NCBI GenBank assembly: GCA_021766785.1 | Contig: JAICBP010000080.1 | Coordinates: 52,076-116,075, forward strand | Length of the DNA stretch: 64,000 nt | Reading direction: 5' to 3' | Origin: Sulfurimonas sp. endosymbiont of Alviniconcha boucheti | GTDB taxonomy: Bacteria > Campylobacterota > Campylobacteria > Campylobacterales > Sulfurimonadaceae | Part shown: positions 1-64,000 of the stretch, in pieces | Layout of the letters: each line of letters begins with the position of its first letter | Position numbering within the stretch: the first letter of the stretch is position 1 | Program-made: the position numbers and the translations under genes | The notes under the pieces: generated by a model | Told to the model about the DNA's origin: nothing | The model's input: the letters and a program-made list of their open reading frames with translations, nothing else | The model's database searches: none

Positions 1-414
1 GGGGCAGTTGCTCGTAGTGTTGCAGGCTTTAATAAAGATGAGTCTCTCTCCAAAAATGAAGAGTTGAACTCCTTCTTTACACCAGAGTTTAGAAATAGAC
101 TTGATGCTGTTGTCGAATTTGAACAGCTTACAAAAGAGAGTGTTGAGAGGATAGTTGTTAAGTCTATTTATGAGCTAAATAGAGAACTCTCAGCAAAAAA
201 GATAAGTATAAAGATAAATAAAGATGCAGTTATATTGATAACAGAGAGTGCATACTCCAAAGAGATGGGAGCACGTCCACTCAAGCGCTACATACAAAAC
301 AATATTACAAACAAGCTAAGTGATGCGATACTCTTTGGCTCTCTTGAGAACGGTGGTATTGTAGAAGTCGGTGTAAAAAACAGTGCCTTAAAACTAACAT
401 TTAGAGAGCTTTAA
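1..414 (+). CDS. clpA: ClpA, ATP-dependent Clp protease ATP-binding subunit (C-terminal end only)
   Basis: The reading frame is open from base 1, so the gene starts before the window; about 137 residues are visible. They cover the end of the second AAA+ module: a TPEFRNRLD segment near visible residue 27 and the sensor-2 motif GARPLKR near residue 90, followed by the AILFGSLENGG stretch typical of ClpA rather than ClpB. ClpA unfolds substrates, including N-degron proteins delivered by ClpS, and feeds them to ClpP in the cytoplasm. The stop overlaps the aat start by one base (TAATG), so the two are probably co-translated. Confidence 0.93.
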   Translation, partial: GAVARSVAGFNKDESLSKNEELNSFFTPEFRNRLDAVVEFEQLTKESVERIVVKSIYELNRELSAKKISIKINKDAVILITESAYSKEMGARPLKRYIQNNITNKLSDAILFGSLENGGIVEVGVKNSALKLTFREL

Positions 415-1112
415 TGCAGATACCACAACTTCACAAATTTTCACTTGATTTTCCTCATCCTACTGAGGCTAATGAGGAGGGTATAGTCGCTTGGGGAGGA
501 GATCTTAACCCTTCAAGACTTCTTAAAGCCTATAGGAATGGTATCTTTCCATGGAATCAAAAAGAGGAACACTTACTCTGGTGGTCACCAGATCCTAGAC
601 TTATACTAGAACTCAAAGATTTCAAACTTCAAAGATCTCTAAAAAAAAGAATTAAACATTTTAATTTTAAATTTGATACAGACTTTCGTGGCGTTTTAGA
701 GAGATGTGCTTCTACTCATAGAAAGGGACAAAGTGGCACATGGCTATATGAAGATCTCATCGAATCTTTTGAAGTACTTCATGGTATGGGCATAGCTCAC
801 TCCATAGAGGCTTACCAAGATAACAAACTTGTAGGTGGACTCTATGGACTTAGTATAGGTGGTCTCTTTTGTGGAGAATCTATGTTTACCCATGTAAATG
901 ATGCTTCTAAAGCTGCATTTGCTGTACTGATAGAACATTTAAAAGTATGGAATTATGACTTTATTGACTGTCAAGTACCAACAGAACATCTAAAAAGTTT
1001 AGGAGCTAAGGAAGTACATAGAGAGTACTATTTAATGCGACTAGAGAGTGTTCGTAATGATGAAAAAGAGGAACTTTGGCAGGTTAATAATACTTTAGTT
1101 GCAAGTATGTAA
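414..1112 (+). CDS. aat: Leucyl/phenylalanyl-tRNA-protein transferase
   Basis: 232 residues, normal length for Aat. Family blocks are visible: WGGDLNPSRLLKAYRNGIFPW near residues 27-47, WWSPDPR just after, GTWLYEDL near 108, GGLYGLSIGGLFCGESMF in the middle, and FIDCQVPTEHLKSLGA near the end. The enzyme adds Leu or Phe from aminoacyl-tRNA to the N terminus of proteins that begin with basic residues, creating an N-degron for ClpS/ClpAP. It directly follows clpA with a one-base overlap, which places tagging enzyme and unfoldase in one operon. One exact TGGCGTTT octamer lies inside it at 689-696. Confidence 0.96.
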   Translation: MQIPQLHKFSLDFPHPTEANEEGIVAWGGDLNPSRLLKAYRNGIFPWNQKEEHLLWWSPDPRLILELKDFKLQRSLKKRIKHFNFKFDTDFRGVLERCASTHRKGQSGTWLYEDLIESFEVLHGMGIAHSIEAYQDNKLVGGLYGLSIGGLFCGESMFTHVNDASKAAFAVLIEHLKVWNYDFIDCQVPTEHLKSLGAKEVHREYYLMRLESVRNDEKEELWQVNNTLVASM

Positions 1113-1194
1113 AAAATATGACACAGTGCAATAAAATTCTATATTAATATTTAAGAGGGTATAGTTTCAACAAATAAAAAAAAAGATTGTAATT

Positions 1195-2193
1195 ATGGCG
1201 AAAAAAAAGAGACAAAAAAAAATAAAAAGTAGTTCAAAAGTACTTACATATACGGCATGGATTTTAACAGTTATAGCACTTACATTAAGTACAATACTTG
1301 CTGGATACTACATTGGTTATAACAGTGCTAAAGAAGAGCTCTCACAACAGATAAAGATCAAAAAATCAAAAGAGATAAAAGAGCCAGAAAAGAAAAAGGA
1401 GAATGTAAAGGGACGACTTAAAAATATTCTTAAAAAAGAGCTACACAAACAGGCTCCAAAAGTGTATATATCTGCAGCACATGAATTAGATGAAGGAGTA
1501 CTAGCTCCGCTCCCCAAGATACAAAAGCATAAAAGAAAACTCACGACCTCAAAACCAAAACTTGCTATCATTATAGATGATGTAGGCACAAGGTCTCAAG
1601 TAGATGCCATCAAAAGTTTGCACTTAACGCTTACTATGTCTTTTTTACCACCAAGTGCAGGACGACCAAATACTCCAAAACTTGCAGCAAAAGAACCTTT
1701 TTATATGGTTCACCTTCCTATGGAAGCTATGCACTGGAGTGCAGAAGAGCCAAATACACTCCATATTCATGACTCTCAAAAAATTATCTCTAAACGAATA
1801 GTTACCATTAAAAAACTCTTTCCTAAGGTTCACTATATCAACAACCATACAGGCAGTAAGTTTACAGCAGATGAGAGAGCGATGGATAGACTCATCTTTG
1901 CTTTAAAGAAAAATAATATTAACTTTATAGATAGTAGAACCACAGCCAAAACAAAAGTACCTAATGCTCTCAAAAAATTTGGACTTCAATATCTTTCAAG
2001 AGATATTTTTTTAGACCATCATATGGATAAAGCCTATGTTTTAAAGCAGATTAAACATGCGATAAAAATTGCTAAATCCCATGGAAATGCTATAGCAATA
2101 GGACATCCCCACAAAAACACACTTCAAGCACTTTATGAGTCAAAAGAACTTCTCAAAGAGGTTGACTTAGTCCTTATAAATAAAATAAGATAA
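1195..2193 (+). CDS. Divergent polysaccharide deacetylase family protein (YibQ/DUF610-like)
   Basis: 332 residues. A very basic N terminus precedes one membrane segment (about residues 17-40) and a charged Lys/Glu-rich linker (about 45-120). The catalytic-like domain shows IIDDVG (126-131), VHLPMEA (172-178), NNHTGSKFT (216-224), IDSRT (245-249) and GHPHKNT (303-309), the set seen in the divergent deacetylase family. The protein is probably anchored in the inner membrane with its domain in the periplasm, acting on an envelope glycan; the substrate is unknown. The Shine-Dalgarno upstream of the ATG is poor. It sits 5 bases before dprA and may be co-transcribed with it. Confidence 0.85.
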   Translation: MAKKKRQKKIKSSSKVLTYTAWILTVIALTLSTILAGYYIGYNSAKEELSQQIKIKKSKEIKEPEKKKENVKGRLKNILKKELHKQAPKVYISAAHELDEGVLAPLPKIQKHKRKLTTSKPKLAIIIDDVGTRSQVDAIKSLHLTLTMSFLPPSAGRPNTPKLAAKEPFYMVHLPMEAMHWSAEEPNTLHIHDSQKIISKRIVTIKKLFPKVHYINNHTGSKFTADERAMDRLIFALKKNNINFIDSRTTAKTKVPNALKKFGLQYLSRDIFLDHHMDKAYVLKQIKHAIKIAKSHGNAIAIGHPHKNTLQALYESKELLKEVDLVLINKIR

Positions 2194-2198
2194 CCCAT

Positions 2199-2984
2199 AT
2201 GATAGAGCATATAAATTTTCATATACAAGAACTTGACTCTATGAAGAAGTATCCAAAGAGACTCTACTTCAAAGGAGATACTTCTCTACTTAACAAAAAG
2301 AAAATATCTATCATAGGTAGCAGAAAGCCAAACCAATATGCAAGACAGAAGACGCATGAACTTGCACAAAAACTTTCTCATCATGGAGTCTGTATCGTAA
2401 GTGGTGGTGCTATAGGTATAGATGCTACAGCACATAAAGCAGCAGGAGCTTCAAATACAATAGTTGTCGCCGCAACAGGCATAGATAAACGCTACCCTTC
2501 TATAAATGCAACACTTATAGGAGAAGTAGAAAAGAGAGGCTTAGTGTTAAGTCAGTTCGCTCCTACCTCTCCTTCAACAAAATATAATTTTGTTCTTAGA
2601 AATGAGCTAGTTGTAGCACTTGGTGAAGTGCTCATTGTGAGCTATGCAGATCTTAACTCTGGAAGTATGCGAAGTGTAGAGTATGCTCAAAAAATGGGTA
2701 AAAAAGTTTATGTTCTCTCTCATAGAATAGGTGAGAGTGAAGCTACCAATAAACTACTTCAAGAGAATCAAGCGGAAGCTATTTACGATATTGATACCTT
2801 TGTAAAAGAGTTTTCAGAAATTCATAAGAAGCAAAAAACTGAAGATGACTTTTTACTCTTTTGCAAATCAAACCCCACTTATGAAGAGACACTATCTCGT
2901 TTTCCTGCAAGACTTTTTGAAGCTGAACTTGCAGGTGAGATAGAAATTATTAATGCAAAAGTATATTTAGTAATAACACTTTAA
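2199..2984 (+). CDS. dprA: DNA-processing protein DprA (short form)
   Basis: 261 residues. The DprA Rossmann-like core is clear: GSRKP at 40-44, SGGAIGIDATAHKAA from residue 68, a GIDKRYPSIN block near 113, and a RNELVVALGEVLIVSYADLNSGS block near 130-155. DprA binds incoming single-stranded DNA and loads RecA during natural transformation. It lacks the long N-terminal SAM-like region of many DprA proteins but ends in a short helical region, as in other Campylobacterota. Its presence supports natural competence and is relevant to the enriched TGGCGTTT word described in the findings. Confidence 0.93.
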   Translation: MIEHINFHIQELDSMKKYPKRLYFKGDTSLLNKKKISIIGSRKPNQYARQKTHELAQKLSHHGVCIVSGGAIGIDATAHKAAGASNTIVVAATGIDKRYPSINATLIGEVEKRGLVLSQFAPTSPSTKYNFVLRNELVVALGEVLIVSYADLNSGSMRSVEYAQKMGKKVYVLSHRIGESEATNKLLQENQAEAIYDIDTFVKEFSEIHKKQKTEDDFLLFCKSNPTYEETLSRFPARLFEAELAGEIEIINAKVYLVITL

Positions 2985-3033
2985 GTAAAACTTAGATATA
3001 GTTGCAATTCCTTTCTCTTTGTAATGTCAATTG

Positions 3034-3042
3034 TGATATTAT
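3034..3042 (+). promoter_or_regulatory. Candidate extended -10 promoter of rpsF-ssb-rpsR
   Basis: TGATATTAT reads as an extended -10 (TGn plus TATTAT) with no clear -35, a common arrangement in Campylobacterota. The predicted start of transcription is near 3049, giving a leader of about 55 bases before rpsF. Inferred from sequence only. Confidence 0.5.
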
Positions 3043-3049
3043 ATACTAC

Positions 3050-3104
3050 ATCCGAGGGGGAAACAAACGCCATTTAGGCAGATACCAAAAGGAGATCATA
3101 CTAT
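3050..3104 (+). promoter_or_regulatory. rpsF leader, possible S6:S18 autoregulatory RNA element
   Basis: The short leader holds a CCGAGGGGG block (3052-3060), a small GCC/GGC hairpin (3069-3071 with 3077-3079) and the ribosome binding site GGAG (3091-3094). In many bacteria the S6:S18 complex binds a leader element with a bulged CCG that mimics its 16S site and represses this operon. A CCG block in exactly this place fits, but I could not fold it to the full consensus. An AAACGCCA octamer (3065-3072) overlaps the hairpin. Confidence 0.4.
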
Positions 3105-3557
3105 ATGAGAAACTACGAAAACTTAGTAATCGTAAAACCTACATTAACAGCAGAAGAGATCCAAGCTAGCATTAAAGCTATCGAAGAGATCATCACTTCA
3201 AATGGTGGCGAAATCGCTGCAACAAGTCCAATGGGAATGAGAAAATTAGCGTACCCAATTGAAAAAAATGAGCGTGGCTACTACCATGTTATCTATTCAT
3301 CAATTGCTCCATCTGCAATTTCTGAAATCGAAAGACGTTTCCGTATTAATGAAGATTTACTTCGTTTTGTAACTATTAAATACGATACAAATCGTGAAAA
3401 AGTTGCATTCAACAACATGGTTGAAAAAGCTAAAAAATTAGCTGAAGAACCAAAAGATCAAACGCCAGTGACTGAAACGCCAGTAGCAGAAGCACCAACT
3501 CAAACGCCAACAGTAGAAACAGAAGATCCAGTAGCTACTGAAACAGCATCTGAGTAG
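3105..3557 (+). CDS. rpsF: 30S ribosomal protein S6
   Basis: 150 residues. The first ~105 form the S6 fold (MRNYENLVIVKPTL start, KLAYPIEKNERGYYHVIYS, IERRFRINEDLLRFVTIKYD). The rest is a disordered acidic Thr/Pro/Glu tail with TETPV, TQTPT and similar units. S6 binds 16S rRNA with S18 in the platform of the small subunit. GGAG lies ten bases before the ATG. It heads the conserved rpsF-ssb-rpsR operon. Three AAACGCCA octamers fall within 50 bases in the tail, each encoding a Thr-Pro. Confidence 0.98.
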   Translation: MRNYENLVIVKPTLTAEEIQASIKAIEEIITSNGGEIAATSPMGMRKLAYPIEKNERGYYHVIYSSIAPSAISEIERRFRINEDLLRFVTIKYDTNREKVAFNNMVEKAKKLAEEPKDQTPVTETPVAEAPTQTPTVETEDPVATETASE

Positions 3558-3591
3558 TATAGTCCAAGACTAAATAACTTAAGGAAAATTC

Positions 3592-4143
3592 ATGTTCAAT
3601 AAAATAATTTTAGTTGGTAACCTCACACGTGATATAGAGCTTAGATACTCTCAAAGTGGTATGGGTATTGCAAAAACTGCAATAGCTACTAGCCGCAAAT
3701 TTACTAGTAATGGTGAAAAAAAAGAGGAAGTATGTTTTGTAGATATTACATTTTTCGCAAGAAGTGCTGAAGTTGCTAACCAATACCTACGAAAGGGGAG
3801 TAAAATCCTAGTAGAGGGAAGATTAAACTTTGATCAATGGGTGGACCAAAATGGACAGAAACGCTCTAAACACTCTGTAACGGTAGAGACTATGCAGATG
3901 CTTGATTCTAAAGGAGATAACCAAGGTGGATATACTCCTCCAGCAGGTACTCCTATGGATAATCAAGCACAAGGTGGTGAATACAGTGCTCCAACGCAAG
4001 GTCAAGGTCAAAGTTACCAACAACCTCAGCAGCAGCAACAGCCAAGTTACAATAACCAAGCAGCGCAGCAACAGAGTCGTCAAATGCCAAGTGCAGAATC
4101 AATCCCAACGATTGATATAGACGAGGATGAAATTCCATTTTAG
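3592..4143 (+). CDS. ssb: Single-stranded DNA-binding protein
   Basis: 183 residues. The OB fold covers about 1-108 (FNKIILVGNLTRDIELRY, TFFARSAEVANQYLRKGSKILVEGRL in two parts). A Gly/Gln-rich disordered linker follows (about 113-165), then the acidic protein-interaction tip ending DEIPF. SSB coats single-stranded DNA in replication, repair and recombination and recruits partners through the tip. It lies between rpsF and rpsR, and AAGGAAAA precedes the ATG. Confidence 0.98.
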   Translation: MFNKIILVGNLTRDIELRYSQSGMGIAKTAIATSRKFTSNGEKKEEVCFVDITFFARSAEVANQYLRKGSKILVEGRLNFDQWVDQNGQKRSKHSVTVETMQMLDSKGDNQGGYTPPAGTPMDNQAQGGEYSAPTQGQGQSYQQPQQQQQPSYNNQAAQQQSRQMPSAESIPTIDIDEDEIPF

Positions 4144-4169
4144 ACAAATAGATAACAAAAGGAAAAACC

Positions 4170-4433
4170 ATGGCAGAAAAAAGAAAATATAAAAAAAGAT
4201 ATTGTAAGTATTGTGAAGCAAAAGTGGACTTCATTGATTATAAAGATGCAAAAGCATTACGTTTCTCTCTTTCAGAAAGATATAAGATCATGCCTCGTCG
4301 TTTAACAGGTAACTGTAAACGCCACCAAGATATGATCTCTGTAGTTATTAAAAGAGCTCGTGCCGCAGCACTAGTTCCTTATACTGTAACTCGTAAAGCA
4401 GTTGTAACTGCACCATTTGAGAACCTGAGATAA
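4170..4433 (+). CDS. rpsR: 30S ribosomal protein S18
   Basis: 87 residues with [18 protein letters not shown] near the N terminus and the conserved block [19 protein letters not shown] in the middle, both diagnostic for S18. The two cysteines of CKYC are present. S18 pairs with S6 on the 30S platform. It is the last gene of the operon, 26 bases after ssb, with AAAAGGAAA before the start. An AAACGCCA octamer is at 4317-4324. Confidence 0.98.
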
Positions 4434-4443
4434 GGTTTTACCC

Positions 4444-4463
4444 CTCCCCTCTTTTGAGGAGAG
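4444..4463 (+). terminator. Hairpin after rpsR, weak terminator candidate
   Basis: CTCCCCTC and GAGGAGAG pair at seven of eight positions around a TTTT loop, ten bases after the rpsR stop. There is no T-tract behind it, so intrinsic termination is uncertain; it may instead protect the 3' end of the message. Confidence 0.4.
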
Positions 4464-4488
4464 AGCCTCTTCAAACTTCTAAAAAAAT

Positions 4489-4507
4489 TTAGGAATATTT
4501 TTTGCTA
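4489..4507 (+). promoter_or_regulatory. Candidate sigma-54 (RpoN) promoter
   Basis: GG at 4492-4493 and GC at 4504-4505 are separated by exactly ten bases. The -24 block reads TTAGGAATA and the -12 block TTGCT, close to the Campylobacterota sigma-54 consensus (TTGGAAC-N5-TTGCT). Transcription would start near 4516, only about 15 bases before the ATG at 4531. In this phylum RpoN mainly drives hook and basal-body genes. Confidence 0.5.
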
Positions 4508-4530
4508 GATTATTACTAAAAAGCATCCTA

Positions 4531-5748
4531 ATGAAACATACACTTACTCTATTTCTTCTTCTTACTTCACTCTTAGCCAATAAAACTGACTACTCTATTG
4601 TAGTTCAACAAGCTTTTAATGCTGGTCTGTTCGATATAACTGAGAACTATGACAGAACACTTAGTGCCGTTGGCTTTTCAAAAGAGTATAAGAAGAAAAC
4701 AACAGCTTCTCGATCTTATACCAATGCCTTTGAGTACTTGCACAACTCTTATGAAAACTTTGGTTCACAAATGCATATCTTGAGTGTTGACAACAAAGCA
4801 CGCATTACTCTCTCAAAACAGATTAAGCTCTCTCGATTTAACAAAGCAGTAGCAATTGTAAAAACCCCCTCAAATGGCTATTTTATAGGTGGTTATACAC
4901 TAGATGGATCTCTGATTATACTCAAACTTGATGCCAATGCAAATATAATCTTTACAAAAATATTCGGTACAAAAAATTATGATCGGCTAAGTAACCTCAT
5001 CTTACTTAGTGATGGAGGTATTTTAGCTATTGGTTCATCAATGACCTCCCGTTCATCATATGATAATATATTCAGTTCTGGACTAGGGAATGCAGATATA
5101 TTTCTCACACGTTTTTCAAAAGATGGTCAGAAGATTTGGAGCAAAAAGTATGGCACAATGTATGATGACAATGGTATCGATGCTGCTGAAGCAGTTGATG
5201 GTTCTATAGTAGTTATAAGTACTACTTCTTATGAAAAAAAGAGAGATGTTACTCTTATGCGCATTACAGAAAATGGTAATCCTATCTGGCTCAAGCACTA
5301 TAAAGAGACAAAAAAAGCAAAAAACATCATTACCCCTAAAAAAATAATTCGTCTAAAAGATAATAACTTTGTTGTTGTGATGACACAATATAATGAAATG
5401 AGTAGAGAGCATATTCGATTTATCAAGTTTGATCTTCACAAAAATATTTTGATTGATAGGGAAATCTTCACAACCTATCCTAGCGAGATAAATGATATAA
5501 AAGAGTACTCAGATGGTCGATTTATAGCTGTAGGTTATGTCAAAGATGGTTATAATAGAGATGGCTTAGCCATGATACTTGACCCAAATTTTATGCTACT
5601 TAAGCAAGATCATTATGGAGATGATGGCTATGATATTTTTAATGCAGTCACTATTCTGCACAATTCACAAGTAGCTGTTGCAGGTGTTTACACAGATAAG
5701 GACGCTCAAGAAACACATATGTGGATAAAAAAACTCAATTTTAACTAA
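4531..5748 (+). CDS. Exported beta-propeller-like repeat protein of unknown function
   Basis: 405 residues. The N terminus MKHTLTLFLLLTSLLANK is a signal peptide, so the protein is probably periplasmic or on the surface. From about residue 100 on it repeats a blade-like pattern: GGYxxDGSLxxxKLDANANI, DGGILAIGSS, DIFLTRFSKDGQKIWSKKYG, DGSIVVIS, LMRITENGNPIWLKHYK, DGRFIAVGY. This is the delta-60 or PQQ-like propeller style (variable Asp, aromatic Trp, GxxxD). No enzyme motif is seen. It stands alone behind the candidate sigma-54 promoter, and its stop overlaps the convergent gene at 5745 by four bases. It could be a binding or scaffold protein. Confidence 0.75.
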   Translation: MKHTLTLFLLLTSLLANKTDYSIVVQQAFNAGLFDITENYDRTLSAVGFSKEYKKKTTASRSYTNAFEYLHNSYENFGSQMHILSVDNKARITLSKQIKLSRFNKAVAIVKTPSNGYFIGGYTLDGSLIILKLDANANIIFTKIFGTKNYDRLSNLILLSDGGILAIGSSMTSRSSYDNIFSSGLGNADIFLTRFSKDGQKIWSKKYGTMYDDNGIDAAEAVDGSIVVISTTSYEKKRDVTLMRITENGNPIWLKHYKETKKAKNIITPKKIIRLKDNNFVVVMTQYNEMSREHIRFIKFDLHKNILIDREIFTTYPSEINDIKEYSDGRFIAVGYVKDGYNRDGLAMILDPNFMLLKQDHYGDDGYDIFNAVTILHNSQVAVAGVYTDKDAQETHMWIKKLNFN

Positions 5749-6059
5749 TAATTTTGTGATATTTCTCTAAACTCAAGTCGTGTTTTATCCTGTTTAAGTT
5801 TTTTATATAACTTAAATTTTGCTTTTTGAAGCTGTTCATCATCATAAGAAAAATCAGCTTTTAATTTTTCATCTCCAACATTTGCAGTCTCCATAGCGAA
5901 AAGTTTTAACTCTTTTTTTGTAAGCTTTGATTTTAAAACGCCATAAAGTAGTTTATCATCTTTTATTAGCTCTAATATCTCTAAAGCACAAAACTCTGCT
6001 AATTTCTCTCTAAAACTATTCTCTTTGTGGTACTGACGCCATACTGTAGATTCTAACAT
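5745..6059 (-). CDS. Hypothetical protein, small, charged and helical
   Basis: 104 residues, rich in Lys, Glu and Leu, predicted mostly helical, with no signal peptide, membrane segment or metal motif. I do not recognise a family. It starts inside the serB stop (TAATG, one-base overlap), so it is translationally coupled to serB and is probably a real gene. The distal end overlaps the convergent propeller gene by four bases. Confidence 0.7.
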   Translation of the reverse strand: MLESTVWRQYHKENSFREKLAEFCALEILELIKDDKLLYGVLKSKLTKKELKLFAMETANVGDEKLKADFSYDDEQLQKAKFKLYKKLKQDKTRLEFREISQNY

Positions 6060-6685
6060 TATAGTTGTTCCAATATTTTTGTTAAATTTTTCTCTTTGAT
6101 AATGATATTTGCTTCTTTTTCCAAAATCTCATGAGCACAAAACGCCACACGAGTTCGAGCATAAGCAAACATACTCAAATCATTTGCTCCATCACCACAT
6201 ACCAAAGTCTCTTCTTTATCTATATTTAGTATATTTTGTAAACGTACTAACATATCACCCTTTGAGTGAGAAAACATCATATCACCACCCACTAAACCTG
6301 TCAACTTGCCATCTTTTTCATGTAAAACATTTGAGAAGTCTGCATCGTAGCCTAAAATATCTTTTGCATATCCTGTAGCAGTTCTAAAACCACCACTAAA
6401 GCATACTACTCTCAAGCCTTTTTCCTTGAGTGCTGCTATAGTCTCCTTTGCACCTTTCATATAAGGAAGATTCTCACTTATCCTCTTTACTACAGAGGAC
6501 TCAAGTCCTTTTAATAGTGCGCTACGCTGTTGTAGAGACTCAAAAAAATCAACTCTTCCACTCATCGCCTCTTTAGTAATAGCAGCGACCTTATCCCCTA
6601 TTCCTAACTCTTTTGCAAAAAAATCTATAGTCTCTCCATCCATTAATGTAGAATCGAAATCAAAAACAGCTAATTTTAAACTCAT
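6059..6685 (-). CDS. serB: Phosphoserine phosphatase
   Basis: 208 residues, a HAD-superfamily hydrolase. Motif I is DFDSTLMDGETID (about 8-20), motif II lies in CFSGGF (about 95-100), and motif III/IV is CGDGANDLSM (about 163-172). It removes the phosphate from O-phosphoserine, the last step of serine synthesis. Unlike longer SerB proteins it has no N-terminal ACT domain. It is divergent from metF, and serA, the first enzyme of the pathway, is at 40596. An AAACGCCA octamer lies at 6140-6147. Confidence 0.95.
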   Translation of the reverse strand: MSLKLAVFDFDSTLMDGETIDFFAKELGIGDKVAAITKEAMSGRVDFFESLQQRSALLKGLESSVVKRISENLPYMKGAKETIAALKEKGLRVVCFSGGFRTATGYAKDILGYDADFSNVLHEKDGKLTGLVGGDMMFSHSKGDMLVRLQNILNIDKEETLVCGDGANDLSMFAYARTRVAFCAHEILEKEANIIIKEKNLTKILEQL

Positions 6686-6700
6686 ACTTACTCTCTTTTG

Positions 6701-6720
6701 TTATAATAAGCACATTATAA
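6701..6720. promoter_or_regulatory. Overlapping divergent -10 elements between serB and metF
   Basis: The gap holds a perfect inverted repeat, TTATAAT-AAGCAC-ATTATAA. Each arm contains a TATAAT -10 box: plus strand 6702-6707 for metF, minus strand 6714-6719 for serB. Polymerase bound for one gene would cover the other's box. The palindrome could also be a regulator site; that is inference. Confidence 0.6.
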
Positions 6721-6737
6721 CTAAAGAGGACTTTTAT

Positions 6738-7649
6738 TTGTTTGATACTTTACTAGAAAAGCTCAAGAGTGACACATATATCACTCTTGAGACAACTCCT
6801 GGTCACTCCCCTACTTTTACTCCCACTATAGAGAAAATCGTAGAGTTAGAACTTGACAAATATGTAGATGCATTCTCAACTACAGATAACCCACTAGCAA
6901 AACTAAAGTACAATGCACTCTTTGCAGCAAAAATGTTACAAGAGAGATTTCATAAGCCAGTCATTGCAACAATGAGTATGCGAGATCGTAATAAAATCGC
7001 ACTTCAATCTGATCTACTTGGAGCCAATGAAGTAGATATAAGAGCGATACTTGCACTCACTGGTGATCCAGCAACTATAAGTGATCAGCCACATACAAAG
7101 GGAGTTTTTGAAGGTGATAGCTCTTTACTCCTTGAGATTATCTCGGCGTTTAATTCCGGCATGGATTATGCGGGAAAACCTCTTAGTAGTGTACCTAAAG
7201 AACTCTACCCTTTTGCAGTAGTAAACTCTTATGCAAAAAATCCAAAAACATTACAAAAGAAGATACAAAAAAAGATACAACATGGAGCAATAGGTATCAT
7301 AACACAACCTCTCTATGACATAGAAAATGCTAAGCAACTTTTAAAACTTCGTGATAATGCAAACCGTGAATGCTGTTCACAGAAGAAAAAAGGAGAACTC
7401 ATTTTTGGTATTTTCCCCATAACTAAACTTCGTACTGCACAGTTTCTATCAGCACATGTACCAGGGATTAATGTACCTGATAATTGGATAAAAAAACTTA
7501 GAATTGCTCATGAAAAAGGGAGTGAAGAGGAGTATAAAGTAGGATTTGAGTTGAGCAAAAATCTTTTTGATGAGCTTAAAGCTTTGCATCCAAAAATACA
7601 TCTTATGACAGCCAACCAGTTCCAAGTAGCAAAAGATATATTAGTATAA
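6738..7649 (+). CDS. metF: 5,10-methylenetetrahydrofolate reductase
   Basis: 303 residues. It has the TIM-barrel reductase landmarks: an early ETTPGHSP, the AFSTTDNPLAKLKYNALFAA region, PVIATMSMRDRN, ILALTGDPA (about 108-116), and IGIITQPLYD (about 193-202). It uses FAD to reduce methylene-THF to methyl-THF for methionine synthesis. The start is TTG, with AAAGAGGA seven bases upstream. It is divergent from serB, so serine production and use of serine-derived one-carbon units face each other. Confidence 0.9.
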   Translation: MFDTLLEKLKSDTYITLETTPGHSPTFTPTIEKIVELELDKYVDAFSTTDNPLAKLKYNALFAAKMLQERFHKPVIATMSMRDRNKIALQSDLLGANEVDIRAILALTGDPATISDQPHTKGVFEGDSSLLLEIISAFNSGMDYAGKPLSSVPKELYPFAVVNSYAKNPKTLQKKIQKKIQHGAIGIITQPLYDIENAKQLLKLRDNANRECCSQKKKGELIFGIFPITKLRTAQFLSAHVPGINVPDNWIKKLRIAHEKGSEEEYKVGFELSKNLFDELKALHPKIHLMTANQFQVAKDILV

Positions 7650-7664
7650 ATTTAAAGGGAAAAG

Positions 7665-8918
7665 ATGATTGATTTAAAACTATTACAGAAAGATTTTGAG
7701 GGTGTAAGTGCTAAGCTTATTCGTAAAGGTGTAAGCAGTGAGCTTTTAGCAACACTCAAGGAGAAATTTGAAGCACTTAAATTTGCAAAGCAGGAGTTTG
7801 AAACTCTTCAAGCTGCACAAAATGCGATGAGTAAGGAGTTTGGCGTTTATAAACGTGAAGGCAAAGATATATCTGAACTAAAAGCAAGAGTAGATGCAAA
7901 CAAACTCAAGGTAGCAGAAGCAGCAGATATACAACGCAAACGCCAAGAGGAGCTAGAGATAATAGCGATGGCAGTACCAAATATGCCAGATGAGAGTGTA
8001 CCAGATGGTAAAGATGAAGAGGATAATATAGAACTTAGAAAAGTACTTACTCCTAAAAAGTTTCATTTCACTCCAAAAGAGCATTGGGAGTTAGCAGAGA
8101 AAAATGGCTGGATAGACTTTGAACGTGGTGTAAAACTAGCTACATCAAGATTTTCAGTAAGTTTTGGAATGGGTGCAAGAATAGAGCGAGCATTGATAAA
8201 CTTCATGCTTGATTTTAATCGTAAGAGAGGCTTTGAAGAGGTAAGTGTTCCAGCACTCGTAAACCGTCAAGCACTAGAGGGAACTGGACAACTTCCAAAG
8301 TTTGAAGATGATCTTTATAAGATGGATGGAGAGGATCTTTTTCTTATTCCTACTGCTGAAGTACCAGTGACAAATCTTTATCAAGATGAAATACTCTCTG
8401 CTGATGATCTCCCAAAGAGAATGACAGCATACACCTCATGTTTTAGAAAAGAAGCAGGGGCCGCTGGTCGTGACACACGAGGCATGATACGCCAACACCA
8501 GTTTCACAAAGTCGAACTTGTAGCCATAACAACCCCAGATACAAGCGAAATCATATTTGAGCAGATGGTAAATTGTGCATCAGATATATTAACAGCACTA
8601 GAGCTTCCTCATAGAGTAGTAAACCTCTGTACAGGAGACTTAGGTTTTGGTGCAGCTTACACAACAGATATCGAAGTGTGGCTACCAGGACAGAATAAAT
8701 ACCGTGAAATCTCTTCTATAAGTAACACAAGAGACTTCCAAGCAAGACGCGCAAAAATCCGTTATAAAAATGGAAAGAAAAATGAGTTTGTAAATACTCT
8801 TAACGGATCTTCACTAGCCGTTGGTCGTACACTTGTAGCTATTATGGAAAATAATCAAAATGAGGATGGAACTATTGATATTCCTGAAGTGCTAAAGCCT
8901 TATTTAAATATAGTTTAA
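7665..8918 (+). CDS. serS: Serine-tRNA ligase
   Basis: 417 residues, normal for SerRS. The N-terminal ~110 residues form the tRNA-binding coiled-coil arm. The class II core shows the [13 protein letters not shown] block, motif 2 [21 protein letters not shown], and motif 3 [20 protein letters not shown]. It charges tRNA-Ser (and tRNA-Sec where present). It follows metF by 15 bases with AAAGGGAAA before the ATG. Two inverted TGGCGTTT octamers are at 7841 and 7938. Confidence 0.98.
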
Positions 8919-8923
8919 AATTA

Positions 8924-9046
8924 ATGAATAGTGAAGAAAAGTGGATTTATGACTATAATAATCATCGACCTCATTCAATATTAGGAAAATTAAGCCCTAC
9001 TGAATATTTAGATAAGTACAATTCAGAGAAGAGTTATTCTGTTTAG
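8924..9046 (+). pseudogene. IS3-family transposase (OrfB) C-terminal remnant
   Basis: Forty codons and a stop, too short to be a gene. The peptide holds WIYDYNNHRPHSILGKLSPTEYL, the C-terminal end of the DDE integrase core of IS3/IS150-type OrfB (pattern YNxxRPHxxLGxxxPxEY); I cite it in pieces YNNHRPH, LGKLSP, TEYL. The catalytic residues and everything upstream are missing: the fragment begins five bases after the serS stop. It marks an old insertion whose left part was deleted. No other piece of the element was seen in the window. Confidence 0.85.
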
Positions 9047-9048
9047 AC

Positions 9049-9074
9049 TGGTATGGTTTAAGGGGAGGCTTACA
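9049..9074. repeat. Possible right terminal inverted repeat of the IS remnant
   Basis: Directly after the transposase stop the sequence contains GGTTTAAGGGGAGGCTTACA, ending in CA. IS3-family ends usually run TG...CA, so on the minus strand this reads as a TGTAAGCC... terminus. The left partner is gone, so the end cannot be confirmed here. Confidence 0.35.
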
Positions 9075-9078
9075 CTAT

Positions 9079-9960
9079 CTACCCTTTGAGTTTACGAAGT
9101 CTATCTTTTTTTGTACCAATAGTAGTAATCTGTACACCAAAATTTCCATCAACTATGACAACTTCACCTTCTGCTACAACATGATTATCGACTAAAATTT
9201 CTAAAGGATCATTTGCTAATTGATTGAGCTCTACTACAGAACCAATATCCATATTCAGTACATCTTTAAGAAGCATTCTTTTCTTTCCAATCCGAACTCT
9301 CACAGGAAGTTTTACATCCATTATTAAAGATATATTATTCATCTCATCACTATTGAGTTGTACTCTCTCATCTGAGTGATCTTTAACATTATTAGCAATA
9401 TCATCATCACTCTTTGTAATCGACTCATCATTGCTACTAATATCACCACCATTTAAAGTATTAAATAGTGCATCATCTATTATAAACATCAACAAAGAGT
9501 TAAAACTATTTAGTGTAAATGTATAAATAAACATTCTATTAAAATCTTCTAAACTCACTTCTGTATCATCACTTATAAAGTCTATGCTATCGACTGTAAA
9601 AGAGAGAATTGGCATCTCTATTTGTGCTGAGAGAGAAGTAGCTATTGCTCCAAATATATTTGAGACTATCTCTTTTGTAGCATCTATATCATCTTTATTT
9701 ATATCTTCTCTATCACTTACTTCTTCACCCGCCATCATATCGGAGAGAAATGCGGAAAGATTTGGAGGAAGGGCTACCATAATATGGGCATTAACAGCTC
9801 CATTTACACTAAGTTTTACAACTACTATCGGGGGTTCTATATTTGATATAATACTTAATTCTTGTTCTTCTTTTACTGCTAAAGAGGGAGCAATTCCAAC
9901 AAGTGCCTCTATTGTTGCAGCACACTCCTCTTCAAATAGTTTCATAAAATCATGCATCAT
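9079..9960 (-). CDS. fliY: Flagellar motor switch protein FliY
   Basis: 293 residues. The N-terminal ~170 are CheC/FliM-middle-domain-like, and the C-terminal ~85 form the SpoA (FliN) domain with LPVRVRIGKKRMLLKDVL and GSVVELNQLANDPLEI. FliY takes the place of, or complements, FliN in the switch C-ring. It overlaps fliM by four bases (translational coupling) and is the last gene of the aroQ-to-fliY cluster. Between the two domains is an Asp/Ser-rich linker (about 170-200). Confidence 0.93.
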   Translation of the reverse strand: MMHDFMKLFEEECAATIEALVGIAPSLAVKEEQELSIISNIEPPIVVVKLSVNGAVNAHIMVALPPNLSAFLSDMMAGEEVSDREDINKDDIDATKEIVSNIFGAIATSLSAQIEMPILSFTVDSIDFISDDTEVSLEDFNRMFIYTFTLNSFNSLLMFIIDDALFNTLNGGDISSNDESITKSDDDIANNVKDHSDERVQLNSDEMNNISLIMDVKLPVRVRIGKKRMLLKDVLNMDIGSVVELNQLANDPLEILVDNHVVAEGEVVIVDGNFGVQITTIGTKKDRLRKLKG

Positions 9961-11051
9961 CTATCTCCTCTCTTCTCTTCTATATTATCATCTATTATAT
10001 CTTGTACATCTGAAAGTTTCTTTTTACGTTGCTGTTCAAGATGCTCTAGTACACGTTTGACTGCATCTTTTTCTGTATCAATAATTTCTGTGATATGAAT
10101 AGACTTTCTTAAGTGACGAAGTCCTATCTTCCCACGAAATCGCTCTTTACCATCTACTGCAATTGTCACTGTATCATCAGCTACACTTGAAAGTCTTAAG
10201 ATATCACCAACTTCAAGTTCTAAAATATCATGTAATGTTAAATCTGCATTCCCAAGAGTAGCTTCTACATTAACTTTTGCTCCACCAAGAAGTACTTGTA
10301 ACTCTACATTTCGACTCTTTTTTGAACTTGTTTCATTTATCATAAGATCCCGTGATGCTAGTTTTGGGAGTATTGATTCTAAAGCAATAACAGGATAACA
10401 TATATTCATCATTCCAGAACTATGCCCTATAATTATTTCCATGACCACCATTACAACAATCTCATTTTGCGCAACTATTTGTACAACATTAGGACTAGAC
10501 TCTTTAGACTCTATAGTCGGATAAATTTCCATAACTGGTTCCCAGGCTTCTTTAAGTGTACTCATCATAACACGCAATATAGTCTCAAAAAGTGAGAGTT
10601 CAATATCTGAGAACTCCCTTGAAGCATCAAAAGGATCCCCTTTCCCACCAAGAATACGATCAAGCATAGGAAATGCGATAGATGGGTTTATCTCTATCAC
10701 ACCGCTCCCTTCTAATGGATTAACTGAAAAAACATTAAAACTTGTAGGATTTGGCAAAGACATAAGAAACTCACCATAAGTCATCTGATCAACAGAATGG
10801 AGCTGTATTTCAACAATAGAACGCATAATAGAAGAGATTTGACTTGCTAGTGAACGAGCCATTTTATCATGCACACTACGAAAAGCACGAAGTTGCTCTT
10901 TGGAGACACGGTTTGGTCGCTTAAAATCATAAAGTGTCACTTGACGTTGTGGAAGAAGAGACTCCTCTTCTGTTTCAAATAGATCATCACCATCATCTTC
11001 AACTACATCAAGTAGTGCATCTATCTCTTCTTGTGAAAGTATATCTGCCAT
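9957..11051 (-). CDS. fliM: Flagellar motor switch protein FliM
   Basis: 364 residues. The N terminus carries the CheY-P binding motif LSQEEIDALL (about 5-14), then an acidic linker, the CheC-like middle domain (LYDFKRPNRVSKEQLRAF, FSVNPLEGSGVIEINPS, DRILGGKG) and a C-terminal SpoA domain (VNVEATLGNADLTLHDIL). It links chemotaxis signalling to rotor reversal. One base separates it from fliA. The C-terminal ~40 residues are a charged extension. Confidence 0.97.
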   Translation of the reverse strand: MADILSQEEIDALLDVVEDDGDDLFETEEESLLPQRQVTLYDFKRPNRVSKEQLRAFRSVHDKMARSLASQISSIMRSIVEIQLHSVDQMTYGEFLMSLPNPTSFNVFSVNPLEGSGVIEINPSIAFPMLDRILGGKGDPFDASREFSDIELSLFETILRVMMSTLKEAWEPVMEIYPTIESKESSPNVVQIVAQNEIVVMVVMEIIIGHSSGMMNICYPVIALESILPKLASRDLMINETSSKKSRNVELQVLLGGAKVNVEATLGNADLTLHDILELEVGDILRLSSVADDTVTIAVDGKERFRGKIGLRHLRKSIHITEIIDTEKDAVKRVLEHLEQQRKKKLSDVQDIIDDNIEEKRGDR

Positions 11052-11052
11052 T

Positions 11053-11736
11053 TTAAGCTCCTACACTCTCTTTTATCTTTTGTATTACACTCTTATGAAT
11101 CTGTGAAATTCTTGATTCTGTAATATCCAATATACTGCTTATCTCTTTAAGTGTTAACTCCTCAAAATAGTAGAGTTGTATAATCATCTGTTCCCTTTCT
11201 TTGTACCCAGAAAGTATTTTTTTTATCACTTCTACTAATTCCTCTTTCTCTATTACTGCAAGTGTTGCACCCTCATCTCCAACCTGAAGCTGATCATGAA
11301 GTGACATCACAGTATAAATACTAGAAGCAATTCGTGCATCATGCACTTTTTCTACACTCTCATTCAATCTTTCAGCAAGCTCCTCATCAGTAGGCTCTTC
11401 ATCATATATCAGCATATGCTCTTCTATTATAGAGTCTATAGATTTTACAAGCTTACGACTCGCACGACTTAAGATATCAAGACTACGAAGATAATCAAGC
11501 ATAGCACCATATACACGAGTCTTAGCATATCCCCAAAAAGAGTCATTTTTTCTCTCATCATAACGTCGCGCAAGTTTAATGAGTTCTTCAGTTCCAATAG
11601 CAGATAAATCGGCAAAATCTACACTACTAGGAAGTCTCTCTTTTAAACGAAATGCCATCGCTTTTACAGCTGGAAGATACTGAATAGCAAGTTCATCCTC
11701 TTGGTGTTTTAAATCTTGTATATAAGCATTGTACAT
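11053..11736 (-). CDS. fliA: RNA polymerase sigma factor for flagellar genes (sigma-28)
   Basis: 227 residues, the usual size. Region 2 includes FADLSAIGTEELIKLARRYD and FWGYAKTRVYGAMLDYLRSLD; region 4 ends with LKEISSILDITESRISQIHKS, the helix-turn-helix for the -35 element. FliA drives late flagellar genes such as flagellin. It overlaps the upstream membrane-protein gene by one base and lies between it and fliM, as in C. jejuni. Confidence 0.96.
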   Translation of the reverse strand: MYNAYIQDLKHQEDELAIQYLPAVKAMAFRLKERLPSSVDFADLSAIGTEELIKLARRYDERKNDSFWGYAKTRVYGAMLDYLRSLDILSRASRKLVKSIDSIIEEHMLIYDEEPTDEELAERLNESVEKVHDARIASSIYTVMSLHDQLQVGDEGATLAVIEKEELVEVIKKILSGYKEREQMIIQLYYFEELTLKEISSILDITESRISQIHKSVIQKIKESVGA

Positions 11737-12074
11737 TATCTACCATGCCCTTGGGTATCATTTTGATTTATTTTTATTGCATGGTCTGTTGTTTTTATAG
11801 CATAATCTATTAGTTTTTCACGTTTATTGATCTCTTTAACAACATTATCAAGCTCTTTTTCATGAATATCACGAGGAAAAGTATATGTTTTTGCAGCAAG
11901 TGTTCTATAATAAAGTGCGATGATGATATGGGAAAAAAGATAGAAAAATATCGTAATCAAAAGGGTATATACAAAGAGAGCATTTGCATCGAAAGAATTT
12001 AATATACCAAAGATTATTCCTACAAAAAATCCCTGAACAGTAAAAAAATAAACAAAATTCTCACCCAACATCAA
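11736..12074 (-). CDS. Small membrane protein conserved between flhG and fliA
   Basis: 112 residues. There are two hydrophobic segments (about 8-27 and 32-55), then a charged cytoplasmic-like tail with KELDNVVKEINKREKLIDYAI. No catalytic motif. A small membrane protein occupies the same slot between flhG and fliA in Campylobacter. The one-base overlap with fliA and the gap of 16 bases to flhG suggest it belongs to the flagellar operon. Function unknown; FliA or FlhG membrane tethering would be a guess. Confidence 0.8.
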   Translation of the reverse strand: MMLGENFVYFFTVQGFFVGIIFGILNSFDANALFVYTLLITIFFYLFSHIIIALYYRTLAAKTYTFPRDIHEKELDNVVKEINKREKLIDYAIKTTDHAIKINQNDTQGHGR

Positions 12075-12090
12075 ATCTTCCCCAAACAGA

Positions 12091-12975
12091 CTAAAAGTGT
12101 TTAATCAGTCTCTTATACAAACCAGAGAGACCACTTTCATTAGAATTTACTAGCACATTTCGTTCCAGTTTACAAGCCACTTTTTGCATAAGTAAATCAA
12201 TATCCCTCGCTGATACAGATAAAGGATATTTAGCTGCAAAAAGAGCTCGTTGTTTTACACTTGAAGAGACTTTTACATCTTTATTTACCTTACCTAGAAA
12301 TTCTAAATTTAGATTTCCACCAATATTATCCTCTGCAACTTTTTTTATCTTATCAAAAATTCCAACAGCTTCTTTCTCATTTTTTGCTTGATTTATAATC
12401 ATACTCACATCATTACGAAGTGTAGCAATCGTTTTAATAGTTGCGTAAGCATCTGTAATTGCTGCTGGATCAGGTACCGTGACTACTACTACATCATCTG
12501 CCGCATTGAGAAACATCTGAATGTGTTCCCCTATTCCAGCACCTGTGTCAATAATCATCACATCAAGTTTATCTAAAACTTTAGCTTCTCGCATAAAACG
12601 CTCAAAAAATACCATATCAGAATACTTTAATATCTCATCACCACTCTCACCAGGAATAAGTATAAGATTTCTAGTAATAGGAATAAGTATATCACTTACA
12701 GTAGCCTCACCTTTTAAAACATGTAAAATATTTTTTTTAATTTTTACATTAAACATAACATCTAAATTAGCAAGACCAATATCTGCATCAAAAATACCAA
12801 CATTCAAACCTTGCTGGGAGAGGGAATAAGCAAGATTTGAACTAATTGTACTTTTACCTACTCCACCTTTACCACTTGTTATAGCAATAAAACGAGTTTT
12901 TTTACTCTGCTTTTTCTGCTCTTTTGTATTTAATGCGACTAGTTCTTCTAGCTTTTCTGCCTGGTGTCCTATCAT
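12091..12975 (-). CDS. flhG: Flagellar number regulator FlhG (MinD/ParA-like ATPase)
   Basis: 294 residues. The deviant Walker A motif is SGKGGVGKST (34-43), the second motif DADIGLANLD follows, then DTGAGI. The N terminus has HQAEKLEELV, the likely counterpart of the FlhG segment that activates the FlhF GTPase. It limits flagellar number and, in epsilonproteobacteria, influences division-site choice. It overlaps flhF by four bases. A C-terminal helix (LSGLYKRLIKHF) resembles a membrane-targeting sequence. Confidence 0.94.
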   Translation of the reverse strand: MIGHQAEKLEELVALNTKEQKKQSKKTRFIAITSGKGGVGKSTISSNLAYSLSQQGLNVGIFDADIGLANLDVMFNVKIKKNILHVLKGEATVSDILIPITRNLILIPGESGDEILKYSDMVFFERFMREAKVLDKLDVMIIDTGAGIGEHIQMFLNAADDVVVVTVPDPAAITDAYATIKTIATLRNDVSMIINQAKNEKEAVGIFDKIKKVAEDNIGGNLNLEFLGKVNKDVKVSSSVKQRALFAAKYPLSVSARDIDLLMQKVACKLERNVLVNSNESGLSGLYKRLIKHF

Positions 12976-14258
12976 GCTTTACTCTTCTTAAAACCATTCA
13001 GTAGGCAATCAATTAAAAAGTCACTACTTGCACATACTAAATCTTCAGGAACTTCTTGTCCAACAGAAAAATAGGATATAGGTTTTTTTGTCTCATAGCC
13101 TAAAGAAAAAATATTCCCAAACCCCATAGTCTCATCAAGTTTGGTAAACATAAGACTAGCTATTCCAAGAGGAGAAAAATTATCATAAGTTGCCTTTAAA
13201 TCCTCATACTTAACAGAACTTGGCATAACCAATACTACTTCAACTTCATAGGAGCTAGTGTTTGCATGTAAAGACTCATATATTTTCTCAATCTTCCCTT
13301 TATCATAAGGAGAGGAACCCATAGTATCTATAAGAATATAATCACAGTAATGAAGAGAGTCTAAAGCACTTGCAAACTCAAGAGGATCTACAACTGTTTC
13401 TATTCCCAACTTCATCATACGAGCATACTGCATAAGCTGCTCCACTGCTCCTATTCTATATGTATCTAAAACTACCAAACCCACCTTATGTTTTTTCTGC
13501 ATCAAAAAGGAGTATCTTGCTGCAAGTTTAGCTATATTGGTTGTTTTTCCTACCCCAGTCGGTCCAACAAGCATCATGACTTTTTTTGATCCCATATTAA
13601 GAACAGGTTCTCGTTTTATAGAGACCATTTTACGTAAAATAGTCTGAAAATAACGCTTGACTGTTATAGAGTTTTCACGCATTTTAAAAGGCATGTGTTC
13701 TAGTGTAATTTTCATCATCTCATCTAAGTGTTCTCTTCTCATTCCACTCTGTGAAGCTAGTCTATAGATTTCTGCAAACTCTGAAGGAATTTGCGACTCA
13801 ATCTGCGGTGATTTTTCATCCCAAAACATATTTTGAATAATTTTTACTTTATCAGTAAGTTTATTTATCTCACTTTTTATCTCTTTGAGCTCTTTTGGTT
13901 CTTTATCTCCTAGAGATCTAGTAGTTTTATGAGGTTTTCTTGGAGTATTCATATATGGGGCTAAAGGATCTTCTGTAGTAACTTGAGAGACTTTTACTAT
14001 ATCTTCAGCAGCACTTGAAAGATCAAAAAGTACATCTTGATTCTCTTGTTTTGTTGGTCGCTCTTTAGAGAGTGATTTATATGATGATTTTATATCCTTT
14101 TCATCTATGCCAATCACTATCTCATAAAGTGCCTCTTTACCTAATGCTCTCTTCTGAATCTCTTTTGTCTCTATAAGTATCCCATCATCACCAATTTCTA
14201 GCTTTGCCTTTTTGAGTGCTTCAGAGGGTGTTTTTCCTGTAAAAGTAAGAATTTTCAT
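12972..14258 (-). CDS. flhF: Flagellar biosynthesis GTPase FlhF
   Basis: 428 residues, SRP-type GTPase. A variable basic N-terminal region (1-130) is followed by a helical N domain and the G domain: P-loop GPTGVGKTT (232-240), DTYRIGAVEQL, DTMGSSPYD and TKLDE. FlhF sets the polar site of flagellar assembly and is required for sigma-54 dependent flagellar transcription in Campylobacter. It directly abuts folK (no gap) and overlaps flhG by four bases. Confidence 0.95.
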   Translation of the reverse strand: MKILTFTGKTPSEALKKAKLEIGDDGILIETKEIQKRALGKEALYEIVIGIDEKDIKSSYKSLSKERPTKQENQDVLFDLSSAAEDIVKVSQVTTEDPLAPYMNTPRKPHKTTRSLGDKEPKELKEIKSEINKLTDKVKIIQNMFWDEKSPQIESQIPSEFAEIYRLASQSGMRREHLDEMMKITLEHMPFKMRENSITVKRYFQTILRKMVSIKREPVLNMGSKKVMMLVGPTGVGKTTNIAKLAARYSFLMQKKHKVGLVVLDTYRIGAVEQLMQYARMMKLGIETVVDPLEFASALDSLHYCDYILIDTMGSSPYDKGKIEKIYESLHANTSSYEVEVVLVMPSSVKYEDLKATYDNFSPLGIASLMFTKLDETMGFGNIFSLGYETKKPISYFSVGQEVPEDLVCASSDFLIDCLLNGFKKSKA

Positions 14259-14744
14259 CTACAATAGACCTGCTAATGGGATAAGTACACTCTCTCGTTT
14301 ATCCCATTCTGGATGAGGGAGTATTAAAGTTTTTGTACTCACTCTAAGATTATCAAAAAAAAGTAGATCCAAATCTAATCTCCTTGGTGCATTTGCAAAA
14401 CTACGTTTTCTGCCATATTTTTTCTCCACACGGAGAAGATAACGTAAAAACTCCTCTGGGTGCATAGAGGTCTCTATTTGCATAATTGAATTAAAAAAAT
14501 CATCCTGCTCTTTATATCCAAAAGGAGGATTTTTTAAAATAAACGATGTCGCAATAATTCTCACCCGTTTGTCACGAGCAAGAGCAAACAAAAGATGATG
14601 AAAACGGCGTTTCACATCTCCTATATTTCCTCCCAAACCAACAGTTGCTCTATGGCGAAGAGAAGAAATAACTTTTTTTTGCATAGGAAAATATTTAGAC
14701 TTGTAAACTTCTAAAGTATCACTTATAAAATATTTTCTATACAT
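14259..14744 (-). CDS. folK: 2-amino-4-hydroxy-6-hydroxymethyldihydropteridine pyrophosphokinase
   Basis: 161 residues. HPPK signatures: GLGGNIGDVKRRF near residue 36, FGYKEQDDFFNSIMQIET in the middle, and PRRLDLDLLFFD near 120-131. It transfers pyrophosphate from ATP to the pterin alcohol in folate synthesis. About 30 extra residues precede the usual HPPK start. A later internal start cannot be excluded, but the extension is in frame from an ATG four bases after aroQ. The aroQ-folK-flhF order is typical of Campylobacterota. Confidence 0.94.
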   Translation of the reverse strand: MYRKYFISDTLEVYKSKYFPMQKKVISSLRHRATVGLGGNIGDVKRRFHHLLFALARDKRVRIIATSFILKNPPFGYKEQDDFFNSIMQIETSMHPEEFLRYLLRVEKKYGRKRSFANAPRRLDLDLLFFDNLRVSTKTLILPHPEWDKRESVLIPLAGLL

Positions 14745-14747
14745 TCT

Positions 14748-15233
14748 TTACTTTGATGATGCTTCTTGAGCTTTTTGTTGTGCCTCTTGAGCGGCTTTCA
14801 TCTCATTTAAAATCTGTAGCATACCCATCATCGCTAAATGATATCCAAATGGTCCAAATCCAACGATAGTAGATGTACATACAGGTGCAATTATATTCTC
14901 TTTTCTAAACTCTTCACGTCTATAAATATTTGAGATATGCACCTCAATAGTTGGTATAGCTACAGCAGAGATAGCATCACGAATAGCAATAGAAGTATGT
15001 GTATAAGCTGCCGCATTTAAGATAATTCCATGAGCTTCTCCATAGCACTCTTGAATTTTATCCACAATCTCACCCTCTAGGTTGCTTTGAAAAAACTCTA
15101 TTTCAACACCATTTTGTGTTGCGACCTCTTTCATTTGAGCATGAATCTGCTCTAATTTCATCGGACCATAAATATTCTGTTCTCTAACACCGAGCATATT
15201 TAAATTTGGTCCTTGTATTACTACTATCTTCAT
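14748..15233 (-). CDS. aroQ: 3-dehydroquinate dehydratase, type II
   Basis: 161 residues. Type II dehydroquinase motifs are present: [16 protein letters not shown] at 9-24 with the catalytic Arg/Tyr loop, [16 protein letters not shown] near 74-89, and [13 protein letters not shown] near 103-115. It dehydrates 3-dehydroquinate in the shikimate pathway; aroA, a later step, is at 45354. AGAGG lies eight bases before the ATG. The Ala/Gln-rich C-terminal tail (about 145-161) is unusual but short. Confidence 0.97.
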
Positions 15234-15350
15234 GGAATACCTCTTTTTAAAATTATTTTATTGCTATGCAACATTTTAAGGAGTTATTTTACCTAAATAA
15301 AGCATAATATATTTTAAATTTCAAAAATTCATTTTTAAAAGATTTCAAAT

Positions 15351-16571
15351 ATGCAAATTATTACACCTCACTACATCTATTTTAAAGACAGAGTTAGTAC
15401 CAACCTCTCTATCGCATTTGAAAAAACCATACAAAAAATTGCTCCTTTTGATGAGCTAATAAAGCTCTACCCTGATGCAGAGGTAACTACGCTTAAAGAG
15501 AATTCACTACTTATGCCAGGGCTTATAAATGCACATGTTCATATAGAGTTTTCAGGAAATAAAACATCACTTAGCTACGGTGACTTTATGAAGTGGCTTC
15601 ATAGTGTTATAGAGAATCGTGAAGATCTTTTACGTGGCTGTTCACAAGAGTGTATGGATAAAGCAATAAACTCCATGTTAGAAAATGGAATCACAACATT
15701 CGGAGCGATCAGTTCCAATGCTATGGATCTACAAGCATGTGCAAACGCCAAACAAAATGTTCTCTTTTTTAATGAACTTATAGGCACTCAAGCTATGATG
15801 GCAGATACACTTTTTGCAGACTTTATTTCACGTTTAGAGGCTTCTAAGTCAATCAAACGCCAAGGATTTACTCCTGCAGTGGCTATTCACTCCCCTTACT
15901 CTGTACATCCTATACTCATTCAAAAAGCTATAGAGATAGTAAAAAATGAAAAGTTACCTCTTACTGCACACTTTATGGAGTCCCAAGCAGAACGTGACTG
16001 GCTAGATAAGAGTGATGGAGATTTTAAAAGTTTTTTCAATACACTCTTCAAACAAAATACAAATGTAAGTGACTCTCATGAATTTTTAGCAAACTTTTAT
16101 GAAGTACCTACACTTATGACCCACTGTGTCCAAGCGAACAATGCAGAATTAAACACAATAGCAAAAGCAAAACATACACTTATTCATTGCCCTATTTCTA
16201 ACCGTTTGCTAGGAAATCCAACACTCAACATTAAAAAATTAGATGAGAAAAATATACGCTGGATTGTGGCTACTGATGGTCTAAGTTCTAACTACAAACT
16301 TGATTTATTTGAGGAGATGAAGATCTCTCTGTTTAACCATCCATCAATGCCACTTCTCAGCTTTGCAAAAGCACTCATTGATAGTGTTACCATTCATGCA
16401 GCAGAAGCCCTAGGAATTAATACAGGAGAGATAAAAGAGGGCAAAAATGCAGATATGTTAATTCTTGACTTAGAGAAAGAACCAAATGAAGAGTTAGCCA
16501 TTCATTTAATACTACATCGCTATAATATCTCTAAAGTTTACATAAATGGCAAACTAGAAAAGGAAAACTAA
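15351..16571 (+). CDS. mqnX: Amidohydrolase, probable aminodeoxyfutalosine deaminase (menaquinone synthesis)
   Basis: 406 residues, amidohydrolase superfamily. Metal ligands: HVH (62-64) in NAHVHIEF; a His in TAHFMESQAERDWL; THCVQ with HCPISNR after it; and the Asp in VATDGLSSN. An amidohydrolase of this group from the epsilonproteobacterium Nitratiruptor has been shown to deaminate 6-aminodeoxyfutalosine. The same slot after aroQ and before sppA holds the homologue in C. jejuni. With ubiE and the UbiD-like gene here, this fits the futalosine route. The general amidohydrolase call is certain; the substrate rests on family and context. Confidence 0.8.
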   Translation: MQIITPHYIYFKDRVSTNLSIAFEKTIQKIAPFDELIKLYPDAEVTTLKENSLLMPGLINAHVHIEFSGNKTSLSYGDFMKWLHSVIENREDLLRGCSQECMDKAINSMLENGITTFGAISSNAMDLQACANAKQNVLFFNELIGTQAMMADTLFADFISRLEASKSIKRQGFTPAVAIHSPYSVHPILIQKAIEIVKNEKLPLTAHFMESQAERDWLDKSDGDFKSFFNTLFKQNTNVSDSHEFLANFYEVPTLMTHCVQANNAELNTIAKAKHTLIHCPISNRLLGNPTLNIKKLDEKNIRWIVATDGLSSNYKLDLFEEMKISLFNHPSMPLLSFAKALIDSVTIHAAEALGINTGEIKEGKNADMLILDLEKEPNEELAIHLILHRYNISKVYINGKLEKEN

Positions 16572-16574
16572 ACT

Positions 16575-17444
16575 ATGAACTTTCTTAAAAAGATTTTTTT
16601 ACCTATTACTCTCCCTTTAAAGTTTATTCAAGAACACTTCAAAGCTGTGCTGTTTGTTCTTATACTCTTTTTACTCTTTGCACCTCAAAGTGAGCAAGAT
16701 TTACAATCTAATAATCTTCAAGAGATAGCTCTTGTTGGTTCTATTATTGATGCAACTGATATAGTTGAACAGATAGATGCTGCTACTGACAATGATGATA
16801 TAAAAGGTGTACTTTTAAGTGTTAGCTCCCCTGGTGGTGCAGTTTCTCCCTCTATAGAGATAGCTTATGCAATAAAACGTTTACGCGCAAAAAAACCCGT
16901 TGTTGCTTATGCAAAAGGGACTATGGCTAGTGGGTCTTACTACTCTTGTATCTGGGCTGATGAAATCATCGCAAATCCAGGAAGTATGATTGGAAGTATC
17001 GGTGTTATCATGGAGGGAACTGATCTTAGTGGTATCATGCAAAAAATAGGTATAAAAACACAAGTAGTAAAAGCTGGAAAATATAAAGAGTTAGGTACTA
17101 GTGATAGAAAATGGTCAAAATTTGAGCTCAAAGAGCTTAACAAAGTTATTCAAGGAACATATGACATGTTCTCTAAAGATGTCGCCGATGCAAGAGGATT
17201 AGATATTAAAAACCGTGACTCATTTGCTAATGCCCATATATTTACTGCACTTCAAGCGAAAGAGGTTGGTTTAATAGACTCTCTGGGTGTAGGCTATGAT
17301 GCAAAACAGAGACTCATAACACTTAGTGGTGTAAAATCTCCAGTCTGGAATAAAGAGAATAAATTTGACAAGTTTATAAAGAGACTCTCTGCATCAACGG
17401 CAGTAACTCTTCAAACTTATTTTCCTACTCTAATTCTTAAATAG
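16575..17444 (+). CDS. sppA: Signal peptide peptidase SppA (S49 protease)
   Basis: 289 residues, the short single-domain form. One N-terminal membrane anchor spans about residues 22-38. The S49 core has SSPGGAVSPSIE (84-95), YAKGTMASGSYY with the nucleophile Ser119, IGSIGVIMEG, and KAGKYKELG containing the catalytic Lys (near 169-171). It degrades cleaved signal peptides in the membrane. AAGGA lies nine bases before the ATG and only three bases separate it from the amidohydrolase, so both are one transcript. Confidence 0.95.
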   Translation: MNFLKKIFLPITLPLKFIQEHFKAVLFVLILFLLFAPQSEQDLQSNNLQEIALVGSIIDATDIVEQIDAATDNDDIKGVLLSVSSPGGAVSPSIEIAYAIKRLRAKKPVVAYAKGTMASGSYYSCIWADEIIANPGSMIGSIGVIMEGTDLSGIMQKIGIKTQVVKAGKYKELGTSDRKWSKFELKELNKVIQGTYDMFSKDVADARGLDIKNRDSFANAHIFTALQAKEVGLIDSLGVGYDAKQRLITLSGVKSPVWNKENKFDKFIKRLSASTAVTLQTYFPTLILK

Positions 17445-17449
17445 AAGTT

Positions 17450-18049
17450 TTAGAGTAGATTTACCTCTACTACACTATCTCTATTTTCAAAAATTCTCTG
17501 CACTCTATCTTGCCATAATCTACCAAACTCTCTTACTTCCTCGGTATTTGCATTTTCTGAACTTAACTTTTGCATAAGTTGCACCATTTTAGGATTTGGT
17601 TTTATCAGTTCTGGATTATAAACCACATCAACACTTTTACCACTATCAACACGAGTAAATCTCGCTGATGAAGAGATATTTGCATCAAATTTCATCAATG
17701 AGTGGCGTGCAAACTCTCCTTTGAGCCCTTTAAATCCACTCTTATCAGTAGCTCCAGTTATCTGAGAAATAACATTACCAATAACACCAGCTACACCCTC
17801 TTCAAGCGACTCTTTAAACTCTACTCTAATATTTCCTCGAACAGCCACCTCATCACGATAGAGAACTTCAAGTGCTTTAAGTGTCATAATATAAGCACCT
17901 GCAACGGTAGGACAAGAGTGTCCAGCAGCTTTTACTACATCCAGATAAGAGAACTCATACTCACCAGTATCAAATGCTCCTAGAAGTTGAGAGAGGGGGT
18001 CTTTTACTTTTATTGTCTCTATAGTGTCAAAAAATTGTGCATAACTCAT
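17450..18049 (-). CDS. FmdE-like conserved protein of unknown function
   Basis: 199 residues. The sequence GHSCPTVAGAYIM (43-55) matches the His-x-Cys-Pro motif of the FmdE family, followed by ALEVLYRDE, RGNIRVEFKE, GVIGNVISQITGAT and GFKGLKGEFARHSLM. FmdE proteins are metal-binding and often accompany molybdoenzyme genes, but nothing of that kind is nearby; here the gene overlaps the xseA stop region by four bases. The role is unknown. It is convergent with sppA, five bases apart. Confidence 0.7.
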   Translation of the reverse strand: MSYAQFFDTIETIKVKDPLSQLLGAFDTGEYEFSYLDVVKAAGHSCPTVAGAYIMTLKALEVLYRDEVAVRGNIRVEFKESLEEGVAGVIGNVISQITGATDKSGFKGLKGEFARHSLMKFDANISSSARFTRVDSGKSVDVVYNPELIKPNPKMVQLMQKLSSENANTEEVREFGRLWQDRVQRIFENRDSVVEVNLL

Positions 18050-19233
18050 AAAATATTTTCCTTTGTTAGAACTTTTGCTTTAAGTCTTATAGTAGTGCTC
18101 TGTACTTCAAATTCATCTCCAACATTTAGAGAGTGAATATCTACTACCTGTGCATTTTGTGAAAGCTGAGCAAAGCCCTTTTTATCTTTAAATTTTGGAT
18201 TATTAGATTCTACTATTTTTTGTAGATTTATAAGTTGATTTTGAGCAAGATTTAACCGATACTCTACTGCTTGAGTGAAACTCGCTTTGAGCTGTTTTAT
18301 CTCCTCCTCTCTTTGTAGTACTTTTTTCTTTACAGAGTGTTGTATAAAAGAATTTTTAAGGTGCAAAATCTCTTGAGATCTTGTGTAGATCTTCTGCTCA
18401 AATACTTGACTCATTTGCAAAGAGAGTGAGTCTATATACTGGTAGAGTTCATTTGTATCTGGAAGTGCTATCTCCATAGCAGCACTAGGAGTTGCTGCTC
18501 TTACATCAGCTACAAAGTCACTAATTACCCAATCTATCTCATGACCAACAGCAGAAATAATGGGAGTTTTTGCATGAAAGATGGCGTTTGCCACACTCTC
18601 CTCATTAAAAGCCCATAAATCTTCTATACTACCACCACCACGACCAACAACTAAAATATCATACTCCTTTGTGTCGGCAACTATTATGGCGTTTACAATA
18701 GCATGTGAAGCACTTGCTCCTTGAACTAAAACATCATATACATCAATCTCTAAGTTTTTGTATCGACTATTTGCCACTCTTAGCATATCTTGTAGAGCCG
18801 CTCCAGTTGATGAAGTGATAAGAGCTATACGAGAGGGAAACTTCGGAAGTTGTTTTTTTATCTCAGAATTGAAGTAACCCTTAGTTGAGAGTTTTTCTTT
18901 GAGCTGTTCAAAAGCAAGTGCCAATGCACCCTTCCCTGATGGTTCAATACTAAAACAGTTTAACTGATAAGAGCCACGAGGTTTATAAAGTGTTAGAGCT
19001 GCATTGATAATAACCTTCATCCCCTCTTCAAGATGAAACTTTAACTTTGAAGCATTTCCACGAAACATTACTGCACTAATAACAGAAGAGCTATCTTTTA
19101 GTGTAAAGTAGATATGTCCAGAATTGTGAAAAGTTATACGAGAGAGCTCTCCCTCGACTAAGACTTGGTTGAAGCTAGTCTCAAGCAGACCCTTTATCTG
19201 TTCATTTAGTCCTGAGACTGAGAGTGTGTACAT
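18046..19233 (-). CDS. xseA: Exodeoxyribonuclease VII large subunit
   Basis: 395 residues. An OB-fold N-terminal domain (LLETSFNQVLVEGELSRITFHNSGHIYFTLKD in parts) is followed by the catalytic region with ALITSSTGAALQDML, DILVVGRGGGSIEDLWAFNEE and ISAVGHEIDWVISDFVADVRAATPSAAME, then a coiled-coil C terminus. The enzyme degrades single-stranded DNA to oligonucleotides. The small subunit XseB is not in the window. Two same-direction TGGCGTTT octamers lie at 18582 and 18687. Confidence 0.96.
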   Translation of the reverse strand: MYTLSVSGLNEQIKGLLETSFNQVLVEGELSRITFHNSGHIYFTLKDSSSVISAVMFRGNASKLKFHLEEGMKVIINAALTLYKPRGSYQLNCFSIEPSGKGALALAFEQLKEKLSTKGYFNSEIKKQLPKFPSRIALITSSTGAALQDMLRVANSRYKNLEIDVYDVLVQGASASHAIVNAIIVADTKEYDILVVGRGGGSIEDLWAFNEESVANAIFHAKTPIISAVGHEIDWVISDFVADVRAATPSAAMEIALPDTNELYQYIDSLSLQMSQVFEQKIYTRSQEILHLKNSFIQHSVKKKVLQREEEIKQLKASFTQAVEYRLNLAQNQLINLQKIVESNNPKFKDKKGFAQLSQNAQVVDIHSLNVGDEFEVQSTTIRLKAKVLTKENIL

Positions 19234-19254
19234 TGGCTATACCCCATCTATACT

Positions 19255-19992
19255 TTAAGAGTTTTTTCTAGCGATAAGAAGTGTAGAGATGTCCATCGAA
19301 AAGCTTTTTGTATAGAGCATCTCAAATCCAGCGGATTCAAGCTCTTTTTGCATATTTGTGACAGTTGAAAAATTTTCGATAGAGTTTGGTAAATATTCAT
19401 ATGCTTCTAAATTTTTTGAGATAAAACCACCTACTTTCGGTAAGATGTTATTTGTGTAAAAATTCATTATCTTACTTAAAAATGATGGATTTTCATTCTT
19501 CATAAACTCTAAAATCACTACAAGCCCATCTCTCTTTAGTACTCTGTTAAACTCTGCTAATGCAGACTCTCGCTCCACAACATTACGAATACCATAAGTG
19601 ATACTTAAGATGTCAGCACTCCTATCCTCAAGAGGAATATCTGTCGCCTTTGAGATGTGATAGATAAACTTAGGATACTTTTTACGAGCCACATTAACCA
19701 TACCAACAGATGGATCAACACCAACTATCTCACCTATAGCTATACCAGATTTTTCAGCACGATTATGCCAAAAATCCATCATATCACCTGTTCCACAAGC
19801 AATATCAACAACTCTATCTATAGACTCTTTTGCTGCAAACTTGAAAGAGAGATCACACGCTTTTCTTCTCCATGATTTATCCACACCCATACTCATAACA
19901 CGATTTGCTGTGTCATATGTTGATGCTATATCATCAAACATCTCTACTATTTTTTCTTGTTTTTGCTTATTTTGTTTATCGTATGAGATCAT
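19255..19992 (-). CDS. ubiE: Demethylmenaquinone methyltransferase
   Basis: 245 residues from the chosen start. SAM-binding motif I is VVDIACGTGDMMDFW; the family signature YGIRNVVERESALAEFNRVLKRDG follows, then FSMDISTLLIARK at the C terminus. It C-methylates demethylmenaquinone, the last step of menaquinone synthesis. I chose the ATG at 19992 because it forms a four-base ATGA overlap with the ribD stop and matches the usual UbiE start. An upstream in-frame ATG at 20016 would add eight residues with no better binding site. Confidence 0.94.
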   Translation of the reverse strand: MISYDKQNKQKQEKIVEMFDDIASTYDTANRVMSMGVDKSWRRKACDLSFKFAAKESIDRVVDIACGTGDMMDFWHNRAEKSGIAIGEIVGVDPSVGMVNVARKKYPKFIYHISKATDIPLEDRSADILSITYGIRNVVERESALAEFNRVLKRDGLVVILEFMKNENPSFLSKIMNFYTNNILPKVGGFISKNLEAYEYLPNSIENFSTVTNMQKELESAGFEMLYTKSFSMDISTLLIARKNS

Positions 19993-21023
19993 CTTTTCTC
20001 TATCCTTTTCATCCACATAATTATATCTTGATCTACTTGTCTTGTATTTAAAATCTTGAACTTCTCTTTTCCACTTCCAATACTTTTATTTCCTGCAAAA
20101 CTAGGTACCAAATAGCAGAGATAATAATCCACAATATCACGAGTCAAAACAAACATAGACTCTGTACCCTCTATCATGATATTTTTATACTGCTTGAGCC
20201 TCTCAAAACCACTCTCTATAAATACTTTACGACCCTTTACATGAAAGAGAGGAATAGTTCTATCAAACTCCTCCTTACGAGAGAGTATCAAAACATCTGG
20301 TGCCTTTCCCCCTACTAAACGCGAATTAAGTGTTGGTCTATCTTCTCTAACTGTATTTCCACCGATCACAAGGAGATCACAAACATCACGCATTGCATGA
20401 AGATTAGTTCTTGACACTTTTGAACTAATATTTCCATTATCGATAGTTGCATTTAAACGCTGCGCCCACTTAAAAAATATAAACTGCTTTTTTTGCCATA
20501 AGTTAAAAGGTCTAAGTAGTGCATCACATTGATCTTTAAGTAGTTCACTATGGACAACACAATCATTTTTTTTCAAAATTTTATTGCCACAACTTGCTAT
20601 AGGGTTCACATCATAAGAGCCAATAAAAACCTCTTTTATACCAAGTTTGGTTATAAGCCAAGCACAAGATGGCGTTTTACCTGAGTGAGCACAAGGTTCT
20701 AGTGTTGCATAGAGTATTGCATCTATAAATATACCATTATGGTTAGCTAAAAGATAGGTGTGTATCTCACTTGAATCTTCAATCTCTAAGATAGAACTAT
20801 CTTGTGTAAGTTTATAATAAGCCTGCTGAAGAGCTTTTACCTCTGCATGAGGTGTACCAGCTTTATGGTGTGCCTCTACTGCTAAGATATCTCCATTCTT
20901 ACCAACTACTGTACAACCAACAGCTGGATTTGGGTAAGTAACACCTTGATATTTCCATGCCTCTTTCAGAGCAAGAGAGAGATAAAACTCATTATCAATT
21001 TGCATGGTAATGCTATCTACCAC
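19989..21023 (-). CDS. ribD: Riboflavin biosynthesis protein RibD (deaminase/reductase)
   Basis: 344 residues. The N-terminal deaminase domain has the zinc motif HAEVKAL and PCAHSGKTPSC, and PNPAVGCTVV near residue 32. The C-terminal reductase domain includes RLNATIDNGNISSKVSRTNLHAMRDVCDLLVIGGNTVREDRPTLNSR (cited in pieces). It makes 5-amino-6-ribitylamino-uracil phosphate from the deaminated pyrimidine. The reductase half is somewhat short. It overlaps rimP by seven bases. Confidence 0.92.
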   Translation of the reverse strand: MVDSITMQIDNEFYLSLALKEAWKYQGVTYPNPAVGCTVVGKNGDILAVEAHHKAGTPHAEVKALQQAYYKLTQDSSILEIEDSSEIHTYLLANHNGIFIDAILYATLEPCAHSGKTPSCAWLITKLGIKEVFIGSYDVNPIASCGNKILKKNDCVVHSELLKDQCDALLRPFNLWQKKQFIFFKWAQRLNATIDNGNISSKVSRTNLHAMRDVCDLLVIGGNTVREDRPTLNSRLVGGKAPDVLILSRKEEFDRTIPLFHVKGRKVFIESGFERLKQYKNIMIEGTESMFVLTRDIVDYYLCYLVPSFAGNKSIGSGKEKFKILNTRQVDQDIIMWMKRIEKR

Positions 21024-21466
21024 TCAAAGTAAGTTTTTGCTTTGATAACATCATTAAAATTTACTTTAACTGTTGCATCATCGCTCTCTATAAAAAGAGT
21101 AGATCCTTCAACTTTTGTTAAAACGCCACGAATTTTCTCTTTTCCCAAGTAGCGCAGTGCAACTCTCTCACCTATGCTTTTTTTAAAGTGTCCAATGTTC
21201 ACAAGTTTACGCTCAATCCCAGCAGTTCCAACCTCAAGTCTATACTCTCCAGAGACTGGAGGTGCTACATCTAACAGTGGAGAGATCATATGTGTAAGTT
21301 CTACACAAGTATCAAGAGTAACACTCTGGCGTTTACCATCTTCTATCTCAGTAGAGATAATACTTACACGGTAAATAGTCTCTTCGTGTTCACTAACTAT
21401 AACGGCATCATAAAGTTCTAAGCCAACTGATTTTACTATTGACTCTATATCGTTTTGTAGGCTCAT
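21017..21466 (-). CDS. rimP: Ribosome maturation factor RimP
   Basis: 149 residues. The RimP pattern is present: VGLELYDAVIVSEHEETIYRVSI, CVELTHMISPLLDV, GEYRLEVGTAGIERKL and GERVALRYLG. It helps 30S assembly. It overlaps rbfA by four bases and forms the infB-rbfA-rimP block common in the phylum. Two opposed TGGCGTTT octamers are at 21121 and 21327. Confidence 0.94.
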   Translation of the reverse strand: MSLQNDIESIVKSVGLELYDAVIVSEHEETIYRVSIISTEIEDGKRQSVTLDTCVELTHMISPLLDVAPPVSGEYRLEVGTAGIERKLVNIGHFKKSIGERVALRYLGKEKIRGVLTKVEGSTLFIESDDATVKVNFNDVIKAKTYFEW

Positions 21467-21834
21467 TGTACTTCCTTTACCTGTTTTCTATTTGCTATCT
21501 GACTGAAAAGATCATCTATCTTTTTGGACTTTGCTATCTGCTCATCAAATGCAAAAGTAAATTTTGGACATCTATACCAACCTTGATCTTTGAGACAGTA
21601 CGTCTCTACAATAGGACGTGCATTTCTTAAAAGCTTTAAGTAATCCTTCTTTTCCTGTTCTGTTAAGCTATGAGGATTTATATATACTTTTGCATCACTT
21701 TTACCACGAGAACAGACAACTTCAATGATATCCAACTCATGAAGTCTTTGATCGTTCATCTCCCCTAAAGCTTGGGGAATAAGTTCAAGAAGAACTGACT
21801 CTGTACGTTTTAATTTTATTTGTGCTTCTGTCAT
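21463..21834 (-). CDS. rbfA: Ribosome-binding factor A
   Basis: 123 residues. RbfA features: KRTESVLLELIPQAL at the start, DIIEVVCSRGKSDAKVYI in the middle, and KFTFAFDEQIAKSKKIDDLF at the end, giving the KH-like fold. It assists 16S 5'-end processing and cold adaptation of 30S assembly. It is 107 bases downstream of infB, with a perfect nine-base-pair hairpin in the gap. Confidence 0.93.
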   Translation of the reverse strand: MTEAQIKLKRTESVLLELIPQALGEMNDQRLHELDIIEVVCSRGKSDAKVYINPHSLTEQEKKDYLKLLRNARPIVETYCLKDQGWYRCPKFTFAFDEQIAKSKKIDDLFSQIANRKQVKEVQ

Positions 21835-21881
21835 AAAATACCTTACTTACATTTTCAACACTTATATTAGAGCTTTAAAGG

Positions 21882-21910
21882 GTCTAAAAGATACTTTATC
21901 CCTTTTAGAC
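21882..21910 (-). terminator. Perfect hairpin between infB and rbfA
   Basis: GTCTAAAAG pairs exactly with CTTTTAGAC around an 11-base loop. No T-run follows on the minus strand, so full termination is unlikely. A processing site or partial attenuator separating infB from rbfA-rimP is more plausible. Confidence 0.45.
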
Positions 21911-21941
21911 TGTGAGAACTTTACTAATTGCCTATTATAAA

Positions 21942-24605
21942 CTATAGGCTTACTTTTTGCTCAACTTTTTTGAAAGTTTCAAGAACATCACCAGGCTGTA
22001 CATCATCATAACCACTGATAACAACACCACACTCATAACCATTTCCAATCTCTTCAACATCATCTTTGAAACGTTTAAGTGAAGTAAGTTCACCTTCGTA
22101 ATGAACAACACCCTCTCGAATAACACGAACCATCCCACCACGGATAAGACGACCATCAACAACAACAGATCCAGCAACAACACCTTTAGGTATCTTAAAC
22201 ACTTCTCGAACTTCTGCTTGACCAGTATTCTCTTCAGTATATTTTGGTGCCATCATTCCTGTAAGCATACCAGTAATATCATCTATGAGCTGATAAATAA
22301 TAGAGTAAGTTTTAATTGCAACACCTTTTTGTTTTGCACTCGCTTTAACTGCACCAGTAGGTCGAATATTAAATCCAAGAAGTACACAATTTTCAGAGTT
22401 GTTTACAAGCTCTACATCATTTTCAGTAATACCACCAACACCGCTAGAGATAATATTTACTTTTACTTCATCATTACGCAACTCAAGGATAGAACTTCTG
22501 ATCGCTTCAAGAGTACCGTGAACATCTGTTTTTAGTACTACTTTAAGAGATTTAAGTTTTCCTTCAGCGATCATAGCTGTCATATCTTCAAGTGAGGATT
22601 TTGTTGAGACTGAAAGTTCTTTATGTCTATCATATTCATGGCGTTTAAGTGCATACTCTTTTGCCTCTTTATCTGTTGACATAACCATCATAATCTCACC
22701 TGATGCTGGAACTTCATTAAGTCCTGCAATAACTGCGGTATGAGATGGTAAAAGAGTTTTCACCTGTTTCTTATGCTCATCCATCATAGCTTTAACACGA
22801 CCGTAAGCAGCGCCACAAACAACATAATCTCCAACTTTTAGAGTACCATTTTGAACAATAACAGTAGCAACTGGACCACGACCTTTTTCTAATGAGGACT
22901 CTATAACAGCAGCTTTAGCCATTGCCTCAGTATTTGCTTTTAGCTCAAGTATCTCGGCAGTTGTAAGAATATTTTCTAATAAATTATCAATACCATCACC
23001 AGATTTTGCAGAGACTGGAATAAACTCAATATCCCCACCCCAATCAACAGGATTTATCCCATGTTCAGCCATCTGACCTTTTACCATATCTGGTTGTGCA
23101 GTCTCTTTATCCATTTTATTTAAAGCAACGATAATTGGAGCACCAGACTCTTTTGCAAGTTTTATAACTTCTAAAGTTTGTGGTTTTACACCATCATCAG
23201 CGGCAACAACAATTACAACAATATCGGTAATCTCAGTACCTTTTTCACGCATATGAGTAAATGCAGCGTGACCAGGAGTATCTATAAAAGTAATAGGTTT
23301 CCCATGTTGTTCAATCGTATATGCACCTATGTGTTGGGTAATTCCACCAGCTTCACCATCAGTCACTTTTGCCTTACGGATAGCATCAAGAAGTGAAGTT
23401 TTACCATGATCGACATGTCCCATTATTGTAATAACAGGAGCTCTCTCTGTAGCATTTGGATCTACTTCTATATCTTCTACCTCAACTGTAAACTCATCTT
23501 TAGGATCAATAATAGTTACTTCTACACCAAACTCTTCAGAAAGAATTTCAATCTCATCGTTACCAAGGAAATCATTCTTTGTCATCATCATACCAAGATC
23601 AAAAAGAACTTTAATAATCTCAGACATAGGTCGCTTAAGAGCATCTGCAAACTCATAAACACGAATATCTTCTGGAATCTCTACATGCGTAACAACCTCT
23701 TCTCCTTGATTTGCTTTTGTATATTTTTTACGTTTATCTTTACGTACTTTACGACCACGAGGAGCTTGCTTTTTATTTCCATTTCGTCCAACTGGTTTTG
23801 GAGGGCGAGGTTTACGCTGCTCTTCTGCTGGAAGTGGTGCTCTCTCTGTTGAGTTCAGATCAAGAAGTACTACTTGATTATCCATATCCATAGAGACTTC
23901 AGCCATAGAGTCACCAAAGATATCTATACGTTTACCTTGATCTTGTTTTTTAGCAGTTGCCGTAGAAGTTTTTTTAGTCTTCTTCTGTGCAAGTTCAGCA
24001 AGAGCTTCTGCACTCATTTTTCCATATGAAGATACAGAAGCTTGTTTTTTTGGAAGATTATAACTCTCTTCTATTTTTGGCTTTTTCTTTTTAACAATTT
24101 TAAGACCTCTCTTTTGCAATCCTGATCTTACAGTAGGGGTTACCACTCTTAGAGTCGATTTTGGCTTTGTTGCTTCAGGTGCAACTTCATCTTTCTTCTC
24201 TACTACAGGCTCTTCTACTTTTGGAGTTTTTGGTACTTCTACCTCTTCTGGAGTTTTTGCTACCTTTACTTTTGGAGTAGCTACCTCTTTTACATCCTTT
24301 ACCTCAACAACAGGAACTTCTATAGTTTCAGTTGCAGTTGCTTCTGGAGTATCAGAAGTTGTCTCTACTGTTACTTCTTTTGGAGTTTCAGTTTTAGCTT
24401 TTTTAACGACTTTTGGTTTCTTTGGAGCTGACTTTTCATCTTCACCATTCATTATGAAGTTTACTATGCCATCTGCTTGTTCCATAGTGACCTTGCTATG
24501 TGCTGCTTTTACTTCTATACCCATACTCTTTGCTTTTTCTAAAACATCTTTTGAAGTAATTCCTAGCTCGTCTGCAATCTCTTTAATACTAACTTTATCT
24601 GTCAT
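21942..24605 (-). CDS. infB: Translation initiation factor IF-2
   Basis: 887 residues. Residues 1-60 hold the IF2 N-terminal helix bundle ([23 protein letters not shown]), then a long repetitive Lys/Glu/Val/Pro linker (about 60-310). The GTPase has [12 protein letters not shown] (G1), DTPGHAAF (G3) and NKMDK (G4), followed by domains II-IV. IF-2 places initiator tRNA on the 30S. A GC-richer linker is typical of the phylum. The start overlaps the ylxR-like gene by eleven bases. Confidence 0.98.
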
Positions 24606-24852
24606 CAGTGATGATCTCCTTTAGGTTGTTCATATGTTGTTCTCTTTGGTTATTTTTGCATTGACGCATTAAAACCTTAGAAATTTTTTTCTCATCTTCT
24701 AAACAAGTAGTACAGAAGTAAAAACTTCTACCTACTCCTTCAAATGCATGTAAATTTCCATCTTTACAAGTGAGCCTAAGCATCTTAAACTGTGTCTCAC
24801 GTTTACGGCAAGAGAGACACATTCTTATAGGTTGATGAAAAATTTTTGTCAT
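24595..24852 (-). CDS. YlxR/DUF448 family nucleic-acid-binding protein
   Basis: 85 residues. The motif [20 protein letters not shown] (about 10-29) with paired Cys, plus [13 protein letters not shown], identifies the DUF448/YlxR family. These small RNA-binding-like proteins are usually found upstream of infB, as here. In Bacillus the homologue affects rnpB expression; the role in this phylum is untested. It overlaps infB and follows thrB by 31 bases. Confidence 0.85.
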
Positions 24853-24883
24853 TATATCTAAATCTTACTTTATTTAATAGAGC

Positions 24884-25765
24884 TTAGCGTTCTATTATGA
24901 GTCCATTGTTATCAAAATTTAAAATTTTTACACAATATTCTGGAAATTTTTGTGCAAACTTATTCGCTATCATAGATGCATCATCATCATATACAAGAGA
25001 GAAAAAAGTACTTCCACTCCCAGAAAGTGTACTCATCAAGGCACCAGATTCATATGCTAGTTTTTGTACAGAAAAGAGTTCAGGAAGAGACTTCATGCGT
25101 GCCTTTTGATGGAATCTATCCTGTGCTGCAATTTTTAACATTTCCCAATCTTCATTGAAAAATGCGGCAACAGTAAGAGCTGTGTGAGAAAGATTATAGA
25201 CTGCATTCTCTTTTGAATAAGACTTTGATAGATTTGTACGTGATTTGAATGTGTTCATCTGTTTATTTGGTATCACTACGACAGCTTTAAGATAATCTGG
25301 AAGATGTTTTCTTTGAGAAAAAACTTTATTTTTCTCAACTGTTGCTGCATTAAAACCACCCATTACTGCTGGAGTGATATTATCAGGATGAGACTCATAT
25401 ACAAGAGCATAATTTAAAATACGGCGTTTACTTACTCTTATACCCGCTGCTTCATGTGCTGAAGAAATTGCTGCAACAATAACTGCTGAAGAACTTCCAA
25501 GTCCACGAGATATAGGAATAGAGTTGTAAAATGTAAATGTAAAGTTCTGCTTTCTCTTTGTTAAACGTGAATAGTGTTCATTAAAGATAGTAACAAAAAG
25601 ATTGTTTTTTTTTATATGAGGATTATGTTCGCCCTCGCCCCGAATACTTACACTCAAGAGCTTTGATGGATAAAATTCAATCCTATTGCGAAGATCAACA
25701 GCTAATCCTAAAGAGTCAAATCCTGGTCCTAAGTTTGCTGATGTTGCGGGTACACTTATTATCAC
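24884..25765 (-). CDS. thrB: Homoserine kinase
   Basis: 293 residues, GHMP kinase. [15 protein letters not shown] is at the N terminus and the ATP-binding loop is [17 protein letters not shown] (about 86-102); [18 protein letters not shown] is the third motif. It phosphorylates homoserine for threonine synthesis. The start is GTG, with AGGA eight bases upstream. It sits between the TsaB-like gene and ylxR, as in C. jejuni. Confidence 0.95.
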
Positions 25766-25778
25766 TATTTATTTCCTA

Positions 25779-26237
25779 TTATCCAACAGCACCTATTTTA
25801 TAGAGGGGTGATGCATCTGCACTAAACTTATCTACATCCAACATATTTGGAAGCCTAAAGCTTACTTCTTGTACGGACTCAAATTTTTGAGTTTTTATTT
25901 CTGATGCAACTTTAACAAAATATAACTTACCTATCGCTTTTATTGGCTGATTTTCATTAAAAGAGAAAGCATCTGTTGCATAAAGAGGTATTTTTTTTAA
26001 AATACTCATTGATTTTAAAAAAATATAAGCAACTTTTATTGCCATAAAGCTCCCTGGTCCATTGGTATAAAAAAGTCTCTCTATTGTGTACTTTTCTTGG
26101 AGTTCTTGAAAAAGAAGAGGAAGAATATCAGAACTTTTTTTCTCCGATACAACTTTTTCAATAAGCTTATCCTCTTTATAAACTCCTATAAGAATAGGTG
26201 AATTAAGTGTTATAAAGAGTAAGTCAACTTTAGGCAT
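25779..26237 (-). CDS. Truncated TsaB-like protein
   Basis: 152 residues, against roughly 230 for E. coli TsaB. The TsaB signature region [21 protein letters not shown] (cited as [10 protein letters not shown]) is kept, followed by IPLYATDAF. The N-terminal strand that normally carries the Asp-Thr-Ser of the ASKHA fold reads FITLNSPIL, so that phosphate-binding element is lost, and the second half is short. TsaB partners TsaD in making t6A in tRNA. Position between lpxC and thrB is conserved in the phylum, so it may still be the scaffold partner. It overlaps lpxC by eight bases. Confidence 0.65.
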
Positions 26238-27114
26238 ACGCTTTTTCTAACTCTTTCGTTTTTTCACCAACAAGCTCAACTATCTCATAGTTCTCAGGAT
26301 TTTCTAAAAGTTTCAAGGTAAGTTTATGATTTAGTTCATGACTTCCTGCATATGCTTCATAATTTCCTATAAAACTCATACCAATAAGAGACATATCTCC
26401 AATAGCATCAAGTATCTTATGACGCACAAATTCATCTTCAAAACGTAAACCCTCTGGGTTAAGAATTTTTTTATCATCTAGTACTATCGCATTTTCAAGA
26501 GAACCACCAAGTGCTAGACCTTTTGAGCGTAGATACTGTACCTCATTCAAAAAACCAAAAGTACGAGCACGAGAGATCTCTCTTTTGTAAGTCTCTTTTG
26601 TGAACTTAAGTATAAACTCCTGTTCTTTGATTACTGGATGTGGAAATTTTATAGTAAAATCATATTGTAGATCAGAGGAAGCGGAGAGTTTTACATACTT
26701 TTCACCTTCTTTAATCTCTACATCTTGTTTAATTCGCATGACTTTTTTAGGCATATCAAGCTGGATCACCTCTGCTTCATCTAAAAGCATACAATAGCTT
26801 GCACTACTGCCATCCATGATAGGAACTTCATCTGCATCGACAATAACTCGTAAATTGTCAATTCCATATGCATATATAGCTGAAAGCAGATGTTCAATAG
26901 TAGAGATAACAAACTGATCTTTTCCTATAACAGTTGCCATTTTCGTATCAACAACATTCTCAGGAAGTAATGGTATAGAGACATCTACATCACTTCTATA
27001 AAAGATTATACCACTATTGGATTCAAGAGGCTCTAATCGAAGCTTAACAGGAGATCCCTTATGCAGACCTATTCCAACAAGTTCAACAGACTTTTTAATA
27101 GTTGTTTGATACAT
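26230..27114 (-). CDS. lpxC: UDP-3-O-acyl-N-acetylglucosamine deacetylase
   Basis: 294 residues. The zinc site is visible as [20 protein letters not shown] (first His near 78) and [14 protein letters not shown] (His and Asp near 235-240); MDGSSASYC and [14 protein letters not shown] are also present. LpxC catalyses the committed step of lipid A synthesis; lpxK is at 61081. GGAG lies six bases before the ATG. It overlaps the TsaB-like gene downstream. Confidence 0.98.
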
Positions 27115-27123
27115 AAAACACTC

Positions 27124-28488
27124 CTAGTCTCCATTAATTATTTTTTTTGCACTCTTTATAATATCAATAATGTTAAGCTTTATCCACTGTTGATCCATCC
27201 ACTCTTGTGGACGAACTTCTACACCTTGAACTAAAATTCCAAAGTGCAAATGATCACCCATAGCATACCCAGTTGCTCCTGTATTTGCAATTAGTTGATT
27301 TTTCCGTATCTCATCACCCACATTTACCTTAAGACTTGAGCAGTGCCCATAGATGGTATAGAACCCTAAACCGTGTGCAATCATTGCCATATTTCCATAG
27401 AGTCCATTAAAGTCTGCAAAAACAACTTTACCACTATTTTGAGACTTGATAGCGGCCATTGTATTTGAAGCCAGATCAAGCCCTAAATGGTAGGAGTCAG
27501 TCAGGTATTTATCTTGATAGTAGTATTTTCTATGATCACCAAAATAAGCAACTACTGCTGCATTTTTTAAAGGATAAACTCTATTTACTTTAAAGTCATT
27601 TATCTTTTCATCTATATTAACATGACTAGAGAGATTATGAATGAGTGTTTCGTTCGCTGTTCTTACAGGTCCATTGAGTATTTTAAACTGCTCTAAGGCA
27701 TCTCTCTCTTCTTCTGTCTCTTCAAACTGATTAGCAAGATTTGCAGTTGTTTTTAAGAATTTATCACTTATTGTAATATTTGACACTCTATAAGATTTAT
27801 CTTTAAGGTAAAGAGGAACGTAAGATTTCGCTACATTTCCTGCTAAATCAGTAGCGACAACTGTTGCTTTAAAAGTATCTGCTTTCACTGGCCATGCAAG
27901 AAGTGAAATATAATAACCATCTTTATAAAAAGGTTGTGGTATAAATTTTTTGCCCTTATCGTTTTCTATATATAGGTCTTTAAGATTTTCATCTATTGCT
28001 TTAAATATTACAAGAGCAGAACCACCACGAGAGATTTTATAAGAGTTCGCTACAATAGCTAGTTGTGGACGGCGTTTATCTATGATATACTTAAACACTT
28101 TTCGAGCACTATTACCTGCGAAAAAATTCCACTTGCTTACATCATTTGCTTCTACTGTGATTTCTATATTTTTACCTTTTATAGCATAAGCATCTCTTGG
28201 TGGTTCTACTGTTAATAGAAGAGATTTTTTAGAAGTAATAAGTTGCTCATACTGAAGTTCTTTAGAACCTTTATCACTTTTCATTGTAATTTTATAGGAG
28301 TTGATACCACTCTCATCTTCTATCTTTACATTTAAAGGTTTTTTAAGATTCCAGTACTTACTTGCTGCCATCGTTATAACAGGAGCATTACGCTCAAACA
28401 TAGAAGAGAAATAGACAAATAGAGCAACCCCAACAACTACAGCTAAACCTATAAGTACCCCAAATGAACTACTACTTTTTCTTTTCAA
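27124..28488 (-). CDS. Membrane-anchored M23 family peptidoglycan peptidase
   Basis: 454 residues. An N-terminal membrane segment (about 10-28) anchors a periplasmic region with two Ig-like stretches and a C-terminal LytM/M23 domain: H334 and D338 in HLGLDLAS, and HLH at 413-415 in DHLHFGILVQG. All zinc ligands are intact, so it should cleave peptidoglycan cross-links. Related proteins set cell shape in Helicobacter and Campylobacter; an M23 gene beside lpxC is usual there. It overlaps the upstream gene by four bases. Confidence 0.92.
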   Translation of the reverse strand: MKRKSSSSFGVLIGLAVVVGVALFVYFSSMFERNAPVITMAASKYWNLKKPLNVKIEDESGINSYKITMKSDKGSKELQYEQLITSKKSLLLTVEPPRDAYAIKGKNIEITVEANDVSKWNFFAGNSARKVFKYIIDKRRPQLAIVANSYKISRGGSALVIFKAIDENLKDLYIENDKGKKFIPQPFYKDGYYISLLAWPVKADTFKATVVATDLAGNVAKSYVPLYLKDKSYRVSNITISDKFLKTTANLANQFEETEEERDALEQFKILNGPVRTANETLIHNLSSHVNIDEKINDFKVNRVYPLKNAAVVAYFGDHRKYYYQDKYLTDSYHLGLDLASNTMAAIKSQNSGKVVFADFNGLYGNMAMIAHGLGFYTIYGHCSSLKVNVGDEIRKNQLIANTGATGYAMGDHLHFGILVQGVEVRPQEWMDQQWIKLNIIDIIKSAKKIINGD

Positions 28489-29159
28489 AACATTTCCTTT
28501 ATTATTTTTAAAATTTTATTATTTTCATCAGACTTTATTAGTCTCACTTCTTGAACATGTACGACTGCTAATGCCTCGTCCATCACTGCATATGCATCAT
28601 CTAGTGTTGCGCCACTCTCTTTAAGCTTTTTATCACTCAAGAAAAGTTCAGCTACAGTTGCCTCTTCTTTCAAAATCAGAGTAGATAAAAGTAGGCTCTT
28701 AAGCCGTACAAAAGATAAAGGCTGTTTGTAAAGTAGATGTCTTGTACATTTTTTATGCTCTGCCTTAAGCTCAATAAGTTTACAAACTATAGCAAATACT
28801 ATGCCATTGCACTTTAAAGATCTAAATGCTTGAAACTCTTCTACCATTCCAGCATAAAGGGATGTCGCCATCTTTTGGTTTATTTTTATCTCATTCTTTA
28901 CAAAAAAATCATAGAGTGCTTGAGTATTATTACCTATCTCTATGGTGTACTCAGCATTTGATATAGAGAGTGGACGTACTTTTTCAAACCATGGTGCAAA
29001 GGAGTACTTTTTTGGTAAACTCCCACTTATTTGAAGCGAAACTTTTTTGTGCAGTGTCAAAATATAAGTATATATAGCACTTGCATTAAAGAAACCTCTA
29101 CTATCTGTAACTATAAGTAAATGTGAAGCTTTTTGTACCTTTTTTAAATCTATATTCAT
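28485..29159 (-). CDS. Degenerate DHH-type phosphoesterase-like protein
   Basis: 224 residues. The segment MATSLYAGMVEEFQAFRSLKC, then KLIELKAEHKKCTRHLLYKQPLSFVRLKSLLLSTL (quoted in pieces), resembles the middle of NrnA/RecJ-type DHH proteins (LYxGIxxDTGxF). The DHH motif and the catalytic Asp residues are absent: where DTGxF is expected the sequence reads EEFQAF. It is therefore likely inactive as a nuclease or has another use. It is coupled to the M23 peptidase gene by a four-base overlap and follows flhB by 24 bases. The family assignment is moderate. Confidence 0.55.
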   Translation of the reverse strand: MNIDLKKVQKASHLLIVTDSRGFFNASAIYTYILTLHKKVSLQISGSLPKKYSFAPWFEKVRPLSISNAEYTIEIGNNTQALYDFFVKNEIKINQKMATSLYAGMVEEFQAFRSLKCNGIVFAIVCKLIELKAEHKKCTRHLLYKQPLSFVRLKSLLLSTLILKEEATVAELFLSDKKLKESGATLDDAYAVMDEALAVVHVQEVRLIKSDENNKILKIIKEMF

Positions 29160-29183
29160 TTTAGCCTTCTAACGAATTATATA

Positions 29184-30236
29184 CTATTTTCTATTCATTT
29201 TATAAACATAAGCTAAAACCTCAGCAACAGCACTAAAAAGTGCTTCGGGAATTGGCTTATTTAGTTCTACATCAGCGTAAAGAGAACGAGCGAGTGGAGG
29301 GTTTTGAATAATATGTACTTTGTTTTCACGAGCTGTTTTTTTTATCTGTTGTGCCATTTTATCCATCCCTTTTGCGATGACAATAGGAGAGTGATGATTC
29401 TCTTTATCATATCTAATAGCCACTGCATAGTGTGTTGGGTTGGTTATAACTACATCTGCATTAGGGACTTCTGCCATCATTCGCTGGCGTGATATCTCCA
29501 TCTGTTTTTGCTTTATCTTAGACTTTATGAAAGGGTCTCCCTCCATATTTTTCATCTCATCTTTAATCTCTTGCTTACTCATTTTCAAACTATTGAAATA
29601 CTGTTTTCGTACTATTACTATATCAATTAGTGCAAAAATAAAAATGACCAACAGCATCACAAGAGAGATAACAATCATTTTATCTTTGATCCATTCAAGC
29701 TGATCGGGAAGATTAAAAAGTGCAACTGTAGGTAACTCTTTGATAAATATAAAAAAGAAGATAAAGCCAACAAATAGAGTAGTATGAGACTTAAATGTGA
29801 TTTTCACTCCCTCTATCAACTTCTTTATACTAAAAAGATTTTTTGTTCCTTTAATAGGATCTATCTTTTTCAAATCAGGCATAATAGCCTTAGTGGTAAA
29901 TAGAAATCCAAATTGAGCAAGAGCAGCTACAACACCTGCAATAGCAACAGCAATAGCTAAAGGGAGTACCATAAGTAGTACTTCTCTAAAGGTAACTATG
30001 GCAATATCAAGCATAAAGAGTTTGTCTAAGGGAGTGCCAACAAGAGAGAAGTAGTAGTGAGATAAAAGTAGCATATGCTTTGTAATGAAAGGAAAAAGCA
30101 TCAACACAGCTAAAATTGCCACAAAAAGAGTAATAACACCAGAGGTATCTTGAGACTTTGGTACATTACCCTCTTTTCGGGCATCTGCTATCTTCTTATC
30201 GGTTGGTTCTTCTGTCTTTTCCTGATCATCTGCCAT
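29184..30236 (-). CDS. flhB: Flagellar type III export protein FlhB
   Basis: 350 residues. The start (DQEKTEEPTDKKIADARKEGNVPKS) is typical, four membrane segments follow (about 30-210), and the cytoplasmic domain carries the self-cleavage motif NPTHYAVAIRY near 265. FlhB cleaves after Asn and switches export from hook to filament substrates; in Campylobacter its processing also affects flagellar gene control. A TATAAT box lies upstream at 30274-30279. Confidence 0.97.
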   Translation of the reverse strand: MADDQEKTEEPTDKKIADARKEGNVPKSQDTSGVITLFVAILAVLMLFPFITKHMLLLSHYYFSLVGTPLDKLFMLDIAIVTFREVLLMVLPLAIAVAIAGVVAALAQFGFLFTTKAIMPDLKKIDPIKGTKNLFSIKKLIEGVKITFKSHTTLFVGFIFFFIFIKELPTVALFNLPDQLEWIKDKMIVISLVMLLVIFIFALIDIVIVRKQYFNSLKMSKQEIKDEMKNMEGDPFIKSKIKQKQMEISRQRMMAEVPNADVVITNPTHYAVAIRYDKENHHSPIVIAKGMDKMAQQIKKTARENKVHIIQNPPLARSLYADVELNKPIPEALFSAVAEVLAYVYKMNRK

Positions 30237-30523
30237 TGGTTTGTTTCTCTATACTATTATTATTTTTTCTTCCATTATACAATAAACTATCTTGCTAAAC
30301 ATTCATAAGAGCAATACAATTTTGCCTATTCCAAATTTTAATCACTCATTTTTTCATTAAGCACTCCTGTTCAGTATTTGTTAAATGAGATTTCTGTATG
30401 ATTTCTTATTCTAGTTTTTTAGCATTGTGGTGATTTGTTTGGTAATCCTAATTGTACTATATTTGTTACTAAACTATCACTTTTATCTATGAGGCTAGGC
30501 TTTTTATCTAACAAAGGTGTAAC
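30237..30523. other. Gene-free spacer between flhB and the acyltransferase
   Basis: 287 bases separating divergent genes. Apart from the flhB -10 candidate near the left end I see no open frame, RNA gene, strong hairpin or IS fragment. It is very AT-rich with T-runs. Confidence 0.5.
30274..30279 (-). promoter_or_regulatory. Candidate -10 box for flhB
   Basis: TATAAT on the minus strand, 38 bases before the flhB ATG. No convincing -35, as is usual in this phylum. Confidence 0.45.
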
Positions 30524-31225
30524 ATGCTAAAAAATATTGGTAAATATATATTTATGATTGAGCTTGGGTTCAAATATATTCAAATCTTTAAAAAAACATT
30601 TTTTCACCCTTTCATTACACTGCAACAAGCTTATGAACAACTCTCAGCAGATAGGCAAGCATACTCAGTAAAAGTACTTAAATTTTTAAATATTAAGGTC
30701 AATGTTATAGGAGAACTTCCAAAAGAAGACAAAATGCTCTATGTCATTAATCATCGTTCTCTTCTTGACATCATAATCATGGAAGAGCTCTTTTCTCACA
30801 CAAAAAAAAATGGTACTTGGATAGCAAAACAGGAGTTATTTGATTCCAAAATTTATGGAAAATTTTTTGAATATAGTGGTTGCATAAGTGTAGATCTCGA
30901 TAATAAACGTGGACTATTGACATTTTTTAAAACCATTAAAAAGGTATTTGCTAAAGTGGACAATATGAACCTCTTTATGTTCCCTGAAGGGGAACGTTTT
31001 TCTGGTGATGGTATTACAGACTTTCAAAGTGGTGCTACAAAAATTGCCAAGGCTAACAAACTACAAGTTGTCCCTATTATCATAGAAGGAAAAAACGAAA
31101 TGATTTTTAAGAGTGCTCCCTATAAAGAGGAGTATATTGTTACTGTACATATTGGTGAAATTATCTCGCACGAAAATATTGAAAAAGAGTACCAAACTTT
31201 TTATCATAACAGTATAAAGGCATAA
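30524..31225 (+). CDS. Lysophospholipid acyltransferase (PlsC-like)
   Basis: 233 residues. Acyltransferase block I is NHRSLLD (76-82) and block III is FPEGER (153-158), followed by GATKIAKANKLQVVPIIIEG. This is the 1-acylglycerol-3-phosphate acyltransferase family of the inner membrane, making phosphatidic acid. One hydrophobic stretch lies at the N terminus. Specificity for a glycerolipid rather than an aminolipid is inferred. It leads the pdxJ-pdxA operon, four bases from pdxJ. Confidence 0.88.
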   Translation: MLKNIGKYIFMIELGFKYIQIFKKTFFHPFITLQQAYEQLSADRQAYSVKVLKFLNIKVNVIGELPKEDKMLYVINHRSLLDIIIMEELFSHTKKNGTWIAKQELFDSKIYGKFFEYSGCISVDLDNKRGLLTFFKTIKKVFAKVDNMNLFMFPEGERFSGDGITDFQSGATKIAKANKLQVVPIIIEGKNEMIFKSAPYKEEYIVTVHIGEIISHENIEKEYQTFYHNSIKA

Positions 31226-31229
31226 GCAG

Positions 31230-32027
31230 ATGAGTACCATGACCTTAGGTGTAAATATAGACCATATAGCTGTTTTACGTGAAGCAAGACGTGTAAATGA
31301 TCCAGATATACTCCAAGCTCTTTATGTAGCTTGTGAAAATGGAGCAGATCAGATCACCATTCATCTGCGTGAAGATAGACGCCATATCCAAGATAGTGAC
31401 GTTACAAACATTATCACTCATGCAAAAGTACCTGTAAACTTAGAGTGTGCCATAGATAGAGAGATTATAAAGATAGTCTCAAAAGTTGTTCCTCACCGTG
31501 CAACACTTGTTCCTGAAAAACGAGAAGAAGTAACAACAGAGGGTGGACTTGATCTCTTTACTCATGAAGAGGAGTTACGTTGTGTTATAGAGCAACTACA
31601 CGCTAGTTTTATTCCTGTTTCTCTCTTTGTTGACCCAACTATTGAAGCTATAAATAGGGCAAAAGAGTTAGGTGCAGAGATGGTAGAGCTTCATACTGGA
31701 CTCTTTGCAAACCTGTGGGCAATGTTATACTCAAATCTAGCATACTCAAACCATTCGCTAAAAGAGCTAGAACTCCCTCGTTATAAACTCCAAGAGCATT
31801 TAGAGTACACTTTACAAACTCTCCAAAGTGTAGCAACTCATGCAAAATCTATAGGATTAGAAGTTGCAGCAGGACATGGATTAAACTATCATAATGTACA
31901 TGAGATTATGAAGATTGATGAGATTACAGAACTCAACATCGGGCAGAGCATAATAGCTCGTAGTGTTTTTACAGGTTTAGCAAGTGCAGTACAAGAGATG
32001 AAAAGGCTTACAACTAGAGATGGTTAA
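31230..32027 (+). CDS. pdxJ: Pyridoxine 5'-phosphate synthase
   Basis: 265 residues. PdxJ landmarks are LGVNIDHIAVLREARR at the start, GADQITIHLREDRRHIQDSD, NLECAIDREI, and AAGHGLNYHNV near the end. It condenses 1-deoxyxylulose 5-phosphate with the product of PdxA to form pyridoxine phosphate. AAAGG lies nine bases before the ATG. It overlaps pdxA by eight bases; the pdxJ-pdxA pair supplies both halves of the final reaction. Confidence 0.98.
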   Translation: MSTMTLGVNIDHIAVLREARRVNDPDILQALYVACENGADQITIHLREDRRHIQDSDVTNIITHAKVPVNLECAIDREIIKIVSKVVPHRATLVPEKREEVTTEGGLDLFTHEEELRCVIEQLHASFIPVSLFVDPTIEAINRAKELGAEMVELHTGLFANLWAMLYSNLAYSNHSLKELELPRYKLQEHLEYTLQTLQSVATHAKSIGLEVAAGHGLNYHNVHEIMKIDEITELNIGQSIIARSVFTGLASAVQEMKRLTTRDG

Positions 32028-32937
32028 ATCAACGATAGCTATCAGTATAGGAGACCTTAATGGCATAGGCATAGAGATCGCTCTTAAATCCCATACAGAA
32101 GTATCAAAGCTTTGCCACCCTATCTACTGCATAACTCAAGATATGCTCGAACAATCTGTAACAATGCTAGGAGTAAAGATTCCCAAAGATATTCAACTCC
32201 AAAATAGTGGTGAGAGTTTTCAGATACAAGCAGGAACTATTTGTAAAGAGAGTGGAAAATACTCTTATGACTCTTTTATGACAGCAATAGCACTCTGTGA
32301 AGAGAAAAAAGCAGATGCAGTTGTTACGATGCCTATCCACAAAGAGGCATGGATGCAGGCTGGTTTACATTACAAAGGACATACTGATCTTCTTCGCCAA
32401 CACTTCAAGCAAGATGCCATCATGATGCTTGGATCTCCCAATATGTTTGTTGCACTTGTGACTGAACATATTCCCCTTCGTGATGTAACAAAGGTCATTA
32501 ACTCTAAGATGCTTAAGGAATTTTTACTCACACTCCATAAATCGATTCCAAAAGTACCTATAGCAGTACTAGGCATTAACCCCCATTCTGGAGATAATGG
32601 CGTTTTAGGAGATGAGGATATACAAGTCAAAAAAGCTATAAAAAGTGCCAATGAAACTCTTGGATTTGAACAGTTTATAGGTCCTATAGTTCCTGATGTG
32701 GCGTTTACTCCACACTTTCGTGAAAAATTCAACTACTTTGTTGCTATGTATCACGATCAAGGACTCGCTCCCTTAAAAGCACTATACTTTGATGAGAGTA
32801 TCAATATCTCTCTTAATCTTCCTATCATTCGAACTTCTGTAGATCATGGAACAGCATTTGATATTGCGTATAAAAATAGAGCAAAAACCCTTTCTTATAG
32901 AAATGCTATTGAAACTGCTCTTAATTTTATAGCATAG
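32020..32937 (+). CDS. pdxA: 4-hydroxythreonine-4-phosphate dehydrogenase
   Basis: 305 residues. Motifs include ISIGDLNGIGIEI at the N terminus, the metal-binding KGHTDLLRQHF, GINPHSGDNGVLG, AMYHDQGLAPLKAL and RTSVDHGTAFDIA near the C terminus. It oxidises 4-phosphohydroxythreonine in vitamin B6 synthesis. Two same-direction TGGCGTTT octamers lie 101 bases apart at 32598 and 32699. It is convergent with the methyltransferase gene downstream. Confidence 0.98.
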   Translation: MVKSTIAISIGDLNGIGIEIALKSHTEVSKLCHPIYCITQDMLEQSVTMLGVKIPKDIQLQNSGESFQIQAGTICKESGKYSYDSFMTAIALCEEKKADAVVTMPIHKEAWMQAGLHYKGHTDLLRQHFKQDAIMMLGSPNMFVALVTEHIPLRDVTKVINSKMLKEFLLTLHKSIPKVPIAVLGINPHSGDNGVLGDEDIQVKKAIKSANETLGFEQFIGPIVPDVAFTPHFREKFNYFVAMYHDQGLAPLKALYFDESINISLNLPIIRTSVDHGTAFDIAYKNRAKTLSYRNAIETALNFIA

Positions 32938-32949
32938 AGGAGAAATATT

Positions 32950-33633
32950 TTATCGTTTTTTGAAGATTAAAAGGGTTTTATCTTCTCTATCATAGAGTGA
33001 GAAAGTCTGCTTTTCAACAAGCCTTAACTTCTCTAACTTCTGAAATATTTTTATCTTATGAAAATACTGGATAATAGTCTCTTGATACTTTACATATCTA
33101 CAATCCTCTTGTTTCTCAAAAAGGGTGAACACTGTATCTAGCTTATCATTTTCAAATGTAGCATCCACAATAAGAGACTCCTCCTCACTATCTCTACTCA
33201 TACTCCCCTCAGCGACTTCAGAGAAACCATAAAGTGTGTTGATATCTGCTATAAAAACACCATTATCATTGAGCCTCTCAGCCATGGCGTTTAAAAAGGC
33301 GACTAATGTTTTCTCATCCATAAAGTTGAGTACATCAAAGATACTTACTATGGCATCATAGCTCCCAGTGACCTCTTTTGCATCCATGCAGACAGCATCA
33401 AGTCCTTTAGCCTGACATTCATCCACCATAACTTGACTAAGATCCACACCTTTACATACAATGCCATCACTAATCATTCGTTCCATAAAACCACCGCGAC
33501 CACAGCCAACATCTAAAAGAGTTGTAACTTTATACTCTTCTAGTTCTGAGTGATAGAGATCATAAAGAGCCTCTGTAGCCTCCTCTATACCTAGTAAATG
33601 TTCTACTTTTGCATAGAGATTTAACTCTCTCAT
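32950..33633 (-). CDS. Class I SAM-dependent methyltransferase
   Basis: 227 residues. Motif I is DVGCGRGGF (41-49), motif II-like CKGVDLSQVMVDECQAKGLDAVCMDAKEV, and IVSIFDVLNFM follows, a standard Rossmann methyltransferase. The C-terminal half (TVFTLFEKQEDCRYVKYQETII) resembles small-molecule methyltransferases with a beta insert. The substrate is not evident. It lies three bases after hisG, so the two are probably co-transcribed, but no histidine role is implied. Confidence 0.8.
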   Translation of the reverse strand: MRELNLYAKVEHLLGIEEATEALYDLYHSELEEYKVTTLLDVGCGRGGFMERMISDGIVCKGVDLSQVMVDECQAKGLDAVCMDAKEVTGSYDAIVSIFDVLNFMDEKTLVAFLNAMAERLNDNGVFIADINTLYGFSEVAEGSMSRDSEEESLIVDATFENDKLDTVFTLFEKQEDCRYVKYQETIIQYFHKIKIFQKLEKLRLVEKQTFSLYDREDKTLLIFKKR

Positions 33634-33636
33634 AGC

Positions 33637-34263
33637 TTACGCTTTTTGTTCCGCTTTTATGACTCTGTTTATCTTCTCATAAATATCTAAAACTTCATCT
33701 TTTTTAGAGATATAGGAGTTTTTATTTGCTATAAGATAAGTAGAGCTTCTCATAATATCTTGAACAACTTCAAGACCATTTTGCTTCATCGTTGTACCAG
33801 TTTCAACCACATCTACGATCATATCGGCAAGTCCTATAAGAGGTGCAAGCTCTACTGAACCATTTAGTTTAATAATCTCGACACTTACAGCATGCTCTTC
33901 AAAGTAGCGTTTAGTAATATTTACCATCTTAGAAGCAACTTTAAGTTCAGGTTTTGTAAGATCTAACTTCTCACCTACTTTCATCCCTATAGAGACTTTA
34001 CAAACGCCACGGTGTAAGTCTAGTAGTCGCACAACATCAAGCCCCTGTTCCTCTAGGGTATCAAGACCGACCACACCTATATCTGCTGCTTGATGATATA
34101 CATATGTCGCAACATCTTGATTACGAACAAGTAAAAAACGAAAATGAGAAGTCTCTAAAATAAGTTTTCTATCGTTAAACTTAAAACCATCACCAAAAAT
34201 AGTCTCAAATATTTCAAGTGTCTCTTTCGCAATACGACCTTTTGGAAGTGCAACTGTTAGCAT
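33637..34263 (-). CDS. hisG: ATP phosphoribosyltransferase catalytic subunit (short form)
   Basis: 208 residues, the HisGS type, lacking the C-terminal regulatory domain. Visible are ALPKGRIAKETLEIFE at the start, DVATYVYHQAADIGVVGLDTLEEQ, and the PRPP loop VDVVETGTTMKQNGL. It starts histidine synthesis by joining ATP and PRPP. Short HisG normally needs the HisRS-like partner HisZ, which is not in the window. AAGGGTT lies near the ATG. Confidence 0.96.
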   Translation of the reverse strand: MLTVALPKGRIAKETLEIFETIFGDGFKFNDRKLILETSHFRFLLVRNQDVATYVYHQAADIGVVGLDTLEEQGLDVVRLLDLHRGVCKVSIGMKVGEKLDLTKPELKVASKMVNITKRYFEEHAVSVEIIKLNGSVELAPLIGLADMIVDVVETGTTMKQNGLEVVQDIMRSSTYLIANKNSYISKKDEVLDIYEKINRVIKAEQKA

Positions 34264-34302
34264 ACTAACCCTTTAGTATTGTATATAATTTTGCATTTTA
34301 TC

Positions 34303-34322
34303 TAAACTTTACTCAAAGTTTA
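34303..34322. other. AT-rich hairpin upstream of hisG
   Basis: TAAACTTT and AAAGTTTA pair perfectly around a four-base loop. A second inverted repeat, AGCAGAT/ATCTGCT, is at 34383-34403. Both lie in the 220-base gap between coaX and hisG, which holds no open frame. Neither is followed by a T-run in the direction of transcription; a transcript-end or operator role is possible. Confidence 0.35.
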
Positions 34323-34483
34323 ATTAGAGACTCTATTTTTTTCTCTATCTACAATGCCTTTTCACTCCATGGCATCCATTTTAGCAGATCTGTTTTATCT
34401 GCTTGAAGATAGGGGGAGGTTTCATATTGAAGAGCATTATATTTAGCTTGGATAGGAGAAGAGACAAAGAAAAAAAAGGTATT

Positions 34484-35104
34484 TCATATCTTCTCTATCT
34501 GAGTAATAATTTTTTGCATACCTTCAAAGAGAAGTCTCTTATTTACTGCAACACTCTTAAAGAGTTTTGCAAAATCCTCAGCATCACCACCAGTGAGAAT
34601 AATAGGAAGATTATAAGAGAGAATCTCACTTGCCAAAAGTTTTAGATAACCATAGCTAATAGCATCTTGAGAGTTTGTTGCTAGTTTTTGTTGATCGAGT
34701 TCAAAATGAAAGGGGTATCTTAATGCAGGAGAGATCTCACTGTAGCACTTTTGCATTGCCCTTTTGCCAGGAGAGATAAATCCTCCCTCATAAACGCCAT
34801 CACGAACAATGTCAACTGTTAGAGCACTTCCTGCATCTATGATAACACCATGAGATATCGCTTCAACAGCACAGATCCTATCTATACCCATTGTTTCATA
34901 ATAGTTCTCTCTTTGAATAAAAGGCTCTACATCAATCCAGTTATCCAAATCTTCAAGTTTTTTTGAGAGTGTTTTATTTACTGAGATATAGTACACTTTT
35001 TCTAAAAGTGTACTTGGATTAAACGCCACTACTTGTCTCTTATATTCTCCTCTTTTATCATCAAGAAAATGTAAAAAAGTATTCCCAATATCACACAAAA
35101 GCAT
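34484..35104 (-). CDS. coaX: Type III pantothenate kinase
   Basis: 206 residues from the chosen start MLLCDIGNT. ASKHA-fold motifs: DIGNT at the N terminus (ATP), GIDR in the middle, and GVIIDAGSALTVDIVRDGVYEGGFISPG (quoted as DAGSALTVD and GGFISPG). It phosphorylates pantothenate, the first step of CoA synthesis, with potassium or ammonium. The ATG at 35104 overlaps the upstream stop by one base (TAATG). An ATG five codons earlier is also in frame. Two AAACGCCA octamers lie at 34792 and 35021. Confidence 0.93.
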   Translation of the reverse strand: MLLCDIGNTFLHFLDDKRGEYKRQVVAFNPSTLLEKVYYISVNKTLSKKLEDLDNWIDVEPFIQRENYYETMGIDRICAVEAISHGVIIDAGSALTVDIVRDGVYEGGFISPGKRAMQKCYSEISPALRYPFHFELDQQKLATNSQDAISYGYLKLLASEILSYNLPIILTGGDAEDFAKLFKSVAVNKRLLFEGMQKIITQIEKI

Positions 35105-35445
35105 TAAAAAATTTTCCAACCAGCTTCTTTAAATGCTACTTCTGCCTTGGAGCATAAAGGAGCATCAATAAAGATCACTTTATGTTTAAAATTGTGTTCA
35201 CAAAAAAGTGTTAGTTTTATGTATATCTCCTGCATCTTATGCAGATCTTTCATAAGAACACGGCTCTTTTGAGAAATAGCAAAAATTGCCCAAAAGTAAC
35301 CATTTGTATCCGTTGCCTTATAGATTTTTATTCTGTTTCGAATACCTAACTCTTTGGGTGCTATCTCCACTATTTTTTTATATATTTTTCCCTTACTACG
35401 AAGTGAATCTACAAGCTTTTGCATCTCTATCATTTTGCCTTTCAT
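35104..35445 (-). CDS. Hypothetical protein upstream of coaX
   Basis: 113 residues, no signal peptide or membrane segment, with many Lys residues and an alpha/beta character: YKKIVEIAPKELGIRNRIKIYKA, GYFWAIFAISQKSRVLM and HKVIFIDAPLCSKAEVAFKEAGWKIF (each quoted in part). I do not recognise the family. Translational coupling to coaX argues it is real. An internal ATG at 35433, with AAAGG just before it, is a better-supported start and would shorten the protein by four residues. Confidence 0.65.
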   Translation of the reverse strand: MKGKMIEMQKLVDSLRSKGKIYKKIVEIAPKELGIRNRIKIYKATDTNGYFWAIFAISQKSRVLMKDLHKMQEIYIKLTLFCEHNFKHKVIFIDAPLCSKAEVAFKEAGWKIF

Positions 35446-35513
35446 TAAATTACACTATTGTAGCCTAAAGTAGCATAAACTTCTATATGAGAGATACTAT
35501 ATAATAAAAACTA

Positions 35514-36050
35514 CTAGTTAGAAGAGGAATTATTTATAATAGTTTCTTCTGCAGGAAAAACAGTAATATTTTCGCCATTTTTTGTTTTTTGCATAGAGTT
35601 TTTATTGACCTTTACTTTACGATTACCTACATATATTGGCACTGCAAAAGCTCTAAAGCCTATATCTTTTATACTTACTAGCAGTTTAATATAGTATAAT
35701 CCATCATTATCTGCCGAGACTTTCAAGTCTATAGGGTATTTTTCGTTTGAAGACTTTAATGGTATCAATAGTTCTTTTGAAACTGCTGTTATCTCATTGA
35801 GTCTTTTGTCAATATTTACTTGTACATGCATAATACCTGAAGACAGACTACTTGTAAGTACAATATGTACATCACTTATATCTCCAGTATTCGCATGTTC
35901 AGTCGTGTAAGTAATATCTACAGGGGCACCAGGTTTTGCATATCGACCAACAGTTGTCCCTTTTACAAGCTCTTTTTTTCCATAAAAGTTTACTGCCATT
36001 GCTGTTCCACCAAGAAGAGAGATAAGCAATAGTATCTGTGTATATTTCAT
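35514..36050 (-). CDS. Exported protein of unknown function next to the metalloprotease
   Basis: 178 residues from the ATG at 36050, which has AGGA six bases upstream; the longer TTG-start frame (to 36080) would hide the signal peptide. MKYTQILLLISLLGGTAMA is a cleavable signal with an AMA site. The rest is a beta-rich domain (VDITYTTEHANTGDISDVHIVLT, IMHVQVNID, GLYYIKLLVSIKD), perhaps Ig-like, ending in an Asn/Ser-rich tail. It follows the HEWGH lipoprotein gene by 37 bases on the same strand, so they probably form one operon. It could be a partner, inhibitor or chaperone; unknown. Confidence 0.65.
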   Translation of the reverse strand: MKYTQILLLISLLGGTAMAVNFYGKKELVKGTTVGRYAKPGAPVDITYTTEHANTGDISDVHIVLTSSLSSGIMHVQVNIDKRLNEITAVSKELLIPLKSSNEKYPIDLKVSADNDGLYYIKLLVSIKDIGFRAFAVPIYVGNRKVKVNKNSMQKTKNGENITVFPAEETIINNSSSN

Positions 36051-36087
36051 TATTAATCCTTTGTATAATACATTAACCAACCAAATA

Positions 36088-38847
36088 CTACCATAATGTA
36101 AAAGGGTTTATACTTATACTTATACTTATATCAAATTCTGCATCTGATATATTATTAGCATCCCATACTTCAAGTAGTACGGGGTGTGTTGCAGATGGCA
36201 AGGTCCATATTTGTGTTTCGTCACCAAGGTTTTCACTCGTTCCTCTTACAAGAGAATGAGGATCATCAGGAAGTTCAGGGTATAGAATAAAATTAGGATT
36301 ACTACCGTTTCCATTAGTCTGATGGATCTTGATTGTAGAAGCAAGTCCATTAGGAGCAACCACTTTATAATAAAGACGATTACCTAACTTATTATATTTG
36401 TCATTACTATTACTATAATTAAACTTTACATTGGATATAGTAGTACCTATACTCAGATCTTTATAAGGAAACTCACTGGCTCTGTTAGTTCTTCCATTTC
36501 CCCATATATCGCTAATCTTTGCAATATTTTCACTAGAGACAATAGCATCTATTTTATCTGCATTCTCACTATTTGCATCCTTCATCCCCTTAATAAAGGT
36601 AAAAATACTTGTAAAGGCATAGCTCTTTTTCTCTGCGTTAATCATCATCTGATGAATAGGAGTAAAACCTAAACTTAAGGTATCCGCACCATCATCATTA
36701 CTATCATAAAGATCATAAATTATATTTTGAACGGATGTTTCATTATACCAACCAGGATTAGAAGTAGTGCCAGATTCCATATCAATTTCAAATCCAAAAC
36801 CTTGCTCTGAACCAGAGGTATCAAAGTAGATAGGATCATCTAGTGCTATAGCTGAAAAAGCATTTCCCCACCCCTCACCAAAGGCTACACGAATATCTAA
36901 TAGATCATTACCAGAGTGGTCACCACCAATACTATCAGAACGAGAAAACTTATCTTCATAATAGTGTCCCCACTCATGAGCGATAACATGATTGTCATAC
37001 TCATCTGTATCACTCCCTGCATCTCCTAAAATATAGAGATTGCCAGAGGAGTAGTAAGATGTTCCTATCTGACCTGCATCAGTGCTACCTGATGCTGCAA
37101 CATTAGAGGGTGACCAATTTACCACCAAAGGAGGGAACACTATCTGAGCATCTGCACTTTGCACTTTTTTCATAGCACTTTTGATTGTATCTAGTATAGC
37201 AAATGGTGCAGCCACTCTTGGTTGCGTATAATCATCTCCTGTCCAACCAGATGGTGCATTTAGATTACGAATATTATTTGTTGAATCTATTGAAGCAAGT
37301 GTACCTTCCATAGCATATAATGCTTTATCATTTGTGTTATCAACTACTTCTACATCCCATCCTGGTTCACCAGTTTTAAGCATCTTAGCCAATACACGGA
37401 TTTTAATCGGTGTAGATAATGGAAGATCAGCTAATACATAAGTACCATTTTCATCTGTTGTTGTACTCTTGATAATGGTACCATTCTCTTCTACTGCCTC
37501 CACTACGACAAATTTTGCTTTTTCATGAGTAGTTTTATTATAATCAAGTCCTTGAGCAGAACTTTTATTTGGGACAAGGTCATATGTAATGGTACCTCTA
37601 ATTGTGGTAATACAAATTGTGACTGTTCGTGTAGCTGTAGCACTATTGCCTGCCTTGTCCGTGGCTGTGTATGTGATATTATAATCACCTGTGGTAGTAG
37701 TATCGACACTACCTGTAGTAGTAACGCTCACATTCCCATCAACTGCATCTATTGCTGTAGCTCCTGCATCGATGTAAGTGCTATTATATTTTACAGATAA
37801 AGTACGTTTCCCTACAATAGTAATATGAGGTGCAGTACCATCTCTAACAAGGACTCTTCGTATAGCTGTAGCACTATTACCTGCACTATCCGTGGCTGTG
37901 TATGTAATATTATAATCCCCTATGGTAGTAGTATCGACATTACCTGTAGTAGTTACATTCAAATCCCCATCAATTGTATCTGTGGCTATAGCTCCCTCAT
38001 CATCGTAAGTGCTATTATATTCTACCTGTTGAGGATTATCCCCTATAATGGTAATTTGAGGTGTAGTACTATCTATAACTGAGACTGTTCGTCTAGCTAT
38101 GGCAATATTGCCTGCACTATCTTCAGCTACATATGTAATATTATAATCCCCTAATTTATTAGTATTGACCCTATCTAAGTCTAAGGTAATTATTGTTACA
38201 TTTTTATCTATTGCATCTACTGCTGTAGCACCTGCATCGATATAGGTAGTGTTATATTCTACAGATATACTACTTCCTCCATTGATGGTGATAAGAGGTT
38301 TTTTAGCGTCTATAACTGAAACTTTTCGTATAGCTGTGGCACTATTTCCTGCACTATCCGTAGCTCTATATGTAATATTGTAGTCCCCTAAAGTCTTAGT
38401 ATCGACATTACCTATACTAGTAACATCCACATCCCCATCAACTTTGTCTATTGCTGTAGCTCCTTCATCGATGTAAGTGCTATTATGTTCTACATCTAAA
38501 ATACGTTTCCCTAAAATCTTAATATAAGGTGGAGTAGTATCTATGACTGAGACCGTTCGTATAGCTGTGGCACTATTGCCTGCACTATCCGTAGCTATAT
38601 ATGTAATATTATAGTCCCCTAAAGTCTTAGTATCGACCTTATCCATGCTAGTAACATGCGCATTCCCATCAACTGTAGCTCCTGCATCCCGGTAAGAACT
38701 ACCATATTCTACCAACAAATTACTCTCCCCTATAATGGTAATTTGAGGTGGAGTAGTGTCTAAAATTATTGGTTTATCTGTTTTTTTATCTTTATTATTA
38801 CAGGCGGTAAATAAGATAAGACTAATAATTACTATACACATTCGCAT
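36088..38847 (-). CDS. Secreted lipoprotein metalloprotease with five Ig-like repeats
   Basis: 919 residues. A lipobox LFTAC gives Cys16. Residues ~28-410 hold five ~76-residue repeats of the DUF5011/HYR type, each with a VEYxSxYxDxGA core and ending in GDYNITYxATDxAGNSATAxRxVxV (variable). A carboxypeptidase-regulatory-like domain follows (~412-495). The catalytic region has HEWGH (624-628), then Glu658 in GEGWGN, a plausible third zinc ligand. The C-terminal ~110 residues look like a beta domain. The substrate is unknown. The family is not one I can name with certainty. It faces DUF2202 divergently. Confidence 0.75.
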   Translation of the reverse strand: MRMCIVIISLILFTACNNKDKKTDKPIILDTTPPQITIIGESNLLVEYGSSYRDAGATVDGNAHVTSMDKVDTKTLGDYNITYIATDSAGNSATAIRTVSVIDTTPPYIKILGKRILDVEHNSTYIDEGATAIDKVDGDVDVTSIGNVDTKTLGDYNITYRATDSAGNSATAIRKVSVIDAKKPLITINGGSSISVEYNTTYIDAGATAVDAIDKNVTIITLDLDRVNTNKLGDYNITYVAEDSAGNIAIARRTVSVIDSTTPQITIIGDNPQQVEYNSTYDDEGAIATDTIDGDLNVTTTGNVDTTTIGDYNITYTATDSAGNSATAIRRVLVRDGTAPHITIVGKRTLSVKYNSTYIDAGATAIDAVDGNVSVTTTGSVDTTTTGDYNITYTATDKAGNSATATRTVTICITTIRGTITYDLVPNKSSAQGLDYNKTTHEKAKFVVVEAVEENGTIIKSTTTDENGTYVLADLPLSTPIKIRVLAKMLKTGEPGWDVEVVDNTNDKALYAMEGTLASIDSTNNIRNLNAPSGWTGDDYTQPRVAAPFAILDTIKSAMKKVQSADAQIVFPPLVVNWSPSNVAASGSTDAGQIGTSYYSSGNLYILGDAGSDTDEYDNHVIAHEWGHYYEDKFSRSDSIGGDHSGNDLLDIRVAFGEGWGNAFSAIALDDPIYFDTSGSEQGFGFEIDMESGTTSNPGWYNETSVQNIIYDLYDSNDDGADTLSLGFTPIHQMMINAEKKSYAFTSIFTFIKGMKDANSENADKIDAIVSSENIAKISDIWGNGRTNRASEFPYKDLSIGTTISNVKFNYSNSNDKYNKLGNRLYYKVVAPNGLASTIKIHQTNGNGSNPNFILYPELPDDPHSLVRGTSENLGDETQIWTLPSATHPVLLEVWDANNISDAEFDISISISINPFTLW
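37600..38790 (-). repeat. Five tandem ~230-base repeats encoding Ig-like domains
   Basis: The DNA repeats at about 76-codon spacing, with near-identical stretches such as TTATAATCACC/TAATCCCC and GTAGCACTATT[A/G]CCTGC. Copies differ in detail, so they are diverged rather than fresh duplications. Such arrays can shrink or grow by recombination and change the stalk length. Confidence 0.75.
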
Positions 38848-39046
38848 AATCTGTTTTCCCTCTTTTATTTAAGAACATAAACTAACTTAGAGATTCTTTT
38901 CTAAAAAATATAATAAAAGTTCATTTTATCTATTTACCAATTAAGATTTCATTAATTACCAAAGATATACTATTAAAGTGACATATACTTCAATTTATTT
39001 ACTATCTATTCAAACTCATATTGCTAACAATCTGCTAATTATTTTA

Positions 39047-39055
39047 TGGTATAAT
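39047..39055 (+). promoter_or_regulatory. Extended -10 promoter of the DUF2202 lipoprotein gene
   Basis: TGGTATAAT is an extended -10 with a perfect TATAAT at 39050-39055. The start of transcription is expected near 39062, about 25 bases before the ATG; AGGAG lies at 39073-39077. No -35 fits at 17 bases. Confidence 0.7.
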
Positions 39056-39086
39056 TGCACAAATCAAAAATAAAAGGAGTTTCCAA

Positions 39087-40253
39087 ATGAGAAACACAAA
39101 AATAATTTTATCAACAGTAGTAACAGGAGTGTTGCTTGTCGGATGTAATATAGATAATTTAACTCAAAATGTAGATGATTCCAATTCTACTAATAACCAC
39201 AACTCTATTATGAGTATGAAATTTAACTTAGATGATTATAACATAACCACAGATCTTGTACAGGAGATGAAAGATTCTCTAACATATATGAAGGATGAAG
39301 AGAGACTAGCTTCAGATCTCTATCTAAATCTTTATAATTACTATAAAAATTATAGTGATCTTGAGATAAAACAGCTTAATAATATCGCTACAAATACAGA
39401 GAACGACCAGATTTCTATTATCAAATCTCTTGTAAAGAGATATGATTTAAATAGCTCTGAACCTCAAGATGTCAATATATCAAGAGGAGTATATGAGAAT
39501 CAAGTCATCCAAGATCTCTATGACAAATTTTATGCTATTGGTCAAAATTCTCAAGAGGAAGCACTTAAAGTTGGGTGTATGGTTGAAGTAACAGATATTA
39601 ATGATTTAGATAAATATATTTCACTCGCAAAAGAGTCAAATGCTACAGATATTGAAACTGCATTTAAAGTTCTAAGAGATGGAAGCTACCATAATTACTG
39701 GACATTTGATCAAACACTCAAAAACTTAGGTGTAGCAGATGGATGCTATGATGAAGAGAATGAACTTTTAACTAATAAAGAGGAAGCTTACCCTAAGAAT
39801 AATGCTAATGCCAAAAAATATATGCAAAATAATAATGGCAACTCAGAGCATACACAAAGTCATAATGATAACGTAGAGCATACACAAGATCATAATGATA
39901 AGAAAAAGTATGGACAAAATAATAATAGCAACTCAGAGCATACACAAAGTCATAATGATAACGTAGAGCATACACAAGATCATAATGATAAGAAAAAGTA
40001 TGGACAAAATAATAATGACAACTCAGAGCATACACAAAGTCATAATGATAACGTAGAGCATACACAAAGTCATAATGATAACGTAGAGCATACACAAAAT
40101 AATAATGACAACTCAGAGCATACACAAAGTCATAATGATAACGTAGAGCATACACAAAATAATAATGACAACTCAGAGCATACACAAGATCATAATGATA
40201 AGAAAAAGTATGGACAAAATCATAATGGCAAAAAGGTACAGCGCAAAGTTTAA
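39087..40253 (+). CDS. DUF2202-type ferritin-like lipoprotein with His/Asn-rich tandem-repeat tail
   Basis: 388 residues. A lipobox in TGVLLVGCN gives Cys20. Residues ~60-230 follow the DUF2202 pattern (YMKDEERLASDLYLNLY, NIATNTENDQISIIKSLVKRYDL, ALKVGCMVEVTDINDLDKYI, DGSYHNYWTFDQTL). The second-helix position that is His in typical SEQxHM reads Gln, so diiron binding is uncertain. From residue ~254 the tail is built of EHTQSHNDNV, EHTQNNNDNS and EHTQDHND-KKKYGQNNNxNS units, with over ten His. It is strongly biased compared with the rest of the window. Metal binding is likely but unproven. Confidence 0.8.
   Translation: MRNTKIILSTVVTGVLLVGCNIDNLTQNVDDSNSTNNHNSIMSMKFNLDDYNITTDLVQEMKDSLTYMKDEERLASDLYLNLYNYYKNYSDLEIKQLNNIATNTENDQISIIKSLVKRYDLNSSEPQDVNISRGVYENQVIQDLYDKFYAIGQNSQEEALKVGCMVEVTDINDLDKYISLAKESNATDIETAFKVLRDGSYHNYWTFDQTLKNLGVADGCYDEENELLTNKEEAYPKNNANAKKYMQNNNGNSEHTQSHNDNVEHTQDHNDKKKYGQNNNSNSEHTQSHNDNVEHTQDHNDKKKYGQNNNDNSEHTQSHNDNVEHTQSHNDNVEHTQNNNDNSEHTQSHNDNVEHTQNNNDNSEHTQDHNDKKKYGQNHNGKKVQRKV
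39846..40239 (+). repeat. In-gene tandem repeats (30- and 60-base units)
   Basis: Units begin GAGCATACACAA and are 30 bases, or 60 with the AAGAAAAAGTATGGACAA extension. All lengths are multiples of three, so copy changes alter tail length without a frameshift. Copies are nearly identical, indicating recent expansion. Confidence 0.95.
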
Positions 40254-40280
40254 TTAATATACAACAAAGTTCCCACTTAT

Positions 40281-40300
40281 TACACCTCTCATGAGGTGTA
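40281..40300 (+). terminator. Terminator hairpin, copy 1
   Basis: TACACCTC-TCAT-GAGGTGTA, a perfect eight-base-pair stem, 27 bases after the DUF2202 stop. Its natural T-rich tail was replaced by the duplicated repeat DNA, so this copy may terminate poorly. Confidence 0.65.
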
Positions 40301-40301
40301 G

Positions 40302-40496
40302 CATACACAAAGTCATAATGATAACTTAGAGCATACACAAAATAATAATGACAACTCAGAGCATACACAAAGTCATAATGATAACGTAGAGCATACACAA
40401 AATAATAATGACAACTCAGAGCATACACAAAGTCATAATGATAAGAAAAAGTATGGACAAAATCATAATGGCAAAAAGGTACAGAGCAAAGTTTAA
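40302..40496 (+). pseudogene. Orphan copy of the repeat tail (no start, no head)
   Basis: 64 codons plus stop in the same frame as the upstream gene, encoding HTQSHNDNL, three EHTQ units and KKKYGQNHNGKK, VQSKV. Two stops (TAA 40251-40253 and TAG 40299-40301) separate it from the gene, and no start codon with a binding site is visible. It is the leftover of the tail duplication. With the terminators, it fills the 342-base gap before serA. Confidence 0.85.
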
Positions 40497-40524
40497 TTAA
40501 TATACAACAAAGTTCCCACTTCAT

Positions 40525-40544
40525 TACACCTCTCTTGAGGTGTA
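40525..40544 (+). terminator. Terminator hairpin, copy 2
   Basis: TACACCTC-TCTT-GAGGTGTA, same stem as copy 1 with one loop change, followed by TCATTTTAT. This is probably the original and functional terminator of the DUF2202 gene, and it may also face serA transcription from the other side. Confidence 0.75.
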
Positions 40545-40595
40545 TCATTTTATAGTTAATTTATTATTATGAGAGTATGAATAAAAAAGAGAGGT

Positions 40596-42185
40596 TTATA
40601 CTTTAATATAGTTTACAGAGAGACAAGCATCAAGTGAAGCTAATTCACTCAGTGATTTTTCACTTACTGCATTATCAACTAAAATAACAGCTAATGCTTC
40701 ATTCTTATCATTTCTAGCAAGTGAGAAATCTGCAATATTTACATTATTATTAGCAAGAACAGAACCAATACTACCAATAACGCCAGGAACATCAGAATTT
40801 TTAAACATTATCATGTCACCACGAAGAGCTACATCAATATCAAAACCATCTATATTTACTAAACGCTGTATATTATCATCAAAAATAGTAGCACAAATTG
40901 TTGTAGTACGTTCACTAGTTGTCAGTTTAATAGTGATAAGGTTTTTGTACACTGAAGAGTCTATACTCTCTTCAGTCTCAATAGTAATCCCTTTCTCTTT
41001 TGCTACAAACTCTGCATTAACATAATTTATAGTATCCCCAGAATTTTGACTCATTGCACCAACAGCAACGAAAGTAGAAAGAGAATCTACATACTCTGCT
41101 ATATCACCATGTCCAATTACTTTGATAGAGATAATTTGGGATTTACTCATTTGAGACTCTAGAAAACCTATCTTTTGTCCCATCTCTAAAAATGGCTTCA
41201 CAAACTTAGGAATAGTAGATTCATCTATAGGTAAGTTCATAGCATGAGGATAAGCTATACCTTTAGCAGCTTCTATAGCATTATTAGCTGCTTGTGTACC
41301 GATATTATACTGAGACTCATAAGTATTTGCCCCAAGATGAGGAGAAACCACAATGTTGTCTAAATCAAGAAGTCTATTATTAGTAGCTGGTTCTTTGCCA
41401 AAAACATCAATACCTGCAAAGCGAATTTTACCAGACTTAAGCCCATCATAGAGTGCATCTTCATTATACAGATCACCACGAGCACAATTTACTAACACAA
41501 CACCATCTCTCATCTTAGCAATCTCTTCTTTTCCAATAATGCCAATAGTTTCTTTGTTCTTAGGTGTATGAATAGTAATAATGTCACACTCTAAAATATC
41601 TTGAAAATCTTTTGTGTATGTCATATCAAGATCTGTAACTTTTGTAGGGTTGATATATGGATCATAAGCCACAATCTCCATCTCAAAAGCCTGTGCACGT
41701 TTTGCAACACGAGAACCAATATTACCAAAACCAATAATACCAAGTCTTTTGCCCTTAAGCTCATACCCATACCATTTTTCACGTTTCCAGATTTTTTGAT
41801 TTTTCAGATGATCATGAGAGTATGGGAACATTCTCATGCATGAGAGCATATGAGCCATAGTAAGCTCAACTGCTGCGATAGTATTTGCTGTAGGTACATT
41901 CATAACAATGATACCCTGTTTTGAACACCCAGCAATATCAACATTATCAACACCAACACCAGCACGAACAACTGCTTTTAGATTAGTCGCGTTTGCTAAG
42001 AAGAGATCATCCACATCAGTAGAACTTCTTGTGATCGCTACATTAGCATTTGGCAAAATCTCCGTTTTTAACTTATCTTTAGGCTCATCAGCTGCCATGA
42101 TAAAATTAATATTTTCATCATCTTCGAGCATTTTAAGTCCAGCTTCGTGAATATGATCACAAACTACTACTGTATATTTATTCAT
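40596..42185 (-). CDS. serA: D-3-phosphoglycerate dehydrogenase
   Basis: 529 residues, the long SerA with catalytic/NAD domain, ASB domain and C-terminal ACT domain. Visible are VRAGVGVDNVD, the NAD motif GKRLGIIGFGNIGSRVAKRA, VNCARGDLYNEDAL, and GIDVFGKEP; the ACT domain runs from about 455 (MIMFKNSDVPGVIGSIGSVL). It starts serine synthesis and is likely inhibited by serine through the ACT domain. serB is at 6059. It overlaps the upstream membrane-protein gene by eight bases. Confidence 0.97.
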   Translation of the reverse strand: MNKYTVVVCDHIHEAGLKMLEDDENINFIMAADEPKDKLKTEILPNANVAITRSSTDVDDLFLANATNLKAVVRAGVGVDNVDIAGCSKQGIIVMNVPTANTIAAVELTMAHMLSCMRMFPYSHDHLKNQKIWKREKWYGYELKGKRLGIIGFGNIGSRVAKRAQAFEMEIVAYDPYINPTKVTDLDMTYTKDFQDILECDIITIHTPKNKETIGIIGKEEIAKMRDGVVLVNCARGDLYNEDALYDGLKSGKIRFAGIDVFGKEPATNNRLLDLDNIVVSPHLGANTYESQYNIGTQAANNAIEAAKGIAYPHAMNLPIDESTIPKFVKPFLEMGQKIGFLESQMSKSQIISIKVIGHGDIAEYVDSLSTFVAVGAMSQNSGDTINYVNAEFVAKEKGITIETEESIDSSVYKNLITIKLTTSERTTTICATIFDDNIQRLVNIDGFDIDVALRGDMIMFKNSDVPGVIGSIGSVLANNNVNIADFSLARNDKNEALAVILVDNAVSEKSLSELASLDACLSVNYIKV

Positions 42186-42666
42186 TTTGGTATTCCTCTT
42201 TATAGGGCTTTATCGTTGCCACTACTCTATAATTTTTTAATTCTTTGACTAAATCTTTTAATTTATTGACATTTTGTGAATAAATAAATAAATCTATATC
42301 CATTTTATCTTTTTTTAGAAAATATTTAAGTTTATGATGTTTTAGCTCCTCTTCCAAACAAAAGAGTTGATAGGGATCCAAAAGTTTAGCACTTAACTTG
42401 TATGTTATAGTCTTAGTTATTTTTTCTTTTAAATCTACTTGTACATATACTTCATTTACTGGATAGAAGTATCCTTTTTGTTCTAACTTACTAAAATAAT
42501 TTACCCAGAGTTTTTCGGATTTTTCATGAGTTTTCTTCTGTTTAAGTGTTAAAGGTTCACTCTTAACATATGCTTCATTTGTATTAATGGAGATGAGAAA
42601 CAGGATAATAAAAATAGCTACCCCTATCGCAATGAGAGGAGTAAGCCATTTTAAAATCTTCTGCAT
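42178..42666 (-). CDS. Membrane-anchored protein between rpsA and serA
   Basis: 162 residues. One N-terminal membrane segment (about 8-27), then a soluble, Lys-rich domain with alternating strands (YFYPVNEVYVQVDLKEKITKTITYKL, DLFIYSQNVNKLKDLVKELK, quoted in part). No catalytic motif. A protein in this place between rpsA and serA is also seen in C. jejuni, so the link is conserved though its role is unknown. 13 bases separate it from rpsA. Confidence 0.75.
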   Translation of the reverse strand: MQKILKWLTPLIAIGVAIFIILFLISINTNEAYVKSEPLTLKQKKTHEKSEKLWVNYFSKLEQKGYFYPVNEVYVQVDLKEKITKTITYKLSAKLLDPYQLFCLEEELKHHKLKYFLKKDKMDIDLFIYSQNVNKLKDLVKELKNYRVVATIKPYKEEYQNE

Positions 42667-42679
42667 CTACAACTATTAT

Positions 42680-44335
42680 TTACTTAAATTTATCTTTGAT
42701 TAAATCACCTAAAGAGTGCGATTCATTGTCATTAATCTCTTCTAGTATAGCTTGATTTTTAACGTATTCTAATTTTTTAACAGAGAGACGAACACGATCA
42801 CGATTAGTATCGATATTTGCTATTGCAGCTTCTATTGTCTGTCCAATCTCTAACTCCTCTTTTACAAGTGGTGTTAAATCTTCTTCACGAATAAGTGCGT
42901 CAATACCATTTTCTAAAGAGACAAATACACCGAACTCTTTAATATCTCGAACAGTAGCAGTAACAACAGAGTTCACCTTATGATTTGTAGCGAACTTATC
43001 AATAGGAGACTCTAAAAGAGTTTTTCTATTAAAAGATATCTTTTGATCTAGAGCATGAATCTTTACAATTTTTACTTCTACTTCTTCACCAGACTTAAAA
43101 AATTCCTTTGCTTTTGTATTCTTCTCCCAAGAAATATCTTGATTATGGAGAAGACCTTCCACACCAGCAACACGAACAAATGCACCAAAGTCAGTAAGCG
43201 AAGTGATAACACCAGTTACAATATCACCTTCATAGTAATTATCTAAGAATGCCTCAAATGGTTTTGGTAAAAGTCGCTTAAGTGAAACACGAAGCTTATG
43301 TGTACTAGAATTAATTTCAATAACTTCAACATCAATCTCTTCACCAACAGTTAAATAGTGCTCAGCTTTTTTAACATTTCTATCCCAAGATATCTCAGAG
43401 ACATGCAAGAAACCTTCAATACCATTTCCTAAGTCAATAAATACACCATAATTTTCAATTCTTGAAACAGTAACAGTGATAGTATCACCTTCATCTAGAT
43501 CAGACTCAACCTCAGCCCATGGATTAGGAAGAACAGCTTTAATAGAAAGGGCCAAATGGTGTTTATCTTTATCATAGGAGACTGCTTTTACATTTACTTC
43601 ATCACCCAAATTATAATATTTTAATGGATTTACTGGACCTTTGTGAGAGATTTCATTATAGTGAACTAAACCATTAACACCACCAACATCAACAAATACA
43701 CCATATGTAGTGATCTTACTAACGATACCAGTAACAACAACATCTTCTGCCATGAGTTGATCAATAATCTCTCTTTTCTTTTTACGCTCTTCATTAAATA
43801 GTTTTCTACGAGAAATAACTATCGAGTTCTCTGCCTCATTGATTTTAATAATTAGAGCTTTGATTTTGCGACCAACTACATTATCACCCTCTTTAAATGC
43901 AGATAAAGAGCGTGGCATAAAGAATGAAACGCCATCAGAGTCAACCTCATAACCACCACGATTTTTCTTAGTTATAACACCTTCAACGATGATATTTTCA
44001 AAATCTTCTTTATGTGCATCAATAAATGCAATACTTTTCTCATGCTCTAAGGCTTTTTTATAAGAAATTTTTGGACGTTCATTAAAGTAACCCATTTGCA
44101 TTACTTTAATCTTATCGCCTATAGTGAACTTTAGATTACCATTTTCATCACGGATTTCATCAAGGTTTAAAATACCCTCTAATTTATCACTTATACTAAC
44201 TAGTACTCTATTGTCTTCCATTTGGATTTCAACTATTTCACCCTCTATAATGCGAGTGTTCTTTTGTCTGTTTTCGCTCTCTGCAAACATTTCTGCAAAG
44301 TTTTCTTCATCTAATAATTCGTTATCCAACGCCAT
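42680..44335 (-). CDS. rpsA: 30S ribosomal protein S1
   Basis: 551 residues with six S1-type OB repeats; each shows a GxVxxITxxGxFVxxxGxxGLxHxSEISW pattern, for example VVTGIVSKITTYGVFVDVGGVNGLVHYNEIS and VSRIENYGVFIDLGNGIEGFLHVSEISW (in parts). The protein binds mRNA on the small subunit. Total length matches six-domain S1. An AAACGCCA octamer lies at 43928. A strong -10 is 33 bases upstream, so it is expressed separately as well as with ispH. Confidence 0.97.
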   Translation of the reverse strand: MALDNELLDEENFAEMFAESENRQKNTRIIEGEIVEIQMEDNRVLVSISDKLEGILNLDEIRDENGNLKFTIGDKIKVMQMGYFNERPKISYKKALEHEKSIAFIDAHKEDFENIIVEGVITKKNRGGYEVDSDGVSFFMPRSLSAFKEGDNVVGRKIKALIIKINEAENSIVISRRKLFNEERKKKREIIDQLMAEDVVVTGIVSKITTYGVFVDVGGVNGLVHYNEISHKGPVNPLKYYNLGDEVNVKAVSYDKDKHHLALSIKAVLPNPWAEVESDLDEGDTITVTVSRIENYGVFIDLGNGIEGFLHVSEISWDRNVKKAEHYLTVGEEIDVEVIEINSSTHKLRVSLKRLLPKPFEAFLDNYYEGDIVTGVITSLTDFGAFVRVAGVEGLLHNQDISWEKNTKAKEFFKSGEEVEVKIVKIHALDQKISFNRKTLLESPIDKFATNHKVNSVVTATVRDIKEFGVFVSLENGIDALIREEDLTPLVKEELEIGQTIEAAIANIDTNRDRVRLSVKKLEYVKNQAILEEINDNESHSLGDLIKDKFK

Positions 44336-44367
44336 TATCTATCCTCTATTACGTAAAAATTGCCATC

Positions 44368-44373
44368 ATTATA
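44368..44373 (-). promoter_or_regulatory. Candidate -10 box for rpsA
   Basis: TATAAT on the minus strand, 32 bases before the rpsA start, in the sequence GTTATAATG. It lies in the 115-base gap after ispH. Confidence 0.55.
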
Positions 44374-44450
44374 ACAAAATATTAATTAGTTTGTTATTAA
44401 TTGTAAATGTTTAACGAAAGAAAAAGCAAAGCGTTCTAAACTAAAAGTTA

Positions 44451-45278
44451 TTAAACACACTTTTGTATGGCATTTAAAACATTTTGAATAATCCAGTCAG
44501 GAGTAGAAGCACCTGCACTAATACCACAAAAAGATTTTGACTCAAACCAAGAACTATCCAATTCTGTTTCATCTTCAATATGGTAACTCTCAAAGCAATT
44601 TTTTTTAGCTATACTATAAAGCTCTTTAGTATTAGAGGAGTTCTTTCCACCTATTATTATCATTATATCAGCTCTCTTTGCCACTTTTTGAACTGCTTCT
44701 TGATTTTCAAAGGTCGCATTACATATAGTATTAAAAACACGGACTTCCTTATATCTTGGAATAAGATAATCTACAATAGTTATATACTCTTCTACTTTAC
44801 GAGTAGTTTGGGCAACTAATGCTATCTTTTCTTTGAGTTTAATTTCATAAAGATCTTTTACAGAGGTCACAACTGTCGCTCCATTTGTAGCATAAGATTT
44901 TACACCTTTGATCTCTGGATGTTTTTCATCTCCAAATATAAGCACATCATATCCAGCTTCACTCATCTCTTGACATATTTTTTGGGGTTTTGTTACATAA
45001 GGGCAAGTAGCATCTACAACCTCAACGCCATTCTCTTTTAGAGTTGCTAGTTCCTCTTTGACTATACCATGAGTACGTACAATAGCTTTTTCACCTGATT
45101 TGAAAGTAGTAAAATCTTCAACCAGTCCAACTTCAAAATCTTCATCTAGTCGTGCTATCTCTTTAGAGTTGTGAATTAAGGGACCATAAGTAGCTGCATT
45201 TTTATTCTCTTCAGCTATCTTTATTGCACGTTTTACACCAAAACAAAAACCATAATTTTCAGCAAGTTCTATTTTCAT
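44451..45278 (-). CDS. ispH: 4-hydroxy-3-methylbut-2-enyl diphosphate reductase
   Basis: 275 residues. The three iron-sulphur cysteines are in NYGFCFGVKRA (Cys12), DATCPYVTKPQ (about 94) and CNATFENQE (about 190); RTHGIVKEE gives the catalytic Thr/His. It performs the last step of the methylerythritol isoprenoid route, producing IPP and DMAPP for the prenyl synthase at 58849. GGAG lies six bases before the ATG, just downstream of an AT-rich hairpin. Confidence 0.97.
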   Translation of the reverse strand: MKIELAENYGFCFGVKRAIKIAEENKNAATYGPLIHNSKEIARLDEDFEVGLVEDFTTFKSGEKAIVRTHGIVKEELATLKENGVEVVDATCPYVTKPQKICQEMSEAGYDVLIFGDEKHPEIKGVKSYATNGATVVTSVKDLYEIKLKEKIALVAQTTRKVEEYITIVDYLIPRYKEVRVFNTICNATFENQEAVQKVAKRADIMIIIGGKNSSNTKELYSIAKKNCFESYHIEDETELDSSWFESKSFCGISAGASTPDWIIQNVLNAIQKCV

Positions 45279-45353
45279 ATCTATCTCCTTTAAAAAGAAA
45301 TGAGTTCTTTTTACATTCCTTTTACTAAAGCTACACCTTTTGGTGAGATTAAT

Positions 45354-46637
45354 TTAAGAAATTACATCTATTTTTGTAATTTTTCTTAAAAGTTCAAAAA
45401 AGTTTGGAAAAGAGGTATTGATACACTCTAAATCTCTTACTTCCATACCACATTTAAGCCCAGCAATAATAAAACTCATAGCAATTCTATGATCCCCATA
45501 ACTATCGATCTTAGTAGATTTGAGTCTTCCACCTATAACTCTAAAACCATCTTTGTACTCATGTATCTCTATATTTGCAGCTCTTAGACCCTCTACTACT
45601 GTAGAGATTCTATCAGACTCTTTTACACGAAGTTCTTCAGCATTTTTTACAAGAGACTCACCCTCAGCACAAGCCATAGCTATGCTTAGTGCGGGAAGTT
45701 CATCTATAAGCCATGAGATATTGTCCTCTATAACTATCCCTTTGAGTGGAGCATATCTTACTGATATATCACCTATTGGCTCATATTTATTATCTGTAAG
45801 TGTGTACTTTATATCTGCACCCATTCTCTCTAGTGCTTTAAAGGCTTCTATTCGGGTAGGGTTAAAAGTCACTCCCTCAAGAACTATACTTGATCCCTTT
45901 GTAATAGCAGCGGCTACAGCAAAGAAAAATGCAGATGAAGGATCAGATGGAACACGGATAGTAAGAGGTTTTAACAGTTTTTTTATAGGAGTTATGGTCG
46001 TTGTAAGAGCCTCTACCTTAATATCTGCACCCATACCTTGAAGCATTCTCTCTGTATGATCACGTGAGAGTTCTGGTTCACTATAAGTACAAATACCATC
46101 GGCATGAAGAGCTGCTAAAATCATACAGGACTTTACTTGTGCAGAAGCTATTTTACTCTCATAATTAAAGGATCTAAGGGATGCTCCACGAATTGAAAGC
46201 GGTGCTAAATCACCCTCTTCTCTTCCATCAAGTTTTGCACCGATACTAAGAAGAGGTGCTGTCACTCTTTTCATAGGTCGAGAACGAAGATACTTATCTC
46301 CTGTTAGAATAAAGTGACCATTTGCAGAGCTTAAAAGCCCACAAAAAAGGCGTATTCCTGTTCCTGAATTGCCACAATAAAGTACTTCAGAACTCTCTTG
46401 TATTCCATTACTTGTGATTTGAATTATCTCTCCATCATCATTAACCTTTGCACCGAGATTTTTTATTATCTCAAGAGAGTTCATCGTATCTTCAGCACGT
46501 AAAAAATTCTCAATAGTACTTACTCCATCAGCAAGCATCGCAAACATTACACATCTATGGGAAATAGACTTATCTGGTGCTATAGAGTTTATACTTAATG
46601 AAAAAGAGGATGCAGGAGAGACAAGCACACGACTCAT
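45354..46637 (-). CDS. aroA: 3-phosphoshikimate 1-carboxyvinyltransferase (EPSP synthase)
   Basis: 427 residues. DKSISHRCVMFAMLADG near residue 23, GNSGTGIRLFCGLL near 90, DKYLRSRPMKRV near 117, ELRVKESDRIS near 345, and GDHRIAMSF near 384 mark the two-domain EPSP synthase. It joins shikimate 3-phosphate to PEP. The start overlaps the pheT stop by one base. It lies upstream of ispH with 75 bases between. Confidence 0.97.
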   Translation of the reverse strand: MSRVLVSPASSFSLSINSIAPDKSISHRCVMFAMLADGVSTIENFLRAEDTMNSLEIIKNLGAKVNDDGEIIQITSNGIQESSEVLYCGNSGTGIRLFCGLLSSANGHFILTGDKYLRSRPMKRVTAPLLSIGAKLDGREEGDLAPLSIRGASLRSFNYESKIASAQVKSCMILAALHADGICTYSEPELSRDHTERMLQGMGADIKVEALTTTITPIKKLLKPLTIRVPSDPSSAFFFAVAAAITKGSSIVLEGVTFNPTRIEAFKALERMGADIKYTLTDNKYEPIGDISVRYAPLKGIVIEDNISWLIDELPALSIAMACAEGESLVKNAEELRVKESDRISTVVEGLRAANIEIHEYKDGFRVIGGRLKSTKIDSYGDHRIAMSFIIAGLKCGMEVRDLECINTSFPNFFELLRKITKIDVIS

Positions 46638-48967
46638 TATCTAAGACCTATGCCTAACTCTGAAGAGAGAGATGCAAGTATGCTATCCATGGCAGATATA
46701 ATATCTTTCTCTTCTAAAGTTTTATCTATCGATTGAAGAACAAAACGGATAGTTAAACTCATATTATCATTGAGAGTTTCATCTATATACTTATCTACTG
46801 GATAAAAACGAACAAGATTGTTTATATTTGCACTCACAATGACTTCTTTTACTTTCTCATAACTCATATCTTGTGGCATTACAAGGCTTAAGTCTTTAAA
46901 TGATGCTTGATACTTAGAAGTTTTTTTTGCAATTTTGAGTCCACAACTGATCTTGGAAAAATCCAATTCACACATAAAAGTAATAGGTAAATCATACTCT
47001 TTTTCTACATTTGGATGGACACGAAAAAGCTCTCCAATATTTTCACCATTTTGCACTACAACAGCTGACTGAAAGTTGTGAGAGAGAGTGTGAGTTGTTC
47101 TCTTCTCACGAAGCTCTACTGAACCTATAACATCAGAGATCTTCTGTACAAAATAAGCAAAATCAACACTCATCGGTTTTCCAGCATTTACAATACTTTC
47201 ATTCTCCTTCTCACCACTAAACACAAACGCCATACTGTATGACTCCTCACGAGAGGGTGTAAATACAGAACCTATTTCAAAAATTCGTACAGAAGAGTAG
47301 CCATTCTTTACATTATTAGATACAGATTTAAGCAATCCTGTTAATAGTGTAGGTCTTAAGGTATCAAGAGTCTGCACAATTGGATTAAGTAACTCTAACT
47401 CTTCTTTTATGGTTACAAAGCCATAAGAGTTAAGTACTTTCTTCTCATCAAATACAAAATGAACAGTTTCATAAAAGCCACTTTGAGCCGCACGTTTTCT
47501 AAGAGAAGAACGTTTTTTATACTCAAAATAGTTATCTTCTAAACGATTAGCTTCAGTCAAAACAAAAGGTTTAGAAGGGATATTGTTAATCCCCACCATA
47601 CGAACAATCTCTTCAACTATATCTTGCTTATTAACAATATCATGACGAAACTGTGGCACAGAAATAACAAACTTGTTTAAAGAGGATTTCGATATATTAA
47701 AGCCAAGATTTTTCAAAATTTTGACAACTATCGCCTTATCAATCTTTGCACCAATTATTTCATCAATCTCTTGCTTCGTAATAATTACAATCTTCTCAGT
47801 ATAGGAGTTTAAGAGTTCTACTCTACCACTGTATGTAGTCGAGGATGAGTTTGCTTCAAGAAGATCAATACAGTATGCAAGTCCAGCTTCAAGAGCAGGC
47901 TCACTTCCACGTGAAGTTTTATAAAACATTGGGCCAGTTTCTATTTTTGACTCTAGTATCTTTTTGCTAATAATATCAGGTGGGATATAAGATGCTTCTA
48001 AGAGCATAACTCCTTCACTGTTTTGCATTTTAGAGTTATCATTTTGCATAATTCCAACTATCGATGCACTCCTTGATCCTTTTATACATGCACAAGCATT
48101 TTCATCTTCTTCAAGAGTAACTTTTGCTATTTTTTCATCATCATTTACAAAAAAATCATGCCTATATGCACGAAGAATAACACCTGTACTTTGTGTCACA
48201 TAAAGAAGCATAGCTTCTACTGCACGTTCACAATTTTCCCCTATCTGAGCTAATCTTAATTTTACTAATGTAGGCACTTTTAGTGCTTTAAGATCAAGTG
48301 CTTTATAATTAAGATTTACATAAAGGGACTTTTCATAAGAGAGAGATAAAATACGTCCAATCCCACGTTTATCATCATTATCTGTTACAATATACTCTTT
48401 TAATGGTCTATCAAAAGCGGCAGATAAATCACGTGCAACACCACGAATACTGAGGCAATCACCACGATTTGCAGTAAGTTCTATCTCAATGAGGTCATCA
48501 TTAAAAAAGGGGTTATTGCTCACTGCATCACCAAGTTTACACTCTCCCATACTTGCATCTATTTCTAAAATACCTTTGCCTATATCTACAAGACCAAGTT
48601 CACTTGCAGCACAAATCATTCCATCAGAATCAACACCACGAAGTTTTACAGGCTTAATAAGAAGACCATTAGGCATCTGTGCACCTAAAGTTGCAACAGC
48701 AACAGTAAGTCCAACACGAACATTCGATGCCCCACATACTATCTGGCGGATGGAAGATCCAATATCTACTTGACATACATTAAGCTTATCTGCATTTGGA
48801 TGTTTTTCACACTCAAGAATCTTACCAAAAATAATCTTACTAGGTACTCTATACTCGACTAGACGGTCAACTTCTAAGCCAATACTATTAAATGTTTTTA
48901 CAATCTCTGCTGTAGATATATCACTAAGGTTTATCCACTCTTCTAACCAGGATCTTGTTATTATCAT
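46637..48967 (-). CDS. pheT: Phenylalanine-tRNA ligase beta subunit
   Basis: 776 residues. An N-terminal tRNA-binding OB domain ([26 protein letters not shown]-like stretch) is followed by the B3/B4 editing region ([21 protein letters not shown]) and the class II-like core, ending with the ferredoxin-fold anticodon domain. It pairs with PheS to charge tRNA-Phe. It overlaps pheS by four bases. An AAACGCCA octamer is at 47225. Confidence 0.97.
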
Positions 48968-49956
48968 TGAAATTGCTCCAGTAGTTTAAGGTCACCTTCA
49001 AAAAGTGAACGAAGATCTCCTATGTGATGGATAAGCATAGCAAAACGCTCTACTCCAAGTCCAAAAGCATAACCACTTACATCTTTGTAGTTCACAGCTG
49101 CAAAAACATTAGGGTCAACAATACCACAGCCAAGAACCTCTAGCCAACCTGTATGAGAACATACACGACAACCTTCACCCTCACAAAATACACAGCTAAT
49201 ATCTACTTCTGCTGATGGCTCAGTAAATGGAAAGAATGATGGGCGAAAACGTACCTGTACCTCACCAAACATATATTTTAAGAAGTCCTCTAAAATAAAC
49301 TTTAAATTCGCAAAAGAGACTGCTCCCTCTTTATCTACTAAAAGCCCTTCTACTTGATGAAACATGGGTGTATGTGTTAAGTCATAATCGCGGCGAAAAA
49401 CTGCACCAGGAGCTATCATTCGGATAGGTGGTTTTGTAGCCATCATCGTTCTAATCTGCACTGGAGATGTATGTGTGCGAAGCATCATTTCATCTTTAAA
49501 ATAAAATGTATCTTGCATATCTCGTGCTGGATGGTACTTAGGAAGATTGAGTGCTTCAAAGTTATTGAAATCATCTTCTACAATTTGACCAGTTTTCACC
49601 GCAAAGTTCATGGAAGAGAAGTACTCTACTATCTTATCCATTGTCTCCATCACTGGATGTAGTGCACCCACTTGTGAAGATGCTGAGAACAAAGAAACGT
49701 CTATGGCTTCAGCTTGCATAGCGATACGTAAAGCCTCTGTTTGCAGAGTAATTTTCTTGGCTGTAAACTCATTCATAAGTGATGATTTATGAGCATTAAG
49801 CTCTTTTGCCAGCTTACCTTTTTCAGCACCGCAAAGATCTTTCATCTTTGCAAATTCAGTTGCAAAAACACCTTTTTTACCAAATACACTTACACGAATT
49901 TCTTCTAAAGTTTCAACGCTTTGTGCTTCATTTATTTTATCGTACCACTCTTTCAA
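48964..49956 (-). CDS. pheS: Phenylalanine-tRNA ligase alpha subunit
   Basis: 330 residues. A coiled-coil N-terminal region precedes the class II core: [71 protein letters not shown] and [10 protein letters not shown] (motif 3). The TTG start has GGAG nine bases upstream. A -10 box is at 49993. Gene order pheS-pheT-aroA-ispH-rpsA is as in C. jejuni. Confidence 0.97.
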
Positions 49957-49992
49957 TTATAGAGTCTCCGTCTTATAGAAAATTTTATATAG

Positions 49993-49998
49993 ATTATA
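49993..49998 (-). promoter_or_regulatory. Candidate -10 box for pheS
   Basis: TATAAT on the minus strand, about 37 bases before the TTG start of pheS. It shares a 121-base gap with the divergent HIT gene promoter. Confidence 0.55.
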
Positions 49999-50039
49999 GT
50001 AAAATTTAACTAATAGATAGCTTCATTTACCTACTTTTG

Positions 50040-50048
50040 TGATACAAT
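50040..50048 (+). promoter_or_regulatory. Extended -10 promoter of the HIT gene
   Basis: TGATACAAT is an extended -10. Transcription should start near 50055, about 23 bases before the ATG, and AAGGA lies nine bases before the start. Confidence 0.55.
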
Positions 50049-50077
50049 AAGCTTCACTTCAATTAAGGAAATCAACA

Positions 50078-50434
50078 ATGTGTCTATTTTGTCAAATTGT
50101 AAATAAAAAGATACCCGCAAACATAGTTGCTGAAAATAATGAGTTTTTAGCATTTCATGATATTAATCCTAAGGCACCTGTACATATACTTGCAATACCT
50201 AAAAAACATATTGACAGTTTTATAGAGGTAGCACCTGAGAGTATGTCTCACATGACAACTTTTATTCAAGATATTGCTAAAGAAGTCAAAATCGAAAAAA
50301 GTGGCTATCGTGTTATCACAAATGTTGGTGAGCATGGTGGTCAGGAAGTCAAACACTTACATTTTCACATACTAGGTGGAAGTAAACTCACATGGGAAGA
50401 GTTCAGTAATGCTGACCACAAAAATAATCTCTAA
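50078..50434 (+). CDS. HIT family nucleotide hydrolase (HINT-like)
   Basis: 118 residues. It starts CLFCQIVNKKIPA with the FHDINPKAPVHILAIPKKH block, and ends with the histidine triad HLHFHIL (about 95-101), the catalytic site. HINT proteins hydrolyse nucleoside phosphoramidates. It is a standalone gene, divergent from pheS and convergent with argH, whose shared end is a long hairpin. The same neighbour next to pheS occurs in C. jejuni. Confidence 0.95.
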   Translation: MCLFCQIVNKKIPANIVAENNEFLAFHDINPKAPVHILAIPKKHIDSFIEVAPESMSHMTTFIQDIAKEVKIEKSGYRVITNVGEHGGQEVKHLHFHILGGSKLTWEEFSNADHKNNL

Positions 50435-50449
50435 TCTTAGAGATTATTT
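50422..50449. terminator. Bidirectional terminator between the HIT gene and argH
   Basis: AAATAATCTCTAA and TTAGAGATTATTT form a perfect 13-base inverted repeat that overlaps both stop codons. On the minus strand it runs into ATTATTTTTG, giving a U-tract for argH; on the plus strand ATTATTT is weaker. Confidence 0.8.
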
Positions 50450-51826
50450 ACCTTGGAGGTATGTTGTGAAGTATGCAAGTTGTTCTTTTGTTCTCTCACT
50501 TGCTGTTCCACCCTCAGATCTCCTAGCATTCATAGAGTGACGGAGTCCTAAAAATTCTGTTACATCTTCTTTTATACGCTCATCAATCTCTTTGAGATAC
50601 TTAAACTCCATCTTGGAGAGATCTATATTTAGCTCTTCACCTTTAGCAACTGCACGTCCAGTAATGAAGTGTGCTTCACGGAAAGGTATATCACACTTTT
50701 CTACAAGATAATCTGCTAAGTCAGTAGCACTTAGATGTCCTATAGCACAAGCAGACTCCATATTATGCCCTTTCACATCCATCGTTTTTATAGCTTCCTT
50801 TAGGATTTTTAAAGAGATCTCTGCAGTCTCAACTGCATCAAAAACACCCTCTTTATCCTCTTGAGTATCTTTATTATAAGCGAGTGGGAGTCCTTTCATA
50901 ACAGTTAAAAGTCCCATGAGTGAGCCATAAACACGACCAGTCTTTCCACGAAGTAATTCGGGCACATCAGGATTTTTCTTTTGTGGCATAATTGAGCTAC
51001 CAGTAGAATACTCATCTGAAAGTTCCACAAAACCAAATTCATAAGAAGACCACATCACGATCTCTTCACTTAAACGAGAGATATGCATCATCATGGTAGA
51101 GATATTAAAAAGAATCTCTAATGCAAAATCTCTATCACTTACAGTGTCTAAACAGTTTATACTTACACTATCAAATCCAAGAAGTTTTGCTGTCATATCT
51201 CTGTCCACATCATGTGGCGTTCCTGCAAGTGCTGCACAACCAAGTGGGGAGATATTATTTCGTTTGTAAGAGTCTTCAAAACGAGTAATATCACGTTGAA
51301 ACATTGAGAGATAAGCACCTAAATGAAAACCAAAGTTAATTGGTTGTGCATGTTGAAGATGAGTCATTCCTGGAATAAGTGTCTCTGTATGTTGCTTTGC
51401 AACTACTAGAATTTCATCCATCATCGCCTTAAGAGCATCTACAATCTCTAAATTTTTACGAAGAACATAACGGCGAAAATCCACTGCTACCTGATCATTA
51501 CGACTACGAGCAGTATGAAGTTTCTTTCCAGCATCACCAATAAGTTCAGTTAAACGCTTCTCAATCCCCATGTGAAGATCTTCATCACTTATTTTCCACT
51601 CAAACGTTCCAGACTCTATCTCTTTGAGAATAGTTTGTAAACCTCTCTCTATTTGAGCAAGCTCTTCTGCTGTAAGGATTCCCTGCTTTTCAAGCATAGT
51701 AGCATGTGCTAAAGAACCTTCTATATCCTCTTTATAGAGTTTTCTATCATACATTATTGAGGCATTAAACTGATCTAATAAATTTGAAGCACTTACACTA
51801 AAGCGACCTGACCACATTTTATCCAT
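50444..51826 (-). CDS. argH: Argininosuccinate lyase
   Basis: 460 residues. Fumarase-superfamily motifs: [18 protein letters not shown] near 105, the catalytic-His strip [17 protein letters not shown] near 150, and the signature [20 protein letters not shown] (about 275). It splits argininosuccinate into arginine and fumarate. It stands at the end of a block with ubiD-like and hemC upstream. Another arginine gene, argB, is at 60175. Confidence 0.98.
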
Positions 51827-51896
51827 ATTAGAGTTCTCCGATTTTTAAAAGTTTGATATTTTAGCGAAATAAGGTGTCAATGCAAAAGAAAAATCT

Positions 51897-53711
51897 CTAC
51901 AATTGATACTTCTCTTGAAGAGTTTTTTCTAAATCCCATACAGATTTTTCTTTTAGCTGTGTCAGAACATCCTCAGTACAAACTACATCATCAGGCCATT
52001 CTCTTGTAAAACCATCTATTTTAGATTTGTTTGTTCCATCTATACCTACCATTAACCCAGATATAAATATATCCCTCTGTGCATCAATATTGTTTGTTAC
52101 TCGCCAGATGAGCATATAGGCATTATCTATATCATTTGAATGAGCATCTACAAAGACAACTATTCTTATATTTGTACTTAAGGAGACAAGTGCATCAAAG
52201 TACTCTTTTGCACTTTTTGTCTTATTAACTGTTATGACCGTTACAGGGTTATTAGTTTTTCTCATATACTGATGTAATGCTTGTGCATCTGGTATAAGCT
52301 CTTGAACACGATTTAAAAGCTCCTCATCTCCTAAAAGATTTGGTGCTTCTACACTATTTACAACAGTCGCATCTATTCCAAGCTTACCACCAACTAAAGA
52401 CTCATCAGAGGAGTGATCAAGTGCATCTAAAATCCCTTCTGTGATAAACATAGACTTTGGTGTAAAGCGATTCAATAGATAAATAGCAAAAGCTTCATAA
52501 TTTTCTAAACTTGGAGCTTTCTCATCAACAAAAATCGCATGTTTTACAAAACTCATCTGCCCTGATCCCCAAAATGCATGCATAAACTGTTTTGCATGTC
52601 CTTTATAAAGTGGTTGCATCTTTGCAAGTATAAGATTATGAAACCCTGCATTTTCTGGCATATGATAATCTAGTAAATCTGGAACAGTAGTTTTTAAGAG
52701 TGGAAAAAATATCTTACCCGTTGCCCATCCCATATATTTATCTTCTAATGGTGGTTTTCCTACAACTGTTGCTAAAAATGTAGGATTTTTTCTTGTAGTA
52801 ATAGCACACACTTCCATTACTGGGTATGACTCTTTTAAAGTATAGTAACCAGTATGATCTCCAAAAGGACCCTCTTCCTTCATAACACCACTATCTACCC
52901 ATCCCTCTATAACATAATCTACATCTTTTGGAATATAGAGATCATTTGTTAAAGACTTCACTAATTGGGCTGGTTGCTTTGTAATGAGTCCATACATAAG
53001 TAATTCATTTACACCATAAGGAAGAGGTGCAGTTGCACACCAAGTGTAGAGTGGATTACCACCTATTGCAACAGTTACAGGCATTTTCTTTCCAACTTTT
53101 TGGTACTGATCAAAGAAGTGAGAGCTATCTTTATGTATCTGCCAATGCATTCCTAAGTGTCTCTTATCATATACTTGAAGTCTATACATGCCAAGGTTTA
53201 CCATCTCACCATCAAGACTCTGAGTATAGACTTGTCCCATAGTGATAAAAGGACCACCATCTTGTTCCCAAGTTGTCAATATAGGTAACTGACTAAGATC
53301 TACTCTCTCATCAAGATATTTTATAGCTTGACATTCGCCTTCTCCTCTCAGTCTTTTGGGAAAGATATTTTTAAGAGAAAAGAGATCTTGTGCCATACTT
53401 ATTTTATCCATAAAACCAGAAGGAGGCTTCATATGTAAAAGCTTAGTTATCTCATCGGCTACAGACTCTATAGTACGACCAAACAGAAGTTCACATCGTT
53501 TATAAGAACCAAATAGATTCATAAGTACAGGTTCATCAAACTTCTTATCCCTTTTTTTATCAACTACATTCGTAAAAAGGATCGCCTTTCCTCCATCTTG
53601 TTTTTTTACTTCTGCATATGCTAAGTGAGGAATTTCAAGGTATATATCTAATGGAGTCTCTATGACACGAAGTTCATTATGTTTTTTTAGAAGTTGTATT
53701 GTTTTTTTCAT
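51897..53711 (-). CDS. UbiD-family decarboxylase, probable menaquinone biosynthesis enzyme
   Basis: 604 residues, long UbiD form. Conserved prFMN-enzyme blocks: NLGMYRLQVYDKRHLGMHWQIHKDSS, PVTVAIGGNPLYTWCATAPLPYGVNELLMYG, and MKEEGPFGDHTGYYTLKESYPVMEV with the catalytic Glu-Arg/Glu region (each quoted in part). In futalosine-pathway bacteria a UbiD homologue (MqnL) decarboxylates a late naphthoquinone intermediate. The aminodeoxyfutalosine deaminase-like gene and ubiE support that; hydroxybenzoate decarboxylation is the alternative. Four bases upstream of it is hemC. Confidence 0.85.
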   Translation of the reverse strand: MKKTIQLLKKHNELRVIETPLDIYLEIPHLAYAEVKKQDGGKAILFTNVVDKKRDKKFDEPVLMNLFGSYKRCELLFGRTIESVADEITKLLHMKPPSGFMDKISMAQDLFSLKNIFPKRLRGEGECQAIKYLDERVDLSQLPILTTWEQDGGPFITMGQVYTQSLDGEMVNLGMYRLQVYDKRHLGMHWQIHKDSSHFFDQYQKVGKKMPVTVAIGGNPLYTWCATAPLPYGVNELLMYGLITKQPAQLVKSLTNDLYIPKDVDYVIEGWVDSGVMKEEGPFGDHTGYYTLKESYPVMEVCAITTRKNPTFLATVVGKPPLEDKYMGWATGKIFFPLLKTTVPDLLDYHMPENAGFHNLILAKMQPLYKGHAKQFMHAFWGSGQMSFVKHAIFVDEKAPSLENYEAFAIYLLNRFTPKSMFITEGILDALDHSSDESLVGGKLGIDATVVNSVEAPNLLGDEELLNRVQELIPDAQALHQYMRKTNNPVTVITVNKTKSAKEYFDALVSLSTNIRIVVFVDAHSNDIDNAYMLIWRVTNNIDAQRDIFISGLMVGIDGTNKSKIDGFTREWPDDVVCTEDVLTQLKEKSVWDLEKTLQEKYQL

Positions 53712-53714
53712 ATA

Positions 53715-54671
53715 TTAAAGCCTCTGAGGCATATCTTTTTTAAAAGCAATTTTTTCAGCATCTTTAAGAAGTTCTAATGCACCATTTCCTATCATTTTAT
53801 CTGCAAGGAGTAAACCAATATCTTTTGATTCTGAGACTTTTACGACAAGTTTTTCATGCATCACATTTGTCCCATTAGGAGAACCAAGCATTACCCTAAA
53901 TATCACTTCATCACTCTTTATAACAGCATTACAAGCAACTGGAGCTGAACATCCTGCACCTATTTTAGAAATAAAATCACGTTCTATTTGTGTGCAAATA
54001 TAAGTATCTTCATCTTTAAGAGACTCTGCAATTTCATGAATTTTAGCATTCCCTTGTACTATCTCTATACCAAGAGATGCTTGTCCCATAGGTGGTATCA
54101 TCATATCTAAAGAGAGTTTTTTTGTAAAAGGTATATCTTTTAAAAGATTGAGCCTATGAAGTCCAATATAAGCTAAAATTATAGCATCATACTCTCCTTC
54201 AGCAAGTTTTCTTAATCTCGTGTTTACATTGCCACGGAGATCTTTTACTTTCAGGTCAGGACGTTTTTGTAGTAGTTGCATACGTCGACGAAGACTAGTC
54301 GTTCCTACTACTGCACCTTCTGGAAGCTCATCAAAAGAGGCATATTTATGAGAAAGAAATATATCACTCTGATCTTCTCTCTGTGTTACAGCTATAAGCT
54401 CTAGTCCTTCAGGTATATAAGTTGGTACATCCTTGAGACTATGCACTGCCATATCTGCATTCCCCATTAGCATCTCATCTTCTAGCTCTTTGGTAAAGTG
54501 CCCTTTTCCACCAATAAGTGCAAGTGGTTTATCAAGAATCTTATCACCACTGCTTACTATTTTATTGAGAACAACTTCTACATCAGAGTAACTATTTTCT
54601 ATTCTCTCTTTTATATGATTAGCTTGCCAAAGGGCAAGATCAGAGACACGCGTTGCAATAGTTATTTGCAT
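53715..54671 (-). CDS. hemC: Porphobilinogen deaminase
   Basis: 318 residues. Motifs: IATRVSDLALWQANHI (about 4-19), VHSLKDVPTYIPEGL, TSLRRRMQLL, DLRGNVNTRLRKL and the cofactor-binding GAGCSAPVACNA (Cys near 242). It joins four porphobilinogen units in haem synthesis; hemA, the first enzyme, is at 57597. The insertion of a DsbC-like gene between hemC and fxsA is a local difference from C. jejuni. One base separates it from the DsbC-like gene. Confidence 0.97.
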   Translation of the reverse strand: MQITIATRVSDLALWQANHIKERIENSYSDVEVVLNKIVSSGDKILDKPLALIGGKGHFTKELEDEMLMGNADMAVHSLKDVPTYIPEGLELIAVTQREDQSDIFLSHKYASFDELPEGAVVGTTSLRRRMQLLQKRPDLKVKDLRGNVNTRLRKLAEGEYDAIILAYIGLHRLNLLKDIPFTKKLSLDMMIPPMGQASLGIEIVQGNAKIHEIAESLKDEDTYICTQIERDFISKIGAGCSAPVACNAVIKSDEVIFRVMLGSPNGTNVMHEKLVVKVSESKDIGLLLADKMIGNGALELLKDAEKIAFKKDMPQRL

Positions 54672-54672
54672 T

Positions 54673-55506
54673 TTATTTATAAGTCTTAAACAGTTTTTGT
54701 GTTCTATCTATTTTCTCATCTATATATATAGTTGGCGTTCCACCAACAAAGACACTCTTAGCAACTTCATCATCATCTGCAATTTGTTTTTTTACAGAGG
54801 CACTTATTATCTCTTTTTCTTTAACGTTTGCACCTGTTACTCTATTAAATTCATTCAAAATCTTCGTCACATTTTTTTCAAAAGAATCCGTTTTCATTTT
54901 ATACATATTGATACTAACATCTTTTACACCTTTACGCTCAGCGACAACAGCAGCACGAATGATAGTAGCTGATGCTGGGTGAATTCTTAAAATTGGGTAA
55001 TGGTAGTAATATACAGCAAAAGTATCAGGATATTTTTTCATATAAGTTAGTGCACTTGGTGCAAAATCTTTACAAAACGGGCACATTGGATCTGAGAATA
55101 TAGCTACACGATGTTTTGCACCTGCATGACCATATACCAAATTCTCTTTTCTATAATATTTTTTTTGAAAATCTGGCTTCACCGTTTCTATCAAGCTCTC
55201 ACCATTTTCCATATCAATAAGATTTTGAGTGATAATTGCTCCATTTGAGAACAAGATTATTTTTTGCTTTAGTGTCTCTTTTGGTTTTGCTTTTAAGACT
55301 GCATGAACATCTGCTACATAGCCACCCCAACCCTTAAGTTGTTTTATAGGTTTTTCACTAATAACTTTGACCTCTACATCCGTTATTGCTGGATTATTTC
55401 CAAACTCATGTTCTAAATAATCTTCTATCTTCTCTCTAGTTGTATCCGCATTTACAAGACTACTCAATAGTAGTGTTGTCGCTAATAATTTCCACATCAA
55501 TGACAT
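54673..55506 (-). CDS. Periplasmic DsbC/DsbA-like thioredoxin-fold protein
   Basis: 277 residues. Signal peptide to about residue 20 (SSLVNA). The thioredoxin-fold part shows a CPFC active site (142-145) in FSDPMCPFCKDFAP and a cis-Pro loop GGTPTIYID near 262. Residues ~20-125 form an N-terminal domain like the DsbC/G dimerisation region. It should catalyse disulphide isomerisation or oxidation in the periplasm. The ATG has AGGA five bases upstream and overlaps fxsA by 47 bases; the ATG at 55497 is an alternative. Confidence 0.88.
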   Translation of the reverse strand: MSLMWKLLATTLLLSSLVNADTTREKIEDYLEHEFGNNPAITDVEVKVISEKPIKQLKGWGGYVADVHAVLKAKPKETLKQKIILFSNGAIITQNLIDMENGESLIETVKPDFQKKYYRKENLVYGHAGAKHRVAIFSDPMCPFCKDFAPSALTYMKKYPDTFAVYYYHYPILRIHPASATIIRAAVVAERKGVKDVSINMYKMKTDSFEKNVTKILNEFNRVTGANVKEKEIISASVKKQIADDDEVAKSVFVGGTPTIYIDEKIDRTQKLFKTYK

Positions 55507-55894
55507 CTGAATCCTTTTTTAAATTATTTATATTATTGTAATTCCTATTACAATTTCCTGATTTTACATTATAACGGTTAACCAACATACTCATAAGAGT
55601 ACTAAACTGCATTAATATACCTAAAATATCTGTTAAAAAGCCTGGAACTATTAAAAAAATAGCACCAAATAGTGTAAAAAGATTTAAACGCTGCAACTCT
55701 TCAAGGTCTATGCAGTTATAAGATACTACTGATATATTTTCAAAAAAAGTTTTACGAAAGTTTATAAGTATCAAAATTCCAACAAATGCACTAACTACTA
55801 TCTCAAAAAACGTAATCAAACCACCTATTGATGAAGAGATTTTAACACTTATAATAACCTCTAAAAAGAGATAGATTAAAAAGTAGATCATCAC
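55460..55894 (-). CDS. FxsA family membrane protein
   Basis: 144 residues. Hydrophobic segments lie at about 3-22, 25-45 and 72-95; the motif [16 protein letters not shown] near the third is the FxsA hallmark. A polar Asn-rich C-terminal tail (about 110-144) follows. FxsA was named for suppressing phage T7 exclusion by F plasmid in E. coli; its normal function is unknown. It overlaps proS by four bases, a link also seen in C. jejuni. Confidence 0.85.
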
Positions 55895-57597
55895 TGAACT
55901 AATGCCATAATTTCATCTAATATACTCTTTACACTCACAACTGTTTTCTCTGTAGTCGCACGCTCATACACCTGTACATTACCGTTTGCAAGTTCTTTAC
56001 CAATGATAATGGTATAAGGGAACCCAATAAGCTCTGCATCTTTCATCTTAAAACCAAAGCGTTCTTTTCTATCATCTAGCATCACTTCTATATTTGCCTC
56101 TTGAAGCTCTCTATATAATTTCTCACCCAGAGCCATCTGCTCTTCATCTTTAATGTTACTCACCATAATATTCACCATATATGGAGCTGTTGCCTTTGTC
56201 CACTTGCACCCATTTTCATCATGGTGTTGTTCTATAAGAGAAGCTACTAAGCGAGATATGCCCATACCATATGTTCCCATGATAAAAGGCTGTGCCTTTC
56301 CATTTTCATCAAGATACTCAGCTTTTAGAGACTTAGAGTATGTAGTTCCAAGTTTAAAGATATGCCCTACCTCTATACCTTTAGTAAAGCTTAATTTACC
56401 ATCACAGTGTGGACAGGTATCCCCCTCTTTTACTTCAGCAATATCAGCAAAATATGCCACTTCACTAATAACACTCAAGTCAACACCAATAAAGTGATAA
56501 TCTTTCTCATTTGCTCCACAAATCATATGCAAAGCATTTTTTAGTGAAATATCCATTACATGTTTTGCTTTATCTTGATCAAGTGGTCCCATAAAACCAG
56601 GAGTTAGTCCTAAGGCGATAAGTTCCTCTTCACTCACATCTACAATATCAAGAGCCTCTGTCGCATTTATAGCTTTTACCTCTTGAAGTGTATCACTACC
56701 ACGAAGAAAGAAAAGAACTATCTCTTCACTATCTTCATAAATAACCTTTTTCGCTACAGTTTTTACAGTATAGTAAGGATCTACTCTAAAAAATAGTGCT
56801 AATTCATCTATACTTTTTATATTCGGCGTTTGAAACTTGTTAAAATCAGCTTCTGGAGCTTCTGGTATCTCTTTGTTTGTGCCTCTAATAGCTGCTTCAA
56901 TATTTGCACCATATTCACACTTTGAGCATACCGAAATAGTATCTTCTCCACTATCAGCAATAACCATAAACTCTTTACTCTCACTTCCACCAATAGCACC
57001 ACTATCGGCTTCCACTACACGGTAGTTGAGTTCTAAACGAGTAAGAATTTTTTTATAAGCTGCTTCCATTGCGTCAAACTCTCTATCTAAGTCTTCATTT
57101 GAAGTATGAAAAGAGTAGCCATCTTTCATGATAAACTCACGTCCACGCATAAGTCCAAAACGTGGTCTTGCTTCATCACGAAATTTTGTTTTTATCTGAT
57201 ACAGATTTACTGGCAAATTTTTGTAAGAGGTGATACGGTTACGAACAAAATTAACCATCATCTCTTCATTTGTCGGAGCGAGAACAAACTCAGTATCTTT
57301 TCTATCTTTAAAACGAAGAAGTTCTTTACCAAATTTTTCAATACGTCCAGATTCTGCCCATAGATCAGCAGGTGTTACAAAAGAGAGTTCTACCTCTTGT
57401 GCTCCAACTCTCATCATCTCTTCATTGACAATATTTTCTATCTTTTTAATAACCCTTTTTGCTAAAGGCATATAGTTGTAAAGTCCTGCCGCACTCTGTG
57501 ATATAAATCCTGCACGAGAGAGTAATATATGAGATAGTAACTTTGCGTCAGAAGGTACTTCTTTTGATGTTGGTATAAATGCTTTTGTTCTTCTCAT
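55891..57597 (-). CDS. proS: Proline-tRNA ligase
   Basis: 568 residues, the bacterial type with the editing domain inserted between motifs 2 and 3. Visible: [46 protein letters not shown] (motif 2, quoted in part), the INS editing region (about 225-385), [17 protein letters not shown] (motif 3), and the anticodon domain. It charges tRNA-Pro. Its stop-start with hemA overlaps by one base. Confidence 0.98.
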
Positions 57598-58847
57598 TAT
57601 AATCCTTTATTTTTATCTTTAGAGAGGGAAGCGATAGCCTTACTAATAAGCTCTGAGTGGGTATCTTCTTCTCCTGAACGAATCTTTAGAGTAATATCAT
57701 GTAAAAAATGCTTTAACGCTTGTTCACACATTTTTTTTGCCTCATATTCATACTCTTTTGGAATGTAACCTGCTTTCATAGCTCGACTACTCTCTTTTTG
57801 TGCTGCTTCTTCTGCACGAATGTAAATCTCTTTTATTAGAGGCTCTATATCTTGTGTATTGAGCCACTCAAAAAACTCTACAATTCCACGCCCTATAATA
57901 CCATGAGCCGCACGAGCTGCCTCCTGTCTAGCTGATAAATTTTCATCTACAATTATTTTCAAATCATCTATAACAAAGAGATGGATACGCTCACCCTTAT
58001 TGTAGTTTATATCACGAGGAAGTGCTAGGTCAAACCAATATCTATCAAAATCGCAAGATTCTATAATTTCATCTGTAATAATAGGCTCATATGAAGAGGT
58101 AGCAGTATAGAGAATTTCAAACTCATTAATAGCACTAGAGAGTGCACTAAAAGGAATAGTCTTTGCCTTACACTCTTTTGCTAAAGCTTCTGCTTTATGC
58201 ATAGTTCTATTCATAATATAAACATCTGCACCAGCATTTACAAGATGTTTCGCTGTGATTTCACTCATCTCTCCAACACCTATAATGAGTGTCTTTTTCC
58301 CATGAACATCATCTACTAAAGACTTCATCTTATTCACTGCTACACTTGCCATTGATACTGGTTTTGAAGAGATACTAGTTGCATTTCTAACATTTGCAGC
58401 AGATTTAAATGCAAATTTCATAGCACGTGCAAGTTTCTTACCACAAAAATTATGATCATATGCAAAACGAAACGCATCTTTGAGTTGTCCCACTATTTGT
58501 GTTTCACCTATGACCATAGAATCGAGAGATGCCGCGACTGAAAATAGGTGATGAATAGCAGAACTATCATCAAAGATATCAGCACAACCTTTAAGCTCTT
58601 CAATGCTTATTCCTGAGCGGTTTGCTAACATAGTGAAAATATGTGTTGTTGCTTCTTCAACATCTAAACAGTTACACATCACTTCCATACGGTTACAAGT
58701 TGAGAAAAGAATAGCTTCTGAAATAGTGGGTGAATTAAGTAAAATGGTAAGACAGGTATGTTTGCTATCATCATCAGAATAAGAGAGCTTCTCACGAATC
58801 TCTAAGCTTGCATTTTTATGTGTAAAACTTATATTTAAATAGTGCAT
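57597..58847 (-). CDS. hemA: Glutamyl-tRNA reductase
   Basis: 416 residues. The catalytic Cys is in [11 protein letters not shown] (about residue 50), followed by [13 protein letters not shown], the NADPH-binding [15 protein letters not shown] (as [10 protein letters not shown]) and [11 protein letters not shown]. It reduces Glu-tRNA-Glu to glutamate semialdehyde, the first step of haem synthesis in this C5 route. hemC lies 3 kb downstream on the same strand. Confidence 0.97.
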
Positions 58848-58848
58848 A

Positions 58849-59736
58849 TTAATAACTTCTCTGTATCATAGTATCTAAAATAAGAAGAAGTGAAGGATCT
58901 TCACTCATTCTATTTTTTGCCTCTGTTGAGAGCTTTTTCGCTAGCATAAAAGATTTCTCAATTACCCCAAACTCTTTCATCTTTGCTTCTATCCAGGCAC
59001 TCTCTTTTTTAGAAATATGTTGCGCATGAGCAGCGACTAAACGTACTCTATCTTCTCCATCTAATGCTTCATAAAGATAGATATATGGTAGAGTGCATTT
59101 CCCTTCTACATAATCATTCATGGCTGGTTTACCAAGTTTTTCTTCTGTGGAAGTAATATCTAAAATATCATCAATAATTTGAAAAGAGATTCCAAGATTT
59201 CTTCCATAAAGAGCATAAGATTCGGCATCTTTTCCAACAAGTAGTGCTGCTGATTTTGTTGCCGATTCTATGAGGGTAGCTGTCTTAAGGTATAGCATAT
59301 CAAGATAGAGTTTCTCATCTGAGTTAAAGGACTCTGACATCTTCACATCCATCATCTCACCTTTTGAGAGTGCTACAACAGAAGATGCGATGGTCTCTGC
59401 TATACTTCTATCAAACGCCACTAATTCGGTAAATGCCTTTGAATAAAGAATATCTCCAAGCATAACAGCAATTTTACTTCCCTCTGTGGCGTTTACCGAC
59501 TCTACACCACGACGAGTCATCGACTCATCTATAATATCATCATGAAGAAGACTTGCTGCATGAATAAGTTCTACTATAGCAGCTAGTAGTGGTGCGTCTT
59601 TATGCTGATCTGCTATCTTTAGTATAAGCTTTGCACGAAGGCGTTTGCCACCACTAAGCTTATTAAAAAGCTCTTTTACCTCTTCATAGTCACATTCGTT
59701 GATGAGTCTTTCTATTTCATTTTCAACTCTCTGCAT
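58849..59736 (-). CDS. Polyprenyl diphosphate synthase
   Basis: 295 residues. The first Asp-rich motif is LLHDDIIDESMTRRG (about 64-78), the second is QIIDDILDITS (about 186-196), and GGKRLRAKL is near 29. These features mark the trans-prenyl synthases that build the menaquinone side chain, most likely octaprenyl (IspB-like). The exact chain length cannot be read. It pairs with hemA downstream as in C. jejuni. Two inverted octamers, 59413 and 59487, lie 74 bases apart. Confidence 0.92.
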   Translation of the reverse strand: MQRVENEIERLINECDYEEVKELFNKLSGGKRLRAKLILKIADQHKDAPLLAAIVELIHAASLLHDDIIDESMTRRGVESVNATEGSKIAVMLGDILYSKAFTELVAFDRSIAETIASSVVALSKGEMMDVKMSESFNSDEKLYLDMLYLKTATLIESATKSAALLVGKDAESYALYGRNLGISFQIIDDILDITSTEEKLGKPAMNDYVEGKCTLPYIYLYEALDGEDRVRLVAAHAQHISKKESAWIEAKMKEFGVIEKSFMLAKKLSTEAKNRMSEDPSLLLILDTMIQRSY

Positions 59737-59753
59737 CTCTTCTTCTCTGCCTT

Positions 59754-60167
59754 TTATTTTTGTATAGTTTTCTTTTTATGCTCTATATACATCTCAAATC
59801 TCTTATCTGATAAAAATATTTTAAATTTCGCTTCATTTTTTTCAAGATCAAACTTAGTAAACTTTACTAAGAAATAGGGAACCTCATATCTAGCACCCTT
59901 AGGTTTTAAAAAAATCTTAAAACTTTGATTTATGCCATTAAGATATAAAATATTTTGAAAAATATTTTTATTGTAAGTATGAAAAAGTACTAAACCATCA
60001 TTTATAAAAAGTGTCCAACGTAAGGTGAACTCTCTGACATAAACATCATATTTTACCATAAATGTCACTTGTTCATCTTTTTTCAGTGTTATAGGATACA
60101 CTGTTCTATACTCATTTGCACCTAATATGCCCATAGAAAATAGTACTACAAAAAAAAGACGTGCCAA
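59754..60167 (-). CDS. Exported hypothetical protein
   Basis: 137 residues. The N terminus MARLFFVVLFSMGILGANE is a signal peptide, and the rest is beta-rich with many aromatic residues (YDVYVREFTLRWTLFIND, LYLNGINQSFKIFLKP). No known family recognised. The C terminus is Lys-rich. It lies between argB and the prenyl synthase gene and runs seven bases from argB. It may be an envelope protein. Confidence 0.65.
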   Translation of the reverse strand: MARLFFVVLFSMGILGANEYRTVYPITLKKDEQVTFMVKYDVYVREFTLRWTLFINDGLVLFHTYNKNIFQNILYLNGINQSFKIFLKPKGARYEVPYFLVKFTKFDLEKNEAKFKIFLSDKRFEMYIEHKKKTIQK

Positions 60168-60174
60168 AATAAAA

Positions 60175-61026
60175 CTACTTCACTATTTCAGTTCCCACAC
60201 CCTCAGATGTGAAAAGTTCTAAAAGCATAGAGTGTTCAAGACGACCATCTATTATATGAGCTTTTGCCACACCACCATTGATAGCTTCAAGACAAGCATC
60301 CACCTTGGGTACCATTCCACCATAAATAGTTCCATCTGCTTTGAATGCTTCAACTTGAGTAGATGTCAAACTTGAAAAAAGCTCTTTTTCACTGTTGAGT
60401 ACACCTTCTGTATCTGTGAGAAAAATAATTTTATTTGCACCAATTGCCTTTGCAACATAAGAAGCACATAAATCAGCATTTATGTTAAAACCAGGGTGTC
60501 CCATCTCACTTCCAGCAGCAATAGGAGCTATAACAGGAATAAAACCTTCACCAATAAGATTACAAATCACATCTGCTTTCACATCTGTAATATTTCCAGT
60601 TAGCCCCCATTTAGTGAACTCTTTTGCTTTAGCTGTAATGAAGTGTGCATCTTTTCCACTCATACCAATAGCCTTTGCAGAGTGTGAATTTAGCAGTGAA
60701 ACAATCTCTTTATTTATCTCTCCACTCAGTATCATCTCTGCTATACGCATCACCTCTTTTGTAGTAACACGCTGTCCCTCTATAAACTTTGTTTCTATAC
60801 TTAATGCATCAAGCATATCGGTGATCTTTTTCCCACCACCATGAATGATAACTGGCTTAATACCTACAAGATACATCAGTAGAATATCCTCAGCAAACTT
60901 CTCTTTTAACTGGGGGGAAGTTTGTGCCGAACCACCATACTTTATCACTACAATCTCTTTGCGAAACTCTTTTATAAAAGGGAGCGCATCAAGGAGAGTT
61001 TTCACTGTTTCTATCTTTGTTTGCAA
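60175..61026 (-). CDS. argB: Acetylglutamate kinase
   Basis: 283 residues. The amino acid kinase motifs are VIKYGGSAQT near 27, VIIHGGGKKITDML near 60, GFNINADLCASYVAKAIGA, and LTDTEGVL. It phosphorylates N-acetylglutamate in arginine synthesis. The start is TTG with AGGAAAG close upstream; an ATG in another frame just before is not usable. It sits next to lpxK. Confidence 0.97.
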   Translation of the reverse strand: MQTKIETVKTLLDALPFIKEFRKEIVVIKYGGSAQTSPQLKEKFAEDILLMYLVGIKPVIIHGGGKKITDMLDALSIETKFIEGQRVTTKEVMRIAEMILSGEINKEIVSLLNSHSAKAIGMSGKDAHFITAKAKEFTKWGLTGNITDVKADVICNLIGEGFIPVIAPIAAGSEMGHPGFNINADLCASYVAKAIGANKIIFLTDTEGVLNSEKELFSSLTSTQVEAFKADGTIYGGMVPKVDACLEAINGGVAKAHIIDGRLEHSMLLELFTSEGVGTEIVK

Positions 61027-61080
61027 TGTCTTTCCTGCATAGTTCTATTATCTGTTTTTGCTATTTTATCTAAAACTCTA

Positions 61081-61974
61081 TTATGAATTTATAAAGTCCA
61101 ATAGTGAAGCATTAACTTCTACATCCAGATCAAGTAAAGAGAGAGGAATACCAAAGCTCTGTATCTTTACAAAATCCTTATAAGTCACAAGTAGTGAATC
61201 TGCATCTTCTTTTTCTATAATCTCTAAAAGTTCCTCTTTGTTGAAACTATAGTGATCATGAAAATAGTATTTTGCTATCACCATAGGTAAAAAAGCATCA
61301 AGGCGTTCTGGTCTTGCAATAGCCGTAACTAGTACCATTTTCTTTGTAGAATTTTTAAGTGTCACATGGCGTTTAAAGTCCACATCTTCATAAATCACTC
61401 GTCTATTGGTACTCTTCCAAAGTCTCTCACGAAAAGGACCAGAAGGAAGACAAGCAGAGTTTTTTGATTCTACATTGATGATAATATCTCTCTTTTTGAT
61501 CTTATGCTTTGAGTAGGCATCATCTAAGAAAATCTGTTTCGCACCCATCTCTTTTGCTTTTTCTATGCCCTCTTCTCTATCTTCACTGACTATAACGATG
61601 GCGTTTGGAACTTTCTCTGCATAGATCATCGCTTCATCACCACTTATTTGAACATCAACTAAAATCTTTTCTCTATTTTTTACGACATAAAGTCCATGAG
61701 ATTTTCGACCATAACCGCGAAGGATAATAGCTACATCCTCATACTCTTTTGCTAATGCTGTGACTAATGGTGTTTTACCACTACCTCCAACATTAAGATT
61801 GCCCACACTTATAATATCTATACCGAAATCTTTCTCTTTTTGTAGTTGAAATCGCACATACATCCCAAAACAATAGAGCCAAGAGAGTGGAAGAAGAAGT
61901 ATTGATAACAATTTTTGAAAAGTGCTTGGGTTGTAAAAATATTTCTCAACCCAAAAAGTCACTTCTTTTTTCAT
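61081..61974 (-). CDS. lpxK: Tetraacyldisaccharide 4'-kinase
   Basis: 297 residues. A membrane segment lies near 24-42. The P-loop is SVGNLNVGGSGKTPLV (about 55-70), with ILRGYGRKSHG next and SVGNDSEAMI-like SGDEAMIYAEKV after, then FLDDAYSKHKIKKRDIIIN with the second motif. LpxK adds the 4'-phosphate to lipid A at the inner membrane. Two octamers at 61367 and 61599 share one direction. It follows the DegT-type gene by two bases. Confidence 0.93.
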   Translation of the reverse strand: MKKEVTFWVEKYFYNPSTFQKLLSILLLPLSWLYCFGMYVRFQLQKEKDFGIDIISVGNLNVGGSGKTPLVTALAKEYEDVAIILRGYGRKSHGLYVVKNREKILVDVQISGDEAMIYAEKVPNAIVIVSEDREEGIEKAKEMGAKQIFLDDAYSKHKIKKRDIIINVESKNSACLPSGPFRERLWKSTNRRVIYEDVDFKRHVTLKNSTKKMVLVTAIARPERLDAFLPMVIAKYYFHDHYSFNKEELLEIIEKEDADSLLVTYKDFVKIQSFGIPLSLLDLDVEVNASLLDFINS

Positions 61975-61976
61975 TA

Positions 61977-63107
61977 TTAAACGCGTGTTTTTACTATTTT
62001 TTTAATGCTTTTTATTACTATATTTACATCTTCATCACTCATATCTGCATAGATAGGTAAAGAGAGTACCTGTTGGTATGAACGTAAAGCGACAGGATAG
62101 TCATTCACGCGAAGCATGTACTTTGACTTGTAATACAAAAGAAGATGAAGTGGGATATAATGCAACCCTGTTTCTACACCAAGATTACGAAGTTCTACTG
62201 CAAAAGAGTCACGATTTTTATCTATTTTTATAATATACAGAGAAAAAGGGTGTTCAGGATTTTGCATATCTGGAATTGATATATGCTCTTGATTATCAAG
62301 TTCTTGAGAGTATCGAACTGCTATAGCTTGTTGTCTTTTTATCGCACTATCTCTATCGGTTATAATAGAACGAATATAAGCTGCATTTAATTCACTCATA
62401 GAGTAATCATTTCCTATATCTACAACATCATAAATATAGGATAGTGCATCTACATCACGACTAATTGCATGGTTACTAAGTAGGCGTGCACGCTCCATTA
62501 TCTCACTATTATTTGTAACTAACATCCCGCCATTACAGATACTCTTTTTAAGGTGTGAAGAGAAATTAAAACAGACAATATCTGCTCCAGTTGAACCAAT
62601 TTTTTTGCCTTTATAAGTGGCTCCTAAAGCATCACTAGCATCTTCTACTATTTTTACTTTATACTCTTTTGCCATCTTATAGAGATGCTCAAGATTTACC
62701 GTCGCACCAGCTAAGTGCGTTACTACTACAGCTTTAAGCTTTTTATTTTTATTCTCTTCTAAATAAGCTTCGAGTTTATCGAGGTTAATATTATATGAGT
62801 TAGCATCTATATCTATAAAAATAGGCTCAGCGTCAAAGTGACGAACAACTTCAGGTACATTTGGGTGTGCATTTACAGAACATACTACTTTATCACCACG
62901 TTTAAGGTCAAGTGCTAACATCGCTAAGTGGAGTGCAGAAGTTCCATGAGAAGTCGCTAGTGCATAGTCTGCTCCAACATAAGAGGCGAACTCATTTTCT
63001 AACTCTTCTACTTGATTTATATCCTCTCCATCAAGGGCATCACTAACATTTGAGTGAGCCTCACGTGAACTTTCATATTTGCTAAATGGTATCTTTAAAC
63101 TCTTCAT
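61977..63107 (-). CDS. DegT/DnrJ/EryC1/StrS-type sugar aminotransferase
   Basis: 376 residues. PLP-enzyme features: ATSHGTSALHLAMLALDL near 55-72, VVVTHLAGATVNLEHLYKMAKEYKVKIVEDASDALGA with the PLP Asp near 157, and FNFSSHLKKSICNGGMLVTN with the Schiff-base Lys near 185 (all quoted in part). The family makes amino sugars for LPS, capsule or protein glycosylation. The exact sugar is unknown. Sandwiched between lpxK and nadE, it suggests an envelope-sugar role, but that is inference. Confidence 0.88.
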   Translation of the reverse strand: MKSLKIPFSKYESSREAHSNVSDALDGEDINQVEELENEFASYVGADYALATSHGTSALHLAMLALDLKRGDKVVCSVNAHPNVPEVVRHFDAEPIFIDIDANSYNINLDKLEAYLEENKNKKLKAVVVTHLAGATVNLEHLYKMAKEYKVKIVEDASDALGATYKGKKIGSTGADIVCFNFSSHLKKSICNGGMLVTNNSEIMERARLLSNHAISRDVDALSYIYDVVDIGNDYSMSELNAAYIRSIITDRDSAIKRQQAIAVRYSQELDNQEHISIPDMQNPEHPFSLYIIKIDKNRDSFAVELRNLGVETGLHYIPLHLLLYYKSKYMLRVNDYPVALRSYQQVLSLPIYADMSDEDVNIVIKSIKKIVKTRV

Positions 63108-63119
63108 TTTTTCCTTCCT

Positions 63120-63926
63120 TTATAAAGTAATATCCCTCGGATAATTAAAATCATGATTAAGTGTTCTAGTAGTCAGTTTGGCTATCACTGGCATCTTTCT
63201 TTTGAAATGGTTACGAAATATTCTAAAAATAATCATATCAAGCATTTTGCCGTCTATACCTTGCGCTACTATCTCATCACGAGAGAGTCTCTCCTCTACA
63301 TAAAGTTTCATCGCCTTATCTAGTTGTGCATAAGTATAACCTAAGTCAGCTTCATCACTCTGACCATCCCAGAGATCAGCTGAGGGTTGTTTAGAGATGA
63401 TACTCTTTGAAACACCTAAATACTCAGCAAACTCAAAAACTTCACTCTTATAAAGATCCCCTATTGGATTGATAGCTGATGCTAAATCTCCATAGAGTGT
63501 TCCATACCCAAGCATCAACTCACTCTTATTGCTTGTGCCAAGAACTAAAGCCCCATATTGGGCACTTAAATCAAAAAGTGTTGCCATCCTCATACGTGAA
63601 GAGAAATTCCCTTTTCTTAGATCATCTAACTCTGGATGCATTGTCTCATAGGCACGGAGCATAGGTTCTATGGTTGCTGTAATAGCATTCAGATGAAAAT
63701 CATTACAGAGTTCATCTGCATCATCTAAAGAGCTTTGTGAAGAGTAGTGTGAGGGCATCTTAACACAAAGAAGATCATCTCCAAAAACAGCCTGAGCGAG
63801 TACTGCAACAACAGCAGAATCTAATCCACCACTTAGCCCTATAACAACTTTGTTCAGTCCAGTCTTTTTTACTTCATCTTCCAAAAAATGGCATAAATAC
63901 TCTTTAATCTCTGTATATCTACTCAT
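63120..63926 (-). CDS. nadE: NH3-dependent NAD+ synthetase
   Basis: 268 residues. The PP-loop is VIGLSGGLDSAVVAVLAQ (about 27-44), and LGTSNKSELMLGYGTLYGDLASAINPIGDLYKSEVF (quoted in part) carries the ATP and deamido-NAD binding segment. The glutaminase domain is absent, so ammonia is the nitrogen donor. It makes NAD from deamido-NAD. The nadE-(aminotransferase)-lpxK order resembles related genomes. A TATAAT box lies upstream at 63973. Confidence 0.97.
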   Translation of the reverse strand: MSRYTEIKEYLCHFLEDEVKKTGLNKVVIGLSGGLDSAVVAVLAQAVFGDDLLCVKMPSHYSSQSSLDDADELCNDFHLNAITATIEPMLRAYETMHPELDDLRKGNFSSRMRMATLFDLSAQYGALVLGTSNKSELMLGYGTLYGDLASAINPIGDLYKSEVFEFAEYLGVSKSIISKQPSADLWDGQSDEADLGYTYAQLDKAMKLYVEERLSRDEIVAQGIDGKMLDMIIFRIFRNHFKRKMPVIAKLTTRTLNHDFNYPRDITL

Positions 63927-63972
63927 CTACTTTTAACCTTTAGAATTTAGAAGTCTCCTTCACATAGATGAG

Positions 63973-63978
63973 ATTATA
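63973..63978 (-). promoter_or_regulatory. Candidate -10 box for nadE
   Basis: TATAAT on the minus strand, 47 bases before the nadE ATG. Upstream sequence is cut by the window end, so the -35 region cannot be judged in full. AAAGG lies near the start. Confidence 0.5.
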
Positions 63979-64000
63979 ACTAAGTTTTGTAACAAATATT

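Follow-up and report, generated by a model that had tools for sequence, protein, structure and literature searches.

A clade-specific octamer family in Sulfurimonas as a putative set of DNA uptake sequence dialects

The window, the whole 64-kb stretch of Sulfurimonas DNA analysed here, carries 30 exact copies of the octamer TGGCGTTT. Thirteen are on the plus strand, at 689-696, 7841-7848, 18582-18589, 18687-18694, 20670-20677, 21327-21334, 32598-32605, 32699-32706, 33285-33292, 59487-59494, 61367-61374 and 61599-61606, and at 22639-22646 inside infB (IF-2, identified by TIGR00487). Seventeen are on the minus strand, at 5936-5943, 6140-6147, 7938-7945, 15743-15750, 15855-15862, 21121-21128, 34002-34009, 34792-34799, 35021-35028 and 59413-59420, inside rpsA (43927-43934; gene by NCBIfam) and pheT (47225-47232; gene by TIGR00472), at two places that are intergenic by ORF calling (3065-3072 and 4317-4324), and at 3460-3467, 3475-3482 and 3502-3509. 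The last three fall within one low-complexity tail of an rpsF-like ORF (3105-3557) and are not independent. An earlier note had counted 29 copies; its 13 on the plus strand stand, whereas its minus-strand count of 16 becomes 17. It had also described close pairs as common, and we found only a slight excess, with 13 gaps below 120 bp against about 8 by random spacing. The same note placed dprA (DNA-processing protein A) at 2199, and the family of this gene (2199-2984, plus strand) is confirmed by TIGR00732 (E 1.6e-49, 168 bits), though under the model's curated cut-off of 191. It is a transformation-associated context gene, outside the word system itself.

The octamer is far more frequent in the window than its composition would give. 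Shuffling of the window yielded a mean of 0.65 copies and at most 4, and under a third-order Markov model TGGCGTTT ranked first among all octamers (30 observed, 1.8 expected). This enrichment extends beyond the window, as the whole genome (G000, 2.24 Mb) holds 693 copies, one per 3.2 kb, and only 13 (5 + 8) of the reversed word, by itself a crude control. In Helicobacter-like genomes, as a separate observation, TGGCGTTT numbered about 300 and the reversed word about 60. The Markov, anagram and reading-frame analyses of G000 were made on a sample of 38 stretches (665 kb unmasked), 33 of which contain the word. In this sample TGGCGTTT was again the top octamer, with 232 copies against 9.2 expected under the third-order model (z = 73), about 25 times expectation. 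Octamers of the same composition were not equally enriched; among 280 anagrams the runner-up reached 72 copies and the median was 13. None of the outcomes by which the earlier note would have been refuted was observed. Furthermore, the ratio of perfect to single-mismatch copies was 0.62 for TGGCGTTT, compared with a median of 0.03 and a maximum of 0.13 for the other 279 anagrams. What Redfield et al. (2006, PMC1626085) singled out in the uptake signal sequence (USS) and the DNA uptake sequence (DUS) was a surplus of perfect copies.

We then considered whether the word could stem from codon usage, from recurring protein motifs or from a dispersed repeat. Codon-driven words do exist in Sulfurimonas genomes, and GATGAAG, CTTCATC, TGAAGCG and TGAAGCGA, which are top words in some congeners, were set aside as such, being mostly confined to a single frame; for CTTCATC, about 77% of coding copies share one. 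The dialect words described below are spread over four to six frames and both strands. Coding copies of TGGCGTTT use all six (7, 42 and 35 copies in the frames of the gene strand; 34, 38 and 54 in those of the opposite strand), with Trp-Arg as the sole rare encoding, which bears out the claim of the earlier note that every frame is used and that no codon or protein-motif cause is at work. A repeat element is at odds with the flanks, which are unrelated between copies except for R at +9 and otherwise give only weak signals, and none of these origins fits the background counts in many congeners. Such an explanation is almost certainly wrong in general and is refuted for TGGCGTTT and CTGCGTTT; for TGCATCA it is refuted only in part, 40 of 66 copies in G399 sharing one frame.

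About 90% of TGGCGTTT sites lie within genes, and intergenic copies are slightly rarer than expected (22 against 35). No inverted terminator pairs of the word were seen. Independence from gene direction, as claimed earlier, did not hold up fully, since 84 copies run with the gene and 126 against it; published uptake words also carry a mild orientation bias relative to genes (PMC2346458).

The two strands of the genome are used evenly (331 plus, 362 minus), in agreement with the balance noted earlier, and this lack of polarity disfavours Chi and KOPS. With local GC skew as a proxy for replication direction, 95 copies of TGGCGTTT were leading and 117 lagging, indicating no bias, and species carrying CTGCGTTT were balanced too (43/56 and 28/28). 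A Chi word, that is, a recombination hotspot for the AddAB or RecBCD nuclease, would resemble TGGCGTTT in length and density; however, the leading-strand preference of Chi is absent, and several genomes hold two words at once. Turnover of the word between sister species is also quicker than expected for Chi, and we give this explanation very little credence. Some other genome-wide recognition signal, serving a nucleoid or segregation protein, acting like KOPS or of an unknown kind, would be easier to entertain given how little the word biology of Campylobacterota has been studied. Yet KOPS-like signals are strongly polar, and a signal for segregation or for the nucleoid should be present in far more congeners, so that this too appears quite unlikely.

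The distribution of the word was followed by a dialect scan of all 135 Sulfurimonas genomes, with de novo word discovery and a tree. We found that TGGCGTTT is the word of G000 and of roughly a dozen relatives, and that clade-specific variants appear beyond them. CTGCGTTT marks about 30 species, with up to 2,331 copies, and TGCGTGAG characterises one other clade, with up to 962; the observations suggest that TTGCGTGT and YTGCATCA are further dialect words elsewhere in the genus. The dialect words share the core GCRT and vary in a few bases on either side of it. In several species the TGG and CTG forms occur together, and the use of two dialects at once has been discussed for Neisseriaceae (PMC3630211). 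Many congeners remain at background counts for the dialect words, and in G318, G221 and G324 no clear word was seen, though the same machinery is present. Of about 90 genomes sampled across 17 further genera in the family, none matched the enrichment of CTGCGTTT. These clade-specific dialects over 135 genomes go well beyond the result of the earlier note.

Word-bearing relatives have sites at homologous positions. At the sites of TGGCGTTT in G000, GCGTTT was kept in 37 of 86 aligned cells of word-bearing relatives (20% for control 6-mers), a comparison with only 16 distinct G000 sites behind it, and in 3 of 99 aligned cells of word-less congeners (control 15%). Three stretches free of TGGCGTTT (L023, L029 and L046; Poisson p 0.002-0.014, in a partial and partly masked genome sample) carry accessory genes, namely a polyvalent LPD38 protein, an NRPS and PLD/AAA_14/astacin. 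Absence of uptake words is expected in newly acquired DNA (PMC7811141, PMC7371117). A 37-kb site-free island on contig C73 was rejected, as it is largely masked sequence.

The pattern of imperfect copies bears on another origin, by which a lineage-specific DNA methyltransferase together with biased mismatch repair, or Vsr-like repair, would make and keep the word without any role in uptake, as for HIP1 of cyanobacteria. HIP1 is also abundant, is swapped for other words in some species and has its one-off variants at the outer positions (PMC4390886). One-off variants of TGGCGTTT in the 665-kb sample are likewise enriched chiefly at outer positions, as in CGGCGTTT (43 observed, 2.4 expected) and TGGCGTTC (35 against 4.3), and TGGTGTTT is under expectation (31 against 64). 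A palindromic word, TACATGTA, does exist in some congeners. However, HIPs are palindromes that fit palindromic methyltransferases, whereas TGGCGTTT, CTGCGTTT and TGCGTGAG are asymmetric when read off the sequence, and the dialects are few-base changes flanking a shared core, not unrelated sites. The m5C motifs of S. denitrificans (CGCG, CCNGG, CCGG and GATC) do not match the words (PMC8112702), in data from a method that is poor for asymmetric sites and blind to m6A. We regard such an origin as unlikely, though not negligible and the main rival to uptake.

Competence genes are present throughout the genus as sampled, with ComEC in all 38 well-completed Sulfurimonas genomes and PilT in 79 of 79. 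A ComP-like candidate, a basic minor pilin of 174 aa (L224:608-1132) adjoining a GspE/CtsE-like ATPase, probably does not set the specificity, because a profile search gave no match in several word-bearing species (G016, G404, G420, G415, G409 and G461). Internal stops in the minor pilin of G318 and G248 were absent in the profile search and were not taken as pseudogenes. In the literature, we came across no account of Sulfurimonas being transformed and nothing on uptake sequences in Sulfurimonas or Campylobacterota.

Collectively, we think it likely that TGGCGTTT(R) is the DNA uptake sequence of this Sulfurimonas species and one dialect of a genus-wide family comprising TGGCGTTT, CTGCGTTT, TGCGTGAG and probably TTGCGTGT and YTGCATCA. 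The earlier note had proposed an uptake word, and the enrichment beyond the window, the dialects, the conserved sites and the genus-wide competence apparatus support this without proving it, because uptake is what we infer and an origin in methylation and repair, as for HIP1, keeps some probability. A receptor in the outer membrane, part of the type IV pilus or competence apparatus, may bind word-carrying fragments preferentially, and these would be imported by ComEC and recombined by DprA and RecA. Because such fragments would be over-sampled, alleles with the word would displace alleles without it, and molecular drive would thus accumulate words in core DNA that takes part in transformation. 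The dialect word would shift when the specificity of the receptor shifts.

Descriptions of sequence-specific DNA uptake come from two families, the Pasteurellaceae and the Neisseriaceae (PMC5031613). With somewhat less confidence, but still as the probable reading, we propose that Campylobacterota are a third bacterial group with such a system, evolved independently, and that dialects, no fewer than three and probably at least five, arose step by step within one genus, with two-dialect species among the intermediates. If true, this third, unrelated case, with many dialects over the 135 genomes of a single genus of free-living bacteria, would be a natural experiment. It would inform the long-standing question of uptake-biased drive versus selection for self-recognition, as well as the joint change of receptor and word, and it would open a practical route to laboratory transformation of Sulfurimonas.

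Our best explanation is a family of uptake words that parallels the DUS of Neisseriaceae and the USS of Pasteurellaceae but arose independently of both. Cyanobacterial HIP1 (PMC4390886) is, like TGGCGTTT, a massively iterated octamer, most variable at its outer positions and replaced in some lineages, but it is palindromic and tied to matching methyltransferases. The RAATTY requirement for uptake in Campylobacter jejuni (PMC10046745) is different; there, DNA is marked by methylating a degenerate hexamer, and no over-represented word is involved. Neisseriaceae DUS (Frye et al. 2013, PMC3630211) have established uptake and an established receptor, ComP, whereas for the Sulfurimonas words uptake and a receptor are predicted. 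The two agree in having hundreds to thousands of copies on both strands, a strong consensus, lineage-specific dialects round a conserved core and two dialects at once, and DUS are depleted in foreign islands, to which the three site-free accessory stretches, from a partial and partly masked sample, may correspond. Their sequences are unrelated, the Sulfurimonas words are shorter (8-9 bp against 10-12), and they lie mostly within genes, with no inverted terminator pairs seen. Pasteurellaceae USS of the Hin and Apl types (PMC1626085) share with the Sulfurimonas words a similar core length, the excess of perfect copies, clade-specific types (two there) and a mild orientation bias in genes. Here too the sequences are unrelated; clear AT-rich flanking segments such as those of USS were not seen here, and the raw ratio of perfect to single-mismatch copies of TGGCGTTT is under 1, unlike that of the 9-bp USS. 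Sulfurimonas has more dialects than Pasteurellaceae, all of them in a single genus.

The octamer TGGCGTTT scored highest of all octamers in the window under a third-order Markov model. We found 30 copies there (13 plus, 17 minus), one more than the 29 of the earlier note, compared with a mean of 0.65 per window after dinucleotide shuffles. The enrichment extends well beyond the window. The whole genome holding it (G000; 2.24 Mb, 99.99% complete) contains 331 + 362 copies, against 5 + 8 of the word read backwards, which was our control in whole-genome counts. An unmasked 665-kb sample of G000 yielded 232 copies, present in 33 of 38 stretches, versus 9.2 predicted by a third-order model for which the TGGCGTTT sites were masked during training. 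The commonest of 279 anagrams of the word reached only 72 copies in this sample (median 13).

The word is not codon-driven, as the earlier note had argued, because all six frames are used (gene strand 7, 42, 35; other strand 34, 38, 54) by the 210 of 232 sampled copies that lie within ORFs. In contrast, codon-driven words of the same genomes prefer one frame (CTTCATC, 208/270 coding copies; GATGAAG, 33/34). Orientation was balanced across the genome, extending the balance noted earlier for the window, and also by replication strand as judged from local GC skew (95 leading, 117 lagging). This strand balance disfavours the reading of TGGCGTTT as a KOPS, and a lack of polarity together with fast turnover between genomes likewise disfavours Chi. 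With respect to gene direction, the proposed independence was incomplete: there was a mild bias (84 same, 126 opposite), of a kind that van Passel observed for published uptake words (PMC2346458). The close pairs emphasized earlier carry little weight, since spacing was approximately random with a slight surplus of gaps below 120 bp. Three copies do fall inside 50 bp, in the low-complexity C-terminal extension of an rpsF-like ORF (window 3105-3557). Elsewhere, a surface protein of 919 aa encoded at window 36088-38847 carries repeats of the OmpL47/LapB type.

Change in TGGCGTTT is accepted chiefly at its outer positions: the single-mismatch variants CGGCGTTT, TGGCGTTC and TGGCGTTG occurred 43, 35 and 18 times (expected 2.4, 4.3 and 5.4), and most inner variants were at or below expectation. 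The next base 3' was A or G in 98/122 copies.

We counted TGGCGTTT and two related words, CTGCGTTT and TGCGTGAG, in all 135 genomes of Sulfurimonas, the genus to which named relatives assign the window. Besides G000, TGGCGTTT was enriched in several congeners, including G406 (636 vs 24), G438 (389 vs 11), G489, G414, G497, G462, G484 and G476, and was at background in most. De novo searches of sampled stretches returned CTGCGTTT as the top word in G336 and G212; it was enriched in about 30 Sulfurimonas genomes (highest in G493, 2,331 vs 83) and near background in G000 (23 vs 18). The same search in G016, G404 and G063 yielded TGCGTGAG, which was enriched in these and in G415, G420, G409 and G049 (621 to 962 vs 22 to 39), weakly in G441, and in no other of the 135. 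Samples of 25 to 40 kb suggested that G439 may use TTGCGTGT (15 vs 0.7) and that G399 and G413 may use YTGCATCA, with partial frame bias. In register, the dialect words share a GCRT core with flanks differing by lineage, and two dialects are abundant at once in G406, G462, G489, G438 and others. Alongside CTGCGTTT, G212 has another abundant word, CATGAGCG/GCTCATG (58 vs 4.3 in 133 kb, many frames). Among about 90 sampled genomes from 17 other genera of the family, none approached the CTGCGTTT enrichment; genus g6 was about twofold above control. A TGGCGTTT surplus in 1.6-Mb genomes of family f14, genus g51, probably Helicobacter (about 300 vs 60 reversed), is likely due to codon usage.

In a quick single-gene tree (proline-tRNA ligase), CTGCGTTT occupied deep branches within the sampled part of the genus, TGGCGTTT fell in G000+G462+G489, G406+G465 and G414, and the TGCGTGAG genomes present formed one group (support 94). 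Six changes explained the presence and absence of GCGTTT words on this tree. At aligned G000 sites, word-bearing relatives kept GCGTTT in 37/86 cells, a comparison spanning 16 distinct sites and non-independent relatives (control 6-mers 20%, CpG-containing 17%), whereas congeners lacking the word, at a comparable level of identity (72 vs 75%), kept it in 3/99 (controls 15% and 11%). The relatives' versions were mostly TTGCGTTT (15), CTGCGTTT (8) and TGGCGTTT (6), a pattern suggestive of dialect change in place.

The chief rival to an uptake-sequence reading is a methylation or repair word like HIP1, the cyanobacterial iterated palindrome. Single-mismatch variants of HIP1, too, lie at the ends, and its words are likewise replaced between lineages (PMC4390886). 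However, the Sulfurimonas words are asymmetric and their dialects change stepwise. A palindrome, TACATGTA, was strongly over-represented in several frames in two distant lineages of the genus (G451, G443, G424, G408); in G424, a total of 43.8 kb held it at 17 distinct places against about one expected. Instead of serving uptake, this palindrome may belong with HIP1-like or modification-linked words.

Competence machinery is widespread. ComEC was found in 38/38 well-completed genomes examined and PilT in 79/79, and the window does encode the DprA reported earlier. G000 contig C82 holds a T2SS-like cluster with a GspE ATPase and pseudopilins (503-513 kb), where a basic minor pilin (L224:608-1132; net charge +21, relatives -3 to +17) adjoins the GspE-type ATPase (L224:1586-2908). 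It recalls how C. jejuni Cj0683 is described, as a pilin-like competence protein with a positive charge and an interaction with CtsE. As a candidate word receptor it was checked across the genus and set aside, since it is missing from several word-bearing species.

The best reading is that TGGCGTTT is an uptake sequence kept by molecular drive, a model set out in PMC7811141. The analysis shows the words, their dialects, conserved sites, the competence machinery and three word-free stretches with accessory genes; we infer the uptake preference and its receptor. Machinery favouring the word would over-sample word-bearing fragments, and their recombination would spread it. Uptake sequences have so far been described in two families (PMC5031613); searches of open-access papers gave no report of one in Sulfurimonas or Campylobacterota, a scope too narrow to establish priority.

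For TGGCGTTT, perfect copies stood to single-mismatch copies in a ratio of 0.62 (anagrams, median 0.03, maximum 0.13), and a surplus of perfect copies is a puzzling trait common to the Pasteurellaceae USS and Neisseriaceae DUS (Redfield et al., PMC1626085). Counts per stretch in the sample were over-dispersed (p = 0.007), and three stretches without TGGCGTTT carry accessory genes: L023, with LPD38, a polyvalent-protein domain that phages and mobile elements typically carry; low-GC L029, with a 1,441-aa NRPS of condensation, AMP-binding, carrier and thioesterase domains (L029:11443-15768, contig C82); and low-GC L046, with PLD, AAA_14 and astacin genes. ICEs have been located through atypical DUS distribution (PMC7371117), and in Haemophilus and Neisseria newly acquired segments are poor in uptake words (PMC7811141), a pattern that these word-free stretches may share.

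Follow-up and report, generated by a model that had tools for sequence, protein, structure and literature searches.

Does a lipoprotein bearing a HEWGH motif work alone, or does the small exported protein encoded directly behind it belong to the same system? This question is raised by two adjacent genes in a 64,000-nucleotide stretch of DNA (hereafter the window) from Sulfurimonas sp. endosymbiont of Alviniconcha boucheti (assembly GCA_021766785.1, contig JAICBP010000080.1). A preliminary description, made from the DNA letters and their open reading frames, had proposed that the two form an envelope system comprising an Ig-repeat lipoprotease and a partner. Our literature search on the motif and on similar gene pairs found no description of this two-gene system. 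The analysis presented here suggests that the genes probably constitute one dedicated, undescribed two-part protease system, in which the partner probably controls the enzyme.

Organization of the Locus

The protease and partner genes share a strand and are separated by 37 bp, with the partner second (Table 1). An AAAGGA Shine-Dalgarno-like site precedes the partner ATG, and a longer, TTG-started form extending to 36080 is an alternative. The features read earlier from the sequence were recovered upon closer analysis, namely a lipoprotein with five Ig-like repeats, a regulatory-like domain, HEWGH with a Glu 30 residues on, and a signal-peptide protein 37 bases behind on the same strand.

Table 1. 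Features of the protease-partner locus, in window coordinates. E-values here and in the text are not alike across tools.
Feature	Position	Strand	Basis
Surface lipoprotease gene (putative)	36088-38847	-	ORF, 919 aa, ATG start; homologues in 79 genome-collection loci
Lipoprotein signal peptide and lipobox Cys, residues 1-16	38800-38847	-	Sequence ..LILFTAC16; relatives
Five Ig-like stalk repeats, about residues 33-412	37612-38751	-	PF16403 Bact_surface_Ig-like, five stretches, E=6.6e-83
CarboxypepD_reg-like beta domain, about residues 415-514	37306-37605	-	PF13620 E=3e-4, below cut-off here
Predicted gluzincin catalytic core, about residues 535-789	36481-37245	-	AF2 pTM 0.93 (residues 415-919); Foldseek M4 E=4.5e-8
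HEWGH, candidate zinc-binding/catalytic motif, residues 624-628	36964-36978	-	H, E, H invariant in 85/85
Glu658 in GEGWGN, candidate third zinc ligand, 30 residues past second His	36874-36876	-	Invariant in 85/85
PPC/collagen-binding-like C-terminal beta-sandwich, about residues 790-911	36115-36480	-	Foldseek ColG CBD 3B, TM (target) 0.80
Small exported partner gene	35514-36050	-	ORF, 178 aa, ATG; homologue directly 3' of protease in 70/74 assessable loci
Partner signal peptide, about residues 1-19	35994-36050	-	Sequence; helix 3-22 in model
Partner Ig-like core with KPGA..Y entry motif, residues 39-142	35625-35936	-	AF2 pLDDT about 97 in core; conservation profile
Conserved partner C-terminal tail GE.I....A.E.I, residues 159-171	35538-35576	-	Conservation profile, 74 partners

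Conservation of the Gene Pair

Three clades were sampled for both genes, each sample being a draw from a larger group. Within Campylobacterota, the protease was found in 8 of 397 genomes, and a separate search with the partner profile returned the identical eight, with the partner directly downstream in all. One alphaproteobacterial order holds the partner in 23 of 220 genomes and the protease in the same 23, adjacent and on one strand; in the Variovorax family, the 12 partner genomes (of 251) all fall among the 13 protease genomes. Over the 868 genomes, the partner was therefore present in 43, always beside the protease, and the protease in 44. This co-occurrence within three clades rules out chance neighbours and upholds the proposal of a two-gene system, as 8/8, 23/23 and 12/13 protease genomes hold an adjacent partner on the same strand. 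A partner without a protease, which if widespread would by the preliminary description's own criterion have refuted the proposal, was not found among the 868 genomes, all 43 partner genomes having the protease.

The lone partnerless protease among the 44 genomes, from the Variovorax family, has a diverged sequence. An exported-looking ORF (L172, 1566-2297, reverse strand) overlaps the end of the diverged protease; searched in a small set with the partner profile, it scores only 0.0017, at most a hint that it could be a partner.

A scan of a genome collection with the protease alignment yielded 79 loci, the hosts of which comprise Campylobacterota, Alpha-, Beta- and Gammaproteobacteria, Nitrospirota, Thermodesulfobacteriota, Planctomycetota and one Bacteriovorax-labelled bin; the pair is spread across at least five phyla (about six in the scan). 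With a partner profile built from the first nine pairs alone, the partner was detected directly downstream in 70 of the 79 loci, or 70 of 74 assessable ones, since five of the nine partnerless contigs run out 350 bp or less past the end of the protease gene. The flank is complete in the other four (L015, L018, L035 and L050), with no partner beside the protease; in three of these genomes a partner sits beside another protease copy, the fourth being a 1.2 Mb bin. Spacing across the 72 protease-partner gaps measured varies between -77 and +67 bp, and the partner comes second in every case. Long partner-holding ORFs at L011 and L076 were considered as gene fusions and rejected, as they lie in a different frame from the protease.

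A comparison of neighbours revealed no third gene common to loci across clades; the system is thus taken to be two genes, and a larger operon was rejected. In some Campylobacterota only, an outer-membrane-like exported ORF (EINFGKGDFQ / EFDYGTGTFS / GININKYDLEMEG) adjoins the pair (L003 3498-4412, L006 1-525, L035 2590-3201); it was spotted by eye and is not general.

Copy numbers vary. Four loci (L023, L025, L031 and L029) carry two tandem diverged proteases, which fall in separate tree clades, and one downstream partner. At another (L004 116-1312, genome G277), a single protease precedes two or more partner paralogues in tandem, one a likely lipoprotein, with three partner matches in the genome. 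Given that tandem proteases often share a partner and that three partner matches occur in G277, the two genes do not keep to a constant 1:1 ratio. Protein distances of the pair members correlate (r = 0.77, 71 pairs), a value also expected from shared descent alone and thus no proof of contact. The partner evolves much faster, with a mean identity of 21% vs 41% for the protease.

Genomic Context and Likely Acquisition

When 99 relatives were searched, the window's own genome alone proved to contain both genes; the pair is thus rare within the genus. In stretches fetched from three congeners (L161, L162 and L164), serA and orf113-coaX-hisG-methyltransferase flank an interval of differing cargo, named by sequence reading as a 665-aa DUF255-like protein, a diguanylate cyclase with a DUF255-like protein, and an RND efflux set. 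In the window, the slot between serA and orf113-coaX-hisG (35450-40590) contains the pair and a DUF2202 lipoprotein. Across the genus, this slot receives variable insertions, among which the pair is rare. The lipoprotein, a divergent neighbour on the forward strand (39087-40253; DUF2202 domain, E=7.6e-23), has a C-terminal tail of tandem repeats rich in His/Asn/Gln (NSEHTQSHNDNVEHTQ...).

In the protease tree, the window sequence falls within a Campylobacterota clade, where its neighbour is a Sulfurovum sequence with 63% identity (support 100/99). The remaining carriers in the phylum sample all belong to another family than the window organism; the window pair was therefore likely acquired by transfer. 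As to the vehicle, a tblastn search of a phage collection returned no matches, and phage cargo was rejected; just two plasmid records matched. For a protease on a Burkholderia ambifaria plasmid (L012, 32% identical), no partner could be detected in the vicinity.

The Predicted Protease

In the window protease, a lipobox follows the signal peptide, as in surface lipoproteins. Cys16 is nearly invariant among 69 full-length proteases, a simple lipobox pattern occurs in 68 of 79 full-length relatives, and a CGGGGG start is frequent among the protease lipoproteins; judging from these sequences, a lipid anchor appears to be a general feature of the family. The stalk is another matter. The preliminary description had given weight to the long stalk as a feature of the system, a view that did not hold: PF16403 repeats occur in just 2 of 69 full-length proteases, and the stalks of other members range from no domain, as in many, to several unrelated Ig, PKD, Big_9 or cadherin-like domains. 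The run of five repeats, seen in the window member alone, appears to be a local decoration, and the variable stalk was thus excluded from the definition of the system.

The beta domain that follows matches CarboxypepD_reg in 68 of 85 relatives at E <= 0.01. The weak NCBIfam match seen most often, in 51 of 85 members, is to NikL, a subunit of an ECF transporter; in our view it reflects the same regulatory-like domain being picked up. The C-terminal sandwich is matched by PF04151 in four relatives.

Between these domains lies the putative catalytic core. In domain numbering (to which 414 is added for the full protein), H210, E211, H214 and E244 are unchanged in 85 of 85 sequences; D199, E202, D204, G227, G285 and N405 are also unvarying. 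AlphaFold2 modelled residues 415-919 with a pLDDT of 91.8, and the model places HExxH within helix 205-220 and the distal Glu within the following helix 238-255. Motif and model together give the gluzincin arrangement, so that the structure prediction does not refute the protease proposed from HEWGH. His624, His628 and Glu658 are the predicted zinc ligands, with Glu625 as the predicted base. A Foldseek search ranked M4 peptidases first (Gentlyase, ProA, vibriolysin and LasB; 4ger, E=4.5e-8, TM (target) 0.53) and M36 lower (7qfy, E=4.3e-4). The model thus indicates an M4/M36 catalytic-domain fold, which denotes a similar fold and not family membership.

Indeed, sequence profiles place the protein outside both families. 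Pfam M4 (PF01447) gives the window protease 14.8 bits against a cut-off of 22.4 (E=0.04), and no M4 family appears among the Pfam matches of the 85 relatives at E<=0.01. For M36, NF038111 gives 15.9 bits against a cut-off of 1700, with no Pfam M36 match; weak NCBIfam M36 matches occur in 13 of 85 relatives (best 7.4e-6), the likeness lying around GEGW. FTP and PepSY propeptides are absent from the Pfam matches of the window protease, and FTP, PepSY, M4 and M36 are all missing from the 25 commonest Pfam matches of the 69 full-length proteases (E<=0.001). No solved chain in the PDB sequence profiles matches the protease profile. The best explanation is a new gluzincin family of surface lipoproteases, presumably active and displayed on the outer face.

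The Partner Protein

The AlphaFold2 model of the partner is an Ig-like sandwich (pLDDT 89). The 74 partners have in common this type of sandwich, a KPGA entry motif, a G-x-Y-Y stretch and the C-terminal GE.I....A.E.I; the stretch after the Ig core is conserved yet less ordered in the model. Some partners, including that of the window, have a plain signal peptide, and about half carry a lipobox by a simple pattern. Foldseek matches were diffuse, spanning Ig-like and macroglobulin-like domains; the fold thus tells little about function. Against Pfam, the 74 partners gave scattered weak matches only, with no known inhibitor family, emfourin included, and no solved chain matched below E=0.04. The earlier statement that no described family fits agrees with the absence of a Pfam or NCBIfam family for either protein; PHROGs and PDB sequence profiles likewise assigned none.

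Proposed Role of the Partner

The folding and silencing of M4 and M36 enzymes is normally the work of their own propeptide. As this propeptide is apparently missing here, the enzyme is membrane-anchored and the partner is near-constant, the simplest mechanism would be that the partner does the propeptide's job in trans. The first gene would encode a lipid-anchored gluzincin with a thermolysin/fungalysin-like fold on a variable Ig-like stalk, and the second a small co-exported Ig-fold protein that would bind the protease domain and control it in trans. The partner's likeliest task would be the role filled by FTP/PepSY in M4/M36 enzymes: it would help the protease fold and/or silence it during transit through the periplasm, until surface display, and the displayed protease would then cut external or envelope proteins.

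We place the probability that the partner controls the protease, as an inhibitor and/or folding helper taken together, at about 60%. Counting against control are the orphan protease copies (L015, L018 and L050) and partnerless L012, as well as the lack of a fixed 1:1 gene ratio; the fast evolution of the partner would also fit a substrate or adaptor role. A fuller reading, in which a new gluzincin family and a trans-acting Ig-fold folding or latency chaperone replacing the in-line propeptide travel as a transferable two-gene unit in at least five phyla, is tentative and somewhat less than an even bet.

Alternatively, though this seems unlikely, the partner could be a delivery or docking factor that escorts the lipoprotease to the outer membrane or holds it there, leaving catalysis untouched. 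Export of both proteins and the nearly universal lipoprotein character of the protease, often with the CGGGGG start, would suit such a role, and the partner's KPGA motif and tail could serve as docking sites; however, no further export or outer-membrane gene is common to the loci, and generic lipoprotein carriers would render a dedicated factor superfluous. A role as the protease's main substrate, in which cleavage would release the partner as a signalling or structural protein, is more doubtful still. The conserved, less ordered stretch after the Ig core is compatible with this role, and a precedent has been published for Listeria, where Mtz is proposed to cut Tim (PMC8235301), but a sole substrate would need to be lost and gained together with its enzyme everywhere, and nothing in the conserved tail points to a variable, exposed site of cleavage. 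Least probable is a contact-dependent antibacterial weapon, in which the protease hits neighbours and the partner shields the producer: the patchy distribution, the insertion between conserved genes, the order of enzyme gene then small exported gene and a similar suggestion for protealysin-emfourin (PMC9505478) recall such systems, but the protease is anchored, no toxin-delivery domain is among its Pfam matches, and the partner is single-copy at most loci, without extra immunity genes.

Control by the partner stays the preferred reading. Two families that lack both a name and an assigned function can now be treated as one conserved unit in Campylobacterota, Pseudomonadota, Nitrospirota, Planctomycetota and Thermodesulfobacteriota, and both hypothetical proteins gain a joint annotation. 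The pair offers a test case for how cells prevent a lipid-anchored surface protease from doing damage during export, and laboratory work is feasible because some members occur in Variovorax and Cellvibrio.

Comparison With Known Systems

The window protease resembles M4 (thermolysin) and M36 (fungalysin) enzymes in combining HExxH and a Glu carried by the following helix, and in its predicted fold. Unlike them, its family falls below every family cut-off, is lipid-anchored, has no visible FTP/PepSY and is accompanied by a near-obligate small partner. Thermolysin has an Asp four residues after the third ligand, whereas Asn is commonest at this position in the window family (78 of 85). The likeness to clostridial collagenase is confined to the C-terminal beta-sandwich, which resembles the PPC/collagen-binding domain ColG CBD 3B at a sequence identity of 11%.

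Among gene pairs, Listeria Mtz-Tim likewise combines an exported metalloprotease with an adjacent small exported inhibitor-like lipoprotein, proposed to be cut by Mtz (PMC8235301); in contrast to the window pair, Mtz is a metzincin, Tim is TIMP-like, and the pair is of phage origin and Gram-positive. In the protealysin operon, the second gene encodes emfourin, a 1:1 active-site inhibitor of the thermolysin-type protease (PMC9505478). Both systems join a thermolysin-fold protease and a small protein in one operon, with binding known there and proposed here; however, protealysin is intracellular and a true M4 enzyme, whereas both window proteins are exported and the partner has no Pfam family. 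By analogy, the window pair may work like emfourin and protealysin, to which it is unrelated by sequence.
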